Shown in pieces: positions 1 through 64,000 of a DNA stretch of 64,000 nucleotides. Source of the stretch: Anaerobacillus sp. CMMVII (lineage in GTDB: Bacteria; Bacillota; Bacilli; Bacillales; Anaerobacillaceae); assembly GCF_025377685.1 (NCBI RefSeq), contig NZ_JACEHK010000010.1:310001-374000 (forward strand). The letters are read 5' to 3'. Each line of letters opens with the position of its first letter. Position 1 is the first letter of the stretch. Below the pieces are notes generated by a model. It ran no database searches and had not been told where the DNA came from. It worked only from the letters and a program-made list of their open reading frames with translations. The translations under genes and the position numbers were made by a program.

Positions 1-114
1 AAGAAAAGAGCTCTACATTGTGAGCACGTATTTAACTTCAACTAAATAATAACGATAGAGTAGAGACTACCTTGAGGGGAAGTATCTCTGTTATGCAGAA
101 ATAGAGGTGTACTA

Positions 115-786
115 ATGAAGAATAAGATTAATATAGCAATTGATGGACCAGCTGGTGCAGGTAAAAGTACAGTAGCAAAGCTTGTAGCTGAAAAGCTTCA
201 ATTTATTTATATAGATACTGGAGCAATGTATCGAGCCCTTACCTACAAGGCAATTGAAAATGGAGTCGACCTTCAAAATGAGCAATTGCTTGCTAATTTA
301 CTTGAGAACACAAAGATTGAACTTACCTCAACAGCCAAGGTTTATCTTGATGGCGAGGATGTTTCAGAGCAAATACGGTCTTTAGAAGTAACGAATTCTG
401 TTTCATTTGTTGCTAGTCATAGTTTGATACGTTTTGAGATGTTGGAGAGACAAAGAATCATGGCTGCTTATGGTGGAACAGTCATGGATGGTCGTGATAT
501 CGGAACCGCTGTTTTACCTAATGCAGAGGTAAAAGTGTTCTTATCAGCAACTGTAGAAGAAAGAGCAAGAAGACGATATGAAGAAAATATTGCTAAGGGC
601 TTTGACACAGATTTTGAGCAATTAAAACAGGAGATTGCGTTAAGGGATAAACGTGATTCAGAAAGGGAAACAGCTCCTTTAAAAAAAGCTGTGGATGCTA
701 TTGAGATTGATTCTACAAATTTATCGATTCCCGAAGTTGTTTCGTCAATTTTACAGATCGTTGACGAAAGGACAAAATTATCATGA
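115..786 (+). CDS. cmk: Cytidylate kinase
   Basis: Phosphorylates CMP and dCMP with ATP to feed CTP and dCTP synthesis in the cytoplasm. The 223-residue product has the P-loop GPAGAGKST at residues 11-19, the DTGAMYRA motif of the NMP-binding region and MDGRDIGT, all typical of bacterial CMP kinases, and normal length. The ATG follows the ribosome site AGAGGTG. It overlaps plsC by four bases (ATGA), the same cmk-plsC-ypfD order as in Bacillus subtilis. The 114 bases before it hold nothing I can name. Confidence 0.97.
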
Positions 787-1365
787 ATTTATACAGAATA
801 GGACAGGCCCTATGTCGAGGTTATATATCTTCTCTTTATAAAGTCGAGGTAATTGGGAAAGAAAATATCCCAAAGGATAAAGGTGTGTTACTTTGTTGTA
901 ACCATATTCACTTATTGGATCCTCCTTTTTTAGGGTCTTTTCTTGAGAGGCCGATTCATTATATGGCAAAAGCAGAGCTTTTTGAAGCACCTATTTTAAA
1001 GTCAATAATCCCGAAGCTCAATGCTTTCCCTGTAAAACGCGGAATGAGTGATAAACAAGCGTTACGACAGGGGTTAAAGATCCTAAAAGAAAACGATATC
1101 CTCGGGATTTTTCCTGAAGGAACTAGAAGTAAAACTGGTGTATTGCAAAAGGGATTAGCAGGCGTCGGTTTCTTTGCTTTAAAACAGAGGCGGAGGTAAT
1201 TCCTAGCGCTATTATTGGTCCATATAAGCTGTTTCAGCCATTAAAAGTAGTCTATGGAAAACCTCTAAATTTGATGAACTAAGAGCTGCGAAAGCTTCTT
1301 CAGAAGAAGCTACTAATTATATAATGGAAGCAATTGCACAACTAATTACAGATCATAAACAATAA
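783..1365 (+). CDS. plsC: 1-acyl-glycerol-3-phosphate acyltransferase, two apparent frameshifts
   Basis: Adds the second acyl chain to lysophosphatidate to make phosphatidic acid at the membrane. The first frame (783-1199) carries the catalytic NHIHLLDP (residues 40-47), AFPVKRG and FPEGTRSK motifs. It then leaves frame at the A-run 1181-1184. Adding one A gives [19 protein letters not shown], and a second added A at 1267-1269 gives [11 protein letters not shown] to a stop at 1365. The repaired protein is about 194 residues, the family length. The start overlaps the cmk stop. Two losses in A-runs of a normally essential gene look like sequence errors. Confidence 0.88.
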
Positions 1366-1438
1366 ATAACTAACTAAATAACTTTCGAAAATCTGAAAGA
1401 TATTTATAAAACTTTTATACTTTAAAATATTTTATTAA

Positions 1439-1600
1439 GGCTGTTTTTATCAAAGATTGTTGCTTATAAACTAGTAGTAGCGACATGATATATCAAGGTC
1501 TCGGACATCTTTTCTAACATTCAACCTGTTTTAATCGCTGATATATGGGTTATTTATTGAATAAATTGTCTATAGAGCCACAATGTTTACGAAAAGAGCC
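1439..1600. mobile_element. Short inverted-repeat element, copy 1, with 8-bp target duplication
   Basis: This 162-bp element begins GGCTGTTTTTATCAAAGATT and ends CACAATGTTTACGAAAAGAGCC, so the ends are imperfect inverted repeats. It is bounded on both sides by TTTATTAA (1431-1438 and 1601-1608), an exact 8-bp direct repeat of the kind left by transposition. No ORF is present. The middle (TATATCAAGGTCTC, CATCTTTTCTAACAT) is shared with the copy at 38919-39209. It fills most of the gap between plsC and ypfD (1366-1690). Confidence 0.82.
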
Positions 1601-1623
1601 TTTATTAAAGAATTAAAGTATAA

Positions 1624-1648
1624 GAAAAGCTGGTGCACTAGCTTTTTT
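1624..1648 (+). terminator. Hairpin with T-run before ypfD
   Basis: AAAAGCT and AGCTTTT flank a palindromic GTGCAC core, followed by T residues. It would end transcription from upstream or act in the ypfD leader. It lies about 40 bases before the ypfD start. Confidence 0.6.
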
Positions 1649-1690
1649 AAAATGATCTAAATTTACAGGGGTTGAGGGAGGTAGTTGTTG

Positions 1691-2838
1691 ATGTCAGAAG
1701 AAATGAATCAAGAAATGACTCAAGTGAAAATGTTTAATGAAGGCGAAGTAGTTACAGGAACGGTGACGAAAGTAGAAGACAAGGTTGTCTATGTAAACGT
1801 TGGCTATAAGGTAGATGGAATTATTCCTATCAGTGAGCTGTCTAGTCTTCATGTTGAAAAGGCAACTGAAGCTGTTACTGTTGGGGAAGAGTTAGAATTA
1901 AAAGTGATTAAGGTTTCTGACGAGGAAATCGTTTTATCGAAGCGTGCTGTCCAAGCGGAAAAAGCATGGTCAGAACTTCAAGAAAAGTTTGATAAGAAAG
2001 AGGTATTCGAGGCTCAGGTTGCTGATGTTGTCAAAGGTGGTCTGGTTGTCGATGTAGGAATTAGAGGATTTATTCCAGCTTCCATGGTAGAAAGGCATTT
2101 TGTAGAAGACTTTTCAGATTATAAAGGGAAAACGTTAAGGTTGAAAGTTGTTGAATTAGAAAAAGATGCTAATAAGTTGATTTATCGCAACGTGCAGTTT
2201 TAGATGAAGAAGTAGAAGTACAAAAGAAATCAGCGGTAGAGCAATTAAAGCCAGGTCAGATTGTCGAAGGTACTGTACAACGTTTAACTAATTTTGGTGC
2301 TTTTATTGATATTGGTGGAGTTGATGGGCTAGTACATATTTCCCAGATGGCACATCGCCGTGTTGAATCTCCTTCAGAAATACTTAACGAGGGTGATAAA
2401 GTTAATGTAAAGATACTATCGATAGACCTTGATAATGGCCGTATTTCATTATCTATTAAGGACACGTTGCCAGGTCCATGGGAAGAAGTTGCCCAAAATA
2501 TCAAACCTGGAGATGTTGTAGAGGGAGAAGTAAAACGCCTTGTTTCTTTTGGCGCTTTTGTAGAGGTGGCGCCAGGGGTTGAGGGTCTGGTACACATTTC
2601 TCAGATTGCTAACCGTCACATCGGGACTCCTAGTGAAGCGCTAAAAGAAGGTGAAGTTGTTAAAGCAAAGGTTTTAGATGTAAATGTTGGCGAAAAACGA
2701 ATTTCTTTGAGTATTCGTGAACTTTTAGAAGCTCAGGAAAAGGCGGATATTCCTACAGAAAATTACCAGCGTGATGAAGAAACTAGTGGCTTTTCTCTAG
2801 CTGATGTCATTGGGGACCAACTAAAAAAGTTTAAATAG
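1691..2838 (+). CDS. ypfD: 30S ribosomal protein S1 homolog YpfD, apparent frameshift
   Basis: RNA-binding protein built of four S1 (OB-fold) repeats, related to ribosomal protein S1; non-essential in B. subtilis. Repeats begin near GEVVTGTVTKVED, FEAQVADVVKGG, GQIVEGTVQRLTNFGAF and GDVVEGEVKRLVSFGAF. The frame breaks at the T-run 2181-2183. One added T gives LILSQRAVLDEEVEV and joins both halves into 382 residues, the B. subtilis length. The start was taken as the ATG at 1691, nine bases after AGGGAGG; TTG codons at 1685 and 1688 are alternatives. Confidence 0.9.
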
Positions 2839-2850
2839 TAGGTGAATGTT

Positions 2851-3912
2851 TTGGATAGAACATCAAGAAAGATTGAACATATTGAGCATACTTTAAAGCT
2901 TTCCTGCGAGGAGTCTCATTCGTTCGATGATATTAAGTTTGTTCATCAAAGCCTACCTAACATTGATGTTGATAACGTAGAAATTGAGACAAAAGTTGGC
3001 GAACTATTCCTGAGTTCGCCAATTTTTATCAATGCGATGACGGGTGGGGGCGGCGAACGTACAAGTGATATTAATCGTGAGCTTGCAAAGGTTGCCCGGA
3101 AGTATAATATGCCAATGGCTGTTGGTTCGCAAATGGCGGCGATTAAAGACTCTAAGGAACGGGCTAGCTTTGAAGTAGTACGAGAAGAAAATCCCTCTGG
3201 AATTGTAATAAGTAACATTGGAAGTGAGACAACAGTTAGTCAAGCGATTGAAGCAGTAGAAATGGTTGCGGCTAATGCTTTGCAAATTCATCTAAATGTC
3301 GTTCAAGAGCTTGTTATGCCTGAAGGTGACCGTCATTTTTCTGGTGTGCTAGATAGACTGAGGGATATTGTCGAGCACCTCTCTGTTCCAATTATCGTAA
3401 AAGAAGTAGGTTTTGGAATGAGTAGAGAAACCGCGACAAAGCTAGCTAACATTGGAATAAATATAATCGATGTTGGTGGCTCTGGAGGAACAAATTTTGC
3501 CAGAATAGAAAACCATCGCCGAGCGCAGTCCTTTGAACTCTTTAACGATTGGGGCATCCCAACTGCAGCATCGATTTGTGAAGTGAAAACTTCACAACCG
3601 TTTATCTCTGTTATCGGGACAGGTGGAATTAAGACTGGTTTAGATATTGCAAAAGCACTAAGTTTAGGCTCGTCTGCGGTAGGTGTAGCTGGTATGTTTT
3701 TAAAAGAGTTACATCAAAATGGTCCTGAAGGGTTACAGTTTACAGTGGAGCAATTACATTACGAATTAAAGATGGTAATGGCTGCCTTAGGGATAAAGAA
3801 AATTGATGATCTAAGAAAAGTGCCACTTATAATTAGTGGAGAAACATTCCATTGGTTAAAACAAAGAGGAATCCCTACAAAAAATTACGCTCAAAGAGTC
3901 TATCCACATTAG
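2851..3912 (+). CDS. fni: Type 2 isopentenyl-diphosphate isomerase
   Basis: FMN- and NADPH-dependent enzyme that interconverts isopentenyl and dimethylallyl diphosphate, supplying the prenyl chains used by hepS/hepT. Visible motifs are INAMTGGGGERT near the N terminus, NIGSETTVSQ, HLNVVQELVMPEGDR and the GGSGGTNFARIENHR phosphate/flavin loop; length (about 353 residues) fits. AGGTG at 2840-2844 serves either GTG 2842 (overlapping the site) or TTG 2851 at good spacing, so I chose the TTG. It sits directly after ypfD, as in B. subtilis. Confidence 0.93.
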   Translation: MDRTSRKIEHIEHTLKLSCEESHSFDDIKFVHQSLPNIDVDNVEIETKVGELFLSSPIFINAMTGGGGERTSDINRELAKVARKYNMPMAVGSQMAAIKDSKERASFEVVREENPSGIVISNIGSETTVSQAIEAVEMVAANALQIHLNVVQELVMPEGDRHFSGVLDRLRDIVEHLSVPIIVKEVGFGMSRETATKLANIGINIIDVGGSGGTNFARIENHRRAQSFELFNDWGIPTAASICEVKTSQPFISVIGTGGIKTGLDIAKALSLGSSAVGVAGMFLKELHQNGPEGLQFTVEQLHYELKMVMAALGIKKIDDLRKVPLIISGETFHWLKQRGIPTKNYAQRVYPH

Positions 3913-3945
3913 AAAATACAGTATGCATTTTTGGGTAAGCATATC

Positions 3946-3983
3946 AAAAAAAAGAGGTGACGACGTTGTCTACCTCTTTTTTT
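3946..3983 (+). terminator. Terminator after fni
   Basis: AAAAGAGGT pairs with ACCTCTTTT across a 13-base loop and is followed by a T-run. The A-run on the left also makes it usable on the opposite strand. Confidence 0.8.
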
Positions 3984-4006
3984 GCATTTTTTAAAAAGAG
4001 CATAAC

Positions 4007-4201
4007 CGTTTTTAGTAGTTGATGTTTAGCTTCAGGCGCTATCTGCTCCTGCGGTTACTCGTCAAAAGGTGTAAAGGAGTAGACTCGAGGTCAAATATCC
4101 TGCTAGAGAAAAAGTAACACCACTTTTTCCTCGATATAAAAGTGGAGAGCGTACTTTTAATCTGACAGAACATTGGCTTGTCGCCGATAGGCGCTTTTCT
4201 T
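4007..4201. repeat. Large imperfect hairpin repeat, family of 8529-8610
   Basis: Begins CGTTTTTAGTAGTTGATG and TTCAGGCGCTATC and ends CGCCGATAGGCGCTTTTCTT, so the ends pair as a long hairpin. The first 33 bases match 8529-8561 with about two differences. A 20-base internal segment (4044-4063) recurs inverted and exact at 22723-22742. The form resembles the bcr-type intergenic hairpin repeats of Bacillaceae. It has no ORF. Confidence 0.7.
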
Positions 4202-4209
4202 AAATGCAG

Positions 4210-4341
4210 TTAGCGTTGCCGTTTTTTTGCAGTTTCTGGTCCCTCTAACTTAGTAGCACCTGCATTTTCGAGACTTTGATCACGGTCGGATTCAACATTT
4301 CCTGCTTTCCGCAATTTTTTCTCTTGACGATCTTTACCCAT
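4210..4341 (-). CDS. ypzI: YpzI family small protein
   Basis: A 43-residue hydrophilic protein on the minus strand, beginning MGKDRQEKKLRKAGNVES and containing GATKLEGPE, which I recognise as the YpzI family found next to yphA in Bacillus. Its function is not known. A GA-rich ribosome site (GGATGGTGA) precedes the ATG. The stop lies nine bases beyond the hairpin repeat at 4007-4201, and it diverges from yphA. Confidence 0.8.
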   Translation of the reverse strand: MGKDRQEKKLRKAGNVESDRDQSLENAGATKLEGPETAKKRQR

Positions 4342-4492
4342 TTTATCACCATCCTTCCATTATCTATAGTTTGTAATATTAGGGAGTCTATACAGTTGAT
4401 TAATGAGTAAAAACCATGAATTATCAGAAATTTTTATTACTTTGATTATTTTCTCTATTATTTTCCTATAATGGATGTGGAGGAGTTGCATT

Positions 4493-5104
4493 ATGGAAGG
4501 TGTTTACTTTTACTGGATCTTTTGGATAGGTTGGATTTATACGACCTTTATGTTAGATAAAACGAAGAAGCGTATAAGGATTACAATTGCACTATTATTG
4601 CTCATAATATTTTCAAATAAGTATATTAATGTTGGTGCTATGGAAGTAAATAGTGGCATCTTATTTTGTCTAGGATACGGTTATTATCTAATCTCTCATA
4701 TTAAAAAGAAGTCAATTCTCTACTCTTTAAGTATTAGCTTAATATTAACGACATCTTATGTAACTTTTAGATTGTTTCAATTGTATGACCCTGTTTGGGT
4801 GATGTTCCATCCCACATTGAAATTATCTTTAATATTAGGCCTAATGACAATTTTTTTGATAAGAGAGCAATTAATTAGAATTGGCTTATTATTTATAGCG
4901 ATCGCACAGGGGGAAATTTTCTATACGGTTTTCTTAAACAGTATCGTTCCCCAACCAGTGATAGGGCAATTAGAAAGCTTGGACATTGTAGCATTTACTG
5001 CAAGCATTTGCTTTGTGTGGTTTGCCTTTGAAAAATTTGTAGCTATGTTAGATGAATATGTAAAACAAAGAACTGCCGTAGTCGGTTCTACAAAAAGACC
5101 ATAA
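4493..5104 (+). CDS. yphA: Membrane protein YphA
   Basis: A 203-residue polytopic membrane protein with about six hydrophobic stretches (for example YFYWIFWIGWIYTTFML at the N terminus and ITIALLLLIIF). Its size and place between ypzI and der match B. subtilis YphA, whose function is unknown. The start is the ATG at 4493, seven bases after GTGGAGGAG; an upstream in-frame ATG at 4475 overlaps the ribosome site. Confidence 0.75.
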   Translation: MEGVYFYWIFWIGWIYTTFMLDKTKKRIRITIALLLLIIFSNKYINVGAMEVNSGILFCLGYGYYLISHIKKKSILYSLSISLILTTSYVTFRLFQLYDPVWVMFHPTLKLSLILGLMTIFLIREQLIRIGLLFIAIAQGEIFYTVFLNSIVPQPVIGQLESLDIVAFTASICFVWFAFEKFVAMLDEYVKQRTAVVGSTKRP

Positions 5105-5477
5105 TGAATAAGCGGAGTCATTTTATTAGGGAAAGTGTTAAAAATATTCCATTTATTGGCTGAGTAGCAACCTTGTTCTCTTTCTTTTAGAAAAATCTTG
5201 TTTCTTTCTATTGTTTTTTGATAAAATGGATAAGCTAAGATTTAAAGGAAACTTTACCCTTCTATCTAAATAGAAGGGTTTTGCTATAATTTTCGTTAAA
5301 TTTTTCCCGAGTGAAATTGTGTGAAAAATAATCAAAGGTGTTTTTTTTACACTCTTATGGATTTCATCATTCATTACTTCCGCGATATGTTCAATATATA
5401 GCTTGATTAAGGTGATTATGAAATTCACTCATTTTTATAACAAATTAATAGGTAAGAAAAAGGAAGGTAATTATATT
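5105..5477 (+). other. Intergenic spacer with terminator, yphA to der
   Basis: No gene is seen in these 373 bases. The spacer holds the perfect hairpin ACCCTTCTAT/ATAGAAGGGT (5256-5279) followed by TTTTG. About 20 bases upstream is a possible -10 TAAAAT with TTGTTT 18 bases before it. The part next to der could encode a 20-residue in-frame extension from the ATG at 5418, but Der homologs start at 5478. Confidence 0.6.
5256..5283. terminator. Terminator between yphA and der
   Basis: Perfect 10-bp stem ACCCTTCTAT/ATAGAAGGGT with a 4-base loop, followed by TTTTG on the plus strand and preceded by an A-containing stretch. Confidence 0.75.
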
Positions 5478-6791
5478 ATGACAAAACCAGTAGTAGCAAT
5501 TGTAGGAAGACCAAACGTAGGAAAGTCTACAATTTTTAACAGAATTGTTGGAGAAAGAGTTTCAATTGTTGAAGATATGCCAGGAGTGACAAGAGATCGA
5601 ATTTATAGCTCTGGAGAATGGTTAAATAAAGATTTCAACTTAATTGATACAGGTGGTATTGAAATAAGTGATGAGCCGTTATTAACGCAAATGAGACATC
5701 AAGCAGAGTTAGCGATACAAGAAGCAGATGTGATTGTCTTTATCGTAAACGGCCGTGAAGGAATCACTAATGCAGATGAAGAAGTTGCAAAGATCTTGTT
5801 TCGTTCAAAAAAGCCTGTTGTCTTAGCTGTCAACAAAATTGATAATCCTGAAATGCGCGAGCAACTCTATGAGTTTTACTCATTAGGAATGGGTGATCCA
5901 GTTGCGATATCTGGTTCCCATGGTTTAGGTTTAGGGGATTTATTAGATGAAGTCATCAAACATTTTCCAGAGGGTGAGGAAGATGCGTATGATGAAGATA
6001 CCATTCGTGTATCACTAATTGGTCGACCAAATGTTGGGAAATCGTCCTTAGTAAACTCATTGTTAGGGGAAGAACGAGTCATTGTTAGTAACATTGCCGG
6101 GACAACGAGAGATGCGATTGATACTCCATTTACCGTAGATGACCAACAATATGTATTAATTGATACAGCCGGAATGAGAAAAAGAGGAAAAGTATATGAG
6201 AGTACCGAAAAGTATAGTGTACTAAGAGCTTTAAAGGCAATAGAACGCTCAGACGTTGTTTTAGTTGTTTTAAATGCAGAAGAAGGGATCTTAGAGCAAG
6301 ACAAAAAAATCGCTGGTTACGCACATGAAGCCGGAAGAGCGGTCATTATCGTAGTTAATAAATGGGATGCAATCACAAAGGATGATAAAACGTTACAAAC
6401 GTTTGAGCAGAAGATTAAAGATCACTTCCTATTTTTAGACTATGCACCTATCCTTTTCGTTTCAGCTCACTCTAAACAGCGGTTAAATACAATCCTACCA
6501 ATGGTTAATGTTGTGGCAGAAAATCATAGCTTACGTGTACCGACAAACGTTCTAAATGATTTAATCATGGATGCTGTTGCTATGAATCCTACGCCAACTG
6601 ATAAAGGCAAACGTTTACGAATTAATTATGTTACTCAAGTGGCTATTAAACCACCAACGTTTGTACTTTTTGTTAACGAACCGGAATTGCTGCACTTCTC
6701 ATATGAACGCTTCTTAGAAAATCGGATCAGAGCTACATTTGAGTTTAAAGGAACACCAATTAAAATCATTCCTAGGAAAAAGAACGACTAA
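5478..6791 (+). CDS. der: Ribosome biogenesis GTPase Der (EngA)
   Basis: Essential double GTPase that helps mature the 50S subunit. Two G domains are seen, each with GRPNVGKS (about residues 9 and 182) and with DTGG or DTAG and NKID or NKWD motifs, followed by a C-terminal KH-like domain ending [11 protein letters not shown]. The start at 5478 gives 437 residues, as in B. subtilis (436), and follows AAGGAAGG. An upstream in-frame ATG at 5418 would add about 20 residues and is less likely. plsY and gpsA follow in the same direction. Confidence 0.96.
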
Positions 6792-6845
6792 ACGTTTTCT
6801 CCTAATGCAAAGCATCTTAAAAAGGTATAAATGGGGGAAGAAAAG

Positions 6846-7451
6846 ATGGCTATATTTGTTTCCGTCTTAGTAGGATACCTACTAGGATCAATTAGTTTTA
6901 GTTATATATTTGGAAAAAGACTGAAAAAGGTTGATATTCGTCAACATGGAAGTGGAAATGCAGGAGCGACAAACACACTAAGGGTTTTAGGCGTTGGTCC
7001 CGCGATTGCTGTTTTGCTGTTAGATGCAATAAAAGGAATTCTAGCGGTCTTACTAGGCTTTTATTTAGTTGGTGAAGGAATTGCACCTGCCTTAGCTGGT
7101 CTTGCAGCTATTGTGGGGCATAATTGGCCTGTATTCTTACGTTTTAAGGGTGGAAAAGGGGTTGCAACGACAATAGGAGTACTTGCAACCCTTGTATTCT
7201 GGCCGGCTCTAATTGCTGGAGTTCTTGCGATTATCAGTATTGCAATTACACGTTTTGTGTCTCTTGGTTCATTACTATTTTTGCTTTTAACAACCTTAAT
7301 AACGAGTATGTTTCGTGATTATTTCATTTATCCAATTGAGTATGTATATTTACTTATCATTGTTACCATTTTATCAATATGGAGACATCGGGCAAATATA
7401 GTAAGACTTAGTAAAGGAAATGAAAGTAAGATTGGGAAAAAAGTAAAATAA
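6846..7451 (+). CDS. plsY: Glycerol-3-phosphate acyltransferase PlsY
   Basis: Polytopic membrane enzyme that transfers the acyl group from acyl-phosphate to glycerol 3-phosphate, the first acylation in phospholipid synthesis. Motifs are HGSGNAGATN (near residue 40) and GHNWPVFLRFKGGKGVAT, with five or so membrane segments and 201 residues. ATG 6846 was chosen over 6831 because GGGGGAAG precedes it. Directly upstream of gpsA, which makes its substrate. Confidence 0.94.
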   Translation: MAIFVSVLVGYLLGSISFSYIFGKRLKKVDIRQHGSGNAGATNTLRVLGVGPAIAVLLLDAIKGILAVLLGFYLVGEGIAPALAGLAAIVGHNWPVFLRFKGGKGVATTIGVLATLVFWPALIAGVLAIISIAITRFVSLGSLLFLLLTTLITSMFRDYFIYPIEYVYLLIIVTILSIWRHRANIVRLSKGNESKIGKKVK

Positions 7452-7468
7452 TAGGGAGAGGGAAATAG

Positions 7469-8485
7469 ATGGCAAAAGTTGCAGTTATTGGTGCAGGAAG
7501 TTGGGGAAGTGCTTTAAGTATAGTTTTGACTGATAATAACCACCAGGTTAGTCTCTGGGGACGTGACGAAGTGCAGATGCGCGAAATTAACGAAAATCAT
7601 ACAAATGAAAAGTATCTACCTGGAATTACCTTATCTCAAAATATCTTAGGCTTTACAAATATAGAAGAAGCAATTGCTGGAGTCGAAGCGATTTTACTAG
7701 TAGTCCCTACGAAAGCAATGCGGGAGGTTTTAGGGGAAATAAGACCTTTTCTTAAATCATCAGTAACGTTTATTCATGCTAGTAAGGGTATTGAACCTGA
7801 CAGTTTGAAACGTATTTCTGAAATGATAGAGGAGGAAATACCTGAAAAATTTAGAAAGTCTGTAGTCGTTTTATCTGGCCCAAGCCATGCGGAAGAAGTA
7901 AGTCTGCGTCAACCAACTACAGTTACTAGTTCTTCTTTGCAAATGGAAGCAGCTGAATATGTTCAAGATTTATTTATGAATATGCATTTTCGCGTCTATA
8001 CAAATCCAGATTTAATTGGAGTTGAAATCGGAGGTGCGTTAAAAAATATAATAGCTCTTGGAGCTGGCTTAACAAATGGTTTGGGTTTTGGAGATAACGC
8101 AAAAGCGGCGCTAATGACAAGGGGCTTAGCTGAGATTGCTCGTTTAGGAATAAAATTAGGAGCTAGCCCATTAACCTTTGCAGGTTTATCGGGGTTAGGA
8201 GACTTAATTGTAACGTGTACGAGTGTTCATAGCCGTAATTGGCGAGCAGGTAATCTATTGGGACAAGGGCAGTCACTAGACGAGGTACTAGAGAATATGG
8301 GAATGGCAGTAGAAGGTGTCCGAACAACTAAAGCGGCTTACCAATTAGCCATTCGTGAGGGTGTAGAAATGCCAATTACAACTGTTCTTTATGATGTATT
8401 GTTTAATAATAAACAGCCACAGGTAGCTGTTGATGAGCTTATGGGGCGAGTGAAAACTCATGAGGTAGAAGATTTGCGTTTGTAA
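7469..8485 (+). CDS. gpsA: Glycerol-3-phosphate dehydrogenase [NAD(P)+]
   Basis: Reduces dihydroxyacetone phosphate to sn-glycerol 3-phosphate for phospholipids. The 338-residue protein has the Rossmann motif GAGSWGSAL (residues 7-15), the VLSGPSHAEEV segment and EIGGALKNIIALGAG with the catalytic lysine. It starts 17 bases after plsY, preceded by AGGGAGAGG, and so probably shares its transcript. Confidence 0.97.
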   Translation: MAKVAVIGAGSWGSALSIVLTDNNHQVSLWGRDEVQMREINENHTNEKYLPGITLSQNILGFTNIEEAIAGVEAILLVVPTKAMREVLGEIRPFLKSSVTFIHASKGIEPDSLKRISEMIEEEIPEKFRKSVVVLSGPSHAEEVSLRQPTTVTSSSLQMEAAEYVQDLFMNMHFRVYTNPDLIGVEIGGALKNIIALGAGLTNGLGFGDNAKAALMTRGLAEIARLGIKLGASPLTFAGLSGLGDLIVTCTSVHSRNWRAGNLLGQGQSLDEVLENMGMAVEGVRTTKAAYQLAIREGVEMPITTVLYDVLFNNKQPQVAVDELMGRVKTHEVEDLRL

Positions 8486-8528
8486 GACGAGTTATTTTGA
8501 CTTTTCTAGAAAGACTAAAATATTTAAA

Positions 8529-8610
8529 CGTTTTTAGTAGTTGATGTCTACCTTCAGGCGCCCTAGGAAAAAGCACTACGCTTTTTCCTAGGGCGCCTTG
8601 TGCTTTTCTT
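8529..8610. repeat. Hairpin repeat with perfect 18-bp stem after gpsA
   Basis: The leader (8529-8561) matches 4007-4039. The core 8557-8574 is an exact reverse complement of 8580-8597 around the 5-base loop ACTAC, and the tail TTGTGCTTTTCTT is T-rich. It probably also works as the gpsA terminator. Together with the elements downstream it fills the 598-base gap 8486-9083. Confidence 0.78.
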
Positions 8611-8617
8611 ATTATTA

Positions 8618-9001
8618 CGCTCTTTTCTAAAGGTTCTTTTCGTAAACATTGTGGCTTTTTAACGTAAAATAATTGGAAAAATTCCTTATGATGAAGATAT
8701 CACTCAATAAATTTAGTAAGAAAAGAGCGCTACTTGCTAAATAAGTTGTGAAATCTTAGTATTTTTGTGTAAAAATCCGACTTTTGGGATTTTTACGAAA
8801 GCAACAAACTTTGCGAAAACAGCCTATCTAAAAGATAGTTGCTATTAGCTTTTAGGTCGTAACCAATTGAATGCTTGGTTCTTCACGCTTTGCGTGAAGC
8901 TTTTGAGAATAAATAAGCCATTGGGACAAATAAATTTGTCCTAAAAAGCTTATTTATTCTTAATAGACGACCTAAAAGCAACAAAGTTTACGAAAAAAGC
9001 C
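8618..9001. mobile_element. Short inverted-repeat element, host copy interrupted by a second copy
   Basis: Read on the minus strand it starts GGCTTTTTTCGTAAACTTTG and ends AAAAGAGCG. It is flanked by TATTATTA (8610-8617) and TATTATAA (9002-9009), 7 of 8 matching. Removing 8632-8824 plus one duplicated octamer restores the terminal segment found intact at 37316-37412. The inner arms form long palindromes around the segment pair CTTTTAGGTCGT/ACGACCTAAAAG. No ORF. Confidence 0.8.
8632..8824. mobile_element. Short inverted-repeat element, nested copy
   Basis: A 193-bp element from GGTTCTTTTCGTAAACATTG to GCGAAAACAGCC, inserted within the element 8618-9001. The flanks are TTTCTAAA (8624-8631) and TATCTAAA (8825-8832), 7 of 8 matching. 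Its reverse complement is related along most of its length to the copy at 22538-22760 (shared CTTTCGTAAAATCCCAAAAG-type segment). Confidence 0.82.
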
Positions 9002-9024
9002 TATTATAAATACAATAGTTTTTC

Positions 9025-9051
9025 ACAATAGCCCCCCTCCCGCATATGATA
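9025..9051 (+). promoter_or_regulatory. Candidate sigma-K promoter of spoVIF
   Basis: AC at 9025-9026 and CATATGATA at 9043-9051, separated by 16 bases, match the sigma-K pattern (AC, then CATANNNTA). It lies about 33 bases before the spoVIF start, consistent with late mother-cell expression. Confidence 0.55.
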
Positions 9052-9083
9052 TGTTGAAACTTACTTTTAGGGAGGACATCACT

Positions 9084-9344
9084 GTGGGAAACAACAACAA
9101 CTTCTTTGATAACTTGGAAAAGAAAACAAACGTAAAACAACAGGATATCTTTAATTTGGCAAATTCAGTTAGCGGTGCTAACTTTAAGGATGAACAAACA
9201 GTACGTAACCTGATTCAACAAGTAGCGAAATTAGCAAATAGATCGGTCCCAAAAGAAAAAGAGGATGAACTTGTTAAGACAATTGTAAATAATAACATGC
9301 CAGTAGATTTCGCATCTCTTGCAAAAATGTTTGGGAAAAAATAG
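9084..9344 (+). CDS. spoVIF: Stage VI sporulation protein F
   Basis: An 86-residue protein beginning MGNNNNFFDNLEKKTNVKQQ and containing ANFKDEQTVRNLIQQVAKLAN, which matches the SpoVIF (YjcC) family needed for proper coat assembly and spore resistance. GTG 9084 is preceded by GGGAGG at good spacing; a longer reading from 9051 would place the ribosome site inside the coding region. In B. subtilis the gene is at another locus, so its place here is a local rearrangement. Confidence 0.8.
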   Translation: MGNNNNFFDNLEKKTNVKQQDIFNLANSVSGANFKDEQTVRNLIQQVAKLANRSVPKEKEDELVKTIVNNNMPVDFASLAKMFGKK

Positions 9345-9564
9345 TGAATTTCTAGGCTAGTGCTATCTACGCTTTAATTTACATTTGCATATACTGAAAC
9401 GGAACCAACATTAACAAGGGCTCTTTTTAGGGAATTAGTATTTAGCTAGCTAACTTAAGGAAATGCCCCTTCTTACGTTAGTCAATAGTAGTCCTTAAAA
9501 CCTCATGTATAGGCTGCGTAGTCTAATAATTGTTAGTTGGATACAACGAAAATGCTTCATTTTT

Positions 9565-9597
9565 ATGGTTGCTCAAGTAGAGTGACCATTTTTTTTC
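9565..9597 (+). terminator. Terminator upstream of yphE
   Basis: ATGGT-CTC pairs with GAG-ACCAT around a small loop with a TG/TG mismatch, followed by eight T residues. Confidence 0.65.
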
Positions 9598-9661
9598 GTT
9601 TTTGTGAAAGTAATATATTAATACCGTGGAGGTGTTATTAATGTAAAGTGGATTTATTTTG

Positions 9662-9670
9662 TGCTATAAT
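9662..9670 (+). promoter_or_regulatory. Extended -10 promoter of yphE
   Basis: TGCTATAAT gives a perfect TATAAT with the TG extension. The -35 region is weak. It lies 56 bases upstream of the yphE start. Confidence 0.5.
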
Positions 9671-9725
9671 AATCCGGCAATTGTCTTATTGCTAATTCTA
9701 TTATATAAATAAATGGAGGATAACT

Positions 9726-9923
9726 ATGACTGAAGGGTTGTTAAAAATGTGGGTTTCGTTTATAGCTATGGGTTTAATGTTTTTTGCTGTTTTTGGTTCA
9801 GTTTTTGCTAGAAAAAAATTATCAGGTATTTTCCAGAAAATAGTATTAGGAATAGCTTTTATATGTATCGTTTTTGCGGGCATTATTATTTTATTACTAG
9901 TCGTAAATGTTCCTACCGTCTAA
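9726..9923 (+). CDS. yphE: DUF2768 family membrane protein YphE
   Basis: A 65-residue protein with two membrane segments (WVSFIAMGLMFFAVFGSVFA and IVLGIAFICIVFAGIIILLLV) and a short charged loop. Size and place just before yphF-spoIVA match B. subtilis YphE, of unknown function. ATG follows AATGGAGGA. Confidence 0.8.
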   Translation: MTEGLLKMWVSFIAMGLMFFAVFGSVFARKKLSGIFQKIVLGIAFICIVFAGIIILLLVVNVPTV

Positions 9924-9948
9924 AAAACTGGATAATGAGGTTGATTGT

Positions 9949-10656
9949 ATGAAGAGGTTATTACCGATTACTTTTTTGTTATTATTATTGACAGGATGTC
10001 TTTATCCAGATGAGAAAAAAGTAGAAAATCAAATTCCCTATGAAGATCAAATCCTTTCTGTCCAACATGCGATTGTTCAGTTTAGACTTGATAATCAAGC
10101 GTTACCTGTTCATTATAAGGAAACAGAACCAAATAGTTTTCAAAGGTACTTAGTAGATTTCCAAAAACTCGTACCAAGATATTTACAGCAACCACCAGGT
10201 AATTCCTTTGAAAGTGGTGGGGTTTATCAATATGTCTTGGTTGACGTTGAAGAAAATCCCCAAGTTAAGCTTATTGACTTAACAATGACAAGGGCAATCC
10301 AAGAGTTTCAGAGGACTGTTAATGACTACCGAAGAAAACACCGGTTTGCCCCAGTTCAAGAAGTCATTGCCAATGGAGTGTTTTTGGTCGATCACGAAAA
10401 AATTAGGTTAAAAGAACCGCCAACTGTGAAAAGTCCATTCCATCCTGACCACCGTCTCCCGCTATATATCGATGGAGCTGGCCAAGTAATTGTAGATTAT
10501 ACAATTGATTTAAACTATGCTTTAAGTAAATTTGAGCATAACTTTAAACCAGGGGATGATATTCGTGGGCTGCTAGTAGAGCATTTTCCGTTTGTTCCAG
10601 CTTACTCTGTTCCATATACGATTTTTGAAGGTAACGCTATCTTTATTGAAAGTTAA
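9949..10656 (+). CDS. yphF: Lipoprotein YphF
   Basis: A 235-residue exported protein. The N terminus MKRLLPITFLLLLLTGC is a lipoprotein signal with the lipobox LTGC (Cys17), so it should be anchored on the outer face of the membrane. The rest is soluble and not assigned a function. The ATG at 9949 is eight bases after GAGG, and an upstream in-frame start would bury the signal peptide. It lies between yphE and spoIVA as in B. subtilis. Confidence 0.82.
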   Translation: MKRLLPITFLLLLLTGCLYPDEKKVENQIPYEDQILSVQHAIVQFRLDNQALPVHYKETEPNSFQRYLVDFQKLVPRYLQQPPGNSFESGGVYQYVLVDVEENPQVKLIDLTMTRAIQEFQRTVNDYRRKHRFAPVQEVIANGVFLVDHEKIRLKEPPTVKSPFHPDHRLPLYIDGAGQVIVDYTIDLNYALSKFEHNFKPGDDIRGLLVEHFPFVPAYSVPYTIFEGNAIFIES

Positions 10657-10686
10657 TTTTAAATATTTTTAAATAAATAGTTATAT

Positions 10687-10731
10687 AAAGCCTCTCTCCA
10701 CATATATATACAAAAAGGAAGGGGCTTTTTT
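10687..10731 (+). terminator. Terminator after yphF
   Basis: AAGCCTCTCTCC and GGAAGGGGCTT form an imperfect stem, followed by TTTTTT. Confidence 0.65.
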
Positions 10732-10860
10732 GTGTTCACTTTTAAGATACATAAAGCCAAACTCTATGAAAAATTAATATAAATGAGTAGGTGATGAGTG
10801 TAAAAACATGAAAAAGTTTACCAAATTGAACTTAATCTAATAACTTTTGGAAACTAGTGT

Positions 10861-10888
10861 CATATTTGTTGGACAACATCATAAGTAT
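10861..10888 (+). promoter_or_regulatory. Candidate sigma-E promoter of spoIVA
   Basis: CATATT (10861-10866), a 13-base spacer and CATAAGTAT (10880-10888) resemble the sigma-E consensus. SpoIVA is a known early mother-cell gene. The rest of the 359-base gap 10657-11015 holds the yphF terminator and an untranslated leader with the inverted repeat CCACGAT (10927-10933) and ATCGTGG (10971-10977). Confidence 0.55.
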
Positions 10889-11015
10889 ATAATGTCCGAG
10901 ATTAGAACAACGGCAATTGGAAGCTTCCACGATTAATTGATGTACTAATAGATTAAGCAACATTCCTAATATCGTGGATGAAATAATTTAAACAAATGAT
11001 TCGGGAGGGGATCAC

Positions 11016-12492
11016 GTGGAAAAAGTTGATATCTTTAAAGATATCGCTGAAAGAACGGGTGGCGATATTTATTTAGGAGTGGTGGGCTCCGTTAGAACGG
11101 GTAAGTCGACTTTATTAAAAAGTTTATGGAACTAGTGGTCATTCCAAATATTGAGAATGAATCTGAAAAAGCTAGAGCGAAAGATGAATTACCACAAAGT
11201 GCTGCTGGTAAACAAATTATGACGACAGAGCCAAAGTTTGTCCCAAATCACGCTGCGACAATTCATGTTGATGAAGGTCTAGATGTAAATATTCGCCTCG
11301 TTGATTGTGTGGGCTATACAGTCCCAGGAGCAACGGGATATGAAGATGAAAATGGACCTCGAATGATTAGTACTCCTTGGTATGAAGAGCCAATTCCATT
11401 CCAAGAAGCAGCTGAAATTGGAACGAGAAAAGTATTCAAGAGCATTCAACATTAGGTGTTGTGATTACTACTGATGGTTCAATTGGTGAAATACCACGCT
11501 CAAACTACATTGAGTCTGAGGAAAGAGTTATTAATGAGTTAAAGGAAGTAGGAAAACCGTTTATCGTTATTATTAACTCAGTACGCCCGCAACATCCTGA
11601 TACGGAAGCTCTCCGACAATCACTCATGGAAAAACATGATGTACCGGTTATAGCTTTAAGTGTTGAAAGTATGAATGAGCAAGATATTAATAGTGTTCTC
11701 CGTGAAGTGTTGTTTGAATTCCCTGTTCACGAAGTAAACGTTAACCTTCCTAGCTGGGTAATGGTGTTAAAAGAAGAACACTGGTTACGACAAAACTATG
11801 AGGAAGCTGTACGTGACACTGTTAAGGATATCAAGCGTCTTCGTGATGTAGACCGTGTGGTAGGTTTATTCGGTGAATTTGAGTTCATTGATCACGCTGG
11901 CTTAGCTGGCATTGAAATGGGCCTAGGAGTTGCTGAAATCGACTTATACGCTCCAGACGATCTATATGACCAAATCTTAAAAGAAGTCGTAGGCGTCGAA
12001 ATAAGAGGGAAAGATCACCTCTTACAGTTAATGCAAGATTTTGCACATGCGAAATCGGAATACGATCAAGTAGCAGAAGCCTTAAAGATGGTTAAGCAAA
12101 CAGGCTATGGTATTGCTGCACCAACAATTAGCGATATGAGTTTAGATGAACCGGAAATTATTCGCCAAGGCTCTAGATTTGGAGTACGTTTAAAAGCTGT
12201 TGCTCCTTCAATTCACATGATCAAAGTTGATGTCGAATCAGAGTTTGCACCTATCATAGGTACTGAAAAGCAAAGTGAAGAGCTTGTAAGGTATCTAATG
12301 CAAGATTTCGAAGACAACCCATTATCAATTTGGAACTCTGATATCTTTGGACGTTCATTAAATTCAATCGTGCGTGAAGGCATTCAAGCAAAATTATCAC
12401 TGATGCCAGAAAATGCGCGATATAAGCTAAAAGAAACCTTAGAAAGAATTATTAATGAAGGCTCAGGCGGTTTAATTGCCATCATTTTATAG
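11016..12492 (+). CDS. spoIVA: Spore coat morphogenetic ATPase SpoIVA, two apparent frameshifts
   Basis: Mother-cell protein that polymerises with ATP hydrolysis to form the basement layer of the spore coat. The GTG at 11016 (after GGGAGGGG) opens EKVDIFKDIAERTGGDIYLG with the Walker A VRTGKST. The frame breaks at the A-run 11117-11121; one A added gives KKFMELVVIPN. It breaks again near 11433, where one base restores RKVIQEHSTLGVVITT. With both repairs the protein is 492 residues, exactly the B. subtilis length, and ends GSGGLIAIIL, a nearly invariant tail. Sequence error is the likely cause. Confidence 0.93.
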
Positions 12493-12500
12493 TTGTTCAC

Positions 12501-12544
12501 AATAAAGCAAAAAACTCTCTTAGGGAGTTTTTTGCTTTATTTTT
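12501..12544 (+). terminator. Terminator after spoIVA
   Basis: Long stem AAAGCAAAAAACTC/GAGTTTTTTGCTTT with a small loop, followed by TTTTT; also usable on the other strand. Confidence 0.85.
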
Positions 12545-12733
12545 GTTTATGGTATTTTTCGTTATCTGTGGGGCTTTTTCTTCTGTATGGAACCGCTCAT
12601 GGAATTCAATCTTGAGATGAAAGCTGAGTTTATAAAGTTGTTAAAGAAGTGTGTTTTGCAAGGGAATGTAAGATTTAAGTATCAAAGAGCGGAACGTGGA
12701 ATTAGTGAGAAGCAGGGTGGTTTCGGTAATCGG

Positions 12734-12827
12734 GTTGGAACACAAATCAGTAAGAAACTATAAAAATATGTTCCAATAGTGGTGGTTGGAACCAAAACCA
12801 GTAAGAACTATAAAATTTATGTTCCAA
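12734..12827. repeat. Two 51-bp-spaced palindromic GTTGGAAC/GTTCCAA units
   Basis: Two direct units (12734-12776 and 12785-12827) each run from TTGGAAC to GTTCCAA with a similar middle (CAGTAAGAA-CTATAAAA), so each is also a hairpin. The same type of unit with the same 51-base period is at 55596-55660. The units lie in the 692-base gap between spoIVA and hbs; the remaining bases show no gene. Confidence 0.65.
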
Positions 12828-13057
12828 AAGAGTTGAATTGAAGATCAATCAGTTAAGAAGTAGTCACTATTGAATGGCGAAGAATTAGTAGAAGTGAGAT
12901 AATGACAAAATACTACGAAAAAACATAAAATTATATATTATTTGCTAATGTTTGGCAGATATGATAAAATTCCCTAAACTGTAATAAAATTCTTAAGGGA
13001 TTTGATGAAAATTTAGGGAAAAAAGTCTTAAAAATGCAAAGAATTGATGAAAACATA

Positions 13058-13086
13058 TTGAATTATTGCTGATGATCGTTTAATAT
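13058..13086 (+). promoter_or_regulatory. Sigma-A promoter of hbs
   Basis: TTGAAT (13058-13063), a 17-base spacer and TAATAT (13081-13086), about 100 bases upstream of the hbs start. Confidence 0.6.
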
Positions 13087-13184
13087 AAGGCTTGTTATTC
13101 AAGTATTTCCGTAAAACAAGTATAAAATTTGTGAAAATGTGCAAGAAATTGAATAACGTGAAATTTTGGGAGGAGGTGAATTCC

Positions 13185-13457
13185 ATGAACAAAACAGAAT
13201 TAATTAATGCGGTTGCTGAGAAGTCAAGTCTTTCTAAGAAAGACGCAACTAATGCAGTTGATGCTGTATTCGAAGCAATTACTGACTCTCTTCAAAGTGG
13301 GGATAAAGTACAACTTATCGGATTCGGTAACTTTGAGGTGCGTGAGCGCGCGGCTCGTAAAGGACGTAACCCTCAAACAGGTGAAGAAATTGAAATCGCT
13401 GCTAGCAAAGTACCAGCATTCAAACCTGGTAAAGCCCTTAAGGATGCAGTAAAATAA
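13185..13457 (+). CDS. hbs: DNA-binding protein HU
   Basis: Abundant nucleoid-associated protein that bends DNA as a dimer. Its 90 residues begin [21 protein letters not shown] and carry the DNA-binding arm [24 protein letters not shown]. The very strong ribosome site GGGAGGAGGTGA sits eight bases before ATG 13185, which fits high expression. An ORF reading further upstream is not needed. Confidence 0.97.
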
Positions 13458-13474
13458 TCTCATACATATGGGGC

Positions 13475-13510
13475 AAGAAGAGATGTGCAAACATCTCTTC
13501 TTTTTTTTTT
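13475..13510 (+). terminator. Terminator after hbs
   Basis: AAGAAGAGATG/CATCTCTTCTT perfect 11-bp stem with a 6-base loop and a T-run. The other 260 bases before folE hold a lone end-like segment TTTCGTAAACTTTGGC of the inverted-repeat family and no supported gene. Confidence 0.88.
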
Positions 13511-13774
13511 CGTTATCTTTCGTAAACTTTGGCTATTTTAAGAATGTAAGGAATGTCTTACTTATGTATTTGAATGATAATGTTAGGCGAGACTCATAAA
13601 GTAATTGCTGTAAAATTTTCACCAGTAATAATAAATGTTTCTGAAGTTAGTAAAGAAATACAATCTGGGTATCCTATTAGCGAAGAATATCCAATTTTTT
13701 AATTGCTTTGGTAATGTTTGCTATGCTATGCTTTTTTTTATACGAAGTTTTGTATTGACTGGAGGATATTTGTT

Positions 13775-14343
13775 TTGAAAAATTTGATCACAAAAAAATT
13801 GAAGAAGCGATTGTCATGATCCTAGAAGCGATTGGAGAAGATCCTAGCAGAGAAGGATTATTGGATACACCTAAACGAGTAGCAAAAATGTATGAAGAAG
13901 TTTTTCAAGGGTTACAACAAGATCCTAAAGAACATTTTGCTACAGTATTTAGTGAAGATCATGAAGAGTTAGTTCTTGTTAAAGATATTCCATTCTATTC
14001 AATGTGTGAACACCATCTGGTTCCTTTTTTTGGTAAAGCTCACGTTGGTTATATTCCTAAAGGGGGAAAGGTAACTGGTTTAAGTAAATTAGCTAGAGCC
14101 GTTGAAGCAGTTGCCAAGCGCCCACAACTACAAGAAAGAATTACGTCAACGGTTGCTGATGCAATGGTTGAAACCTTGCAACCACTTGGTGTCATAGTTG
14201 TCGTAGAAGCTGAGCATATGTGCATGACAATGCGTGGAGTTAAGAAGCCAGGCTCATCAACAGTGACTTCTGCAGTCCGTGGAGCATTTGCTAACAATCC
14301 AGCTGCGCGGGCAGAAGTGTTATCATTAATTAATGCAAGATAA
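13775..14343 (+). CDS. folE: GTP cyclohydrolase I, probable frameshift at the start
   Basis: Zinc enzyme that opens the GTP ring in the first step of tetrahydrofolate synthesis (mtrA of B. subtilis). Motifs: [26 protein letters not shown] with zinc Cys and His, [20 protein letters not shown] and [10 protein letters not shown] with the second zinc Cys. The only in-frame ATG (13816) would cut off about 13 residues. TTG 13775 after GGAGG gives [17 protein letters not shown] if the A-run 13778-13782 lacks one A, and then the length is 189 residues, as expected. It is followed by mtrB, the classic mtr operon order. Confidence 0.92.
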
Positions 14344-14422
14344 AACTATTGCGAATGATAAGCAATTTTCATTCTACATTTTCTTTTCAATAAATGGATA
14401 ACTTAATGTAGAGGTGATCTTA

Positions 14423-14518
14423 ATGAGAAATAATACGAAAACTCAACTTTTAAGTTGGATCATTCCAATGGTAATCATTTTAATCGGGGTTTATGTAGCG
14501 TACATAATGATCATGTAG
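14423..14518 (+). CDS. 31-residue single-pass membrane peptide
   Basis: Encodes MRNNTKTQLLSWIIPMVIIL followed by IGVYVAYIMIM, a short charged N terminus and one membrane helix of about 20 residues. GAGGTGA (14410-14416) lies six bases before the ATG, so translation is credible. It is in the folE-mtrB interval, where B. subtilis has no gene that I recall. I do not recognise a family. Confidence 0.55.
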   Translation: MRNNTKTQLLSWIIPMVIILIGVYVAYIMIM

Positions 14519-14598
14519 TACCTTATTGACAATCATTTATCCTTAGGTAATAGTAAAGAGAGACTTTAATTAACGGCGGTTACAGGGGGAGGATTACG

Positions 14599-14817
14599 AT
14601 GACAAGTAATGATGATTTTATTGTTATTAAAGCAAAAGAAAACGGCGTCAATGTTATCGGCTTAACTAGGGGTTCAGACACACGGTTTCACCATTCAGAG
14701 AAATTAGATAAAGGTGAGGTTATGATCGCCCAATTTACAGACCATACTTCTGCTATAAAAATTCGAGGCAAAGCAATCATCCAAACGAAACACGGTGAAG
14801 TTGAGACTGATAGCTAA
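14599..14817 (+). CDS. mtrB: Tryptophan RNA-binding attenuation protein TRAP
   Basis: Forms a ring that, when loaded with tryptophan, binds G/UAG triplets and stops trp expression. The 72 residues include [23 protein letters not shown] and [10 protein letters not shown], with the lysines and arginine that contact GAG and the threonines near the tryptophan site. Its target is visible in this window at 25711-25806 before trpE. The start follows GGGGGAGG. A terminator closes the unit at 14815. Confidence 0.96.
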
Positions 14818-14843
14818 AAAGCAGGGCGAAGCCTGCTTTTTTA
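14815..14843 (+). terminator. Terminator after mtrB
   Basis: AAAAAGCAGG/CCTGCTTTTTT stem overlapping the mtrB stop, followed by T residues. Confidence 0.82.
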
Positions 14844-15032
14844 TCATTTATTGTCAAACCAAGTTTTTCTAATTCAAATGTCGCACTTTAACCTTCTTTT
14901 AATATTATGTTATACTAGTAATGTTCTTTTTACACTTGAGAAAGTATAACTTCAAGTATGGTGATTTTTATTTAGATCTACTCATGATGTAATTTGCAGG
15001 GGAAAATTGTTTTGTTTTCTGGGGGACTTAAG

Positions 15033-15856
15033 ATGATTTTGATTAATTATATAAACGAAGAAATAAAACAAATAAAAGAACGGTTTTACGAACGGATTAA
15101 GCATCCTTATATTAATAAGTTTATCGAAGACCCTAATTTAGATGAGGACCGTTTATTTCTTCTTTATTCGATGCTTGAAGAACAAAAGCTTGCTAAGAAA
15201 AGTTTAAATGAATATATTATTACGACTCTTCTTGTTCAAGCGGCATTAGATACTCATGAAACAGTATCAACGTCAAGTGTTAGTTCAGATAGAGTGAAAA
15301 AAGAACGGCAGTTATCAGTATTAGCGGGAGATTACTACAGTAGTCTTTATTATTTTTGCTCGCAAAAATTAATGATATAACAATGATCCGCTTGTTAGCT
15401 AATTCTATTCAAGAAATTAACGAGTCAAAGATGAGTTTTTACAAAAGTACTCATGGAAACATATCACAATCAATCGAAGATATAAAGATTATTGAATCGT
15501 CGCTTATTCAAAAAATTGCTGACCATTTTAAATTACCAAATTGGAAGGCTATCGCTAGTGAGTTTTTCTTTTTTAAGCGGTTGATGACTGACAGAGAATC
15601 TCTCTTGCAAGGTAAAGATGTCCCATTAATTAATATGATTGTTAATGGTAACAGTTCAAGCTTCTTAAAGTTAACCGAAGAAGCAAGGTTGAAACACTGC
15701 TTAGAAATGTGTGATAAATATGTTTATCTTTCAAAAAGTAAGCTACATTCGTTATGTAAGCAAGCGTCTCCATTAAATTCATTTATTTTAGTGAGAATGG
15801 ATCAAATGCTTATTGAGGCTGATCTTTTAAAAGAAAAAGTTGCGGAAGAAGGTTAG
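15033..15856 (+). CDS. hepS: Heptaprenyl diphosphate synthase component 1, apparent frameshift
   Basis: Small subunit that, with HepT, makes heptaprenyl diphosphate for menaquinone-7. Conserved stretches include [28 protein letters not shown] and [21 protein letters not shown]. The frame breaks at the T-run 15353-15357; adding one T gives [25 protein letters not shown] and a 274-residue protein. ATG 15033 is seven bases after GGGGG. menG starts three bases after its stop. Confidence 0.87.
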
Positions 15857-15859
15857 AAA

Positions 15860-16552
15860 ATGGCGCAATCAAAAGAGCAAAAAGTACATCAAGTTTTGAG
15901 ACCATTTATAAAAAGTACGATACGATGAACTCGATTATAAGTTTTCAACGTCATATTGCTTGGCGTAAAGATACGATGAAACGAATGAATGTTCAAAAAG
16001 GAAATAAAGCATTAGATGTGTGTTGTGGAACTGCGGATTGGACGATTGCTTTAGGACAAGCTGTAGGGGAAGAAGGCAAGGTCTACGGCCTAGATTTTAG
16101 TAAAAATATGCTTTCTGTAGGAAAAGAAAAAGTGCGAACAATACCTCAATCGAACTTATTCACGGAAATGCAATGGAATTACCTTTTCCTGATAACCAGT
16201 TTGATTTTGTTACGATTGGTTTTGGATTAAGAAATGTACCAGATTATATGCAGGTGCTGAGGGAAATGCATCGTGTCTTAAAACCTGGTGGGAAAGTTGT
16301 TTGTTTAGAAACCTCACAACCTACTTCTTTTGGTTTTAAACAACTGTACAATTTTTACTTCAAAAACGTAATGCCGTTATTTGGTAAATTGTTTGCGAAG
16401 AGTTATGAGGAGTATTCTTGGCTGCAGGAGTCAACGATGTCCTTTCCAAATAAAGAAAAACTAGCAGAGATGTTTAAAGAAGCAGGATTTAAAGATATTC
16501 AAATCAATCTTATTCAGGCGGAGTTGCTGCCATGCATCTTGGAGTGAAATAA
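15860..16552 (+). CDS. menG: Demethylmenaquinone methyltransferase, three apparent frameshifts
   Basis: SAM-dependent methyltransferase (UbiE/MenG) for the last step of menaquinone synthesis. Motifs are [37 protein letters not shown] and [14 protein letters not shown]. Breaks occur at the T-run 15894-15897 (repair gives [15 protein letters not shown]), at 16148-16149 (repair gives [15 protein letters not shown]) and near 16515 (repair gives [12 protein letters not shown]). Each needs one added base, and the repaired length of about 231 matches B. subtilis (233). Also called ubiE. Confidence 0.88.
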
Positions 16553-16575
16553 CGAGATAGACTGGAGAGCGGACT

Positions 16576-17438
16576 GTGATTAGAAAAATAAAAATTATAC
16601 TTGAGATGATAAAGTTCGAACATACGATTTTTGCATTACCGTTTGCATTTTTAGGGGCAGTGTTAGGAAGTCTATTGATTAACAATACATGGCCAACAGC
16701 CTCTCAATGGATTTGGATTACGTTGGCTATGGTTGGAGCTAGAAGCGCTGCCATGGCCTTAAATCGTGTCATTGATGCGAAGATTGATAGAGCCAACCCA
16801 AGAACAAAAGACCGTGCAATACCAGCAGGGCTAATTTCCACTTTTGAATCAGCCATTTTTATTATTGTTTCTTTTGCCTTACTTTTTTATTCAGCATACC
16901 AGTTAAATATGTTAGCAGTATATTTATTACCACTAGCTGTTTTCTTTTAGTTATTTACTCATATACGAAACGTTTTACATGGGCGTGTCATTTGGTATTA
17001 GGAATTACGATAGGACTAGCTCCCTTAGGTGGTTGGGTAGGTGCAACTGGAACGTTAACAATTGATGCACTCATTTTATTTCTAGGTGTAGCCTTATGGA
17101 CAGCAGGATTTGATGTCATCTATGCAACACAAGATGCAGATTACGATAAAAAAGTGAAATTGTATTCCATTCCAAGTCACTTTGGAATAGCAAAAGCATT
17201 GATCATAGCAAAAGGCATTCATATTTTAAGTTTTATTTCTCTTATTAGTCTGTTTTTTATTTCACCACTAGGGTGGGTTTATTTAATAGGAGTTTTGATT
17301 TCAGGAGCTATCATGGTTTATGAACACTCTTTGGTAAAACCGCATGATCTCTCGAAGGTAAATGTTGCCTTCTTTACAATGAACGGTATTTTAAGTGTGG
17401 TTATGCTAGTCTTCACGATTGGAGATTTAATTCTATGA
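16576..17438 (+). CDS. mqnP: UbiA-family prenyltransferase (MqnP type), apparent frameshift
   Basis: Membrane prenyltransferase that would attach the polyprenyl chain to the 1,4-dihydroxy-6-naphthoate intermediate of the futalosine route. The first aspartate motif NRVIDAKIDRANPRTKDR and the second DVIYATQDADYD are present, with about eight membrane helices. The T-run 16945-16948 lacks one T; repair gives VFFLVIYSYTKRFTW and 287 residues. The GTG start follows GGAGAGCGG. It overlaps the ubiX-like gene by four bases. Substrate assignment rests on the mqnA neighbour. Confidence 0.83.
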
Positions 17439-18034
17439 TATCAACAGAGAAGATTTTTACAGTAGGAATTACGGGGGCTAGCGGTGCAATTTATGGTGTA
17501 AGACTTGTTCAAGAACTATTAAAAGCCGATTATAAAGTTCATTTAATTGTTACTGAAGCAGGATGGCAGGTATTTAAAGAAGAACTTCTTTTAGAGACCA
17601 GTGATCGTCAAAAACTCTTAAACGAACTTTTTCCTCATGCTGTAGGAAAGCTTCATTATCATACATTACGTGATTTTACAGCACCAATAGCTAGTGGTTC
17701 TTATCGTAATGAAGGAATGGTCATTATTCCTTGCTCGATGGGGACCTTGTCAGGTATTGCGAATGGGGCTTCTGGGAACCTCTTAGAGCGAACTGCAGAT
17801 GTAATGCTAAAAGAAAGTAGAAAACTTATTCTTGTTCCTAGAGAAACCCCATTTAATCAGATTCATCTTGAAAACATGCTAAAAGTTTCTAAGGTAGGAG
17901 GAAAGCTCATTCCAGCTATGCCAGGTTTTTATCAGCTACCTAAGTCAATGGATGATCTAATTAATTTTGTAGTTGGTAAGGTACTAGATAATATCGGTGT
18001 TGATCATCAACTCTTTACCCGATGGGGGGATTAA
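17435..18034 (+). CDS. ubiX: Flavin prenyltransferase, UbiX family
   Basis: Makes prenylated FMN, the cofactor of UbiD-type decarboxylases. Sequence shows VGITGASGAIYGVRLVQELL at the N terminus, IIPCSMGTLSGIANGASGNLLERTADVMLKE and LVPRETPFNQIHLENML, all family hallmarks; length 199. Lying between the prenyltransferase and mqnA, it probably serves the decarboxylation step of the futalosine branch, whose UbiD-like partner (MqnL) is not in this window. Confidence 0.9.
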   Translation: MISTEKIFTVGITGASGAIYGVRLVQELLKADYKVHLIVTEAGWQVFKEELLLETSDRQKLLNELFPHAVGKLHYHTLRDFTAPIASGSYRNEGMVIIPCSMGTLSGIANGASGNLLERTADVMLKESRKLILVPRETPFNQIHLENMLKVSKVGGKLIPAMPGFYQLPKSMDDLINFVVGKVLDNIGVDHQLFTRWGD

Positions 18035-18037
18035 CTT

Positions 18038-18892
18038 ATGGGTTTAGTTATTGGAGAAATTTCCTATACAAACATGCTTCCACTTTATTATTATTTGGAT
18101 CGGGATTATTTAAATCGTATTGGATGCATGTTCATTCCACAAATACCCGCGCAGTTGAATGAGGCTATGTCAAAAGGGGCCATAGATGTTGGGGGGATAT
18201 CTTCGTTTTCTTACGGTGAACATGTAGATCAGTATACTCTCTTACCTAATTTGTCTGTATCTGCACCCAAAAATGTTGGATCTATCTTTCTTTTCTCTAA
18301 GGTACCAATTACCCAATTGGACGGAAAAAAAGTAGCATTAACATCAAGTTCAGCTACATCTGTAAATTTATTGAAAATCATATTGCAAACATTTTATCAG
18401 ATGGATGTAAGTTATACGGTGATGAAGCCTGATTTTAATGAAATGTTAAAAGACCATGATGCTTGTTTGTTAATTGGCGATGATGCAATTGTAACATTAT
18501 GGGGATTGTCACCTGATTTCCATCGTTATGATTTAGGGCAAATTTGGTATGAACATACCAAATTACCGATGACATTTGCTGTTTTAGCTGTTCGTAATGA
18601 GATCTTGGAAAGAGAAAATGAAAGAATCAGTATTTTATATGATGGATTTATGACAAGTAAGAATAAATGTCTTGAAAACAATTATTCAGAAATGATTTCC
18701 TCAATCAGGAAAGACTTAAGTGGTTCAAAAACATATTGGGAAAATTATTTTCAAGGTTTGAACCATGACTTAACTGACAAACATATTGAGGGGCTTTATC
18801 TTTTTTATGATAAAGCAACAGAGTTAGGGTTGCTTAAGAAAGTTAACAAAATATCATTATGGAGTGCATTAGATCATTGTCATTCCATTTAA
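18038..18892 (+). CDS. mqnA: Chorismate dehydratase MqnA
   Basis: Converts chorismate to 3-enolpyruvyl-benzoate, the entry step of the futalosine menaquinone pathway. The 284-residue protein has the periplasmic-binding-protein-like fold with GEISYTNMLPLYYYL at the N terminus, GAIDVGGISSFSYGEH, SVSAPKNVGSIFLFS, VALTSSSATSVNLLKI and LIGDDAI, as in MqnA. It lies between ubiX and hepT. Its substrate is made by the aro genes downstream. Confidence 0.9.
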   Translation: MGLVIGEISYTNMLPLYYYLDRDYLNRIGCMFIPQIPAQLNEAMSKGAIDVGGISSFSYGEHVDQYTLLPNLSVSAPKNVGSIFLFSKVPITQLDGKKVALTSSSATSVNLLKIILQTFYQMDVSYTVMKPDFNEMLKDHDACLLIGDDAIVTLWGLSPDFHRYDLGQIWYEHTKLPMTFAVLAVRNEILERENERISILYDGFMTSKNKCLENNYSEMISSIRKDLSGSKTYWENYFQGLNHDLTDKHIEGLYLFYDKATELGLLKKVNKISLWSALDHCHSI

Positions 18893-18907
18893 TTTAAGGT
18901 GGAAAGC

Positions 18908-19879
18908 ATGAAGTTAACAGATATATATTGGCATTTACGCTCAGATATAGCAAAAATTGAAAAAGAATTAGAGGCGACAATTGATGCTAAGCATCCCATC
19001 TTGAAGAAAGCCTCGGCTCATTTACTAAAGGCTGGAGGCAAGCGAATTAGGCCAGTATTTGTTTTGCTTGCTGCTAAATTTGGTAACTATGATATTGAAA
19101 AAATTAAGCAAGTTGCTGTACCGTTAGAACTGATTCATATGGCTTCCCTTGTTCATGATGATGTAATTGATGATGCTGATTTACGTAGAGGTAAGAAAAC
19201 GATTAAATCTAAATGGGATAATCGTGTGGCTATGTATACAGGTGATTATATTTTTGCAAGAGCCATTGAAATGGCAACAAACTGTGAGAAACCAGAAGTT
19301 CACCAAATATTATCAGATGCGATGGTAGAAATGTGTATTGGGGAAGTAGAACAAATACGAGACCAATATAATTGGAATCAAAACTTCCGATTGTATTTAC
19401 GCAGAATAAAGCGAAAAACTGCACTTCTTATTGCAGTAAGTTGTAGGTTAGGTGGATTAGCTGCTGATGCACCAAGAGATGTACAACTTAGCTTGTATCG
19501 CTTCGGCTACAATGTTGGAATGGCCTTTCAAATTACCGATGATATCTTAGACTTTATCGCTACAGAAAAAGAACTAGGAAAGCCTGCTGGCAGTGATTTA
19601 CAACAGGGGAATGTAACTTTACCAGCCTTATATAGTATGTGTCACAATCTGAAGTTACGTCAGCAGATCGTTAGCTTGATTAATAGTGAGAGTGCTGATA
19701 AAAAAGTGATGAGTGAGATTATTGAAGGGATTAAAGCGACTGGTGGAGTTGACCATTCGTTTGAGATCAGTGATCGTTATTTAAATAAAGCATTTAAAGA
19801 ACTTGAAAAGCTTCCTGATATCCCTGCTAAAGAATCCTTCTATCAAATAGCTAAGTATATTGGAACAAGAAAGTATTAA
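18908..19879 (+). CDS. hepT: Heptaprenyl diphosphate synthase component 2
   Basis: Catalytic trans-prenyltransferase subunit. It has both aspartate-rich motifs, DDVIDDAD and DDILDF, plus KAGGKRIRPVFVLL and GDYIFARAIEMA. The ATG at 18908 lies six bases after AAGGTGG and gives 323 residues; a GTG at 18899 lies inside the ribosome site. It forms an operon-like run with hepS, menG and the inserted mqn genes. Confidence 0.93.
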   Translation: MKLTDIYWHLRSDIAKIEKELEATIDAKHPILKKASAHLLKAGGKRIRPVFVLLAAKFGNYDIEKIKQVAVPLELIHMASLVHDDVIDDADLRRGKKTIKSKWDNRVAMYTGDYIFARAIEMATNCEKPEVHQILSDAMVEMCIGEVEQIRDQYNWNQNFRLYLRRIKRKTALLIAVSCRLGGLAADAPRDVQLSLYRFGYNVGMAFQITDDILDFIATEKELGKPAGSDLQQGNVTLPALYSMCHNLKLRQQIVSLINSESADKKVMSEIIEGIKATGGVDHSFEISDRYLNKAFKELEKLPDIPAKESFYQIAKYIGTRKY

Positions 19880-19918
19880 AAAAAATAATCAAATCCACTT
19901 ATAAAAATGGAACTTTTA

Positions 19919-19946
19919 GGCAAATACTTTAGAGTGTTTGCTTTTC
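19919..19946 (+). terminator. Terminator after hepT
   Basis: GCAAATACT pairs with AGTGTTTGC (one G-U) around TTAG and is followed by CTTTTCT. Confidence 0.75.
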
Positions 19947-19951
19947 TATTG

Positions 19952-19991
19952 GGCTGTTTTCGTAAATTTTGTTTGCTTTTAGAAAAGAGCG
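19952..19991. mobile_element. Minimal 40-bp inverted-repeat element
   Basis: Consists of little more than the two ends, GGCTGTTTTCGTAAATTTTG and TTTTAGAAAAGAGCG. It is flanked by TTCTATTG (19944-19951) and TTCTATTT (19992-19999), 7 of 8 matching. It was inserted right after the hepT terminator. Confidence 0.68.
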
Positions 19992-20066
19992 TTCTATTTT
20001 CATAAATCTATCATTCATAAAATTTATTTTTGTGAATTAACAACACGGATACTATTTTTATTAATA

Positions 20067-20095
20067 TTGAATAAGTTTAGAATATTTGTTATAAT
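20067..20095 (+). promoter_or_regulatory. Sigma-A promoter of ndk
   Basis: TTGAAT (20067-20072), 17-base spacer, TATAAT (20090-20095), 75 bases upstream of the ndk start. Confidence 0.7.
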
Positions 20096-20169
20096 TTTCA
20101 GTGTTGGTTTGCTATTTCTTGCCGAAATATCCAACAAATAGATACATAATTGAGAGTGAGGTTATTTTA

Positions 20170-20612
20170 ATGGAAAGAACATATTTAATGGTAAAGCCAG
20201 ATGGTGTACAAAGAACTTGGTAGGAGAAATCGTATCTCGTTTTGAGAAAAAAGGCTTTCAATTAGTAGGTGCAAAATTGTTAACGGTTACAAAGGAAATG
20301 GCAGAAACTCATTATGCTGAGCATAAAGAACGTCCATTTTTCGGGGAACTTGTTGATTTCATTACTTCAGGTCCAGTATTTGCTATGGTATGGGAAGGTG
20401 AAAACGTTATTAGTATCGCTCGTCAAATGATGGGTGCGACAAATCCTAAGGATGCTCTTCCTGGAACAATTCGTGGAGATTATGCTGCAAAATTAAGCAT
20501 GAATGTTATTCATGGTTCCGATTCACTTGAAAGTGCTACTCGTGAGATTGGCATCTTCTTTAAAGAAGAAGAACTAAATAATTATGAAAAAACGATTGGT
20601 ACATGGGTATAA
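20170..20612 (+). CDS. ndk: Nucleoside diphosphate kinase, apparent frameshift
   Basis: Balances nucleoside triphosphate pools by ping-pong phosphate transfer through a histidine. It starts [15 protein letters not shown] and then leaves frame: one A is missing at 20214-20215, and its addition gives [16 protein letters not shown]. The catalytic region [21 protein letters not shown] is intact. The repaired length is 147 residues, the normal size. It lies between hepT and cheR, as in B. subtilis. Confidence 0.93.
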
Positions 20613-20628
20613 TATAGAATTTATTTAG

Positions 20629-20657
20629 AAGGCTAGGCATTGTTGCTTAGCCTTTTT
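20629..20657 (+). terminator. Terminator after ndk
   Basis: AAGGCTAGGC/GCTTAGCCTT stem with a 6-base loop and T-run. The following 250 bases contain only a decayed hairpin-repeat segment (CATCTGCTCCTGTGGTTA near 20718). Confidence 0.82.
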
Positions 20658-20910
20658 ATATTGTGTTTTTAGTAAGATAGGGAATTGAATTTATGATGAT
20701 GTCTAGTACAAGCACCATCTGCTCCTGTGGTTAATCTTTGTAAAAGTAGTTGTTAATCGTTACTAATGATGATCTACCGGATGTTTCCTCTATTAGATCT
20801 AGTATTTTCAAAGCGATGGTAACAAGGAATAAGAAAAAGACTATCTAGTAACAAAATGAAGAATATGTTATAAAGAAAGAAAAAGCTAACTGATTTAAGG
20901 GGAAAAATTA

Positions 20911-21687
20911 ATGGATGATTATCAGGGTTTTATCTTAAATGTAAAAAGTAAGACTGGCATCGATTTGTCATTATATAAAGAAGCACAAATGAAGCGGAGA
21001 TTAAGTTCTTTAAGAGACAAACGTGGGTTTAATGATTTTTTAAGTTATTTTCAAGCAATGATTAGAAGTCAAGAATTATTTGATGAATTTCTTGAAAGGA
21101 TGACGATTAACGTTTCAGAATTTTATCGGAATCCAATACGGTGGGAAGTACTTGAGAGAAAAGTGCTACCACGTCTCTTACAATCGAATAGACGATTGAG
21201 GGTCTGGAGTGCAGCATGTTCTACAGGGGAAGAGCCCTACACGTTAGCGATGATTTTGAATAAGCAAGGGGTTGCGGATAATACTACAATTATTGCAACA
21301 GATATAGATCGATCTATTTTGGATCGAGCCAGGGCTGGTATTTATACAGATCGTTCTATGAAAGATGTACCGAAAGAAATGCTTGCAAAGTACTTTTTAA
21401 ATGATGGCATGGGCTTCCGAGTCAAAGATGAGATAAAGAACATGATAACTTTTAAACAAGGGAACTTATTAGCTGATAAATTTGAGCAGAACTTTGATCT
21501 CATCATTTGCCGAAACGTGATGATTTATTTTACTGAGGAAGCAAAAGACGAACTTTACCACAAATTTAGTCGAGCATTGCGTCCGGGTGGAACTCTTTTC
21601 GTAGGAAGTACAGAACAAATCTTTAACCCAGGTGAATATGGATTTGAAAACGAGGATACTTTTTTTTATCGAAAGCCCTTTTCGTAA
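20911..21687 (+). CDS. cheR: Chemotaxis receptor methyltransferase CheR
   Basis: Methylates glutamates on chemoreceptors using SAM, setting adaptation. The N-terminal helical domain includes [18 protein letters not shown] and [12 protein letters not shown], followed by the SAM site [17 protein letters not shown] and [10 protein letters not shown]; 258 residues. The C terminus FFYRKPFS and the stop codon are supplied by a sequence that looks like an element end (CCTTTTCGTAAACTTTGTTGC), so an insertion seems to have replaced the last codons. It precedes the aro genes, as in B. subtilis. Confidence 0.93.
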
Positions 21688-21854
21688 ACTTTGTTGCTAT
21701 TTAATTGTTGAATGGCAAGTTAGAAAAGATACCCGCCTAACTTGATGTAATGGCCTAATGAAAAAAACAATTTATGAGAGAACAGGCTTATCGAAAAACC
21801 TGAAAAGATAGTAACAGGTTCCGTTTCCTATCACAAACATTAAAAATTCAGATC

Positions 21855-21900
21855 AAAATGAGTGCAAATTTACACTTGAAATTGGCACTCATTTTTTATT
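21855..21900 (+). terminator. Terminator-like hairpin inside the 609-bp element
   Basis: AAATGAGTGC (21856-21865) pairs with GCACTCATTT (21885-21894), followed by TTTTATT. Confidence 0.65.
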
Positions 21901-21961
21901 GGTGTAAAGCCATTTGAGTGGGAATAACATTAAATTTTGTATAGTGAAATGCACACCAGAA

Positions 21962-21993
21962 TGTAGGGGTACACTGGCTGTTGTACCCCTACA
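21962..21993. repeat. Perfect 12-bp hairpin
   Basis: TGTAGGGGTACA and TGTACCCCTACA are exact reverse complements around an 8-base loop. The function is unknown; it is one of several hairpins in the 609-bp element. Confidence 0.75.
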
Positions 21994-22315
21994 ATTTTAG
22001 CCTCAAGTTGATACAATTTATCTTACAAAAATTTTAAAAATAACCGGAGATTTTCCGGTTAAATTGCAAATAGAGTTCGGTTCAGGGGAAATAAGCGGAG
22101 ATTTTCCGGTTAAGCAAAGCAAAATCACCCATTTTCACGTTTTTTGAGTAAATAGTCGGAATTATTCCTACTATTTAAGCTATTTTTAGTGCTATTTTTT
22201 AAATAAGGGAAATTTCTCCGCTTATTTATGAACCCCTGCCAATTCCCTCAACTGGTTCCGTTCTTTTATGGTTGGGGAAGGAGCAAAGGATGGGGCGGTT
22301 CTTCAACAGGCACCC

Positions 22316-22351
22316 AAAAAAAGCTCAGAATAGTAAACTGAGCCTTTTTTC
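22316..22351 (+). terminator. Terminator-like hairpin near the right end of the 609-bp element
   Basis: AAAAAAAGCTCAG/CTGAGCCTTTTTT stem with a 9-base loop. It could work in both directions. Confidence 0.7.
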
Positions 22352-22454
22352 AAGAACCTACAAATTGTGCTACATTTTCGATTGCATTTTCGGGTTTTGC
22401 GACAGGAAACGGAACCCGTTAAAAAGATAGTTGCTTCTTTTTTTACAAAATAAT

Positions 22455-22472
22455 ACTTGATTTAAATCAAGT
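22455..22472. promoter_or_regulatory. Perfect 18-bp palindrome, FNR-box-like
   Basis: ACTTGATTTAAATCAAGT is its own reverse complement and contains TTGAT-N4-ATCAA, the pattern bound by FNR-type regulators in proteobacteria. Bacillus Fnr uses a different site and no gene lies close downstream, so a role is unproven. Confidence 0.35.
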
Positions 22473-22537
22473 GCAACACATAAGTATATATACATACTCA
22501 AAAGGTTGATCTAATGATTTACCTTTTGTTTAATTTA

Positions 22538-22760
22538 GGCTGTTTCCGTAAACTTTGTTGCTTTCGTAAAATCCCAAAAGCCGGATTTTTACTCATGAAC
22601 ACTAAGATTTCACTATTTATTTAGTAAGCATTGCTCTTTTCTTACTTATTTTAATGGGTGAATTCTTCAACTAAGGGATTTATCTAATTATCTTTGGATA
22701 AATAGCAACAAGTTTTTTGTGCGACGAGTAACCGCAGGAGCAATGTTTACGAAAAGAGCC
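22538..22760. mobile_element. Short inverted-repeat element, copy upstream of aroC
   Basis: Runs from GGCTGTTTCCGTAAACTTTG to CAATGTTTACGAAAAGAGCC, about 223 bp. Its interior is related to the reverse complement of 8632-8824. A 20-base segment of the hairpin repeat at 4044-4063 is found inverted at 22723-22742, just inside the right end, so this copy is a mosaic. The flanks do not show a clear duplication. Confidence 0.7.
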
Positions 22761-22884
22761 TTTAGATAAGAGCGTTAATTTAATAAGTCCAAAGCTAGAA
22801 GAGTGTTATGCAGGACAGTTGTGCATTTTTTATTGGAGGAAATTATGAAAAAAGCTTGCAAAATGAAAAAGTTTTTGTAAAAGT

Positions 22885-22913
22885 AAGACAAAAGAAGTAA
22901 ACCATGATATAAT
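22885..22913 (+). promoter_or_regulatory. Sigma-A promoter of the aroC operon
   Basis: AAGACA (22885-22890), 17-base spacer and TGATATAAT with perfect -10 (22908-22913), 43 bases before the aroC start. It implies that aroC has its own promoter, separated from cheR by mobile elements. Confidence 0.65.
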
Positions 22914-22955
22914 TTAGCACATAAAAGCGCTAAAGAAATTAGGAGGAACCAAGAA

Positions 22956-24131
22956 ATGAGATATTTAACTGCTGGTGAGTCACATGGCCCACAATTAACG
23001 ACAATAATAGAAGGGGTTCCTGCCCACTTAAATTTAGTACAAGAGGATGTTAATGTAGATTTAGCTAGACGCCAAAAGGGACATGGTCGTGGCAGACGAA
23101 TGCAAATTGAAAAGGACCAAGTGAAGATCACAAGTGGTGTCCGACACGGTAAAACCACAGGTGCACCGATAACTTTGATTGTTGAAAACGATGATTGGAA
23201 GCATTGGACGACGATCATGGGAATTGAACCATTAGATGATACCATGACAGAAGAGGACGTCAAACGAAAAATAACACGACCTCGTCCTGGCCACGCCGAC
23301 TTGGTTGGCGCTATGAAATACAATCATCGTGATATGCGGAATGTCTTGGAAAGATCTTCTGCTAGAGAAACAACGGTTAGAGTTGCTGCAGGCGCAGTCG
23401 CTAAAAAGATATTAGCTACTTTTGGAATTAAAGTAGGTAGTCATGTACTAGAAATTGGCGGAGTTAAAGCAGAAACTACACACTATGAATCAATTGAAGA
23501 ACTCCAAGAGAAAACGGAAAATTCTCCGGTTCGTTGCTTAGATCCCATTGCTGAACAAAAAATGATGGTAGCGATTGACCAAGCGAAAAAAGATGGCGAT
23601 TCTATCGGAGGAATTGTTGAGGTTGTGATCGAAGGGGTACCAGCTGGCTTAGGGAGCTATGTACAGTATGATAAGAAATTAGATGCAAAAATTGCTGGTG
23701 CTGTTATGGGAATTAACGCCTTTAAAGGTGTAGAGGTAGGAATTGGATTCGAAGCTGCTAGCAAACCAGGAAGTAAAGTTCACGATGAAATCATCTGGGA
23801 TCAGGCAACGGGTTATAAACGTCGGACAAATAATTTGGGTGGATTTGAAGGTGGAATGACCACAGGTATGCCAATCGTTGTTCGTGGAGTTATGAAGCCG
23901 ATTCCAACACTTTATAAGCCGCTCCAAAGTGTTGATATTGAGACGAAAGAAATTTTCGAAGCATCGATTGAACGTTCTGATAGTTGTGCGGTTCCAGCTG
24001 CGGCTGTTGTTGCAGAGGCCTGTGTGGCATGGGAAGTTGCAGTAGCCTTATTGGATAAATTCGGAAGTGATTTTATTGATGAAATTAGTGAGAATATTGA
24101 GCGTTACAAGGAACGGGTGAGAGACTTTTAA
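22956..24131 (+). CDS. aroC: Chorismate synthase
   Basis: FMN-dependent enzyme that makes chorismate from EPSP (aroF in B. subtilis naming). The 391 residues begin [20 protein letters not shown] and contain [46 protein letters not shown] and [20 protein letters not shown] precedes the ATG. The stop overlaps the aroB start by one base (TAATG), so the genes are probably co-translated. Confidence 0.97.
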
Positions 24132-25224
24132 TGGAAACCATGGTAATAGAAACTAGTACCAAGCATTATCCATTATATATTGGTGAGAACATTCGCTTTA
24201 AACTTGGGAGCCTTTTGGGTAATCTTTTAAAAAATAAGGTAACATCCATTTTAATAATTACCGATGATAAAGTTGCACCATTATATTTAAATGATGTGAA
24301 AAAGTCTCTTACTGAGTTTGAGAATGTTTATGAGTATGTCATTCCAAGTGGGGAGGCTTCAAAATCTTTTCAAAACTTCTATGATATTCAAGGGGTTGCC
24401 TTGGAAAAAGGGCTTGATCGTCGTTCGCTAATCATTGCTCTAGGTGGTGGAGTTGTTGGTGATTTAGCAGGTTTTGTTGCAGCCACATTTATGAGGGGTA
24501 TTGCTTTTGTTCAAGTTCCGACGACTTTGCTTGCTCATGATAGCAGTGTTGGTGGAAAAGTTGCCATTAATCATCCCTTAGGGAAAAATATGATTGGTGC
24601 TTTTTATCAACCGGAAGCAGTTTTTTATGATACGTCTACATTGCAATCATTGCCAGAGCATGAGTGGCGCTCAGGATTTGCGGAAGTTTTGAAGCATGGA
24701 TTTATTTGGGATCCTGAGTTCCTTAATTGGTTAAATGATTCTATTAATAGTTTCTCAGAAATTAGAGGTGCTTTGGCCGAACAATTATTAATTAAGTCGA
24801 TTTCCGTAAAAAAAGCGATTGTTGAAGTAGATGAAACAGAAAAGGAATTCGTGCATTTTTAAATTTTGGCCATACGTTGGGTCATGCAATTGAAGCAAAG
24901 CTTGGCTATGGCAACATAACTCATGGTGAAGCAGTCGTAATTGGGATGATATTTGCTTTAAGAGTAAGTGAAGATCATTATAAAATAGATTTAAATGTAC
25001 CAAGCATTATCAAGTGGTTAAAGAAATATAAATATGATGTATTATTACCTTCTCAATTAGGTGTTAATGAACTAATTGAGGCAATGAAAAAAGATAAAAA
25101 GTCAGAAGAGGGTATAGTACGTATGGTGTTATTGAGTGAGATTGGAAAAGTAGAGGTCGTTTCAGTTTCGGAAGAGCGATTAAATGCTATATTAAGCGAT
25201 TTTTATACTTTAGGTAATGAATGA
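24131..25224 (+). CDS. aroB: 3-dehydroquinate synthase, apparent frameshift
   Basis: NAD- and metal-dependent second step of the shikimate pathway. The first part has LIIALGGGVVGDLAGFVAATFMRG, VPTTLLAHDSSVGGKVAINHP and GFAEVLKHG. One G is missing at 24844-24845; adding it gives [26 protein letters not shown] with the metal-binding histidines and 364 residues in total, the normal size. It is preceded by aroC and followed by aroH. Confidence 0.93.
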
Positions 25225-25314
25225 AAGTTAAACCAAAAGTGTAAGGATCAAGGATCAGGACTTTGCTTTCATAAGCCAAGTTTTTCTAAAATATAGAAAC
25301 GACGGAGGGGTTTC

Positions 25315-25698
25315 ATGGTTAGAGGAGTGCGTGGTGCGATTACAGTGACCAAAAATGATGAGAAAGAAATCTTGATAGCTACAGAACGACTTTTAAAAGA
25401 AATGATTAGTAAAAATCAAATTGAACCTAATGTGGTTGCCCATGTATTTATTACTGTTACAGAAGATTTAAACGCTGCATTTCCTGCTAAAGCCTTACGT
25501 TCATTTGCTGATTGGACCTATGTTCCGGTCATGTGCTCACGGGAAATTCCAGTTCAAGACAGTTTGCCTATGTGTATTCGAGTTATGCTTACTGTAAACA
25601 CTGACGTTGCACAAAATGAAATTAAACATATTTACTTAGAAGAAGCAGTAAATCTAAGGCCGGATTTACAATTGACAGATCATCATCAAGAGGTGTAA
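25315..25698 (+). CDS. aroH: Chorismate mutase, AroH type
   Basis: Rearranges chorismate to prephenate for tyrosine and phenylalanine. The 127 residues begin MVRGVRGAITVTKNDEKEIL and include FITVTEDLNAAFPAKALR and CIRVMLTVNT, typical of the trimeric AroH fold. ACGGAGGGG precedes the ATG. Its last codons contain the trp promoter, whose -10 overlaps the TAA stop. Confidence 0.96.
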   Translation: MVRGVRGAITVTKNDEKEILIATERLLKEMISKNQIEPNVVAHVFITVTEDLNAAFPAKALRSFADWTYVPVMCSREIPVQDSLPMCIRVMLTVNTDVAQNEIKHIYLEEAVNLRPDLQLTDHHQEV

Positions 25699-25701
25699 TA
25701 T
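25672..25701 (+). promoter_or_regulatory. Sigma-A promoter of the trp operon
   Basis: TTGACA (25672-25677), 18-base spacer and TAATAT (25696-25701) at the 3' end of aroH. The expected transcript start near 25708 is directly at the first TRAP triplet. Confidence 0.7.
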
Positions 25702-25710
25702 AACCGATAA

Positions 25711-25806
25711 GAGTTAGTATAGTTTAGAATGTTTAGAATAGTTTAGTTAATTGAGAAGAGTCGAGAAGAGAAGAGAATGAAAATAGTTGAGATGAGCTGA
25801 GCAGAG
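25711..25806 (+). promoter_or_regulatory. TRAP-binding triplet array in the trp leader
   Basis: Sixteen UAG/GAG triplets lie in groups with an exact 5-base period: starts 25715, 25720, 25725; 25734, 25739, 25744; 25753, 25758, 25763, 25768, 25773; and 25784, 25789, 25794, 25799, 25804; one more GAG is at 25711. With two-base spacers these are the RNA sites for tryptophan-bound TRAP (mtrB, 14599). TRAP binding would prevent an antiterminator and let the hairpin at 25824 stop transcription. B. subtilis uses 11 triplets, so this array is long. Confidence 0.88.
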
Positions 25807-25823
25807 GTATGTTATTTAATTAT

Positions 25824-25857
25824 GCCTATAACTGTACAGTTATAGGCTTTTTTATTT
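25824..25857 (+). terminator. trp operon attenuator terminator
   Basis: Perfect 10-bp stem GCCTATAACT/AGTTATAGGC around GTAC and a T-run, starting 18 bases after the last TRAP triplet. This is the premature stop of the trp leader in tryptophan excess. Confidence 0.88.
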
Positions 25858-26070
25858 AAGGCGAAGTTGTTGTAAATTGAAAAGCAGGTGTACCGTACTC
25901 TTTTTGGGGACACATACTTTAGTTTAATAAGCCAGAGAGCTAGGTTTATCTTACTACTTTCAATGAAGAAACAACAATCAGTGTGTAGAACGTCTTACTT
26001 AAATACCCCGTTTTATGTTAAAACATTTTGAAGTTTTAACAACTCACCCTCATAATTCTGTTTCATTTTC

Positions 26071-26093
26071 TTCACCTAATCATAAGAGGTGAA
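26071..26093 (+). promoter_or_regulatory. Hairpin covering the trpE ribosome-binding site
   Basis: TTCACCT (26071-26077) is the exact complement of AGGTGAA (26087-26093), which is the trpE Shine-Dalgarno. Pairing would hide it. In B. subtilis a TRAP-induced hairpin also blocks trpE translation. The rest of the leader (25858-26070) shows only another small hairpin, GTTAAAAC/GTTTTAAC, near 26020-26040. Confidence 0.6.
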
Positions 26094-26097
26094 AAAA

Positions 26098-27612
26098 ATG
26101 ATAACCCAAACATTAGCACAATTTTTAGACGCTGCTACAAAGTATAAAACAATTCCATTTACTTCCCATTTTTTTGCAGATACTTTAACTCCCATACAAA
26201 TTTTTCAACAACTTGAAGATGATGCTGTCTTTCTACTAGAAAGTAAAGATGAGCAATCACCTTGGTCAAGGTTTTCTTTTATTGGATTAACACCTAAATT
26301 TTATTTAATAGAAAAACAGAAACAATATCAATTTCTTAACGAACGAAAAGAAATCGTTTTTACAACTCCTAGTTTTAAAGAAGCTTTTCAAGATGCGCTT
26401 ACTTACTTAAAAGTAAAAGAAGCAGAAATTCCGATTCCATTTCGTGGAGGTGCTGTAGGAGCAATTACTTATGATGTTGTAGAAACTATCGAGCCTAAGC
26501 TAGATCGTGGTGATGAAAATGAAAAAATGAGCTTTATTTTTTGTGAAACCATTCTTGCATACGATCATCATAAAAAAGAATTATTTTTAATTCATCATGT
26601 GAATGTTACCGGTAAAGAAACCCAAGCCCAGCTAAGGAATTGTTATTCCGTTGCCAAAGCAAAGATTGAGTTGCTTATTCAGAAGGTGACTGAAACGAAC
26701 GTGGTGTCTAAGCTCTATCAGCCTCCACCCGAGGAAGAAGTAACCTTTGACAAGGTTCGTTCTAACTATAAAAAAAGCAAATTTATAAGTGACGTTGAGA
26801 GAATTAAAGAGTACATCGGATCTGGGGATGTTTTTCAATGTGTTCTCTCACAACGTTTTGAAATGGATATTACCGTTACTGGAATGGAAATTTATCGTAT
26901 CTTACGGATGATTAATCCATCACCTTACCTATTTTATTTAAAGCTTAACGATATAGAAATAGTAGGGAGTTCCCCTGAGCGGTTGGTACAAATTCAGGAC
27001 CAACACATTGAAATTCACCCCATTGCAGGGACTAGAAAACGTGGAAATACAAAAGAAGAAGACGAAGCTCTTGCAGAAGAGCTCTTACAAGATCAAAAAG
27101 AACGGGCTGAGCATTATATGCTAGTAGATTTAGCTAGAAATGATATTGGGCGTGTCGCAACATATGGATCAGTAGAAGTTCCAGTTCTAATGGAGGTTGG
27201 AAAGTTTTCCCACGTTATGCACATGATCTCAAAAGTCACTGGGCGCCTTCAAAAGGAAGTACACCCAATCGATGCTTTGTTTGCCTCGTTTCCAGCTGGA
27301 ACGGTTTCAGGTGCCCCAAAAATTAGAGCTATGCAAATATTGCAGGAGCTTGAACCAACTAAACGAGAGTATTATGCTGGGGCTATTGCTTACCTTGGTT
27401 TTGATGGCAATATCGACTCTTGTATTGCTATACGAACTTTAGTGATTAAAGGGAACAAAGCCTACCTACAGGCAGGTGCAGGAATTGTTGCTGACTCAGT
27501 TCCTGAGATGGAATGGGAAGAAACTCGGAACAAAGCTAAAGCATTACTTAAAGCCATTACTATCGCCGAGACCATGTTTGCTTATGGAAGGGAGGCAGCA
27601 AGCAATGTTTAA
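26098..27612 (+). CDS. trpE: Anthranilate synthase component I
   Basis: Makes anthranilate from chorismate with glutamine-derived ammonia. The 504-residue protein has the feedback-site LLESKDEQSPWSRFSFIG near the N terminus and chorismate-binding motifs IAGTRKRG, ERAEHYMLVDLARNDIGRV, FPAGTVSGAPKIRAM and GAIAYLGFDGN. ATG 26098 is the best start, as GTG 26089 lies in the ribosome site. The glutaminase subunit trpG is not in this operon, as in B. subtilis, where a shared pabA-type subunit lies elsewhere. Confidence 0.96.
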   Translation: MITQTLAQFLDAATKYKTIPFTSHFFADTLTPIQIFQQLEDDAVFLLESKDEQSPWSRFSFIGLTPKFYLIEKQKQYQFLNERKEIVFTTPSFKEAFQDALTYLKVKEAEIPIPFRGGAVGAITYDVVETIEPKLDRGDENEKMSFIFCETILAYDHHKKELFLIHHVNVTGKETQAQLRNCYSVAKAKIELLIQKVTETNVVSKLYQPPPEEEVTFDKVRSNYKKSKFISDVERIKEYIGSGDVFQCVLSQRFEMDITVTGMEIYRILRMINPSPYLFYLKLNDIEIVGSSPERLVQIQDQHIEIHPIAGTRKRGNTKEEDEALAEELLQDQKERAEHYMLVDLARNDIGRVATYGSVEVPVLMEVGKFSHVMHMISKVTGRLQKEVHPIDALFASFPAGTVSGAPKIRAMQILQELEPTKREYYAGAIAYLGFDGNIDSCIAIRTLVIKGNKAYLQAGAGIVADSVPEMEWEETRNKAKALLKAITIAETMFAYGREAASNV

Positions 27613-28627
27613 GTATATCTTAAAGAAATGCTCCGAAGGAAAGACGTTAACTAGGTCTGAGGCGAAAGAAATTATGAATGAAATGATGATGGGGAACGTT
27701 GAGAAAGTTCAGATTGCCAGTTTGTTAGCCATGCTACGTCTACGTGGGGAAACGGTTGATGAAATGGTAGGGTTCGCCTTAGCGATGAGGGAACATGGTG
27801 TTTTGGTTGAGCATAACGAGCGGAAATTATTGGACACTTGTGGAACTGGAGGAGATGGATTAGCTACATTTAATATTTCCACAGCAACTGCAATTTTACT
27901 GTCTGCAAGCAATGTGAAAGTTGCTAAACATGGTAATCGAGCAGTGTCTTCAAAAAGTGGGAGTGCAGATGTTTTAGAACAGTTAAATATTCCAGTTCAA
28001 TCTTCTCCTCAAGAAGCTATCGAAGCTTTAGAAAAGAAGGGGCTCTGTTTTTTATTTGCCCCACTTTATCACCAATCGATGAAACATGTAGGTGATGTCA
28101 GAAAACAACTAGGGTTTAAAACGGTTTTTAATTTATTAGGTCCACTAGTAAATCCTGCTAGAGCAGATCGTCAAATGATTGGTGTATTTAATTCTTCTTA
28201 TGCGTTAAAAATGGCTGAAACTCTAAGGGAATTAGGAACTGAGCGAGCTTTATTTGTAACTGGTGGCGAAGGGTTAGATGAATGTTCAATATCGTCTTAT
28301 ACAGAGGTTGTTGAACTTGTAAACGGGAAAGTTGTTCGTTACCAAATTACGCCAGAGGAAGTGGGATTAAAACGAGGGGAATTACGAGATCTTCAAGTTT
28401 CGAGTGTAGCGGAGAGCGCAGAGTTAATCGAAAAAATCTTCTTAGGAAAAGCCAATATAGCGGCTGAAAATATTGTTGTTTTTAATAGTGCAACGGCACT
28501 TTACGTTGCAAGTGAGGTAGAAACGATCAAAGAGGGAGTAGAAAAAGCAAAACAAGTCCTTTCAAGTGGTAGGGGACTAGAGCAATTACGCTTACTGCAA
28601 ACAAATAAGGGGGCGTTATCATGCTAG
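27605..28627 (+). CDS. trpD: Anthranilate phosphoribosyltransferase
   Basis: Transfers phosphoribose to anthranilate. It has the PRPP-binding CGTGGDGLATFNIST and the KHGNRAVSSKSGSADVLE segments; 340 residues from ATG 27605 after GGGAGG. It overlaps the end of trpE by eight bases (ATGTTTAA), which suggests coupled translation. Confidence 0.96.
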   Translation: MFKYILKKCSEGKTLTRSEAKEIMNEMMMGNVEKVQIASLLAMLRLRGETVDEMVGFALAMREHGVLVEHNERKLLDTCGTGGDGLATFNISTATAILLSASNVKVAKHGNRAVSSKSGSADVLEQLNIPVQSSPQEAIEALEKKGLCFLFAPLYHQSMKHVGDVRKQLGFKTVFNLLGPLVNPARADRQMIGVFNSSYALKMAETLRELGTERALFVTGGEGLDECSISSYTEVVELVNGKVVRYQITPEEVGLKRGELRDLQVSSVAESAELIEKIFLGKANIAAENIVVFNSATALYVASEVETIKEGVEKAKQVLSSGRGLEQLRLLQTNKGALSC

Positions 28628-29391
28628 ACAAAATCGTCGAAGTGAAGAAACAAGAAGTTCTTGATTTGAAATTAAGAGAAAAAGAAGATGTTACTCGATA
28701 TTCCTTATTTGAAAGGCTAAGTAATCCAAATCGAAGTATAGGACTCATTGCTGAAGTGAAAAAGGCTTCACCTTCAAAAGGGATTATTAAAGAAAATTTT
28801 AATCCACTAGAAATAGCTAAACAATATGAGGTAGGTGGTGCTGACGCTTTGTCAGTATTAACCGATCAAAAATTTTTTTTAGGTCATCATTCATTTTTAA
28901 CGGAGATAAAAAAAGATGTAAATCTTCCACTCCTACGTAAAGACTTTATTATTGACTCGAAGCAAATTGAGGAAAGTGTCCGGATGGGAGCCGATGCAAT
29001 TTTACTCATTGCAGCAATTTTAGATAGGACTCAATTACATGAATTTTATCAAGAAGCGTATGAAAAAGGACTGGAATGTCTTGTTGAGGTTCACTCTGAA
29101 AAAGAGCTTGAAAATGTATTTTCAAAGTTTCAGCCACAGATGCTCGGAATTAATAATCGGAATTTGCAAACGTTTGAGACAAACCTGACCCAAACCATCG
29201 AAATAGGTAGACAGTTACCTAAAGATCAGTTTGTAATTAGCGAGAGCGGAATTGTAACCTTGGATGACCTACAACAAGTAAAAGACTATGTAAGGGCAGT
29301 CTTAGTTGGAGAGACGTTTATGCGGGCGAAAACTCCCCTAATAGGAATTCAAACGTTATTTGGAGAAGTAGACCATGAAACCTTTGCTTAA
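28621..29391 (+). CDS. trpC: Indole-3-glycerol phosphate synthase
   Basis: TIM-barrel enzyme that closes the indole ring. Motifs are LIAEVKKASPSKG, DALSVLTDQKFFLG, LLRKDFIID, GINNRNLQTF and VISESGI; 256 residues. It overlaps trpD by seven bases and trpF by seventeen. Confidence 0.96.
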   Translation: MLDKIVEVKKQEVLDLKLREKEDVTRYSLFERLSNPNRSIGLIAEVKKASPSKGIIKENFNPLEIAKQYEVGGADALSVLTDQKFFLGHHSFLTEIKKDVNLPLLRKDFIIDSKQIEESVRMGADAILLIAAILDRTQLHEFYQEAYEKGLECLVEVHSEKELENVFSKFQPQMLGINNRNLQTFETNLTQTIEIGRQLPKDQFVISESGIVTLDDLQQVKDYVRAVLVGETFMRAKTPLIGIQTLFGEVDHETFA

Positions 29392-30007
29392 ATATTGTGG
29401 AAATCAAAGTTTTGAAGACATTGTTGTAACAGCTAATAGTCAAGCACAATACTTAGGATTTGTTTTTGCGCCTAGTAAGCGTTGTGTTGACCCTTTAGAA
29501 GTACAAGAATGGCTACTTGAACAAAGCGTTACACAAAAGCTTGTAGGAGTTTTTGTAAATTCAACATTACAAGAAATGGAACGTGTGTTGAATTATGTTC
29601 CATTAGATGTCATCCAGTGCCATGGCGATGAACCCCCGGATTTTGTGGCACGCATAAAAGAATACTTTCAAATAAACGTTTGGAAAGTCATTCATCACAG
29701 TGAGTCAGGTGTAAAAAAGATGAAATCATATCGTCACCTAGTTGACGGGTTCGTTATCGATAGTAAAGTGGAAGGACAAAGAGGTGGGACGGGTATGCCC
29801 TTTGAGTGGGAGGCGATTCCACTTTATCAAGAAGAGGCAAGCCTGCAAAATGTCCTATGCTTTATAGCTGGTGGAATAAACGTAAATTCTGTTCGAGACC
29901 TTCTACAATATAAGCCCCTAGGAGTAGACCTCTCTAGCGGGATTGAGGTGAATGGAATGAAGTCAGAAAAGGTTAAAAATCAATTTGAAGCGAGGTTATT
30001 TCTATGA
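29375..30007 (+). CDS. trpF: Phosphoribosylanthranilate isomerase
   Basis: TIM-barrel isomerase between TrpD and TrpC. It has [10 protein letters not shown] with the catalytic cysteine, [24 protein letters not shown] and [12 protein letters not shown]; 210 residues. It starts within trpC and ends four bases into trpB. Confidence 0.94.
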
Positions 30008-31203
30008 ACTATCAATTTCCCGACGATAACGGGCGCTTTGGCCAATTTGGTGGAAAATTTGTCCCTGAAACCTTAATGTATGCTTTACATGATCTTGAAA
30101 AATCATTCAAAGATGCCATAAATGAGGAAAGTTTTGTTTCTGAATATATGAAACAACTGAAACAGTATTCTGGTAGGCCAACGACGTTGACGCTTGCAGA
30201 GAATAGTACAAATCATTTCGGTGGCGCAAAAATTTACTTGAAACGTGAAGACTTAAATCATACAGGTGCTCATAAAATCAACAATGCCATTGGGCAAGCT
30301 CTCCTCGCAAAACGCATGGGTAAGAAAAAAATTGTCGCTGAAACAGGTGCTGGACAACATGGTGTAGCGGCGGCTACAGTAGCAGCAAAGTTCGGCTTAG
30401 AGTGCAAAGTCTTTATGGGTGAGAAAGATATCGAACGACAAGCGTTAAATGTTTTTCGAATGAAGTTATTAGGTGCAGAAGTAATCCCAGTTAGCAGTGG
30501 CAGTAAGACGTTAAAAGATGCTACAAATGAAGCAATACGTTATTGGGTTACCCATGTAACAGATACGTTTTATTTAATAGGCTCTGTTGTTGGACCACAC
30601 CCTTATCCACAAATGGTGAGGGATTTCCAAAGAGTCATTGGTGATGAAGCAAAGGAACAATTTAAACAGGTAGAAGAGAAACTCCCCGATGCAATAATTG
30701 CATGTGTCGGTGGGGGAAGTAATGCTATGGGGATTTTTTATCCATTCCTTGAAGACGATGTTACCCTAATCGGGGTAGAAGCGGCAGGAAAAGGTGTGGA
30801 GACGAATTTACACGCAGCCACCTTAACGAAGGGGACAAAAGGTGTCATTCATGGATCGTTAACCTATTTATTACAAACGGAAGACGGGCAAATTATTGAA
30901 CCACATTCTATTTCAGCAGGTCTTGATTACCCTGGGGTAGGTCCTGAGCATGCACACTTAAAAGATATTGGAAGAGTTCAATATGAAAGTGTGACCGATA
31001 GTGAAGCTCTTGAGGCGCTGCAATTGTTGTCTCAACTAGAAGGAATTATTCCAGCTATTGAAAGCGCCCATGCAATAGCCTATGCGTTTAAACACGCGCA
31101 AGAACTATCGACTGGGCATTCAATCTTGGTTTGTTTATCTGGCAGAGGTGACAAAGATGTACACACGCTAATGGAAACAATAGGGGGAAACGCTAATGGT
31201 TAA
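30004..31203 (+). CDS. trpB: Tryptophan synthase beta chain
   Basis: PLP enzyme joining indole and serine. The PLP lysine is in [27 protein letters not shown], with [10 protein letters not shown], the phosphate loop [10 protein letters not shown] and [13 protein letters not shown]; 399 residues. It overlaps trpF by ATGA and trpA by eight bases. Confidence 0.97.
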
Positions 31204-31998
31204 AAGACGGCTAGAAGAAATTTTGGATAAAACGGAACAATTATTTATTCCATTTATTATGGCCGGAGACCCTTCACCCGAACTAACGATTGAGTTAGCT
31301 TTACTGTTGGAAGAAGCCGGTGCCCATATATTAGAGTTGGGTGTCCCTTACTCTGATCCATTAGCAGATGGTCCAGTTATACAACAAGCAGCATTAAGAG
31401 CCTTGCAATATCAAATGAATTTAGAAAAAGCGATACATTTAGTTCCAGAGATGAGGGCGCGGGGGTTAACCATTCCTGTTATTTTATTTACGTATTATAA
31501 TCCAGTCTTGCAATTCGGCGAAGAAAACGTTCTGTTATTAATGGAACAAAACGACCTTGATGGGATCCTCATACCAGATTTACCTTATGAAGAAAGTAGA
31601 CATTTTAGTGAACTCTGTGATCAAAAAGGATTACCACTTATTTCTTTAGTGGCACCAACGTCGGAGCAGCGAGTAAAAAAAATTGCCAAGGAAGCTAAAG
31701 GTTTTTATATTGTGTTTCATCACTTGGGGTCACAGGAGTCCGAAAAGAAATAGGAGCAGAAATATATCAGTTTTTAAATGAGGTAAAAAAACATAGTAAG
31801 GTACCTGTGGCTGTAGGATTTGGAATTTCTAACCGTGAACAGATAGAAAATTTAAAACCATACTGTAATGGAATTATTGTTGGTAGTGCGCTTGTAAAAA
31901 TGATAGAATCAAAAAAGACTGAAATGTTAGACAATAATTTGAAAGAGAAAGCGTTTTCTGAAATAAAAACATTTGTCTATTCACTCATTTCGTCGTAA
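31196..31998 (+). CDS. trpA: Tryptophan synthase alpha chain, apparent frameshift
   Basis: Cleaves indole-3-glycerol phosphate to indole, which is channelled to Trp[19 protein letters not shown] with the catalytic residues and [12 protein letters not shown] are in the first frame. A one-base loss near 31703-31713 breaks the conserved [15 protein letters not shown] region; the second frame continues through [12 protein letters not shown] to NNLKEKAFS. The repaired length is about 267 residues, as in B. subtilis. Last gene of the trp set, followed by a tandem repeat. Confidence 0.93.
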
Positions 31999-32006
31999 CA
32001 TGGAAA

Positions 32007-32250
32007 GAAAAGCTCACCTGACTTGAAAGCCTCGAATAGCAAATGTTCTGACGGGAAAAAGTGTGAACTTTCTCTTTTTTCTCCGGCAGGTTATTTGTCC
32101 TGAGGGGCTAGTCAGGGGAGCTAGACAAGAAAAGCTCACCTGACTTGAAAGCCCCGAATAGCAAATGTTCTGACGGTGAAAAAGTGTGAACTTTCCCTTT
32201 TTTCTCCGGCAGGTTATTTGCCCGAGAGGCTAGTCAGGGGAGCTAGACAA
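32007..32250. repeat. Tandem pair of 122-bp hairpin repeats
   Basis: Copies at 32007-32128 and 32129-32250 differ at only a handful of positions. Each copy is itself a large imperfect palindrome: AGCTCACCTGACT at the start pairs with AGTCAGGGGAGCT at the end, and CTGACGG pairs with CCGGCAG in the middle. It fills nearly all of the trpA-hisC gap (31999-32301) and could form strong terminator-like RNA structures. No ORF. Confidence 0.85.
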
Positions 32251-32301
32251 GAAAGCTCGATGGAAAAGTAGGATCAAATTTCGTGAATTGAGGTGTAAAA
32301 G

Positions 32302-33387
32302 ATGAAAGTGAAACAGCAACTTATCGGGCTCCCTCCTTATAAACCTGGAAAGCCGATTGAAGAAGTAAAAAAACAGTTTGGATTAGCAGAAGTCATTAAA
32401 CTTGCTTCAAATGAAAATCCTTTTGGATGTTCGAAATTTGCAAAACAAGCAATTAGCGAAGCATTAGATAATTTAGCGATCTATCCAGACGGTTATGCAG
32501 CTACGATTCGCACTGATGTTGCCAATGTCTTGAAAGTAAAGGAAGACCAGCTTATATTTGGAAATGGCTCTGATGAGATTATTCAAATTCTATGTCGGGC
32601 ATTATTAAGTCCTGAAACAAATACGGTATGCGCTGTTCCTTCTTTTCCCCAGTATAAACATAATGCAGTAATTGAAGGTGCAGAAGTTCGCGAAGTTACT
32701 TTGATTAATGGAGTTCATGATTTAGAGGGGATGCTCGCACAAATTGACGAGAATACCCGTATCGTTTGGGTTTGTAACCCTAATAATCCTTCTGGTACAT
32801 ATGTATCTGCCGAAAAGTTTAAAGAATTCATTGCGAGGGTCCCTAAAGATGTCCTAGTTGTGAGTGACGAAGCTTACTATGAGTATGTCGTGGCTGAAGA
32901 CTACCCGGAAACGATCCCTTTACTAAAAGAGTACGAAAACTTAATGGTTTTAAGGACGTTCTCTAAAGCTTACGGTTTGGCTTCGTTACGAATAGGTTAT
33001 GGAGTTGGAAATCCACAATTCATTGAGAAAATAGAACCGGCACGAGAACCGTTTAATACTTCTTTACTTGCACAGGTTGCTGCAAGTGCTGCTTTAGGGG
33101 ATCAGCAATTTATTAGTTCTTGTAAGTCTCAAAATCGTGAAGGGCTTGAACAGTTTTATTCGTTTTGCAATGAATATAAGTTAGACTACTATCCTTCGCA
33201 AGGAAATTTTATCTTAATTGATTTAAAGAAACCAGGAAATGATAGTTTTAATTATTTGTTAGCTAGAGGTTTTATTGTTCGCTCAGGTGAAGCATTAGGA
33301 TTTCCTACATCACTTAGAATAACAGTTGGGAATGCAAGGCAAAATGATGCTATCATTGAAGAACTGAAAAATTTTTTAAATAGTTAA
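32302..33387 (+). CDS. hisC: Histidinol-phosphate aminotransferase
   Basis: PLP transaminase for histidine that in this context also serves tyrosine and phenylalanine synthesis. It has [33 protein letters not shown] and the PLP lysine in [17 protein letters not shown]; 361 residues. Placed between trpA and tyrA as in the B. subtilis supraoperon. Confidence 0.95.
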
Positions 33388-33482
33388 TTGTGTAGAGTGT
33401 GGGGTGTAAGGAATTGGTGTTTCCGATTCTTAACTAACTCTACACTCTATCATTTATAGATTGAAATGGGGGAGAAGAAACA

Positions 33483-34586
33483 TTGATTAGGAAAGTGTTT
33501 GTCATTGGATTAGGATTGATAGGTGGTTCAATCGCCTTAGCAATAAAAAAAGAACATTCCAATGCCCTAGTATTCGGTTATGATATAAAAGAAGATCAAC
33601 TGAAAATGGCAAAATCCTTAGGAGTTATTGATGAATATGTAGAAGATATAAACGAAGGAGCTACCAATGCTGACTTAATTATATTAGCAACTCCTGTTAC
33701 AAAAACAGAAGAACTTATTGACATATTGGTAAACTGTGAGTTGAAACCATCAGCGATTATTACAGATGTAGGAAGTACAAAAGAAAAAATCGTTGAAAAG
33801 GCAAGAGCTTTTAATGACAAAAAAGTGGCATTTATTGGTGGTCATCCAATGGCTGGCTCCCATAAAACAGGGGTTGACGCTGCTAGGGCTCATCTCTTTG
33901 AAAATGCCTTTTACATTTTGACTCCTTCACCACAAACAAATATGAACAAAATTATTCAGCTTCAAAATTGGCTGAAAGGAACCAAAGCAAAATTTATAGA
34001 AATGTCTCCAAAACAACATGACGAACTTGCAGGTGTTATTAGTCATTTTCCTCATATTATTGCAGCTAGCTTAGTACACCAAGTAGCGAAAATGGAGGAA
34101 GAGCAACCTGAGCTCTCAAATCTAGCTGCAGGAGGTTTTCGTGATATTACAAGAATTGCCTCCGCTAGTCCAATTATGTGGCGAGACATCCTAATTCATA
34201 ACAAAGAGACCTTGTTAAAGCTCTTAACTCGTTGGCAAGAGGAAATGGATTATGTGAAGCAATTAATAGATAATGCTGAAGCAGGGCAGATCTTTGAGTA
34301 TTTTCAAGCGGCCAAAACGTTTAGAGACGAACTACCAGTAAAACAAAAAGGAGCAATTCCATCTTTTTATGATTTGTATGTAGATGTTCCTGATCACCCT
34401 GGGGTTATCTCTGATGTAACAGGAATATTAGCTAGACAAGAAATTAGTATTACGAACATTCGGATTTTAGAAACTCGTGAGGATATTATGGGTGTGCTCC
34501 GACTGAGCTTTAGATCTGACCAAGACCGGGATCGTGCATTATCTTGTTTACAGGAGCATTTATACGAGGGCTACATAAGTTCTTAA
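33483..34586 (+). CDS. tyrA: Prephenate dehydrogenase with ACT domain
   Basis: Oxidatively decarboxylates prephenate to 4-hydroxyphenylpyruvate with NAD. The N-terminal Rossmann motif VIGLGLIGGSIALAI, VGSTKEKIV and GGHPMAGSHKTGVDAA are followed by a C-terminal ACT regulatory domain (from about residue 297, LYVDVPDHPGVISDVTGIL) for tyrosine feedback. A TTG start eight bases after GGGGGAG gives 367 residues. Confidence 0.95.
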   Translation: MIRKVFVIGLGLIGGSIALAIKKEHSNALVFGYDIKEDQLKMAKSLGVIDEYVEDINEGATNADLIILATPVTKTEELIDILVNCELKPSAIITDVGSTKEKIVEKARAFNDKKVAFIGGHPMAGSHKTGVDAARAHLFENAFYILTPSPQTNMNKIIQLQNWLKGTKAKFIEMSPKQHDELAGVISHFPHIIAASLVHQVAKMEEEQPELSNLAAGGFRDITRIASASPIMWRDILIHNKETLLKLLTRWQEEMDYVKQLIDNAEAGQIFEYFQAAKTFRDELPVKQKGAIPSFYDLYVDVPDHPGVISDVTGILARQEISITNIRILETREDIMGVLRLSFRSDQDRDRALSCLQEHLYEGYISS

Positions 34587-34720
34587 AGCTTCTCCATTAA
34601 ACGACAATCTATTGTATGAACGTAAAGCATAGTATAAAAAATGATTTTCAGCACAAATACATAGTTGAAAATGAATGATAGATGGTATCGATTATTCGAA
34701 ATATAGAGAGGTGGTCAATC

Positions 34721-36004
34721 ATGACAAAAAAAGTTGTCGAACGTGTTCAACAATTAAAAGGAACAATTAAAGTTCCTGGTGATAAATCGATTTCACATCG
34801 GGCTGTTATGTTTGGTGCAATTGCAAATGGGACAACAACGGTAGAAGGATTCTTGCCGGGTGAAGATTGTTTAAGTACGATTTCCTGTTTTCAAAAACTT
34901 GGTGTTAAAATCGAGCAGGAAGAAGAAAGTGTGACTGTTCATGGAAAAGGTTGGGAAGGACTACGAGAGTCTTCTGAAATATTAGATGTAGGGAATTCCG
35001 GAACGACAACTCGCTTAATGTTAGGGATTTTAGCCACACGACCTTTTCACTCTATTGTAATTGGAGATGCTTCAATTGCCAAAAGGCCAATGGCCAGAGT
35101 CACAGCACCCCTAAAACAAATGGGAGCTCAAATAGATGGTCGCAATGAAGGGGATTTTACTCCACTGGCCATACGGGGGGGACAAACCAAAGCGATTAAC
35201 TACATGTCACCTGTCGCAAGTGCTCAAGTAAAGTCTGCCATCCTACTTGCTGGTTTGCAAAGTGAAGGGGTGACAACTGTAACGGAACCACATAAATCTC
35301 GTGATCATACGGAGCGAATGTTGAAGGCGTTTGGAGTCGAGTTAGAAGAAAACGAACTTTCTGTTTCGGTTCGTGGTGGACAAGCGTTGCAAGGACAACA
35401 TGTTGTTGTGCCTGGAGATATTTCTTCAGCAGCTTTCTTTTTAGTAGCTGGTGCGATTATCCCTAATAGTGAAATCAAATTAATGAATGTTGGTGTAAAT
35501 ACAACACGAACTGGAATTATTGATGTACTACTTCAAATGGGTGCTGAACTTGAAATAACGAATGAAAAGATCATTAACGAAGAAAGAATGGCTGATTTAA
35601 CCATTAGGACATCAAAACTAAACGGTATTGAAATTGGTGGCGAGATCATTCCACGCCTAATCGACGAAATTCCAGTTATCGCTATTTTAGCTACACAAGC
35701 AAATGGGACGACTATTATTAAAGATGCCCAAGAGCTAAAAGTCAAAGAAACAAACAGAATTGATACTGTGGTAAATCAGTTGAAATTATTGGGTGCAAAC
35801 ATTGAAGCAACCGAGGATGGGATGATTATCCACGGACCTACGCTATTGTCGGGTGGGAAAGTAGCAAGTTTTGGGGACCACAGAATTGGAATGTCTATGG
35901 CTATTGCCGGCCTAGTGGCTAATCAACCAGTAGAAATAGATGAAATTGAAGCTGTCGATGTATCTTATCCGAACTTTTTTCAACATTTAGAGGAATTAAT
36001 TTAA
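34721..36004 (+). CDS. aroA: 3-phosphoshikimate 1-carboxyvinyltransferase (EPSP synthase)
   Basis: Joins phosphoenolpyruvate to shikimate 3-phosphate (aroE in B. subtilis naming). It contains [49 protein letters not shown] and [15 protein letters not shown]; 427 residues. ATG 34721 is preceded by AGAGAGGTGG; an ATG at 34682 would add 13 residues without a good ribosome site. Last gene of the supraoperon. Confidence 0.96.
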
Positions 36005-36028
36005 TATAAAAAATTTTCAGAATATTTA

Positions 36029-36057
36029 TTGACAGCTCATAATTTCAAGACTATAAT
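36029..36057 (+). promoter_or_regulatory. Consensus sigma-A promoter after aroA
   Basis: TTGACA (36029-36034), exactly 17 bases, TATAAT (36052-36057): a full match to the sigma-A consensus. It drives the candidate small RNA that follows. Confidence 0.85.
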
Positions 36058-36063
36058 GAAAGT

Positions 36064-36181
36064 ATTCAGTTCCCATTTTAACGATTTTTAGTTAGTTATA
36101 CTTAGTGCTTAATGTTGCGGTATAACTTCAATTCTCCACTCCAACCAATTTTCCTGCCTTCACGGGCAGGAGCTTTTTTTT
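36064..36181 (+). ncRNA. Candidate small RNA with C-rich loop, about 118 nt
   Basis: Begins where the consensus promoter would start transcription and ends at the intrinsic terminator 36153-36181. No ORF with a ribosome site is present. An 8-bp stem AGTTATAC (36094-36101)/GTATAACT (36120-36127) is followed by an unpaired C-rich stretch TTCTCCACTCCAACC, then the terminator. C-rich loops of this kind pair with Shine-Dalgarno sequences in Gram-positive regulatory RNAs. It could instead be an attenuated leader for the gene at 36318. Confidence 0.6.
36153..36181 (+). terminator. Intrinsic terminator of the candidate small RNA
   Basis: CCTGCC/GGCAGG stem with a 6-base loop, AGC and eight T residues. 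Confidence 0.85.
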
Positions 36182-36267
36182 GTTGTGATTGAATTATATA
36201 GGATAAGAAAATTTAGGTATATGATGTTCCTTCCTCACATAGCTTGTCTATAAGAAAGTTTTAAAAA

Positions 36268-36297
36268 AGAAAGCGTCCATACGGGTTTGGCGCTTTT
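36268..36297 (+). terminator. Hairpin just before the amidohydrolase-like gene
   Basis: GAAAGCG and CGCTTTT pair with an inner CC/GG, followed by TTTTAT. It lies 20 bases before the next start codon, so it may be a leader structure rather than a true terminator. Confidence 0.4.
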
Positions 36298-36317
36298 ATG
36301 ATGTGAAGGAGGGCAAA

Positions 36318-37247
36318 ATGAGTTATATAATTGAGAATACGCTAACAAACCTCTACGGTGTAGAACATAAAAATTCGTATATTATTGAAGGTTCGAAAGT
36401 TATTTATAGTTCAAAGCACCTTTCCAAATATCGTCACTTCCGAGTTAACACAAACCAGTTTGTGTTAACACCTGGTTATATCATGATTGATTTCGGTATT
36501 CTTACGATTGATGATTTTCAAGGTTTTAAAGATGGTATGAAACACTTACAAACCATTGGTTGCACAACGTTAATTACAGCATGTGATGTCCAGGTAGAGG
36601 ATCAAATCGATAGAGAGTTAAAGAGAGCTAAGCACGCATTAATAAACAGTAGTATTGACTATTTACTAGGAGTGAAAATACCTCTTAAGAAGCTAACTCC
36701 CACGCTCGTAAGAAAATGCTGTAAATACAAAGTTCCAATCTTGTTTACTGAGATTAATGCCCCAGAAGACATTCACACGATCCAATGGCAATGGATTCGT
36801 AATGAGCTTTTTCCTTACCAAATCATGATTGTTCCTATCTGGAATATTTCTGCTCCTGCATGGAAGCTCCGTAAATTAAAATCTGATTGGGATGACGTAT
36901 TAACCAAGAATAAGATTTTGACACAACAAGACTCTCCTTCAGAACATACACCATTACCAAAACAGTTTTTATTTAATATTGGCCTGTATCCGATGAAGGG
37001 TTCTTTACAAGTAGGAACTGATGCAGACTATTTACTGTTCTCTAGTAAAGGTTTAGTTGATAATGAAAGTGATCTTGGGGAACTCTATCCCGACGTTGTT
37101 ATCGCGAATGGAATAGTAAAAAAGGCAGGGTCCAACGTTATAATGCAGCCAGGATGTGGAAAGGAGCTAATTGTAAATATTCCACGGAGGTTTAATCCAA
37201 TTAGCAATGCGTTTCAGTCCGATGCTATATCTATTGATTATTATTAA
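36318..37247 (+). CDS. Degenerate amidohydrolase-like protein
   Basis: A 309-residue cytoplasmic protein. The C-terminal MKGSLQVGTDADYLLFSSKG and VVIANGIVKKAG are typical of the small beta domain of amidohydrolases, and the N-terminal FVLTPGYIMIDFGI sits where active enzymes have PGLIDxHxH. The metal-binding histidines are missing there, so it is probably not a metal hydrolase. I know no function. ATG 36318 follows AAGGAGGG. It lies between aroA and ypiA. Confidence 0.65.
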   Translation: MSYIIENTLTNLYGVEHKNSYIIEGSKVIYSSKHLSKYRHFRVNTNQFVLTPGYIMIDFGILTIDDFQGFKDGMKHLQTIGCTTLITACDVQVEDQIDRELKRAKHALINSSIDYLLGVKIPLKKLTPTLVRKCCKYKVPILFTEINAPEDIHTIQWQWIRNELFPYQIMIVPIWNISAPAWKLRKLKSDWDDVLTKNKILTQQDSPSEHTPLPKQFLFNIGLYPMKGSLQVGTDADYLLFSSKGLVDNESDLGELYPDVVIANGIVKKAGSNVIMQPGCGKELIVNIPRRFNPISNAFQSDAISIDYY

Positions 37248-37280
37248 TAGAAATGTCTATAATTATAGTACTCCTTTAAT

Positions 37281-37312
37281 GCCCACCAAATTAGCGGTGG
37301 CTTTTCTTTTTT
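37281..37312 (+). terminator. Terminator after the amidohydrolase-like gene
   Basis: GCCCACC/GGTGGC stem and CTTTTCTTTTTT tail. Confidence 0.8.
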
Positions 37313-37315
37313 AAA

Positions 37316-37412
37316 GGCTGTTTTCGTAAACTTTGTTGCTTTTAGGTCGTAACCAAGCATTCGCTTGGTTACGACCTAAAAGCTAATAGCAACAATCTTT
37401 TAGAAAAGAGCG
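37316..37412. mobile_element. Short inverted-repeat element, intact 97-bp copy
   Basis: Runs GGCTGTTTTCGTAAACTTTG to TTTTAGAAAAGAGCG and is flanked by exact TTTTTAAA octamers (37308-37315 and 37413-37420). Its centre (37339-37382) is a perfect 20-bp stem with a 4-base loop. It was inserted in the T-run of the preceding terminator. A further 140 bases up to ypiA (37421-37587) contain a second end-like segment (CAATGCTTACGAAAAGATCC at 37533-37552) and no gene. Confidence 0.85.
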
Positions 37413-37587
37413 TTTTTAAAAGATAGGATGTTATATCTTAGATGAGGCAACCCAAGCTTGCGAGGTCGGACCTTTTGTAGGGGCTAAGCAGGGAAAAAAA
37501 GTAAACACACTTTTTCCTAGGAAAAAGCACACAATGCTTACGAAAAGATCCATAAAATAAAATGAATGAACGGATAGGAGCGGGAAC

Positions 37588-38850
37588 ATGAATATAGGAC
37601 TAAAAAAATCGTTGCAGTTTATTGAAGAGGGGAAGATGGAAGAGGCGCTTGCCTTGTTGCAACAGGTAAATGCAACTGGTGATCACGAAACAAAATATTC
37701 TGTAGCAGAAATTTACTATGAATTAGGATTAGTAGATTTAGCTAAAGCAATCATCGAAGAGCTTTTACTACTATACCCTGATGAGGGTGAACTATATACT
37801 TTTATGGCTGAGCTATTAATAGACTTAGATGAGGAAGATGAAGCTATTGAAATTCTTTTGGAAATTAAAGAAAGTGATCCTGTGTTTGTTCAAGGGCAAC
37901 TTCTATTAGCAGATCTGTACCAACTTCAAGGATTAGATGAAGTGGCTGAACAAAAACTATTAAGTGCAGAAGCGTTAGTTCCTGATGAGCCAGTCGTTTT
38001 ATTTGGTTTAGGGGAATTTTACTTGTTTAGAGGTGATTACTTAAAATCAATCCCTTACTATAAAAGAGTTTTACCTTTCCAGGAAGAGTTAGATGGAACA
38101 AATATTGCTTTACGTTTAGCTGAGGCATACAGCGCGAGTGGAGCCTTTGAAGAGGCGTTGACGTTTTATGAAAAAGGAATTAGCGATGATTCACCAATTG
38201 ATGCTCATTTCGGCTATGGTTACACAGCGTTTCAAATAGGTGAATACACGACAGCAATTGCTCATTTTGAAAAAGTAATAGACATGGACGAGAGCTATTC
38301 AAGCGTTTATTCCTACCTAGGAGAAGCCTATGAAGAAGAAGGTAAAATCTATGAAGCTTTACAAATTTTTAAAAAGGGAATTGAGATTGATGAGTTTAAT
38401 GAAGCACTATACGTTCAAGGAGCGAGAGTTTCGTTAAACAACGGCTATATTGATGAGGGTGAAAGTTACTTAAGGAAAGTGTTAGCGATTAATCCAAGCA
38501 ACTTTGAGGGGGCAAAGATGCTCGCTAGTTTATTGAAGAAGGAAGAACGTTTTGAAGACCTTCAAGAATTAATTAATTTTTTAAAGGAGCAAGGCGAAGA
38601 AGATCCACTATTTGATTGGTTTCTAGCAACTGCTAAGCGAAACCTAGATGATGATCCTAATGTTATCGAAAATTATGAAGAAATTTTTGAGCAACTCTCA
38701 TATGACAGTGACTTCTTAGAGGAATTTGGACAAGTCCTTTTAGAAAATGGATTCCTAAAAAAGGCAATCAATATCTTTGAAATGGCACTTAAATTAGACC
38801 CTTCAAAAGATGAACTAAAACAATTACTGTTTGAATTAGAGAATGATTGA
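37588..38850 (+). CDS. ypiA: TPR protein YpiA
   Basis: A 420-residue soluble protein made almost wholly of tetratricopeptide repeats (for example AEIYYELGLVDLAKAIIEEL, GYTAFQIGEYTTAIAHFEKV, EAYEEEGKIYEALQIFKKGI). B. subtilis YpiA has the same size and place next to ypiB, and has been linked with ClpC-dependent turnover of MurAA. TPRs imply protein binding. ATG follows GGATAGGAG. Confidence 0.85.
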   Translation: MNIGLKKSLQFIEEGKMEEALALLQQVNATGDHETKYSVAEIYYELGLVDLAKAIIEELLLLYPDEGELYTFMAELLIDLDEEDEAIEILLEIKESDPVFVQGQLLLADLYQLQGLDEVAEQKLLSAEALVPDEPVVLFGLGEFYLFRGDYLKSIPYYKRVLPFQEELDGTNIALRLAEAYSASGAFEEALTFYEKGISDDSPIDAHFGYGYTAFQIGEYTTAIAHFEKVIDMDESYSSVYSYLGEAYEEEGKIYEALQIFKKGIEIDEFNEALYVQGARVSLNNGYIDEGESYLRKVLAINPSNFEGAKMLASLLKKEERFEDLQELINFLKEQGEEDPLFDWFLATAKRNLDDDPNVIENYEEIFEQLSYDSDFLEEFGQVLLENGFLKKAINIFEMALKLDPSKDELKQLLFELEND

Positions 38851-38918
38851 TCATACAGTTATGAATAAATCAGCAGCTACTTAGTGATATGTGGGGTAAA
38901 AAGATTATGATATTTATT

Positions 38919-39209
38919 GGCTGTTTTCGTAAACTTTGATGCTTTTAGGTCGTCTTTTGAGAATAAATAAGCTTCACGCAAGCATGAAGAACCAAGCATT
39001 CGCTTGGTTACGACCTAAAAGCTAGTAGCAACGACTTTTTAGAAAAGAGCGTTTGCCAGAGATTATTGCTTTTAAATTTGCTAGTAATGACAAGAGATAT
39101 ATCAAGGTCTCAGGGGCATCTTTTCTAACATGCGATGGCTGTAAACATATAAATAGGAACGATTATTTTAATCGGTATCTAAAAAGCCACAATATTTACG
39201 AAAAGAGCC
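38919..39209. mobile_element. Short inverted-repeat element, 291-bp composite copy
   Basis: Bounded by exact TATTTATT octamers (38911-38918 and 39210-39217). The left third resembles the 97-bp type, including an AGAAAAGAGCG end at about 39044-39054, and the rest resembles the 162-bp copy at 1439 (ATATATCAAGGTCTC, CATCTTTTCTAACAT, GCCACAATATTTACGAAAAGAGCC). It thus looks like two elements joined into one mobile unit. It fills most of the 433-base gap between ypiA and the next gene. Confidence 0.83.
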
Positions 39210-39283
39210 TATTTATTAAATAAGAAATAAAAAAAAGTTCATACTATAGAATAGTAATCCTAGATGAGAGTACGGTGAATAGT

Positions 39284-40315
39284 ATGAACTTAATGGATGT
39301 CCTGCTTTTTCAAGATAGAAATGAATTAATCAAACTAGTAAAAGAGAGAGAAGTCGCCTTTAACCTTAATTCTAAACGAGAATTGGTAGAAGTACTTTAT
39401 CCGATGCTACTAAATTCCGAACACATTTCTGCGAAATTTGACTCTCTTACTAACGAAGCTCAAAAGATTGTTTTAGCCTTATGCTACGACCAAAAGCTGT
39501 TTCTATCCAAAGAAGAGTTATACGGTTTAACACCCAGTCTAGATACAATTACTTTTCAAAAGGTAATTGAGGAACTTACTGCAAATGGATTTTTATTTTG
39601 TTATGTGAATCGTAATTATTTGATTCCTTCGCAAATTAAAAAGCAGTTAGTACGTTCAATACATTTAAAAATTGAAGACTATCGTTTAGTCTTACCGGCT
39701 ACGGCTCTTGATGCTGAGATTAGCATTGTCAATGATTTATTTGTATTTATTGATTATGTGCAAGAGAAGCCATTGTCACTGACAAAAACAGGAGTTATTT
39801 ATAAAAAAGACTTTCAATCAATGATGAATCATTTTAGATACAAAGAAACACTTCCAAATGAACAATGGCGGTTTGGCTATGGTCGCCGCTTTTCTCAATA
39901 TCCGGATCGTTTTTCATTGTTATATGATTTTTGTTTTGAAAATGGTTGGCTTCTTGAAAAAGAAGGGGTGCTTACGGTACAGCCTTGTGTTGAAGACCTA
40001 TATGACATGCGGCTACCACAGTTGATGAAAAGTATTATCACGTACTGGCAAAAACTTTATCGTCGACCATTTCCTACTGTGCGACTCTTATATCAAATTC
40101 TTTTGGATTCACTAACAGAGGGTGAAGCCCTTGAAGAAGAACCACTTATCTCCTTCCTCACCCCTTTTGTAAATGAGTACTATTTTGATAACAAAGAGGA
40201 TATTATTACAAAACGTTTTTTTTATATGCTTGAATACATGGATGTCATCAAGAGGGTAGAGTTTCATAACATTTCTGGATTTACCGTGGGTCCGAGTCTG
40301 AAATTTCTGAAGTAA
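39284..40315 (+). CDS. Unknown protein with winged-helix-like segment
   Basis: A 343-residue soluble protein not recognised. The N-terminal half (MDVLLFQDRNELIKLVKERE, then an alternating helix-strand stretch from about residues 60-125 ending NGFLFCYVNRNYLIPSQIKK) looks like winged-helix DNA- or protein-binding modules. No catalytic motif is seen. GGTGA is five bases before ATG 39284. It is inserted between ypiA and ypiB, which are adjacent in B. subtilis, and follows a mobile element. Confidence 0.6.
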   Translation: MNLMDVLLFQDRNELIKLVKEREVAFNLNSKRELVEVLYPMLLNSEHISAKFDSLTNEAQKIVLALCYDQKLFLSKEELYGLTPSLDTITFQKVIEELTANGFLFCYVNRNYLIPSQIKKQLVRSIHLKIEDYRLVLPATALDAEISIVNDLFVFIDYVQEKPLSLTKTGVIYKKDFQSMMNHFRYKETLPNEQWRFGYGRRFSQYPDRFSLLYDFCFENGWLLEKEGVLTVQPCVEDLYDMRLPQLMKSIITYWQKLYRRPFPTVRLLYQILLDSLTEGEALEEEPLISFLTPFVNEYYFDNKEDIITKRFFYMLEYMDVIKRVEFHNISGFTVGPSLKFLK

Positions 40316-40517
40316 TAGTTAATATTAAAAAATATCTGTTTTTTAGAGGAATTTTGACTTTGTAAACGAATAAATACATAGTAAGGATTTTTAGAAGAAA
40401 ACAGATTAAACGTGGGGTGCAAGAGCAGATTCTAGCGCTTTGTTTTAAAAGAAAGTATCGTGATTTAATAGATAATGTCAGCTCTAGCGCTTTTCTTAAT
40501 AGGGGAGGGGAAATGAT

Positions 40518-41069
40518 ATGAGTAGCACGATCTCAGTTTTAGAAAAAAAAGATTTTTTAAAGTGGTTTTTAAACAATTATCAGTTAAAACGAAGAGAATG
40601 TGCCTGGTTGCTAAATTACTTAATGAGTGACGACCACCTAATGGAAAAAGTTCACTTTGTAGAAAATGCTGAATACTGCCCAAAATCTTTAATCATTTCG
40701 GCTAATGACGTCGATTGTATCCCTTTTAGCTTCCACAAACGACAACACGTCACGATGGATGCGGAAAAATCATTCCATGATATTCGCTTAAACAAAGAAG
40801 AGGAAATCTATATTCAACTTAATTTTAAAAATGCTAAAACAAATCCTCAATACGTATCAGTTCTAGAAGATAATCCGTTTACCCCAATCGACAAGGAAAC
40901 AGAAAAAATCTTCAGTTTATTTGCAGACTTAATTATTGACCAAGCGAAATATCAATTTGAAAAAACGCGACTTCTTCAGTTGATTGATGAAGCTTTGGAT
41001 ACTGGGGATAAAGAAAGTTTTCTTAAATATAGTGCCATGTTAGCAAATATAAAAGCCCTTAAAGAATAA
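40518..41069 (+). CDS. ypiB: UPF0302 family protein YpiB (ReoY-like)
   Basis: A 183-residue protein, UPF0302 domain (KDFLKWFLNNYQLKRRECAWLLNYL...AEYCPKSLIISA) with a C-terminal IDEAL-type segment (LLQLIDEALDTGDKESFLKYSAM). The Listeria homolog ReoY promotes ClpCP degradation of MurA and so tunes peptidoglycan synthesis; YpiB likely does likewise. ATG follows GGGGAGGGG. A terminator overlaps its stop. Confidence 0.88.
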   Translation: MSSTISVLEKKDFLKWFLNNYQLKRRECAWLLNYLMSDDHLMEKVHFVENAEYCPKSLIISANDVDCIPFSFHKRQHVTMDAEKSFHDIRLNKEEEIYIQLNFKNAKTNPQYVSVLEDNPFTPIDKETEKIFSLFADLIIDQAKYQFEKTRLLQLIDEALDTGDKESFLKYSAMLANIKALKE

Positions 41070-41083
41070 GGGCTTTTATATTT
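41045..41083. terminator. Bidirectional terminator overlapping the ypiB stop
   Basis: AAATATAAAAGCCCTT is the exact reverse complement of AAGGGCTTTTATATTT, with a 7-base loop that carries the last codons of ypiB. Confidence 0.85.
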
Positions 41084-41198
41084 GTTTATATTATACAAGG
41101 AATAGATTTATAAAAGAGGAAATGCTTCAATTTTGTGGTTAACTTTCCCATTAGGTATAATATAGAGGAGTCAAACCATAGAGGAGGAATTAAAAGCA

Positions 41199-41675
41199 AT
41201 GAAGTGGCAAGCAAAGGAAATTGATCTTTATTTACAAGCGAAGGAATACGTGGACACGGCGATTCTTTCACTTGTTCCAATTAACTGGGGAAGTGAGATT
41301 AAAAGTACTGTTCAAATGGGTGAATTTATCACGTTAATCAGTGATGAGCTAGAGAGACAATTTAAAGGAAGAGTGCTCCAATTCCCATCATTTACATATT
41401 TGAAAACAGAAGGTCTAGATGAGCGTTTACAAAGGGTCAATGCCTTAGATGAGCACTTAAAGAGCAATGGCTTTGAACATATTATTTACGTAACATCTGA
41501 TATTGAGTGGAAGCAGATTGAGGGCGATATGATGGATACATTACTTTGGATCCCGTCGATTCCGTTAGAACATATGGAGCAAAAATACAAAATGGAAACA
41601 CTTTCTAACCAAATTAAGCAAATGTTACCAATTCTTACTAATAAGTGGCAAAAACCGAAAAATGAAGAGAATTAA
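41199..41675 (+). CDS. ypiF: DUF2487 family protein YpiF
   Basis: A 158-residue soluble protein beginning MKWQAKEIDLYLQAKEYVDT and including GEFITLISDELERQFKGRV, matching YpiF, which precedes qcrA in Bacillus. Function unknown. ATG follows GAGGAGG. The qcr promoter lies just downstream, so it is probably a separate unit. Confidence 0.85.
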   Translation: MKWQAKEIDLYLQAKEYVDTAILSLVPINWGSEIKSTVQMGEFITLISDELERQFKGRVLQFPSFTYLKTEGLDERLQRVNALDEHLKSNGFEHIIYVTSDIEWKQIEGDMMDTLLWIPSIPLEHMEQKYKMETLSNQIKQMLPILTNKWQKPKNEEN

Positions 41676-41688
41676 CTCTATCATTTTA

Positions 41689-41718
41689 TTGACAGTGATA
41701 ATGTTATTAAAGTATCAT
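41689..41718 (+). promoter_or_regulatory. Sigma-A promoter of qcrABC
   Basis: TTGACA (41689-41694), 18-base spacer, TATCAT (41713-41718). A further TATAAT near 41735 might be a second -10. Confidence 0.6.
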
Positions 41719-41792
41719 GATTATGTCCTAGTATAATGAGTATTACAATAGTCCGGAGGGACTTATAATAAAATGTTGGGAGGGAAATGTAA

Positions 41793-42293
41793 GTGAGTGA
41801 AAAAGAGCATAAAGTTTCAAGACGTCAGTTCTTGAACTATACGTTAACAGGTGTTGGAGGATTTATGGCTGCAGGTATTACGTTACCGTTGGTTCGTTTT
41901 GCCCTCGATCCAGCTTTACAAACAGGCGCAGAAACGGACATGGTAGCTGTAGCCCAAGTAAGCCAACTTTCAAATGAACCGAAGCGATTTGACTTTAAAA
42001 TAGACCAAGTTGATGCTTGGTATGAATCAGAAGTCTCTAGATCTGCTTGGATTTATGAGGAAGGCGGAAAAATTATTGCACTTTCGCCAGTTTGTACACA
42101 TTTAGGCTGTACAGTTGACTGGAATACAAGTGATGAGCATCAAAATCGCTTCTTCTGCCCATGTCATTATGGTGCTTTTGAGAAGGATGGTAAGAACGTT
42201 GACCGTACTCCGCCAACACAACCGTTATTTGTGTATGACTTAGAAGTACGAGACGGCACTGTTTATTTAGGAAGACCAAGACCACAAGTGTAA
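41793..42293 (+). CDS. qcrA: Menaquinol:cytochrome c reductase Rieske iron-sulfur subunit
   Basis: Carries the 2Fe-2S centre that accepts electrons from menaquinol. The twin-arginine-type anchor SRRQFLNYTLTGVGGFMAAG is followed by the Rieske ligands CTHLGC and CPCHYGAF; 166 residues. GTG start after GGGAGG. First gene of qcrABC. Confidence 0.96.
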   Translation: MSEKEHKVSRRQFLNYTLTGVGGFMAAGITLPLVRFALDPALQTGAETDMVAVAQVSQLSNEPKRFDFKIDQVDAWYESEVSRSAWIYEEGGKIIALSPVCTHLGCTVDWNTSDEHQNRFFCPCHYGAFEKDGKNVDRTPPTQPLFVYDLEVRDGTVYLGRPRPQV

Positions 42294-42306
42294 GGAGGCG
42301 TAATCA

Positions 42307-42978
42307 ATGTTAAATAAGATTTATAATTGGGTAGACGAACGACTTGATATTACGCCTATGTGGCGTGATATTGCTGATCATGAAGTGCCAGAGCATGTTA
42401 ATCCGGCGCATCACTTTTCAGCATTTGTATATTGCTTTGGGGGCTTAACATTTTTCATTACAGTTATTCAAATCTTATCTGGTATGTTTTTAACAATGTA
42501 TTATGTACCAGATATCATTAATGCTTATCAATCTGTTTATTACTTACAAAATGAAGTTACGTTTGGAGTTATCGTACGTGGAATGCATCACTGGGGTGCT
42601 AGTTTAGTAATTGTAATGATGTTCTTACATACATTACGTGTTTTCTTTACAGGATCGTACAAAAAACCTCGTGAGTTAAACTGGATTGTAGGGGTACTTA
42701 TTTTCTTTGTTATGTTAGGTTTAGGTTTTACAGGTTACTTACTTCCTTGGGATATGAAAGCTTACTTTGCAACAGTTGTAGGCCTTCAGATTGCTGAAAG
42801 TGCACCTCTAATTGGAGGATTTGCGAAGACATTATTAGCAGGTGGAGAAATTATTGGGGCTCAAACGCTAACTAGATTCTTTGCGATCCATGTATTCTTC
42901 TTACCAGGTGCTTTACTTGGTTTACTTGGAGCTCACTTTGTGATGATCCGTAAACAAGGGATTTCTGGACCACTTTAA
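42307..42978 (+). CDS. qcrB: Menaquinol:cytochrome c reductase cytochrome b subunit
   Basis: Cytochrome b6-type membrane protein with four helices that binds hemes b. Heme histidines are seen in GMHHWGASLVIVMMFLHTLRVF and FFAIHVFFLPG, plus GFTGYLLPWDMKAY. 223 residues. Thirteen bases after qcrA with AAGGAGG. Confidence 0.96.
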   Translation: MLNKIYNWVDERLDITPMWRDIADHEVPEHVNPAHHFSAFVYCFGGLTFFITVIQILSGMFLTMYYVPDIINAYQSVYYLQNEVTFGVIVRGMHHWGASLVIVMMFLHTLRVFFTGSYKKPRELNWIVGVLIFFVMLGLGFTGYLLPWDMKAYFATVVGLQIAESAPLIGGFAKTLLAGGEIIGAQTLTRFFAIHVFFLPGALLGLLGAHFVMIRKQGISGPL

Positions 42979-43017
42979 AAAACATTCGTTAAGATAAGGC
43001 GAAAAGGAGGGAAAACT

Positions 43018-43794
43018 ATGCATCGTGGGAAAGGAATGAAATTTGTCGGGGACTCTCGTGTACCGGCAGAAAGAACACCGAACATTCCTAAGGATTATTC
43101 CGAATACCCTGGGAAAACAGAAGCATTCTGGCCAAACTTTCTACTTAAAGAATGGATGGTTGGTGCAGTTTTCTTAGTTGGTTATTTAATGTTAACAGTG
43201 AGTCATTATTCACCACTTGAACGAGTGGCGGATCCAACTGACGCTAGTTATATTCCATTACCAGACTGGTATTTCTTATTTTTGTATCAATTATTGAAAT
43301 ATGAGTTTGCTTCAGGGGATTACACAGTTCTGGGAGCAGTAGTTATTCCGGGAATTGCTTTTGGTGCGTTATTACTTGCGCCATTCTTAGATAGAGGACC
43401 AGAACGTCGTCCAATTAAGCGACCAATTGCTTCAGGTTTAATGTTGCTTGCAATTGCTTCTATTATTTGGTTAACGTACGAATCAGTTGCTAACCATGAC
43501 TGGGAAGCTGCTGCTAAACAAGGTGCAATTGTAGAAGAAAAGCAAATCGATATGGAACATGAAGGCTATCAGATCTGGCTTACTCAAGGTTCTTGTATTA
43601 ACTGTCATGGTGAAAATATGGCTGGTAACCCTGGGGTTGCTCCATCAGTATTTGAACATGGCTATACAAAAGAAGAGATCATTGACATTATTGTAAATGG
43701 TAAGGGTATTATGTCAGGTGGGTTATTTACTGGTACGGATGAAGAACTTGAAATCTTAGCAGAATACATAGCTGCTGATGGTACACCTGAATAA
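43018..43794 (+). CDS. qcrC: Menaquinol:cytochrome c reductase subunit IV-cytochrome c fusion
   Basis: The N-terminal half matches cytochrome b6f subunit IV (PLPDWYFLFLYQLLKYEF) and the C-terminal domain carries the heme c motif CINCH at about residue 194. This fused form is typical of Bacillus b6c complexes, which hand electrons to a cytochrome c oxidase. 258 residues. A strong terminator follows. Confidence 0.96.
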   Translation: MHRGKGMKFVGDSRVPAERTPNIPKDYSEYPGKTEAFWPNFLLKEWMVGAVFLVGYLMLTVSHYSPLERVADPTDASYIPLPDWYFLFLYQLLKYEFASGDYTVLGAVVIPGIAFGALLLAPFLDRGPERRPIKRPIASGLMLLAIASIIWLTYESVANHDWEAAAKQGAIVEEKQIDMEHEGYQIWLTQGSCINCHGENMAGNPGVAPSVFEHGYTKEEIIDIIVNGKGIMSGGLFTGTDEELEILAEYIAADGTPE

Positions 43795-43798
43795 AGTT

Positions 43799-43831
43799 GA
43801 AAAAAGCTGACATTTTTGTCAGCTTTTTTTG
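43799..43831 (+). terminator. Terminator of qcrABC
   Basis: AAAAAAGCTGACA/GTCAGCTTTTTTT stem with a T-rich loop and T tail. Confidence 0.88.
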
Positions 43832-43930
43832 TAAGTGAAGGGTATGGTAAAATATAGAAAAGGTGCTATGCCACTCACAACAAGAGTGGAAAAATAATAA
43901 CAATACATACTTATGATTAGGAGATATGCA

Positions 43931-44527
43931 ATGATTAATTATTTTATTCGGATGCTCAGGGAACCTTGGGTTCTTTTTATTTTACTAGTTGCAAATCTAT
44001 TAGGGACAATTTATGGATATTGGTGGTACAAAGAACAGTTGGCGATAACACCAGCTCAATTTTATATATTTGTTCCTGATAGCCCAACTGCTAGTCTATT
44101 TTTAGTGTTTGTGCTTGCTGCGTTTCTACTGAAGAAAAATTGGCCATTAATGGAGGCGTTTGCAGCAGTAACCCTAATTAAATATGGAGTTTGGGCAGTT
44201 GTGATGAATATTGCTGCAGGGGTGGCTGGTGCGACATTATCCTGGCAAAACTATATGTTAATTGCCTCGCACCTAGCAATGGCTGTACAGGCATTACTTT
44301 TCGCGCCATATTTCCGTATTAAACCGTGGCACCTTGTAGTCGTCTCAGTCTGGACTTTACATAATGATATCATTGATTACGTATTTGGGATGCACCCTTG
44401 GGTCTCGAGGGTATTACTAGATTACATTGCAGAGATAGGTTATTTTACTTTTTGGTTGAGTATCCTTTCAATTGTATTAGTTTATCTATTTGCTGTAAGA
44501 AAAAATCGTTTTAAGCTTAATTTATAG
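43931..44527 (+). CDS. ypjA: DUF1405 membrane protein YpjA
   Basis: A 198-residue integral membrane protein with about six helices; contains EPWVLFILLVANLLGTIYGYWWY and WTLHNDIIDYVFGMHPWV, as in YpjA. Function unknown. ATG 43931 lies six bases after TTAGGAGA. Next to qcrABC and ypjB as in B. subtilis. Confidence 0.87.
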   Translation: MINYFIRMLREPWVLFILLVANLLGTIYGYWWYKEQLAITPAQFYIFVPDSPTASLFLVFVLAAFLLKKNWPLMEAFAAVTLIKYGVWAVVMNIAAGVAGATLSWQNYMLIASHLAMAVQALLFAPYFRIKPWHLVVVSVWTLHNDIIDYVFGMHPWVSRVLLDYIAEIGYFTFWLSILSIVLVYLFAVRKNRFKLNL

Positions 44528-44584
44528 GTCTACTCTTGTCCAACTCTTCATAGGATTTAATTAGAAAGAAGAGGAGGGACAGGC

Positions 44585-45373
44585 ATGCACAAGAAGATGC
44601 TCGTTTTTATTTGGTTATTTTTTCTTGTTTTTACTACTCAAGTTCATGCTGAAAAGGACTTAGATCAAGATGCGTGGCGGAATCTAAATCACACGGCTGA
44701 TAAGGTTCTTCAGCTCGTTAAGGAAGAAAAATATAGCGATGCAAAACAATTGATGGACTTTTTTTCCAAGCAATTCTTAGCTATTCGTTATGAGGATCAA
44801 GATTTATCTATGACCCATTTACGCTTAATTACAACTTCCTATGAACGTGCGATGGGGGCGGTAACTAGTGCTAATGCTAGCCACGAAGAGCGAATTTTGG
44901 CTGTTTCTGAATTTCGTTTAGTAATTGATGCTCTCGTTTCGGATCATCATCCACTTTGGAAAAATACAGAGACTCAAGTGATGAATTACTTTGCAAAGAT
45001 GCGTGAAGCAATTTCTAGTGGTGAAAATAGCTCTTTTCAACATCATTTTAACGGCTTTCTACAACGTTACGCGGTTATTCGTCCAGCAATCATGATAGAT
45101 CTATTACCGCATCAATTTCAAAGAATTGATTCACACGTAAAGTATGTTGAAAGATACAGAGCAACAATTATTACAGATAAGGAAAAGGCCAAGCAATTGA
45201 AATTAATGGAGGAGGACTTTGCAAGGCTTTATAAAGGCTTTGAGGAAGATCAAGCCGATCCATCTTTATGGTGGGTAATAATCTCAACAGGAGGGATGAT
45301 TTTATTGTCATTATCCTATGTAGGTTATAAGAAGTATAGAGGTGAAAAGAATAAAGTGAAGATGAAACAATGA
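44585..45373 (+). CDS. ypjB: Sporulation protein YpjB
   Basis: A 262-residue exported protein: signal peptide MLVFIWLFFLVFTTQVHAEK, a helical extracytoplasmic domain and a C-terminal membrane anchor (LWWVIISTGGMILLSLSYVGY) with a basic tail. YpjB is known as a sporulation-associated protein in Bacillus; the exact role is not clear. ATG follows GAGGAGGG. Confidence 0.83.
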   Translation: MHKKMLVFIWLFFLVFTTQVHAEKDLDQDAWRNLNHTADKVLQLVKEEKYSDAKQLMDFFSKQFLAIRYEDQDLSMTHLRLITTSYERAMGAVTSANASHEERILAVSEFRLVIDALVSDHHPLWKNTETQVMNYFAKMREAISSGENSSFQHHFNGFLQRYAVIRPAIMIDLLPHQFQRIDSHVKYVERYRATIITDKEKAKQLKLMEEDFARLYKGFEEDQADPSLWWVIISTGGMILLSLSYVGYKKYRGEKNKVKMKQ

Positions 45374-45533
45374 TACCAATCAAAGGTGCGTCACGAGGGC
45401 AGCACAATCTAGTTGAAGTGGAACGAACATTCATTCAATTGACAGGAATGAAAACTTTGACTAAAATTGATGTTAATAACTACTGAGAAGATAATCATTC
45501 TACTCAAAAAAAATTACGGAGGTTTAGACATCA

Positions 45534-46211
45534 ATGGGTTTCTTAATTTATTTTGCCTTACTTATCCTAATCCCACTATGGGCACAGATGAAGGTAAAAA
45601 GTGCGTACAAGAAGTATTCTAAAGTACCGGCTTCTTCAGGAATGACAGGAGCACAGGTAGCACGAAAGATATTGGATGATAACGGACTTTATAATGTCAC
45701 AGTAGAACCAATTCAAGGAAAACTGACGGATCATTATGACCCACGGGCAAAAGCAGTTCGCTTATCAGAAGAAAACTATTATGGCCATTCAGTTGCAGGT
45801 GCTGCTGTTGCCGCTCACGAAGTTGGTCATGCGATGCAAGACGCTGAAGAATATGCATTTTTGCGTTTCCGTCATGCGTTAGTTCCAGTAGCTAATTTTG
45901 GGTCAAACAGTGCGATCTTTATTATTTTAGCTGGTATATTAATGCAAATGTCTGGTTTACTCCTATTAGGGATTATTTTTATGGCTGGTGCCGTGTTATT
46001 CCAGTTAGTGACTTTACCAGTTGAATTTAATGCTTCTAGTCGAGCAATGGAACAAATTGTTTCAGTTGGTGTAATTCGTAACAATGAAGAGCGAGAAACT
46101 AAGAAGGTCTTGGATGCTGCGGCCTTAACATACGTAGCAGCAGCACTAGTTGCAGTCATGGAACTTTTACGTTTTGTACTAATGTATGTTGGAATGCGTA
46201 GTGATGATTAA
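45534..46211 (+). CDS. yugP: Zinc metallopeptidase, YugP family
   Basis: A 225-residue membrane-bound neutral metallopeptidase (Zn_peptidase_2). The zinc site AAHEVGHAMQDAEEYAFL is present, with an N-terminal helix and two C-terminal membrane segments. Substrate unknown. The start follows ACGGAGG. In B. subtilis yugP lies elsewhere; here it stands between ypjB and ypjC. The gap before it (45374-45533) has no supported gene. Confidence 0.88.
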   Translation: MGFLIYFALLILIPLWAQMKVKSAYKKYSKVPASSGMTGAQVARKILDDNGLYNVTVEPIQGKLTDHYDPRAKAVRLSEENYYGHSVAGAAVAAHEVGHAMQDAEEYAFLRFRHALVPVANFGSNSAIFIILAGILMQMSGLLLLGIIFMAGAVLFQLVTLPVEFNASSRAMEQIVSVGVIRNNEERETKKVLDAAALTYVAAALVAVMELLRFVLMYVGMRSDD

Positions 46212-46221
46212 TAAAGTTATT

Positions 46222-46256
46222 GATGGGTCACATTTTTTGTGGTCCATTTTTTTTTA
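46222..46256 (+). terminator. Terminator after the yugP-type gene
   Basis: TGGGTCACA/TGTGGTCCA imperfect stem followed by a run of nine T residues. Confidence 0.7.
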
Positions 46257-46315
46257 TGAATGATGATAATTAATAATTATAAATTAATAATTATAAATTA
46301 TTTATGCTGAATTAT

Positions 46316-46350
46316 GAAAACCGTTTGTGAAATTTTCACAAACGGTTTTC
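46316..46350. terminator. Perfect 16-bp hairpin between convergent genes
   Basis: GAAAACCGTTTGTGAA is the exact complement of TTCACAAACGGTTTTC, with a 3-base loop. It probably ends transcription of both yugP and ypjC. AT-rich 14-base tandem repeats (AATTAATAATTATA) lie just before it. Confidence 0.75.
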
Positions 46351-46353
46351 AAT

Positions 46354-46417
46354 TCAAAACTCAAAACTCAAAACTCAAAACTCAAAACTCAAAACTCAAA
46401 ACTCAAAACTCAAAACT
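46354..46417. repeat. Nine-copy heptamer tandem repeat TCAAAAC
   Basis: About nine uninterrupted copies of TCAAAAC end right at the 3' end of ypjC. Such runs are likely to vary in copy number by slippage. Confidence 0.92.
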
Positions 46418-46422
46418 TGTAC

Positions 46423-47298
46423 TCAGTGCTCAATTGGCCGCTTATATTCATCTAACGTAAAGCCTTCACCGATAACATCTTGAACGTCATTTACTGTAAC
46501 GAAGGCGTGTGGGTCTATCTTTTCGATAATAGTTTTTAAACGGATGATTTCATTCCTACTGACAACACAGTACAAAATTTCTTTTTCTAAGCCGGAAAAG
46601 CTACCCGTTCCTTTTAAAATGGTAACACCGCGATCCATTTGCTGGAGAATAACTGAAGAAATTTCCCTAGACTTATCTGAAATAATGAACGCAGCTTTCC
46701 CAGAGTAAGCACCTTGAAGCATAAAATCAATCACCTTCGCGCTAATGAATACAGCGACTAACGTATACATAGCTTCACGATAATCTAAATAGAGAATTAA
46801 AGAAGAAATGATAACTGCAGCGTCAAACATAAACATCGTTTTACCCATGCTCCAACCATAATATTTGAAGCCGAGACGGGCGATAATGTCAACTCCTCCA
46901 GTAGTTCCACCAAAACGAAATACAATCCCAAGACCAACTCCAATAAATACGCCAGCGAATAAAGCAACAAGTGTCATGTCATCATGGAGAAGAATTTCTA
47001 GAAACCGAAACCGTTGAAAAATAAATAAGAATAAGGAGAGGCTAAACGTTCCAATGAGAGTATAGATAAATGAATTTCTCCCAAGTACCTTCCATCCAAT
47101 AAAGAATAGTGGAATATTCAATAGTAAGTTCGTATAGGCTGGATCGAAATTAAAGATAAAAAACAGTATTAAGGTTATCCCAGTAAAGCCACCGTCAGCT
47201 AGATTGTTTTCCATATTGAAATAAACAAGTCCAAATGACATAATTGCCGCGCCTAACATAATAAAAAGAACGTTTTTTAGTTTTATTGGTGTATTCAT
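46423..47298 (-). CDS. ypjC: YitT family membrane protein YpjC
   Basis: A 291-residue protein with five or six membrane helices followed by a C-terminal soluble DUF2179 domain (KSREISSVILQQMDRGVTILKGTG...VTVNDVQDVIGEG). YitT proteins are widespread in Firmicutes with unknown transport or signalling roles. Minus strand, start preceded by AAAGGAATTTG. Convergent with the yugP-type gene. Confidence 0.87.
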   Translation of the reverse strand: MNTPIKLKNVLFIMLGAAIMSFGLVYFNMENNLADGGFTGITLILFFIFNFDPAYTNLLLNIPLFFIGWKVLGRNSFIYTLIGTFSLSLFLFIFQRFRFLEILLHDDMTLVALFAGVFIGVGLGIVFRFGGTTGGVDIIARLGFKYYGWSMGKTMFMFDAAVIISSLILYLDYREAMYTLVAVFISAKVIDFMLQGAYSGKAAFIISDKSREISSVILQQMDRGVTILKGTGSFSGLEKEILYCVVSRNEIIRLKTIIEKIDPHAFVTVNDVQDVIGEGFTLDEYKRPIEH

Positions 47299-47383
47299 AG
47301 CAACAAATTCCTTTACACTAAAGTTATGATTCCTATTATAGCTAAGTTTTTACAATAAATAAAACAGGGCTATAATAGTTAAT

Positions 47384-47484
47384 AGTTTAGAGTGTAAAGT
47401 TTAGAGTTATGTAGGGTTTTGCTTCGAAGCTTTACTTGAATAACTTAAAACTCAAAACTAATAAATAGCTTTACACTCTAAACT
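47384..47484. repeat. 101-bp element with perfect 16-bp inverted ends
   Basis: AGTTTAGAGTGTAAAG (47384-47399) is the exact reverse complement of CTTTACACTCTAAACT (47469-47484). Similar TAGAGTGTA or TAGAATGTA inverted repeats occur at about 33393-33452 and 60788-60868. No ORF. Confidence 0.75.
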
Positions 47485-47556
47485 TTAAAAATAAATATTT
47501 GTCAAATCATGCAGATTTAGCTAACATGTAAACTAGAAGCAAAATGAGGTGATTTT

Positions 47557-47886
47557 GTGAACGAGAAAAATCTAAAAGATATCCAAAACGAAGTTGATCT
47601 CTATATAAGTCAATATAAGGAAGGGTATTTTAGTCCTTTGGCAATGCTTGCAAGGATGACGGAGGAGTTAGGTGAGTTAGCCCGTGAAGTAAATCATTAT
47701 TACGGAGAAAAGCCTAAAAAATCTTCAGAAGATGACAAATCAATGGAACAAGAGTTAGGTGATTTATTTTTTGTTTTAGTTTGTTTTGCAAATTCTTTAA
47801 ACATTGATTTAGAAGAATCCTTTGATCTTGTCATGGAGAAGTTTAGAACGCGTGACAAAGATCGTTGGACGAAAATAGAAGAGTAA
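47557..47886 (+). CDS. ypjD: MazG-like nucleotide pyrophosphohydrolase YpjD
   Basis: A 109-residue all-helical MazG-type enzyme that would hydrolyse non-canonical NTPs; [18 protein letters not shown] and [16 protein letters not shown] carry the metal-binding acidic residues. GTG after GAGGTGA. Begins the run with dapB-mgsA-bshB1-bshA-cca-birA. Confidence 0.9.
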
Positions 47887-47900
47887 AGGGGTTAGTAATT

Positions 47901-48707
47901 ATGACACAACCAATTATTAAAGTTGCAATCACTGGTGCAAGAGGGAAAATGGGACAGGAAGCTGTCCGTATGGTTACATCTACGCCTCATTTTCAACTAG
48001 TTGCCGCAATTGATACGAAAGATGAGGGGAAATTGCTTTCTCAAATAGAGGGAATGCCTAATGTAGACGTACCTATGTATATTGATTTACATAAAGCTCT
48101 ATCAGAACAAGAGGTAGACGTGTTAGTAGACTTAACCAACCCAAAGGTTGGAAGAAAACATATGGAAATTGCCTTTGAGCATGGAGTAAGGCCAGTAGTA
48201 GGAACAACCGGTTTCACTGATCAGGATGTCGAAGAATTATCGAAAATTACAGAAGAAAAAGAGTTGGGCGCTATTATTGCTCCAAACTTTGCAATCGGGG
48301 CAATTCTAATGATGAAATTTTCACAAATGGCAGCAAGGTACTTACCTGATGTTGAAATCATTGAAATGCATCATGATAAAAAACTCGATGCACCATCAGG
48401 AACTGCGGTAAAAACGGCACAAATGATTTCTGAAGTTCGAGAACCAAAACAGCAAGGGAATCCAGAAGAAAAAGAAGAACTAGTAGGTGCTAAAGGCGCA
48501 GAGTTCCAAGGAATGCGAATTCACAGTGTTCGCTTACCTGGACTTGTAGCTCATCAAGAAGTGATATTTGGAGGCGTAGGACAAACATTGACAATAAGAC
48601 ATGACTCCATTGATCGTAGCTCCTTTATGCCAGGAATTCGCCTAGCGGTTGAAACTGTAATGAAGCTTGATTTGTTAGTGTACGGGTTAGAAAATATTAT
48701 TGAATAA
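47901..48707 (+). CDS. dapB: 4-hydroxy-tetrahydrodipicolinate reductase
   Basis: NAD(P)H-dependent reductase in lysine and diaminopimelate synthesis, which also feeds spore dipicolinate. It has [37 protein letters not shown] and [15 protein letters not shown] with the catalytic histidine and lysine. ATG 47901 gives 268 residues; an upstream in-frame start overlapping ypjD is less likely. Confidence 0.95.
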
Positions 48708-48723
48708 AGGGGAAGATTCCATA

Positions 48724-49122
48724 ATGAAGATAGCTTTAATTGCCCACGATAAAAAGAAACCTGATATGGTTCAATTCGCTATTGCCTATGAGTCAATATT
48801 GAAGGAACATAAAATATATAGCACAGGGACAACCGGAACAAGAGTTATGGAGGCCACTTCCTTACAAATTGAAAGATTTCAATCGGGTCCTCTAGGTGGG
48901 GATCAACAAATCGGTGCTTTAGTAGCAAAAAATGAAATGGACTTGGTACTATTTTTTAGAGATCCACTAGCCGCTCAAGCACACGAGCCAGATATCACTG
49001 CCTTAATTCGCTTATGTGATGTTTACGGTATCCCACTTGCTACAAACATGGCGACAGGCGAAATTTTAGTGAAAGGCCTTGCTAGAGGAGACTTTGAATG
49101 GAGAAAAATTGTCAACCCATGA
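48724..49122 (+). CDS. mgsA: Methylglyoxal synthase
   Basis: Converts dihydroxyacetone phosphate to methylglyoxal, a glycolytic bypass. It has [36 protein letters not shown] with the catalytic aspartate and [15 protein letters not shown]; 132 residues. ATG 48724 was chosen over a start at 48700, which overlaps dapB. Methylglyoxal detoxification uses bacillithiol, made by the next genes. Confidence 0.95.
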
Positions 49123-49835
49123 TTACTGAACAAAATGTCCAGCTATTAGCTTTTGGTGCCCATTCTGATGATGTTGAAATTGGAATGGGGGGCACAATTG
49201 CTCAATATTGTCGCCAAGGCCAGGAAGTGGCGATTTGTGATTTAACAAAGGCTGAATTATCCTCAAATGGTAACGTGGAGCTTAGACAAAAAGAAGCATG
49301 GAAAGCCCAAAGCGTGTTAGGAGTAAAAACTAGAATACAACTTGACATTGCAGATCGTGGGATTGCTATGACTGATGAAAATGTAAAAAAAGTCGTCTCT
49401 GTCATTCGGAAACTTCGACCACAAGTGGTATTTGCCCCTTATTACGAGGATCGCCACCCTGATCATGGCAATTGTGCGAGTCTTGTAAAAGAAGCAATTT
49501 TCTCAGCAGGAATTAAAAAATATCAAGATGAACTAAACTTGCCTGCACATAAAGTAGATTCTTTCTATTATTACATGATTAATGGTTTCCATAAGCCATC
49601 ATTTATTATCGATATTTCAGCTGAAATAAACATCAAAATTGAAAGCCTAAATGCTTATGAAAGCCAATTTAGTAAACAACCGGGTAGTATTGATACACCT
49701 TTGACGAATGGGTATCTTGCATCGGTTTTAGCGAGGGAAAGTTTATTTGGAAAAGAAGTAGGTGTTGAATATGGAGAGGGTTTTATATCTGAGCAACCGC
49801 TTCTTATTCAGCAGTTATTGAGGGAGAAGAAATGA
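49098..49835 (+). CDS. bshB1: Bacillithiol deacetylase BshB1
   Basis: Zinc deacetylase that converts GlcNAc-malate to GlcN-malate in bacillithiol synthesis. It has the [13 protein letters not shown] zinc motif, RHPDHGN and [17 protein letters not shown] 49098 has GAGGAG seven bases upstream but overlaps mgsA by 25 bases; ATG 49119 overlaps by four (ATGA) but lacks a close ribosome site. It overlaps bshA by four bases. Confidence 0.94.
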
Positions 49836-50974
49836 AACTTAAAATAGGAATTACTTGTTATCCTACTGTTGGTGGCTCAGGAATCATTGCTACTGAACTA
49901 GGAAAACTTTTAGCAGAAAAAGGTCATCAAATTCATTTTATTACTTCAGGCGTACCATTTCGTTTAGATAAAGTGTATTCAAATATTTTTTATCATGAAG
50001 TAGAGGTTAATCATTACTCAGTGTTTCAGTATCCACCATATGACATAGCTTTAGCTAATAAAATGGCTGCTGTGGCTCAAAGAGAACAGTTAGATATCCT
50101 TCATGTTCATTATGCAATTCCTCATGCCATTTGTGCTTTTTTAGCAAAAGAAATGGTTGGGGGAAATCTTAAAATTGTCACAACACTACACGGAACTGAT
50201 ATTACCGTTTTAGGAAATGACCATTCACTTAGTGAAATTATTCGCTTTGGAATTGAAAAATCAGATGCTGTCACAGCTGTTTCAGTTGACCTAATCGAAC
50301 AAACAGAGCAACTTTTACATACAACCAGTCCCATTGAGCCTGTGTATAATTTTATCGATCAGCGCGTTTACTACAAAAAAGAATGTGGTTGTTTACGAAA
50401 AGAATACAAAATTGCCGATCATGAAAAAGTAATTATTCACGTCTCTAATTTCCGTTCTGTTAAACGGGTTCCTGACGTTGTTCGAAGCTTTGCAAAGATC
50501 ATAGAGCACGTCGATGCGAAATTATTGCTCCTTGGGGATGGTCCAGAATATTCTAAGGTTTGCCAACTCGTAAAACAACTAGGGATACAAGATAAAGTTT
50601 TATTTTTAGGAAACCAAAAGCATGTCGCAGATTTTTTATCGATCAGTGATTTAATGATGCTTCTTTCGGAAAAAGAGAGTTTTGGCTTAGTTTTACTAGA
50701 GGCAATGGCTTGTCAGGTTCCGGTTATTGGGACAAATGCTGGAGGTATTCCAGAGGTAATTGCAGATGGTGAAACCGGATTTATCTGTAACGTTGGTGAT
50801 GTTGATACAATTGCTGCCAGAGCCATAGAGATTTTAACGAATGATGAACTTCATGAGCAGATGGCAAAGAAATCCTTAATCAGAGCAAAAGAACATTTTA
50901 GTCAAGAGATCATTATTTCAAAATACGAAGATATTTACTATACCGTTTTGAACAATGAAAAAGGACTTAAATAG
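49832..50974 (+). CDS. bshA: Bacillithiol glycosyltransferase BshA
   Basis: GT4 glycosyltransferase that makes GlcNAc-malate from UDP-GlcNAc and L-malate. It begins [32 protein letters not shown] and has HVHYAIPHA, the nucleotide-sugar [29 protein letters not shown] motif and 380 residues. Third step gene bshC is not in the window. Confidence 0.95.
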
Positions 50975-50991
50975 AAAGAAGGATCAAGCTC

Positions 50992-52149
50992 ATGAAGAGT
51001 ATTTTCTTTCATCACGCAAAAGAGGTTATCGCTAAATTAGAAAAGGCTGGTTATGAGTCATACATCGTGGGTGGAGCAGTTCGAGATCACTTATTACAAA
51101 GGGATATTCACGATATTGATCTCGCTACATCTGCTAGGGTCGAAGAAATAGAACGACTATTTCCAAGAACCATTGATGTTGCTATTAAACATGGGACTGT
51201 CATTGTTCTTCATGGTAATCAGTCTTTTGAGGTCACTAGTTTTCGCGGAAACTGTTTATTGGAAGATCTTAAGCTACGAGACTTCACAATGAACGCGATC
51301 GCTCTAACGGGTAATGGGCAAATCATTGATCCTTATTTTGGACATAAAGATATTCAAAATAAGGTCATTCGCGCTGTTGACAATCCTTTAGAACGTTTTA
51401 GCGAAGATCCACTCCGAATGTTACGAGCGATCCGCTTTGTTAGTAAATTATCCTTTTCCATAGAGAAAGAAACAGAATCTGCAATTGAAATCTATGGTCA
51501 TAACATTAATAAGGTAGCAATTGAAAGGGTTTCTGTAGAATTAGAAAAAATTTGGTTCGGACAAAATGTTGTGAGCGCTTGGCGGAAATTTTTAGATACA
51601 AAGCTGATGAATAAAATTGAGCACCTTAGACCGCTCCAGCCAGCCTTGACTGATGAAAAGATTATTAGAACATTCCCCAGGCTTCATACAGTTACTGAAA
51701 TATGGTCTGTCCTTTTGTTTACTAAACATGAATTACGAGTGAAAGAATTTTTAAAACAATGGAAACAACCTAATAAGGTCATTACGGAAGTGGAACTTAT
51801 TTTATCACGATTAGAGCGATGTCTTAATCAAGGGCTTACTGCAGAGGATTTATATGATTTTGGGCTTGCTACTAGCAAGAAGGCTGAACGGATAAGAGCA
51901 GCTCTCTTAAATGAAGAGGCCGATCTCAGTAAAATTGAAGCTGCTTTCCAAGCGCTTCCTATCACGGAGAAAAAACAATTGGCTATAAAAGGAACTGATG
52001 TAGTAAAATTTTTAACAAAAGATGACCCGAAATCTCGTATAAGTGAACTGTTAACGCTAGCAGAGAAAGCTGTTCTTATGAAACAGGTAGAAAATCAAAA
52101 GGATGAAATCATTCACTGGTTACAAAAGGAGGGCTTCATTCATGCGTAG
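50992..52149 (+). CDS. cca: CCA tRNA nucleotidyltransferase
   Basis: Adds or repairs the 3' CCA of tRNA. The catalytic head has YIVGGAVRDHLLQRDIHDIDLAT and FRGNC, followed by RDFTMNAIAL and ERFSEDPLRMLRAIRF; 385 residues, the short Bacillus type. It overlaps birA by eight bases. Confidence 0.95.
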   Translation: MKSIFFHHAKEVIAKLEKAGYESYIVGGAVRDHLLQRDIHDIDLATSARVEEIERLFPRTIDVAIKHGTVIVLHGNQSFEVTSFRGNCLLEDLKLRDFTMNAIALTGNGQIIDPYFGHKDIQNKVIRAVDNPLERFSEDPLRMLRAIRFVSKLSFSIEKETESAIEIYGHNINKVAIERVSVELEKIWFGQNVVSAWRKFLDTKLMNKIEHLRPLQPALTDEKIIRTFPRLHTVTEIWSVLLFTKHELRVKEFLKQWKQPNKVITEVELILSRLERCLNQGLTAEDLYDFGLATSKKAERIRAALLNEEADLSKIEAAFQALPITEKKQLAIKGTDVVKFLTKDDPKSRISELLTLAEKAVLMKQVENQKDEIIHWLQKEGFIHA

Positions 52150-53101
52150 TAAGTTATTACAGATGCTAATTGACCACCAAGGTGATTTTGTCTCAGGAGA
52201 AGCGATTAGTCAATTTTTAGGCTGTTCAAGAACTGCTGTTTGGAAGCATATAGAAGAGCTTCGAAAGGCGGGCTATAAGCTAGAAGCAGCACCAAGAAAA
52301 GGATATCGAATCATCCATCAACCCAATCTAGTAACTGAAAATGAAATCAAAGCAGGACTTTCAACAACCTATATAGGAAAAACTGTTGTTTATGAAAAAT
52401 CAGTTCCATCGACCCAAGGAATTGCTCATCGCTTAGCAAGTGAAGGGGCTAAAGAAGGAACGTTGGTAGTTGCAGATGAGCAGGTAAGTGGTAAAGGAAG
52501 ATTAGGTAGACCTTGGCTTTCTCAAATTGGGACGGGTATTTGGATGAGTTTGATTTTAAAACCGAAAATCCCACCCCAGCGAGCCCCACAATTAACACTT
52601 TTAGCAGCTGTGGCTGTCATTCGAGGAATCCATGAGTATACGAACATTCAGTGTGATATAAAGTGGCCTAACGATATTTTATTAAATGGCAAGAAGTTAG
52701 TTGGGATCCTTACAGAGATGCAGGCAGACCCAGATCAAATTCATTCTGTGATCATTGGGATCGGAATTAATGTTAATCAAAACAACTTTCCTGAAGAGAT
52801 TAGCGATATAGCGACTTCACTTAAAATTGAAAAAGGTGAGGAAATTAACCGTGCAGGATTGCTGCAAAGCATTATGGTTCAATTCGAACAACTCTATGAG
52901 CTGTTTTTAAAAGATGGGTTTAGTCAGGTTAAATTAATGTGGGAAGCTTATGCGACTACAATTGGTCGGAGAATTACTGCGAGAACTATTTCTGGTTCAT
53001 TAGAAGGCTATGCCAGTGGAATTACTGATGAAGGTGTCTTATTATTAGAAGACGATTTTGGAAAGGTACATAAAATATACTCTGCTGATATAGAATTTTA
53101 A
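52142..53101 (+). CDS. birA: Biotin operon repressor and biotin-protein ligase
   Basis: Bifunctional: an N-terminal helix-turn-helix (SGEAISQFLGCSRTAVWKHIEEL, residues about 18-40) for operator binding, then the ligase with DEQVSGKGRLGRPW, the biotinyl-AMP site, KWPNDILLNGKKLVGIL and a C-terminal SH3-like cap; 319 residues. ATG 52142 follows GGAGG; longer readings from 52103 run inside cca. Confidence 0.95.
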   Translation: MRSKLLQMLIDHQGDFVSGEAISQFLGCSRTAVWKHIEELRKAGYKLEAAPRKGYRIIHQPNLVTENEIKAGLSTTYIGKTVVYEKSVPSTQGIAHRLASEGAKEGTLVVADEQVSGKGRLGRPWLSQIGTGIWMSLILKPKIPPQRAPQLTLLAAVAVIRGIHEYTNIQCDIKWPNDILLNGKKLVGILTEMQADPDQIHSVIIGIGINVNQNNFPEEISDIATSLKIEKGEEINRAGLLQSIMVQFEQLYELFLKDGFSQVKLMWEAYATTIGRRITARTISGSLEGYASGITDEGVLLLEDDFGKVHKIYSADIEF

Positions 53102-53102
53102 A

Positions 53103-53131
53103 TTCACAAAATCTTGAAATTCTGATATACT
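53103..53131 (+). promoter_or_regulatory. Sigma-A promoter of panBCD
   Basis: TTCACA (53103-53108), 17 bases, TATACT (53126-53131). It starts directly after the birA stop and leaves a leader of about 260 bases before panB. Confidence 0.55.
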
Positions 53132-53137
53132 AAATGC

Positions 53138-53345
53138 GAAATGGGCAGTATCCTATAGAACTGCACCGAATCGGTTGTAACTTTTTAAAAAAATTAGTCT
53201 GCCTTGATCCATAAGGACTAGGACAGAGGGATAATGAAACTAACCAAAATTTGCTTACACAGAAACTCTAATTTTTCTGTTATGCTAATTTTTAATCCTT
53301 CTCTCCTATTTTGGAGAGAAGTTTTTTAGTTTTGACAGAAAAATT
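53138..53345 (+). promoter_or_regulatory. Structured panB leader with terminator
   Basis: The leader has a long-range pair GGGCAG (near 53142)/CTGCC (near 53201), an inner ACCGAATCGGT hairpin, and an intrinsic terminator at 53298-53327. AATTTTTCTGT (about 53270-53280) can pair with ACAGAAAAATT (about 53335-53345) around the terminator, an alternative fold. This is the layout of a transcription-attenuating leader, possibly of the known pan RNA motif that precedes panB in Firmicutes; I cannot confirm the match. Confidence 0.45.
53298..53327 (+). terminator. Intrinsic terminator in the panB leader
   Basis: Perfect 9-bp stem CTTCTCTCC/GGAGAGAAG with a 6-base loop and TTTTTT, 70 bases before panB. 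Confidence 0.88.
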
Positions 53346-53397
53346 GGAATGAATAGTTTCATCTTTACTCCTCTGATACCAAAAAGGAGGAAAACGA

Positions 53398-54234
53398 ATG
53401 AAAACCACAGCAACGTTTAAAGAAATGAAGCGTAAGAAAGAAAAAATAGCGATGTTAACTGCTTATGATGCACCTTCAGCAAAATTAGTCGAGGAGGCCG
53501 GTATAGATGTAATTCTAGTAGGGGACTCCTTAGGTATGGTTGTCCTCGGTTACGACTCGACAATTCCGGTTACTCTTGAGGATATGATTTTACACACGAA
53601 GGCTGTAAAACGTGGGGCACGTAACACTTTTATTATTACAGATATGCCATTTTTAACGTATCATTCGACATTAGCTGAAACAATGAACAATGCAAAGCAG
53701 CTGATGCAAGAAGCTGGGGCGCATGCAGTAAAGCTAGAAGGAAATGGTCAGGTTATTGATAAAATTGAACACTTAACGAAAGCTGGAGTTCCTGTTGTTG
53801 CCCATTTAGGTTTAACTCCACAATCTGTAGGTGTAATGGGTGGTTATCGGGTTCAAGGCAAAGATGCCGAGACAGCCAAACATTTAATTGAGGATTCAAA
53901 ACTAGTTGAGGTTGCAGGTGCATCTATGCTTGTTTTAGAATGTGTCCCAGCCCCGCTAGCAAAACTAATTTCAGAACAGCTAACGATCCCTGTTATTGGT
54001 ATAGGTGCTGGAAGTGATACCGATGGGCAAGTCCTTGTATACCATGATTTAATTGGATATGGTAGCGGTCATGTCCCAAAATTTGTAAAGCAGTATGCAA
54101 ATATTACTAGTAGTATTTTAACTGCGGTTGGTGAATACGTAAAGGAAGTTAAAACAGCACAATTTCCTGAAGAAAAGCACACATTTACGATGAAAAGTGA
54201 AGAGTTACACCGCTTGTATGGAGGAGAAGCATGA
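53398..54234 (+). CDS. panB: 3-methyl-2-oxobutanoate hydroxymethyltransferase
   Basis: First step of pantothenate synthesis, makes ketopantoate with methylene-tetrahydrofolate. Motifs are [57 protein letters not shown] and [18 protein letters not shown]; 278 residues. AAGGAGG precedes ATG 53398. It overlaps panC by four bases. Confidence 0.97.
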
Positions 54235-55079
54235 TAATTGCTCGAACGATTACCGAATTACAAAAAATAGTCTTAGAAAAAAAGAAACAGAGGAAAAGCA
54301 TTGGGTTTGTTCCAACTATGGGTTATTTGCACGAAGGTCATCTCTCGTTAATTGAAAAAGCAAAAAAACATGATGATTTCATTGTGTTAAGTATTTTTGT
54401 TAATCCTCTACAGTTTGGACCAAATGAGGACTTTGATCGATATCCAAGAGACTTTGAGAGAGACGAAATGCTAGCAAACTCCGCAAATGTAGATGTTATT
54501 TTTTACCCAGATGTTAACGAAATGTATCCGAATGACCTAAGTGCGACGATTTCTGTCAAAAAAGGTGTTGGGGTATTATGTGGCAAGTCCCGTCCAGGCC
54601 ATTTTGATGGTGTCGCAACAGTTGTGTTAAAATTGTTTAACATTGTTCAACCGACAAGAGCCTACTTTGGGATGAAAGATGCTCAACAAGTGGCTGTTAT
54701 TGAAAATATGGTTGCTGACTTTAATCTCCCTGTAAATGTCATGAAATGTGATACTTTACGAGAAGAGGATGGTTTAGCTAAAAGTTCTCGAAATGTTTAT
54801 CTTACAAATGATGAAAGAAACGAAGCGACTGAAATCTACGCTAGCTTAAAACAGGCACTTGGGCTAATTGGTGCTGGGGAAAGAAACCCTAATGTAATAA
54901 AAGAGACCATAAAAGCTCATTTGCAAGCGAAAACAAGCGGAAGTGTTGATTATATAGAGCTTTTAGCTTATCCAAGTTTAAAAGAAGTAGATACTCTTGA
55001 AGATGAAATTATTATCGCCATTGCCTTAAAATTTCGGCAGGCACGACTAATAGATAATGTGACAATAACGATTAAATAA
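54231..55079 (+). CDS. panC: Pantothenate synthetase
   Basis: ATP-dependent ligation of pantoate and beta-alanine. It has [20 protein letters not shown] (nucleotide site), [48 protein letters not shown] and [10 protein letters not shown]; 282 residues. Second gene of panBCD. Confidence 0.97.
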
Positions 55080-55100
55080 CCTTAATTGGGAGGAAAACTT

Positions 55101-55484
55101 ATGTTTAGACATATGATGAAAGGGAAAATTCATCGCGCGCGCGTCACAGAAGCAAATTTAAATTATGTTGGCAGCATTACAATTGATGAGGATATTTTAG
55201 ATGCTGTTGATATGTTACCAAACGAAAAGGTGCAAATTGTTAATAACAATAATGGTGCTAGACTAGAGACTTATATTATTCCTGGTAAGCGTGGTAGTGG
55301 AGTTGTTTGCTTAAATGGTGCGGCTGCAAGGCTTGTTCAAGAAGGTGATGTTGTCATTATTATCGCATACGGTCTAGTTCCTGATGAAGCGGCAAAATCC
55401 TTTCAACCAAAAGTTGCGATTATGGATGAAAACAATCGCATCGTTGAAATGATCGGAACTGAACCAGCTTTTACAATCCGTTAA
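55101..55484 (+). CDS. panD: Aspartate 1-decarboxylase
   Basis: Pyruvoyl enzyme that makes beta-alanine for PanC. The proenzyme has YVGSITID, so self-cleavage falls between Gly24 and Ser25, and [11 protein letters not shown] and IIAYG near the C terminus; 127 residues. ATG 55101 follows GGGAGG. Confidence 0.97.
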
Positions 55485-55595
55485 AGGTAACAGTGATGGA
55501 AACCGAGTCTATTCGGACAGGATATGAATTTTAATAAACTTGTCCGAAGTTGTAGTGAGTTTGGACGTCAAATTACAATTAAATGTAAAACCCAT

Positions 55596-55660
55596 GTTCC
55601 AAAGAGTGCGGTTGGAACGCCAAAAGGCATTAAATGAAGAAATTCTGTTCCAAAGGGCGC
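55596..55660. repeat. GTTCCAAAG repeat pair, 51-bp period
   Basis: GTTCCAAAGAGTGCGG at 55596 and GTTCCAAAGGGCGCGG at 55647, with GGTTGGAAC between, give the same 51-base-period palindromic family as 12734-12827. It lies in the 309-base gap between panD and the TPR gene. A 61-codon reading frame crosses it but looks like translated repeat. Confidence 0.65.
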
Positions 55661-55793
55661 GGACCATTCCGAAGTTGGTTCGAGTTGGGATAATAGAGAG
55701 TTGTTACATCAACGAACGAGTCTGATAAGAATATTAATCCTCCTAATGTAAAACACTTAGCATAAGTTGTTTTAACTGTTAGGGGGATTTTTT

Positions 55794-56843
55794 ATGGAAA
55801 AATGGGTCAATGATTGGCATACCCGATATTGGAAGTTAAAGAAGTCAATTGAAAACAATAGCCTAAATGAAAATCTCTACGAAGAGTTAGCAAAAGAATG
55901 TGGAGCATTATTAGAAACCTGGATGGAAATGGAAGATAAATTAGATGATATCAAAGAATTAAAAGCTCAAACCAATTTTGATAGTCATTCCTTTGCTTTA
56001 CCGAAAAATCTTGAAGGTCCAACTTATTTTCATTTAGAGATGTTTGAAAAAGCAATTGATACATTAAAAACAGAGATTGAAACTGAAAAACCACATGAGC
56101 TTACCCTTTACCTTTATTTAGGCTTTTCTTATTTATATGAGGGAGAAATCGATCGAGGAAAAGAAGCGTTTCTGTTCGTTGTTCAGACTAGTGTAAATCG
56201 GCTTGAAAAGCATTTCGCTTATGTAGGGTTAGGTTGTTTATACGGAAGAACTCATCAGTATGAGGACGCCATTCATTATTTTGAGAAGGCGAATTCTCTT
56301 TATAATAATATCGACGTACCGTATAATATAGGAATGGCTTTTGTGATGTTACAAAAATACGAGCTCGCAATTCCTTATTTTGAACAAACAATTAAGGCAA
56401 ATGATGAAGACGGTGAAGCGCGCTATTTTTTAGGACATTGTTATTTAAAGCTAGGGAATGAAACGAAAGCATTCGAATCTTGGTATGCTGCATTACAATT
56501 GTTGGAATACAAAGATTTACTTGTGACCATAGCTTACGAGTTTGAAAATTTTGGTTACTATTCGGCAGCTATTCATTGCTACAAACGTCTAGAAGCGTTA
56601 GGTTTTCAGGAGCCATGGGTGTACCATGGAATTGCCTGGAACTACGGCCTCCTAGATGAAAAAGAGTTGGCAATTTCAATGTTTGAGAAGCTTCTTGCAG
56701 AAAATGAAAAAGAAACAAATATCTGGATATCATATTTATGGCTTTCATCTAAATGGAATGACATAGAACATTTTGAAACACTCGTGAAGAAAGCAAAAAA
56801 GGAAAATATTGACCATCCGTTAATCGATAAAATTTTAAGTTAG
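55794..56843 (+). CDS. Tetratricopeptide repeat protein
   Basis: A 349-residue soluble protein with TPR units through most of its length (for example LYLYLGFSYLYEGEIDRGKEAF, LGCLYGRTHQYEDAIHYFEKA, YNIGMAFVMLQKYELAIPYFEQ). No enzymatic motif. It may scaffold a complex, but no partner can be named. It lies between panD and dinG, genes that are adjacent in B. subtilis, so it is a lineage-specific insertion. ATG follows AGGGGG. Confidence 0.72.
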   Translation: MEKWVNDWHTRYWKLKKSIENNSLNENLYEELAKECGALLETWMEMEDKLDDIKELKAQTNFDSHSFALPKNLEGPTYFHLEMFEKAIDTLKTEIETEKPHELTLYLYLGFSYLYEGEIDRGKEAFLFVVQTSVNRLEKHFAYVGLGCLYGRTHQYEDAIHYFEKANSLYNNIDVPYNIGMAFVMLQKYELAIPYFEQTIKANDEDGEARYFLGHCYLKLGNETKAFESWYAALQLLEYKDLLVTIAYEFENFGYYSAAIHCYKRLEALGFQEPWVYHGIAWNYGLLDEKELAISMFEKLLAENEKETNIWISYLWLSSKWNDIEHFETLVKKAKKENIDHPLIDKILS

Positions 56844-56998
56844 TGGTATGATTAGACAAGTGATTTAGGGAATAAGGGTTCAGGGGTTGTTACCCTTGAA
56901 CTTTCGTTATAAGCTTTGCAGGGGAAAGTAAAGAGTGAATACATAGAAATTTTGCAGTTTGCAGACAGACAAACTTGAACATATGAGAGGTGAAGCTA

Positions 56999-59809
56999 GT
57001 GAAGGAAAAGTTTGTAGTAGTTGATTTAGAGACAACAGGTAATAATCCGAAAAAAGGGGATCGGATTATTCAAATAGGACTTGTTGTGGTGCAAGAAGGG
57101 AAAATAACAGCGCGGTTTTCTAGCTTCATTAATCCTGAGCTAGAAATCCCTGTATTTATTCAACAGTTTACAGGAATTAATGACGCGATGGTGAAGGATG
57201 CACCTCTTTTTAGTAGTGTTGCGCCTTCTTTATTAGAATATTTGGATGGGGCTTATTTTGTTGCACATAACGTTCCTTTTGACTTATCATTTTTGCAATA
57301 TGAATTAGAATTGTGCGGCTATAACGGATTTACAGGACCAATTATTGATACTGTTGAATTAGCCCGCTTATTATTGCCCTCTGAAGAAGGATTTAAACTA
57401 AATCATTTGGCAACTAAATTAAATTTAAACCATGACCGTCCACATCAAGCAGATAGTGATGCGGAAGTAACAGCTGAAATATTACTGATATTACTTTCAA
57501 AACTAGTGAATTTGCCGCTGCTAACATTACAAAGGTTAAAACCGATTGTAAGTAAATTGGATTGTTCTTTAGATGAAATCATTCAAAATGCAATTACAGA
57601 AAAATTAACAAAGGTTGCGCTAAACGATCATGAGTTAGAGGAGTTCCGTCAAATAGTTTTACGTAAACCTGTTTTGTTTGGCAAACAATCTTCACCTGCC
57701 GATATAACTGAGTTTATAGAAGATTTGCCTGAGATTGAGACAAAGCTTTCAAGGGAATTAGAGGGCTTTGAAATTCGTCATGGGCAAAAAGAGATGATGA
57801 CCTTAATTGATGATGCCTTACATTCGAATCAACATTTACTTGTTGAAGCAGGAACAGGAACTGGAAAATCTATTGCCTATTTACTCCCCGGTCTTTATTT
57901 TGCAAAACAAACTGAAACTACTTTGGTCATAAGTACCCATACTGTACAATTGCAACAGCAACTTTTAGAGCGGGATATGGAAATTTTAGAAAAGTCAGTA
58001 TCTTTTCCTTTTCGAGCAGCGGTTTTAAAAGGTAGAAGTCATTATTTGTGTTTGCGGAAGTTTGAACAAAAACTTGATGATCATCTAGACCAAAATTATG
58101 ATACCCTCCTTTCGAAAGGGCAAATCTTAATTTGGTTAACCGAAACACTTGAAGGTGATGTTGAGCAATTAAATTTGCCTAGCGGCGGCAAAGTTTTTTG
58201 GAGTGAAGTCCAAAGCGATGCCATTACATGTGTGGGTAAACATTGCCCTTGGTTCTCAAGATGCTTTTATCATCGTGCAAGAAACAATGCACATGGAGCA
58301 GATTTAATCGTTACAAATCATGCCTTATTGTTTACGGATATGACGCAAGATCATCAATTGTTGCCGAGTTATAAACAAGTCATTGTCGATGAAGCCCATC
58401 ACCTTGAAGAAGTGGCAAGTGATCACTTTGGGATGCGCACAGATTATTTTGCGTTTCATCATTTATTTTCAAGATTAGGAACAATAGAAACAAATGATTT
58501 GTTAAAAAGTATTGTAACCATTCAAGAGAAGCTAGGACTTAATTTGGATCAGTATTTTCATGAACTTGATCAACTCATTGTGGATTTGAAATATGATTTA
58601 GATGAATGCTTTCGAATGATACATGCAACTGTTGTAAGGAACATGACACGCTCGAAAAATGAAGTTGGAAGGTTAAGTTTACGATATTATCCAGACCAAA
58701 TGACAGGCAATGGCTGGAGAGAAATCCAAGAAGCAGTTCTTAGAGTACAAATGCAATTGAAAGATACCCTGAAGCTAATGAAAAGAATTACTGATGAGCT
58801 TTCACTTGAGGACAATGAGTTAAACTTTACTCAGACAGGAATATTGTCTGCATTTAAAGGATTATATGCAAATTTATCAGAAGAAAAGGGTAAGCTAGAG
58901 GAGTTGTTGTTACACTACGATCCGAATTACGTCTACTGGATTGAAGTTGATGCAAAGGGAGCGAAAAATGCAACCTATATCTATAGTAAACCTGTTGAAG
59001 TTTCGGAAATTATGGCTGATACTTTTTTTAATAAAAAATTAAGTGTTGTTTTGACGTCCGCAACTCTAACCGTAAAAAATTCATTTAATTATATTATTCA
59101 ACGTTTAGGTTTGGAGGACTATGGTGTCACTACTCATATAATTGACTCTCCATTTAAATATAGTGATCAGGTACAGCTTATGGTTCCAACCACAATTCCA
59201 AATATAAAAGAAGTTGATGAGAACGAATATACCTACGAGGTTGTTATAAGCATTTTGGATATAGCGAAAGTCACTAAAGGTAGAATGTTAGTGCTATTTA
59301 CCTCATACGATATGCTTCGAAAAGCATTTTATCAATTAAAAGATCTGATTGTTAATGAGGAATTTGTACTAATCGGGCAAGGCATTAGTAGTGGTAGTAG
59401 AGCGAAGTTAACAAAAAACTTTAAGCAATTTGATCAAGCGATTTTGTTTGGGACAAGTTCTTTTTGGGAAGGTGTTGATATTCCTGGAGAAGATTTAAGC
59501 TGTCTTATTATCGTTCGGTTACCGTTCTCTCCACCAGATAATCCTGTTTTCGAGGCTAGAAGTGAAAAACTAAAAGAATTAGGGAAGAGTCCATTTATGG
59601 AGCTCTCATTACCTCAAGCGATTATCCGCTTTAAACAAGGTTTTGGAAGGTTAATTCGTTCTTCGCGAGACCGTGGAGCTGTCTTTGTTTTTGACCGAAG
59701 AATTACTGAGACACGCTATGGAAAATTATTTATTCAATCTTTACCAACTGTTCCTTTGCAGCAAAAATCATTAGAACAATTATTATATGAGCTTGAAAAT
59801 TGGTTATAA
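56999..59809 (+). CDS. dinG: DinG-type helicase with N-terminal 3'-5' exonuclease
   Basis: A 936-residue fusion. Residues 1-170 form a DEDDh exonuclease (VVDLETTG, HNVPFDLSF, HQADSDAEVTAEI). From about 260 is an XPD-like superfamily 2 helicase with Walker A EAGTGTGKSIAY and DEAH. Four cysteines (HYLCLRK and CVGKHCPWFSRC) have the spacing of the DinG/XPD iron-sulfur ligands. The GTG at 56999 lies five bases after AGAGGTGA, better than GTG 56990. Role in DNA repair or R-loop processing is inferred from the family. Confidence 0.93.
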   Translation: MKEKFVVVDLETTGNNPKKGDRIIQIGLVVVQEGKITARFSSFINPELEIPVFIQQFTGINDAMVKDAPLFSSVAPSLLEYLDGAYFVAHNVPFDLSFLQYELELCGYNGFTGPIIDTVELARLLLPSEEGFKLNHLATKLNLNHDRPHQADSDAEVTAEILLILLSKLVNLPLLTLQRLKPIVSKLDCSLDEIIQNAITEKLTKVALNDHELEEFRQIVLRKPVLFGKQSSPADITEFIEDLPEIETKLSRELEGFEIRHGQKEMMTLIDDALHSNQHLLVEAGTGTGKSIAYLLPGLYFAKQTETTLVISTHTVQLQQQLLERDMEILEKSVSFPFRAAVLKGRSHYLCLRKFEQKLDDHLDQNYDTLLSKGQILIWLTETLEGDVEQLNLPSGGKVFWSEVQSDAITCVGKHCPWFSRCFYHRARNNAHGADLIVTNHALLFTDMTQDHQLLPSYKQVIVDEAHHLEEVASDHFGMRTDYFAFHHLFSRLGTIETNDLLKSIVTIQEKLGLNLDQYFHELDQLIVDLKYDLDECFRMIHATVVRNMTRSKNEVGRLSLRYYPDQMTGNGWREIQEAVLRVQMQLKDTLKLMKRITDELSLEDNELNFTQTGILSAFKGLYANLSEEKGKLEELLLHYDPNYVYWIEVDAKGAKNATYIYSKPVEVSEIMADTFFNKKLSVVLTSATLTVKNSFNYIIQRLGLEDYGVTTHIIDSPFKYSDQVQLMVPTTIPNIKEVDENEYTYEVVISILDIAKVTKGRMLVLFTSYDMLRKAFYQLKDLIVNEEFVLIGQGISSGSRAKLTKNFKQFDQAILFGTSSFWEGVDIPGEDLSCLIIVRLPFSPPDNPVFEARSEKLKELGKSPFMELSLPQAIIRFKQGFGRLIRSSRDRGAVFVFDRRITETRYGKLFIQSLPTVPLQQKSLEQLLYELENWL

Positions 59810-59846
59810 TGTAAAAGATTTGAAACAAGCTTTCGGAGTGATGACG

Positions 59847-60737
59847 TTGAGAAAAGTTTTTGTTGTATTTGTGTTAATAGCACAACTATTTTTATCCACA
59901 TACGGGGTCTTTGCTGAGTCAATTGAAGTTGATTTAAATCTTGAAGAACAAGATTTAGCTTACACATTTTTTGACTTATCAAACGGTGAAGCGACTCTAT
60001 TACAGTCAGGCAAAGGACACAATATTTTAATTGGAACAGGTAGTTTGGAATCACAAGAAGAATTGGAACAAAGATTAAAGATGTACCATGTTGAAACTAT
60101 AGATACCGTCATTATTACTAATCAGTCAGATGAGTACACAGGCAATTTACAATGGGTCATTAATAATTTTAATGTCCAAACAGTGATCTTACCTGAGGTA
60201 ATTAAGGAGCAAATGATTGCATTTCACCACCTTCATGATAAGGAAGTTGTTGGCTGGAAGAAAGGTGACAAAACGGAACTACTACCATTTTTAAAAACAG
60301 AAGTGATCTACGTCGAGGACCGAGAAATAGAAGATAAGGGAGCTCTTGTAATTGTATTTACATATGGCAAACAAACGCTGTTATTTATGGGGATTGCCGA
60401 TAAACAGGTCGAAAAACAATTAGTGGATGCGTATGCGTTAAAGTCGACTATTTTAAAGGTTGCTGACTTTGGAAGTGAAAAGGGAACTACACAAGCATTT
60501 TTAGAAGAGGTTGATCCACAAGTAGCCATACTCTTTAAAAAAAATGGTGCAACTGTTAGTGAATTAGTGCTTGAAAGACTTCAAGAAACCTGGATTGATA
60601 TTTATCAAACATATCGCTTGGGTAGCGTATCGATAAAATGTCACAATGATGATTATGAAATCTTAACTGTTAGGCCTCAGGAGGAGGATTTTTCCTTTGG
60701 CTTAGCGAACAATATATCAAAAATATTTAAAAACTAA
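59847..60737 (+). CDS. Exported metallo-beta-lactamase-like protein without metal ligands
   Basis: A 296-residue protein: signal peptide RKVFVVFVLIAQLFLSTYGVFAES, then a fold like the ComEC C-terminal hydrolase domain (GEATLLQSGKGHNILIGTGSLES, VETIDTVIITNQSDEYTGNL, ADFGSEKGTTQAFLEEVDPQVAIL). Where active members have THxDxDHxGG this protein has TNQSDEYTGN, and LIDTG is replaced by LIGTG, so metal catalysis is unlikely. A TTG start at 59847 is eight bases after GGAG; ATG 59841 is possible. Confidence 0.68.
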   Translation: MRKVFVVFVLIAQLFLSTYGVFAESIEVDLNLEEQDLAYTFFDLSNGEATLLQSGKGHNILIGTGSLESQEELEQRLKMYHVETIDTVIITNQSDEYTGNLQWVINNFNVQTVILPEVIKEQMIAFHHLHDKEVVGWKKGDKTELLPFLKTEVIYVEDREIEDKGALVIVFTYGKQTLLFMGIADKQVEKQLVDAYALKSTILKVADFGSEKGTTQAFLEEVDPQVAILFKKNGATVSELVLERLQETWIDIYQTYRLGSVSIKCHNDDYEILTVRPQEEDFSFGLANNISKIFKN

Positions 60738-60877
60738 TGTAATGAATTTCTGAGCTTGTCAATATCTTCACCCACTTCTTAAATTGAAATGTAGAATTTA
60801 GAATGTAAAATGTAGATTGATTGAAAAATTTTTGCTCCGGCCTTACTTTCAGCATTCTACATTTTAACTTTAGTCAC

Positions 60878-60939
60878 GCCACAAGAGGCTACATCTAGTT
60901 GACTTAAACCATTCAACTCTAGACGTAGCTTGATGTGGC
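60878..60939 (+). promoter_or_regulatory. Long hairpin upstream of mtaD
   Basis: GCCACA and TGTGGC close a stem with inner pairs GGCTAC/GTAGC and TCTAG/CTAGA around a 10-base top. There is no T-run, so it may be an mRNA leader structure rather than a terminator. Confidence 0.45.
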
Positions 60940-60984
60940 TGATTTATTGGAACGACAAATAGCAAAGTAGTAAAGGAGAAACAA

Positions 60985-62282
60985 ATGAAACAACTTTTTT
61001 ACAACGGGGTCATTATAACTGGGGAAAAAGATGAGGTTATTGAAAATGGATATCTCGTCGTTGAAAATGGCGTTATTATTGAGGTTGGATCAGGCAACCC
61101 ATTACATGCTTTAGAAGAAGTAAATGAGAAAGTTGATCTACATAATAATTGGGTAATGCCAGGGTTAATAATACTCATGGGCATATTGGTAGTTCTTTAC
61201 TAAGAGGCTTTGGTGACGACTTACCCTTAGATGTTTGGCTAAAAACAAAAATGTGGCCAATGGAAGCGAAATTTACTGCGGAAACAATTGAAGCAGCTGC
61301 CTCTTTAGCCATTTTAGAAATGTTAAAAAGCGGTACAACAACATTTTTAGAAATGTATCATCTTCACTTAGAATTAATTGCTAATATTGTCGATCAATCT
61401 GGGATACGCTCTGTTTTAACTAGGGGAATGATTGGACTCTGTTCGCCATTAGAGCAAGAGAAAAAATTAGCTGAAGCTATTGAGCTAAATAAAGTACTAA
61501 GATCGATTGGTGAAGGACGTATTACGACAATGTTAGCGCCGCATGCACCTTATACTTGCCCACCTGCATTTCTAGAAATGGTTGTTCAAGAAGCAAAAAA
61601 GTTAAGCCTTCCAATCCATATTCATTTGTCTGAAACTGCTCAAGAAGTTCAGAATCATATTGATACCTACGGGAAACGACCAGCTATTCATTTAGCAGAG
61701 TTAGGGGTATTTGAAGTTCCAGCGTTAATTGCTCATGGGGTGCATCTAGATGCAGCAGAACTAGACATATTGTCACAATATGAAGTTGCTGTTTCCCACA
61801 ATCCAATAAGTAACCTGAAGTTAGGTTCAGGAATTGCCAATATCCCCAAAATGCTTGAAAGAAACATTTTAGTGGCCATTGGCACAGATAGTGCTGCATC
61901 AAACAATAATTTGGATATGTTCCAAGAAATGAGAATGGCCGCTTTAATCCATAAAGGGAATCAAGAGAATCCTACTGTAGTCTCAGCTCAAGATGCTTTA
62001 TTAATGGCTACTTATAATGGCAGTAAGGCTTTGCAATTAGAAGAAACTGGAATACTGAAAATTGGCAAAGAAGCTGACTTTATTGTTATCGATAGTCAAA
62101 AGCCTCATCTTCAACCAAATCAGCAAGTTATTTCACATTTAGTATATTCAGCATCAGGTAGCGATGTCATCGATGTTTATGTGAGAGGTAATTGTATCAT
62201 TCGGAACAAACAATGCTTGACATTGGATGAAGAAAAAATTATTTTTGAAGCTAATCGGGCATTTCGTAACATTCTTTCCTAA
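60985..62282 (+). CDS. mtaD: Methylthioadenosine/S-adenosylhomocysteine (or aminodeoxyfutalosine) deaminase, apparent frameshift
   Basis: Zinc amidohydrolase of the MtaD/MqnX group. One base is missing near 61168-61172, and its repair gives [30 protein letters not shown] with two zinc histidines. The rest has APHAPYTCPP, HIHLSETAQEV, IAHGVHLD, VSHNPISNLKLGSGIANI and GTDSAASNNNLDM. The repaired length is about 432 residues. With mqnA, mqnP and ubiX present, deamination of aminodeoxyfutalosine is a plausible role besides MTA and SAH. AAGGAG precedes the ATG. Confidence 0.87.
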
Positions 62283-62463
62283 AAAAAGAGGCTTTACTCA
62301 AAGATGGTGTTGCGAAAGAAGGTACCATAAGTAGCCTTTTTATCGCATTGGTCACCATCTATTTGGCGTTAGCCATAATGAGTAAGCCTTAAAATAGGTG
62401 TAGGTATTGGAGGTTATTTTGGATACTGTAATTGGTTAAAAAGTAACTAACCATGAAAATGCA

Positions 62464-62634
62464 TTACTTTTTTTGGAATAACTCCGGAAAAGTAGTCTGC
62501 CTAAAGCAGTAATTCAAGGTATTCTCAAAGTTGGGTCGTTCCGGTGAAGATAAAGAAAAGCTCTTTTTTTCCTGTTGATACCATTCACAAATGCTCAGTT
62601 GTGAAGTTGGTTCTATTGTAAGAGTTTGCTTCAC
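62464..62634 (-). CDS. Possible 56-residue protein of unknown function
   Basis: A minus-strand reading frame starting VKQTLTIEPTSQLSICEWYQ, with AAAGGAGG six bases before the GTG. It ends FPELFQKK at 62464. The good ribosome site argues for translation; composition is normal but no family is recognised, and it could be the start of a decayed transposon gene. It lies in the 558-base gap between mtaD and ypmA, where I see no other gene. Confidence 0.4.
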   Translation of the reverse strand: MKQTLTIEPTSQLSICEWYQQEKKSFSLSSPERPNFENTLNYCFRQTTFPELFQKK

Positions 62635-62840
62635 GCTCACGCCTCCTTTGTTGAGCGGTACTAATATTATCTCCCTGAGGAACAGAGCTATGTTTAGTAA
62701 TATTTATTTAAGAAGGAAGAAGCTTTTCTGTAAATAAAACTTACAAGCGCATAAGTACCTCGACAAAGGGATTAGCTTTTAAAAACAAAGTAAAAGATAA
62801 GACTAATTTCGTTAAAATCAAGTTGATGGGAGAATGAACC

Positions 62841-63008
62841 ATGAGCAAAATAGAAGTAATTTCAACTGTAAAAGTAACCAAAACTGCGGATTTATATAAA
62901 ATTGTTGATGCTTGTAACAAAAGCTTAAAAGATCGTGATTTAATGTTTGGCCTTGCTTCAGATGAAAAAGACAAAACAAAAATGGTTTTTACCATTTATC
63001 ATTCATAG
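62841..63008 (+). CDS. ypmA: YpmA family protein
   Basis: A 55-residue protein beginning MSKIEVISTVKVTKTADLYK and ending LMFGLASDEKDKTKMVFTIY, recognisable as YpmA (DUF4264), which stands between dinG and ypmB in Bacillus. Function unknown. A weak GGGAGAATG site precedes the ATG. ypmB starts eight bases later. Confidence 0.85.
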   Translation: MSKIEVISTVKVTKTADLYKIVDACNKSLKDRDLMFGLASDEKDKTKMVFTIYHS

Positions 63009-63016
63009 GATTAGAT

Positions 63017-63496
63017 ATGGGGAAAATAATTAGTTTTGTTGGTGTAATTTTAGGAGTGCTTATCGTCTGGCAAGGGCTACAATTTTTTTCGAATGTGAAA
63101 GATCCAATTCGCGAAGCTGAAAATTCAGCATTAACTTTTTTAGAAGAAAATATTGAAATCAGCGAAATTGTTAGTGCAGATTTTTATCATGGAACTCTAA
63201 GCTATCAAGTTTTTCGTGGCTTAACTGAAAATGAGGAGGAAATCATTGTTTGGGTTCCTGATACATTAGATTCTTTAGTCGTGAAAAAAAGTAATGAAGG
63301 AATAAACTTTAATGAGGCCTTTCAATTTACACAGGAAGAACTTCAGCCTAAAGAAGTAATTAGTATTAAACTTGGGATGGAAAATAATATTCCATTGTAT
63401 GAAATTATCTATATTGATCAACAAAATCGGTATTCGTATTATTATATTACCTTCAAAGATGGGTCATATTTAAAACATTTTCATCTAGGAATGTGA
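63017..63496 (+). CDS. ypmB: YpmB/TseB, DUF5590 membrane-anchored protein
   Basis: A 159-residue protein with an N-terminal membrane anchor (IISFVGVILGVLIVWQGLQFF) and an extracytoplasmic domain with two PepSY-like halves (AENSALTFLEENIEISEI; PKEVISIKLGMENNIPLYEI). B. subtilis YpmB (TseB) works with penicillin-binding protein 2A in cell elongation. Directly between ypmA and aspB. Confidence 0.85.
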   Translation: MGKIISFVGVILGVLIVWQGLQFFSNVKDPIREAENSALTFLEENIEISEIVSADFYHGTLSYQVFRGLTENEEEIIVWVPDTLDSLVVKKSNEGINFNEAFQFTQEELQPKEVISIKLGMENNIPLYEIIYIDQQNRYSYYYITFKDGSYLKHFHLGM

Positions 63497-63634
63497 TAAT
63501 TTTAATAATAATCTGAAAAAGGCTTGAAAGCTGTTGATAACACATTTATAGTATGTTTTAAGAAGAATTTATTTCAGTTATACTTTAAAGCGAAAAAGAG
63601 AAAAAATGTTTAATTGTTGGATTGGAGGATACTA

Positions 63635-64000
63635 ATGAAATTAGCAAACAGAGTGTCAACTTTAACACCATCATCAACCCTGGCAATTACAGCTAAAGCA
63701 AAAGCTTTAAAAGAAGCGGGGCATGATGTCATTGGCTTAGGTGCAGGAGAGCCTGACTTTAATACACCAGATTATATTATTGAGGCTGCAATTAAATCAA
63801 TGCACGACGGTCAAACGAAATATACTCCTTCTGGTGGTCTGCCTGCATTAAAAGAAAGTATTATAAACAAGTTTAAACAAGATCAAGGTATCACTTATAC
63901 ACAAAAAGAAATTGTTGTTGCTAGTGGTGCCAAACACGCACTATATTTATTGTTTCAAGCATTATTGAACCCAGGTGACGAGGTCATTATTCCTACCCCT
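63635..64000 (+). CDS. aspB: Aspartate aminotransferase, N-terminal part
   Basis: The first 122 codons of a class I PLP aminotransferase, cut by the window edge. It begins MKLANRVSTLTPSSTLAITA and has GHDVIGLGAGEPDFNTPDYI and ASGAKHALYLLFQAL, matching AspB of Bacillus. ATG follows GGAGGA. In B. subtilis asnS and dnaD come next. Confidence 0.93.
   Translation, partial: MKLANRVSTLTPSSTLAITAKAKALKEAGHDVIGLGAGEPDFNTPDYIIEAAIKSMHDGQTKYTPSGGLPALKESIINKFKQDQGITYTQKEIVVASGAKHALYLLFQALLNPGDEVIIPTP

Follow-up and report, generated by a model that had tools for sequence, protein, structure and literature searches.

Within the IS1595 family, MTnSag1 and tISCpe8 have 25-bp inverted repeats, 8-bp duplications and AT-rich targets, and some members have passenger genes (PMC5704250). 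Mobile insertion cassettes (MICs) are described as IS-related objects that lack a transposase (PMC3129680), and IS231 elements have passenger genes in extra DNA (PMC2266710). Bacterial MITEs are short, protein-less elements with inverted ends and target duplications, present in many copies and presumably moved in trans.

ISL3 elements have GGCTCTTT-like ends and make 8-bp duplications. The family described here, seven copies of which lie in a 64,000-nucleotide stretch of DNA (the window), resembles the bacterial MITEs in all the features listed above. It differs from them in three respects: no partner was found in the home genome, several interiors are unrelated and have nothing but the ends in common, and nesting takes place at a single fixed position within the end. 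From sequence comparisons, we consider it very probable that the copies are MITEs whose ends are recognised by a transposase of an IS1595 clade, since lost from the lineage.

Copies in the window and across the genome

The preliminary description had listed seven protein-less copies with related inverted ends. By reading the ends and flanking octamers directly, we confirmed copies at all seven positions (Table 1). Three are flanked by exact 8-bp repeats and three by 7-of-8 repeats, as reported earlier, and the remaining copy lacks a usable duplication. None of the seven overlaps an ORF of 100 aa or more. BLAST against other copies recovered the seven places and a single additional remnant, whose best match was 74.7% over 79 aligned columns. 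In the same comparison, the closest relative of the first copy was L184:2105-2257 (77.6% over its length). The copy at 37316 is one of three members of a short family.

Table 1. Copies of the family in the window, with their flanking octamers
Feature	Coordinates	Strand	Length and context	Octamers (left / right)	Octamer match
MITE	1439..1600	.	162 bp; spacer 5' of ORF 1685-2203	TTTATTAA / TTTATTAA	exact
Left target octamer of 1439 copy	1431..1438	.	right copy 1601-1608	TTTATTAA	
Outer, interrupted MITE	8618..9001	.		TATTATTA / TATTATAA	7 of 8
Inner MITE	8632..8824	.	193 bp; nested within 8618-9001	TTTCTAAA / TATCTAAA	7 of 8
Remnant, two fused ends	19952..19991	.	40 bp	TTCTATTG / TTCTATTT	7 of 8
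Degraded MITE remnant	21663..21785	.	added to the first list by BLAST against other copies		
MITE	22538..22760	.	223 bp; 5' of aroC (22956-24131)	TTAATTTA / TTTAGATA	5 of 8
MITE	37316..37412	.	97 bp	TTTTTAAA	exact
Mosaic of two abutting MITEs	38919..39209	.	parts 38919-39051 and about 39052-39209	TATTTATT, one duplication around both	exact

The genome-wide search with the ends, which the preliminary description had proposed, returned 222 sites for the 16-mer end at up to 2 mismatches; the reversed control had 4. With as many as 3 mismatches allowed, the two 24-mer ends gave 176 and 111 sites (0 and 0 reversed). Flanks were scanned in 799,932 bases (∼0.8 Mb), consisting of 99 stretches around the listed ends plus the window, where 326 ends were found within 5 of 24 mismatches and none in the reversed control. 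The ends were paired blind to their flanks, and the octamers were then compared with shuffled octamers. Among the 113 pairs so obtained, the octamers were exact in 40, one-off in 26, two-off in 18 and more divergent in 29; the shuffled expectation for the first three classes was 0.81, 3.19 and 10.68. An excess of flanking octamers, named earlier as the point on which the proposal could fail, was evident: 66 of the 113 pairs had at most one mismatch, and the maximum in 1000 shuffles was 11. The repeats were specific in length, with 5, 40 and 3 exact flanking repeats of 7, 8 and 9 bp, respectively. Movement of the copies in trans with an 8-bp target duplication, as first suggested from the window, is thus strongly supported by these counts and by the nested empty sites described below.

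Copies with at most one octamer mismatch (n = 77) are 82-409 bp long. Their flanking genes are co-directional in 55 cases, convergent in 8 and divergent in 14 (303, 81 and 91 for the background gaps); this is not a strong preference and gives no lead towards a terminator or promoter role. In the largest group, identity between copies reaches 99%, and several other interiors are unrelated and have the ends alone in common. As many of the MITE families share little beyond their ends, they probably arose several times.

Nested copies and orthologous sites

Nested copies provide clean intragenomic empty sites. When the nested copy was removed together with one octamer, the outer copy had near-full-length relatives in all four cases examined. 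In the window, the inner copy interrupts the end of the outer one at positions 7-14, and its removal restores an outer copy of 183 bp that is 95% identical to L147:2460-2642. This restored copy gave 22 near-full-length BLAST rows, in which nested composites count some places twice.

Insertion at one fixed position of another copy's end was observed in 7 of 95 copies at up to 3 mismatches, compared to a mean of 1.8 and a maximum of 4 in 30 shuffles of the flanks. At up to 2 mismatches, the count was 6 (shuffled mean 0.8, maximum 3). The 3-mismatch limit was picked after a looser one had failed its control: at up to 6 mismatches, the 10 of 95 counted were no better than shuffled flanks (means 8.25 and 7.7), because half an end alone passes so loose a limit. 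This self-insertion at a constant position of the end may be a new observation.

We also inspected the orthologous spacers in same-genus genomes. The ends are absent from these spacers at four of six window sites, in three genomes at 1439 and in five each at 22538, 37316 and 38919. The spacers of 8618 and 19952 in G001 bear ends of their own, and G004 and G002 yielded no complete pair of flanking genes for 1439. Base-level alignment at 1439, 8618, 19952, 37316 and 38919 gave two-sided support at 19952 only, over a short stretch, and one-sided support at 37316 and 38919. A genome of the same genus, G003, likely holds an empty site for the 19952 remnant. Spacer length alone was excluded as evidence, since end-free spacers of relatives are in some cases longer than that of the home genome, as in G004 and G005 at 19952 and in G005 at 38919. 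Clean empty sites are present within the genome as nested copies; at the orthologous loci of relatives, named in the preliminary description as a test, they are only weakly indicated at base level.

Matching ends on IS1595 elements of other Bacillales

Judged by sequence matches, it is a clade of IS1595-family elements that has these ends and makes the 8-bp duplication. We sampled 21 loci of one IS1595 transposase clade (L236-L256), 16 of which were testable. Matching ends with an exact 8-bp duplication were observed in 13 of the 16, including L245, one end of which has a 1-bp gap; one further locus had a 7-of-8 duplication and two had ends without duplication. The search for an IS with the same terminal repeats, suggested earlier, hence led to other Bacillales, with exact duplications at 13 of all 21 clade loci. 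GGCTGTTTTCGTAAACTTTGTTGC, an end of the window copy at 37316, is present exactly in L237 and L239. Paired ends were absent from all eight of the more distant IS1595 loci (L257-L259 and L261-L265; 40-44% identity).

The transposase of L129 scored 203.9 bits against the IS1595 model NF033547 (cut-off 75) and 60.1 bits against PF12762 (cut-off 27). Its zinc-binding N-terminal domain matched NF050000 (51.3 bits, cut-off 28), and the score against PF12760 was 23.3, just below the cut-off of 25.4. The cognate clade resembles the IS1595 family in this model match, the zinc-binding N-terminus, the 8-bp duplications and the passenger genes; the window copies differ in having no transposase. Where the transposase gene is intact, clade elements measure 1.4-2.0 kb. 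The cognate elements contain an extra ORF that usually faces the transposase and differs in almost every copy, and this variable ORF may also be new. Transposase-bearing elements sharing ends with the MITEs were found only in genera other than Anaerobacillus. When MITE interiors were compared with 15 cognate elements, the match extended over no more than ∼52 bp, next to the ends.

Transposase-less derivatives were present in three other genomes. In L271 and L274, 41-48 residues from the C-terminus of the transposase are left between matching ends, and the duplications are exact; L125 keeps about 95 residues and has a 7-of-8 duplication. L271 and L125 carry a recognisable passenger gene between the IS ends, L274 has no recognisable gene, and the window copies have no passenger gene. 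In layout, L125 and L271 are similar to MIC231 (IS231, IS4 family), but the transposase family is another one, and the cassettes lie in other genomes, not in the window. The duplication length of MIC231 and IS231 also differs from 8 bp.

These observations suggest the following course of events. A transposase of the IS1595 clade would recognise ends of ∼24 bp (GGCTsTTTTCGTAAAC...TTGTTGC) and move the element; insertion duplicates 8 bp of an AT-rich target (consensus TTTwwAAA). The MITEs, non-autonomous and mostly 80-410 bp, would be mobile through their ends alone. Internal deletion of clade elements could generate transposase-less derivatives such as L271, L125 and L274, the MITEs being the extreme case. 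We infer that this lineage once had such a transposase, which moved the copies and was then lost; as no IS1595 transposase was detected in the home genome, the partner is deduced from other genera.

The probable partner, its alternatives and the meaning of the family

Several searches detected no IS1595 transposase in the home genome (genus Anaerobacillus), whose assembly of 21 contigs may miss an IS copy, and no ISL3 transposase (PF01610) was found there either, so the MITE family looks orphaned. Of the 397 genomes sampled from the order, 87 contain the exact ends and 4 the reversed pattern. A full-length cognate transposase was found in none of the 25 sampled genomes having at least 10 exact ends, and the partner and a MITE burst were therefore not seen together. 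MITE-rich G323 has a full-length transposase of another IS1595 group, without these ends. We do not claim that MITE-rich genomes tend to lack the transposase, as about one co-occurrence is expected by chance (estimate). Searches for the partner on plasmids (with an end as query) and on phages (with a whole window copy) gave short or weak matches only.

A family this abundant, with copies up to 99% identical and yet no IS1595 transposase at home, could be moved through cross-recognition by an unrelated transposase still residing in the genome. We regard this as unlikely: the 799,932 bases scanned, which cover stretches around listed ends and the window, contain just two end pairs (at most 5 kb apart, up to 2 octamer mismatches) longer than 450 bp, L219 (716 bp) and L196 (1830 bp), and in L196 the ORFs look like those of an oxidoreductase and a membrane protein and unlike a transposase.

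The preliminary description had guessed at the ISL3 group, whose transposase would recognise GGCTCTTT-like ends and make 8-bp duplications. Such ends and duplications do fit, and ISL3 transposases occur in 18 of 41 genomes searched, the home genome not being among the 18. However, this partner is contradicted by the missing PF01610 match at home and by the ISL3 loci of relatives, where 0 of 30 show a pair of these ends at up to 2 mismatches in 16, L090 having one stray end. The ends and duplications were found instead on the IS1595 clade elements, which makes an ISL3 origin very improbable. That the copies are functional intergenic repeats (REP-like or RNA elements) with flanks repeated by chance in AT-rich spacers is hardly credible. 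In its favour, none of the 77 copies lies more than half within an ORF of at least 90 aa, though the same calling assigns 74% of the DNA to coding sequence. It is contradicted by the 8-bp specificity far above shuffles, the nested empty sites and the matching ends around transposases, and no window copy has an Rfam match (the sole match in the window is a pan motif elsewhere).

With a large orphan MITE family linked to an IS1595 clade, trans-mobilisation can be tested using a defined group of enzymes. Exact ends in 87 of the 397 genomes also point to an easily overlooked source of repeats that affects many genomes. On a wider and decidedly tentative reading, the MITEs could be the residue of a widespread single-gene shuttle, in which one cargo slot opposite the transposase of the IS1595 clade is refilled in almost every lineage, offspring without a transposase survive in the form of gene cassettes and MITEs, and the ends are a preferred landing site where copies stack at a fixed position. 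If so, stacking could give rise to new mosaics and to an exchange of cargo. A fixed site of self-insertion and a variable cargo slot hint at ways in which elements of this kind might become mosaic and acquire genes.

Copies, target duplications and empty sites

All seven copies located in the preliminary description were recovered when read directly (see table). Octamer duplications were confirmed at six of them, three flanked by exact repeats and three by repeats matching at 7 of 8 positions; 22538-22760 has no usable one. At 38919-39209 two MITEs form a mosaic within one exact duplication, so the mosaic was apparently mobilised as one unit.

Coordinates of features in the window
Feature	Position	Strand	Observation
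MITE copy	1439-1600		
MITE copy	8618-9001		
MITE copy	8632-8824		
MITE copy	19952-19991		
MITE copy	22538-22760		no usable duplication
MITE copy	37316-37412		
MITE mosaic	38919-39209		two MITEs within a single exact duplication
Rfam pan motif	53142-53230		72.2 bits

In the home genome (4.87 Mb, 21 contigs), GGCTGTTTTCGTAAAC was found within 2 mismatches at 222 sites, against 4 for the reversed pattern; the two 24-base ends (≤3 mismatches) occurred at 176 and 111 sites, and their reversed controls at 0 and 0. The tabulation of flanking octamers proposed in the preliminary description was performed on 799,932 bases (99 stretches fetched around listed ends, plus the window). A first pairing that used octamers as an aid gave 123 elements, 47 with exact octamers and 30 with one mismatch. 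Flank-blind pairing of mutually nearest ends gave 113 pairs: 40 exact, 26 with one mismatch, 18 with two and 29 with more, where shuffled octamers are expected to yield 0.81, 3.19 and 10.68 for the first three classes. Pairs with at most one mismatch numbered 66, compared to a maximum of 11 across 1000 shuffles. Exact repeats of 7, 8 and 9 bp numbered 5, 40 and 3, and the target duplication is therefore 8 bp, with the consensus TTTwwAAA. At locus L179, two copies (2371-2561 and 2570-2761) stand in tandem with the octamer TAGATAAA between them and on either side.

We grouped by BLAST the 95 copies having ≤2 octamer mismatches and ≤450 bp. One group had 49 members (121-226 bp), one 20 (167-189 bp), one 5, three had 3, and two had 2 (both nested composites), leaving 8 singletons. 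Of the copies with ≤1 octamer mismatch (77), not one has over half its length within an ORF of ≥90 aa, although the same crude ORF calling makes 74% of the fetched DNA coding.

For four nested insertions, the inner copy and one octamer were left out and the outer copy was compared by BLAST. Without its insert, the outer copy of 8618-9001 measures 183 bp, shares 95% identity with L147:2460-2642 and has BLAST rows of near-full length in 22 cases; for the remaining three outer copies the numbers are 15, 6 and 4, some places being counted twice due to nested composites in the database. The earlier reading of these elements as products of transposition was thus right, given the 8-bp duplications and the nested empty sites.

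Evidence from relatives is much weaker than that from nested copies, because they are only 71-75% identical to the home genome over trpE and the next gene. In favour of empty sites there, a scan of orthologous spacers in same-genus genomes (ends within 6 of 24 mismatches) found no ends at 1439 (three genomes with both flanking genes) or at 22538, 37316 and 38919 (five genomes each), and the alignment of genome G003 over the junction at 19952 was two-sided, though short. On the other side, this alignment was one-sided at 37316 and 38919 and gave no clear call at 1439 and 8618. One of five same-genus genomes (G001) had an end in the spacer of 8618 and, in that of 19952, a copy elsewhere in the spacer than the home copy.

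Among 27 outside loci (7 earlier and 20 fetched; octamer-aided pairing, ends ≤7 of 24 mismatches), 17 had an end pair at ≤2 octamer mismatches, 10 of these exact, and 10 had none. Four G001 copies are 88-93% identical to home copies along their length, and most other sampled genera have only the ends in common. A copy in G197, from another family of the order, and one from the 182-bp group share 82.5% identity across 183 bp; for a non-coding sequence, this suggests transfer between lineages.

The probable partner transposase and its apparent loss

The guess of an ISL3 partner was wrong: the home genome has no PF01610 match, and none of 30 ISL3 loci in relatives had paired ends (≤2 of 16 mismatches). 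The search for an insertion sequence with matching terminal repeats led instead to IS1595, for which Siguier 2009 is reportedly the founding paper. A 1.1-kb element in genome G028 (L125) has matching ends and encodes the C-terminal part of an IS1595 transposase; this part matches PF12762 below cut-off (E 0.007) and is 75% identical to residues 239-334 of the L129 protein. L129, found among the relatives' IS1595 loci, has matching ends, a 7-of-8 duplication and a 335-aa transposase scoring 203.9 bits for NF033547 (cut-off 75) and 60.1 for PF12762 (cut-off 27). This protein had matches in 140 of the 397 genomes searched from the order, including a clade at 57-81% identity. Among the 21 clade loci (L236-L256), 13 have matching ends with an exact 8-bp duplication, L236 (same place as L129) has a 7-of-8 duplication, L246 and L248 have both ends without duplication, and five (L240, L244, L251, L253, L256) have an end or flank missing, which leaves 16 that allow the comparison. 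The end GGCTGTTTTCGTAAACTTTGTTGC is letter-identical in L237 and L239. At L260, which coincides with L132, both ends are present and the octamers match at 6 of 8. Paired ends were absent from all eight IS1595 loci of 40-44% identity (L257-259, L261-265), and none of six loci from the PF12762 search (L127, L128, L131, L133, L134, L135) had a pair at ≤2 octamer mismatches, though L127 and L128 have two weak ends. The copies form a large, IS1595-type MITE family.

No IS1595 transposase was found in the home genome with PF12762, the L129 protein, a 16-sequence profile, or NF033547 even at E 10, and by these searches the family is apparently orphaned in its host. Exact 16-mer ends occur in 87 of the 397 genomes, with ten or more in 25; of the latter, 11 matched the transposase profile and 14 did not. 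The sole full-length match (G323) belongs to another IS1595 group and lacks these ends. C-terminal pieces of ∼40-50 residues were present in G030, G043, G073, G289 and G377. Two of the pieces are found within complete elements that lack a transposase and have exact duplications: L271 (G043; 945 bp, TTTATTTT) and L274 (G377; 649 bp, TTTTTAAT). Deletion derivatives thus occur, and a likely way for MITEs to arise is by internal deletion. MITE interiors, however, share no more than ∼52 bp, at the ends, with the 15 cognate elements compared. G378 (C11, C13, C16, C17, C19, C20) has 79 exact ends; its 14 matches to pieces of a cognate transposase all fall short of full length, possibly a late stage of transposase loss.

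Self-insertion and cargo

Seven of the 95 copies lie inside another copy's end at ≤3 of 24 mismatches, a limit tightened post hoc once a looser count of 10 had proved no better than shuffles; all seven have their octamer at positions 7-14. Shuffled flanks at the same limit gave a mean of 1.8 and a maximum of 4 (30 rounds). Octamer preference alone predicts ∼1 self-insertion, and on that estimate the chance of at least seven is about 1e-4. Self-insertion is partly explained by the good target octamers that the end itself contains, TTTCTAAA and TTTCGTAA.

Cargo was examined in 21 cognate elements: 17 whose clade transposase is either whole or broken (L129, L237-L239, L241-L250, L252, L254, L255), plus L132, L125, L271 and L274. 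All of them carry an additional ORF of ≥60 aa. In 20, the largest such ORF and the transposase gene are convergent, the exception being L274; the shortest ORFs (63-70 aa) may be due to chance. Nearly all are unrelated, only those of L245 and L246 being alike at E 1e-3. Among 14 non-transposase proteins from 12 of the elements, seven were above the Pfam cut-off (HAD hydrolase, alpha/beta hydrolase, helix-turn-helix, 2'-5' RNA ligase-like, DUF6176, mycothiol-S-transferase/DinB and nucleotidyltransferase) and seven matched no family above it. At L196:12872-14701, two ends separated by 1.83 kb, whose octamers match at 6 of 8, enclose oxidoreductase-like and membrane-protein-like ORFs (by eye); this may be a cassette or a chance pair.

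Cargo in insertion sequences has precedent (PMC3129680, PMC7986276), also within IS1595 (PMC5704250). No description of the MITE family was found among the matches listed in the IS1595 and MITE literature, with subscription journals mostly outside the search, or in passages of PMC3129680, PMC7986276 and PMC9208149. Two features are worth following: self-insertion at a fixed site, and the cargo slot of the cognate relatives with its varied content.
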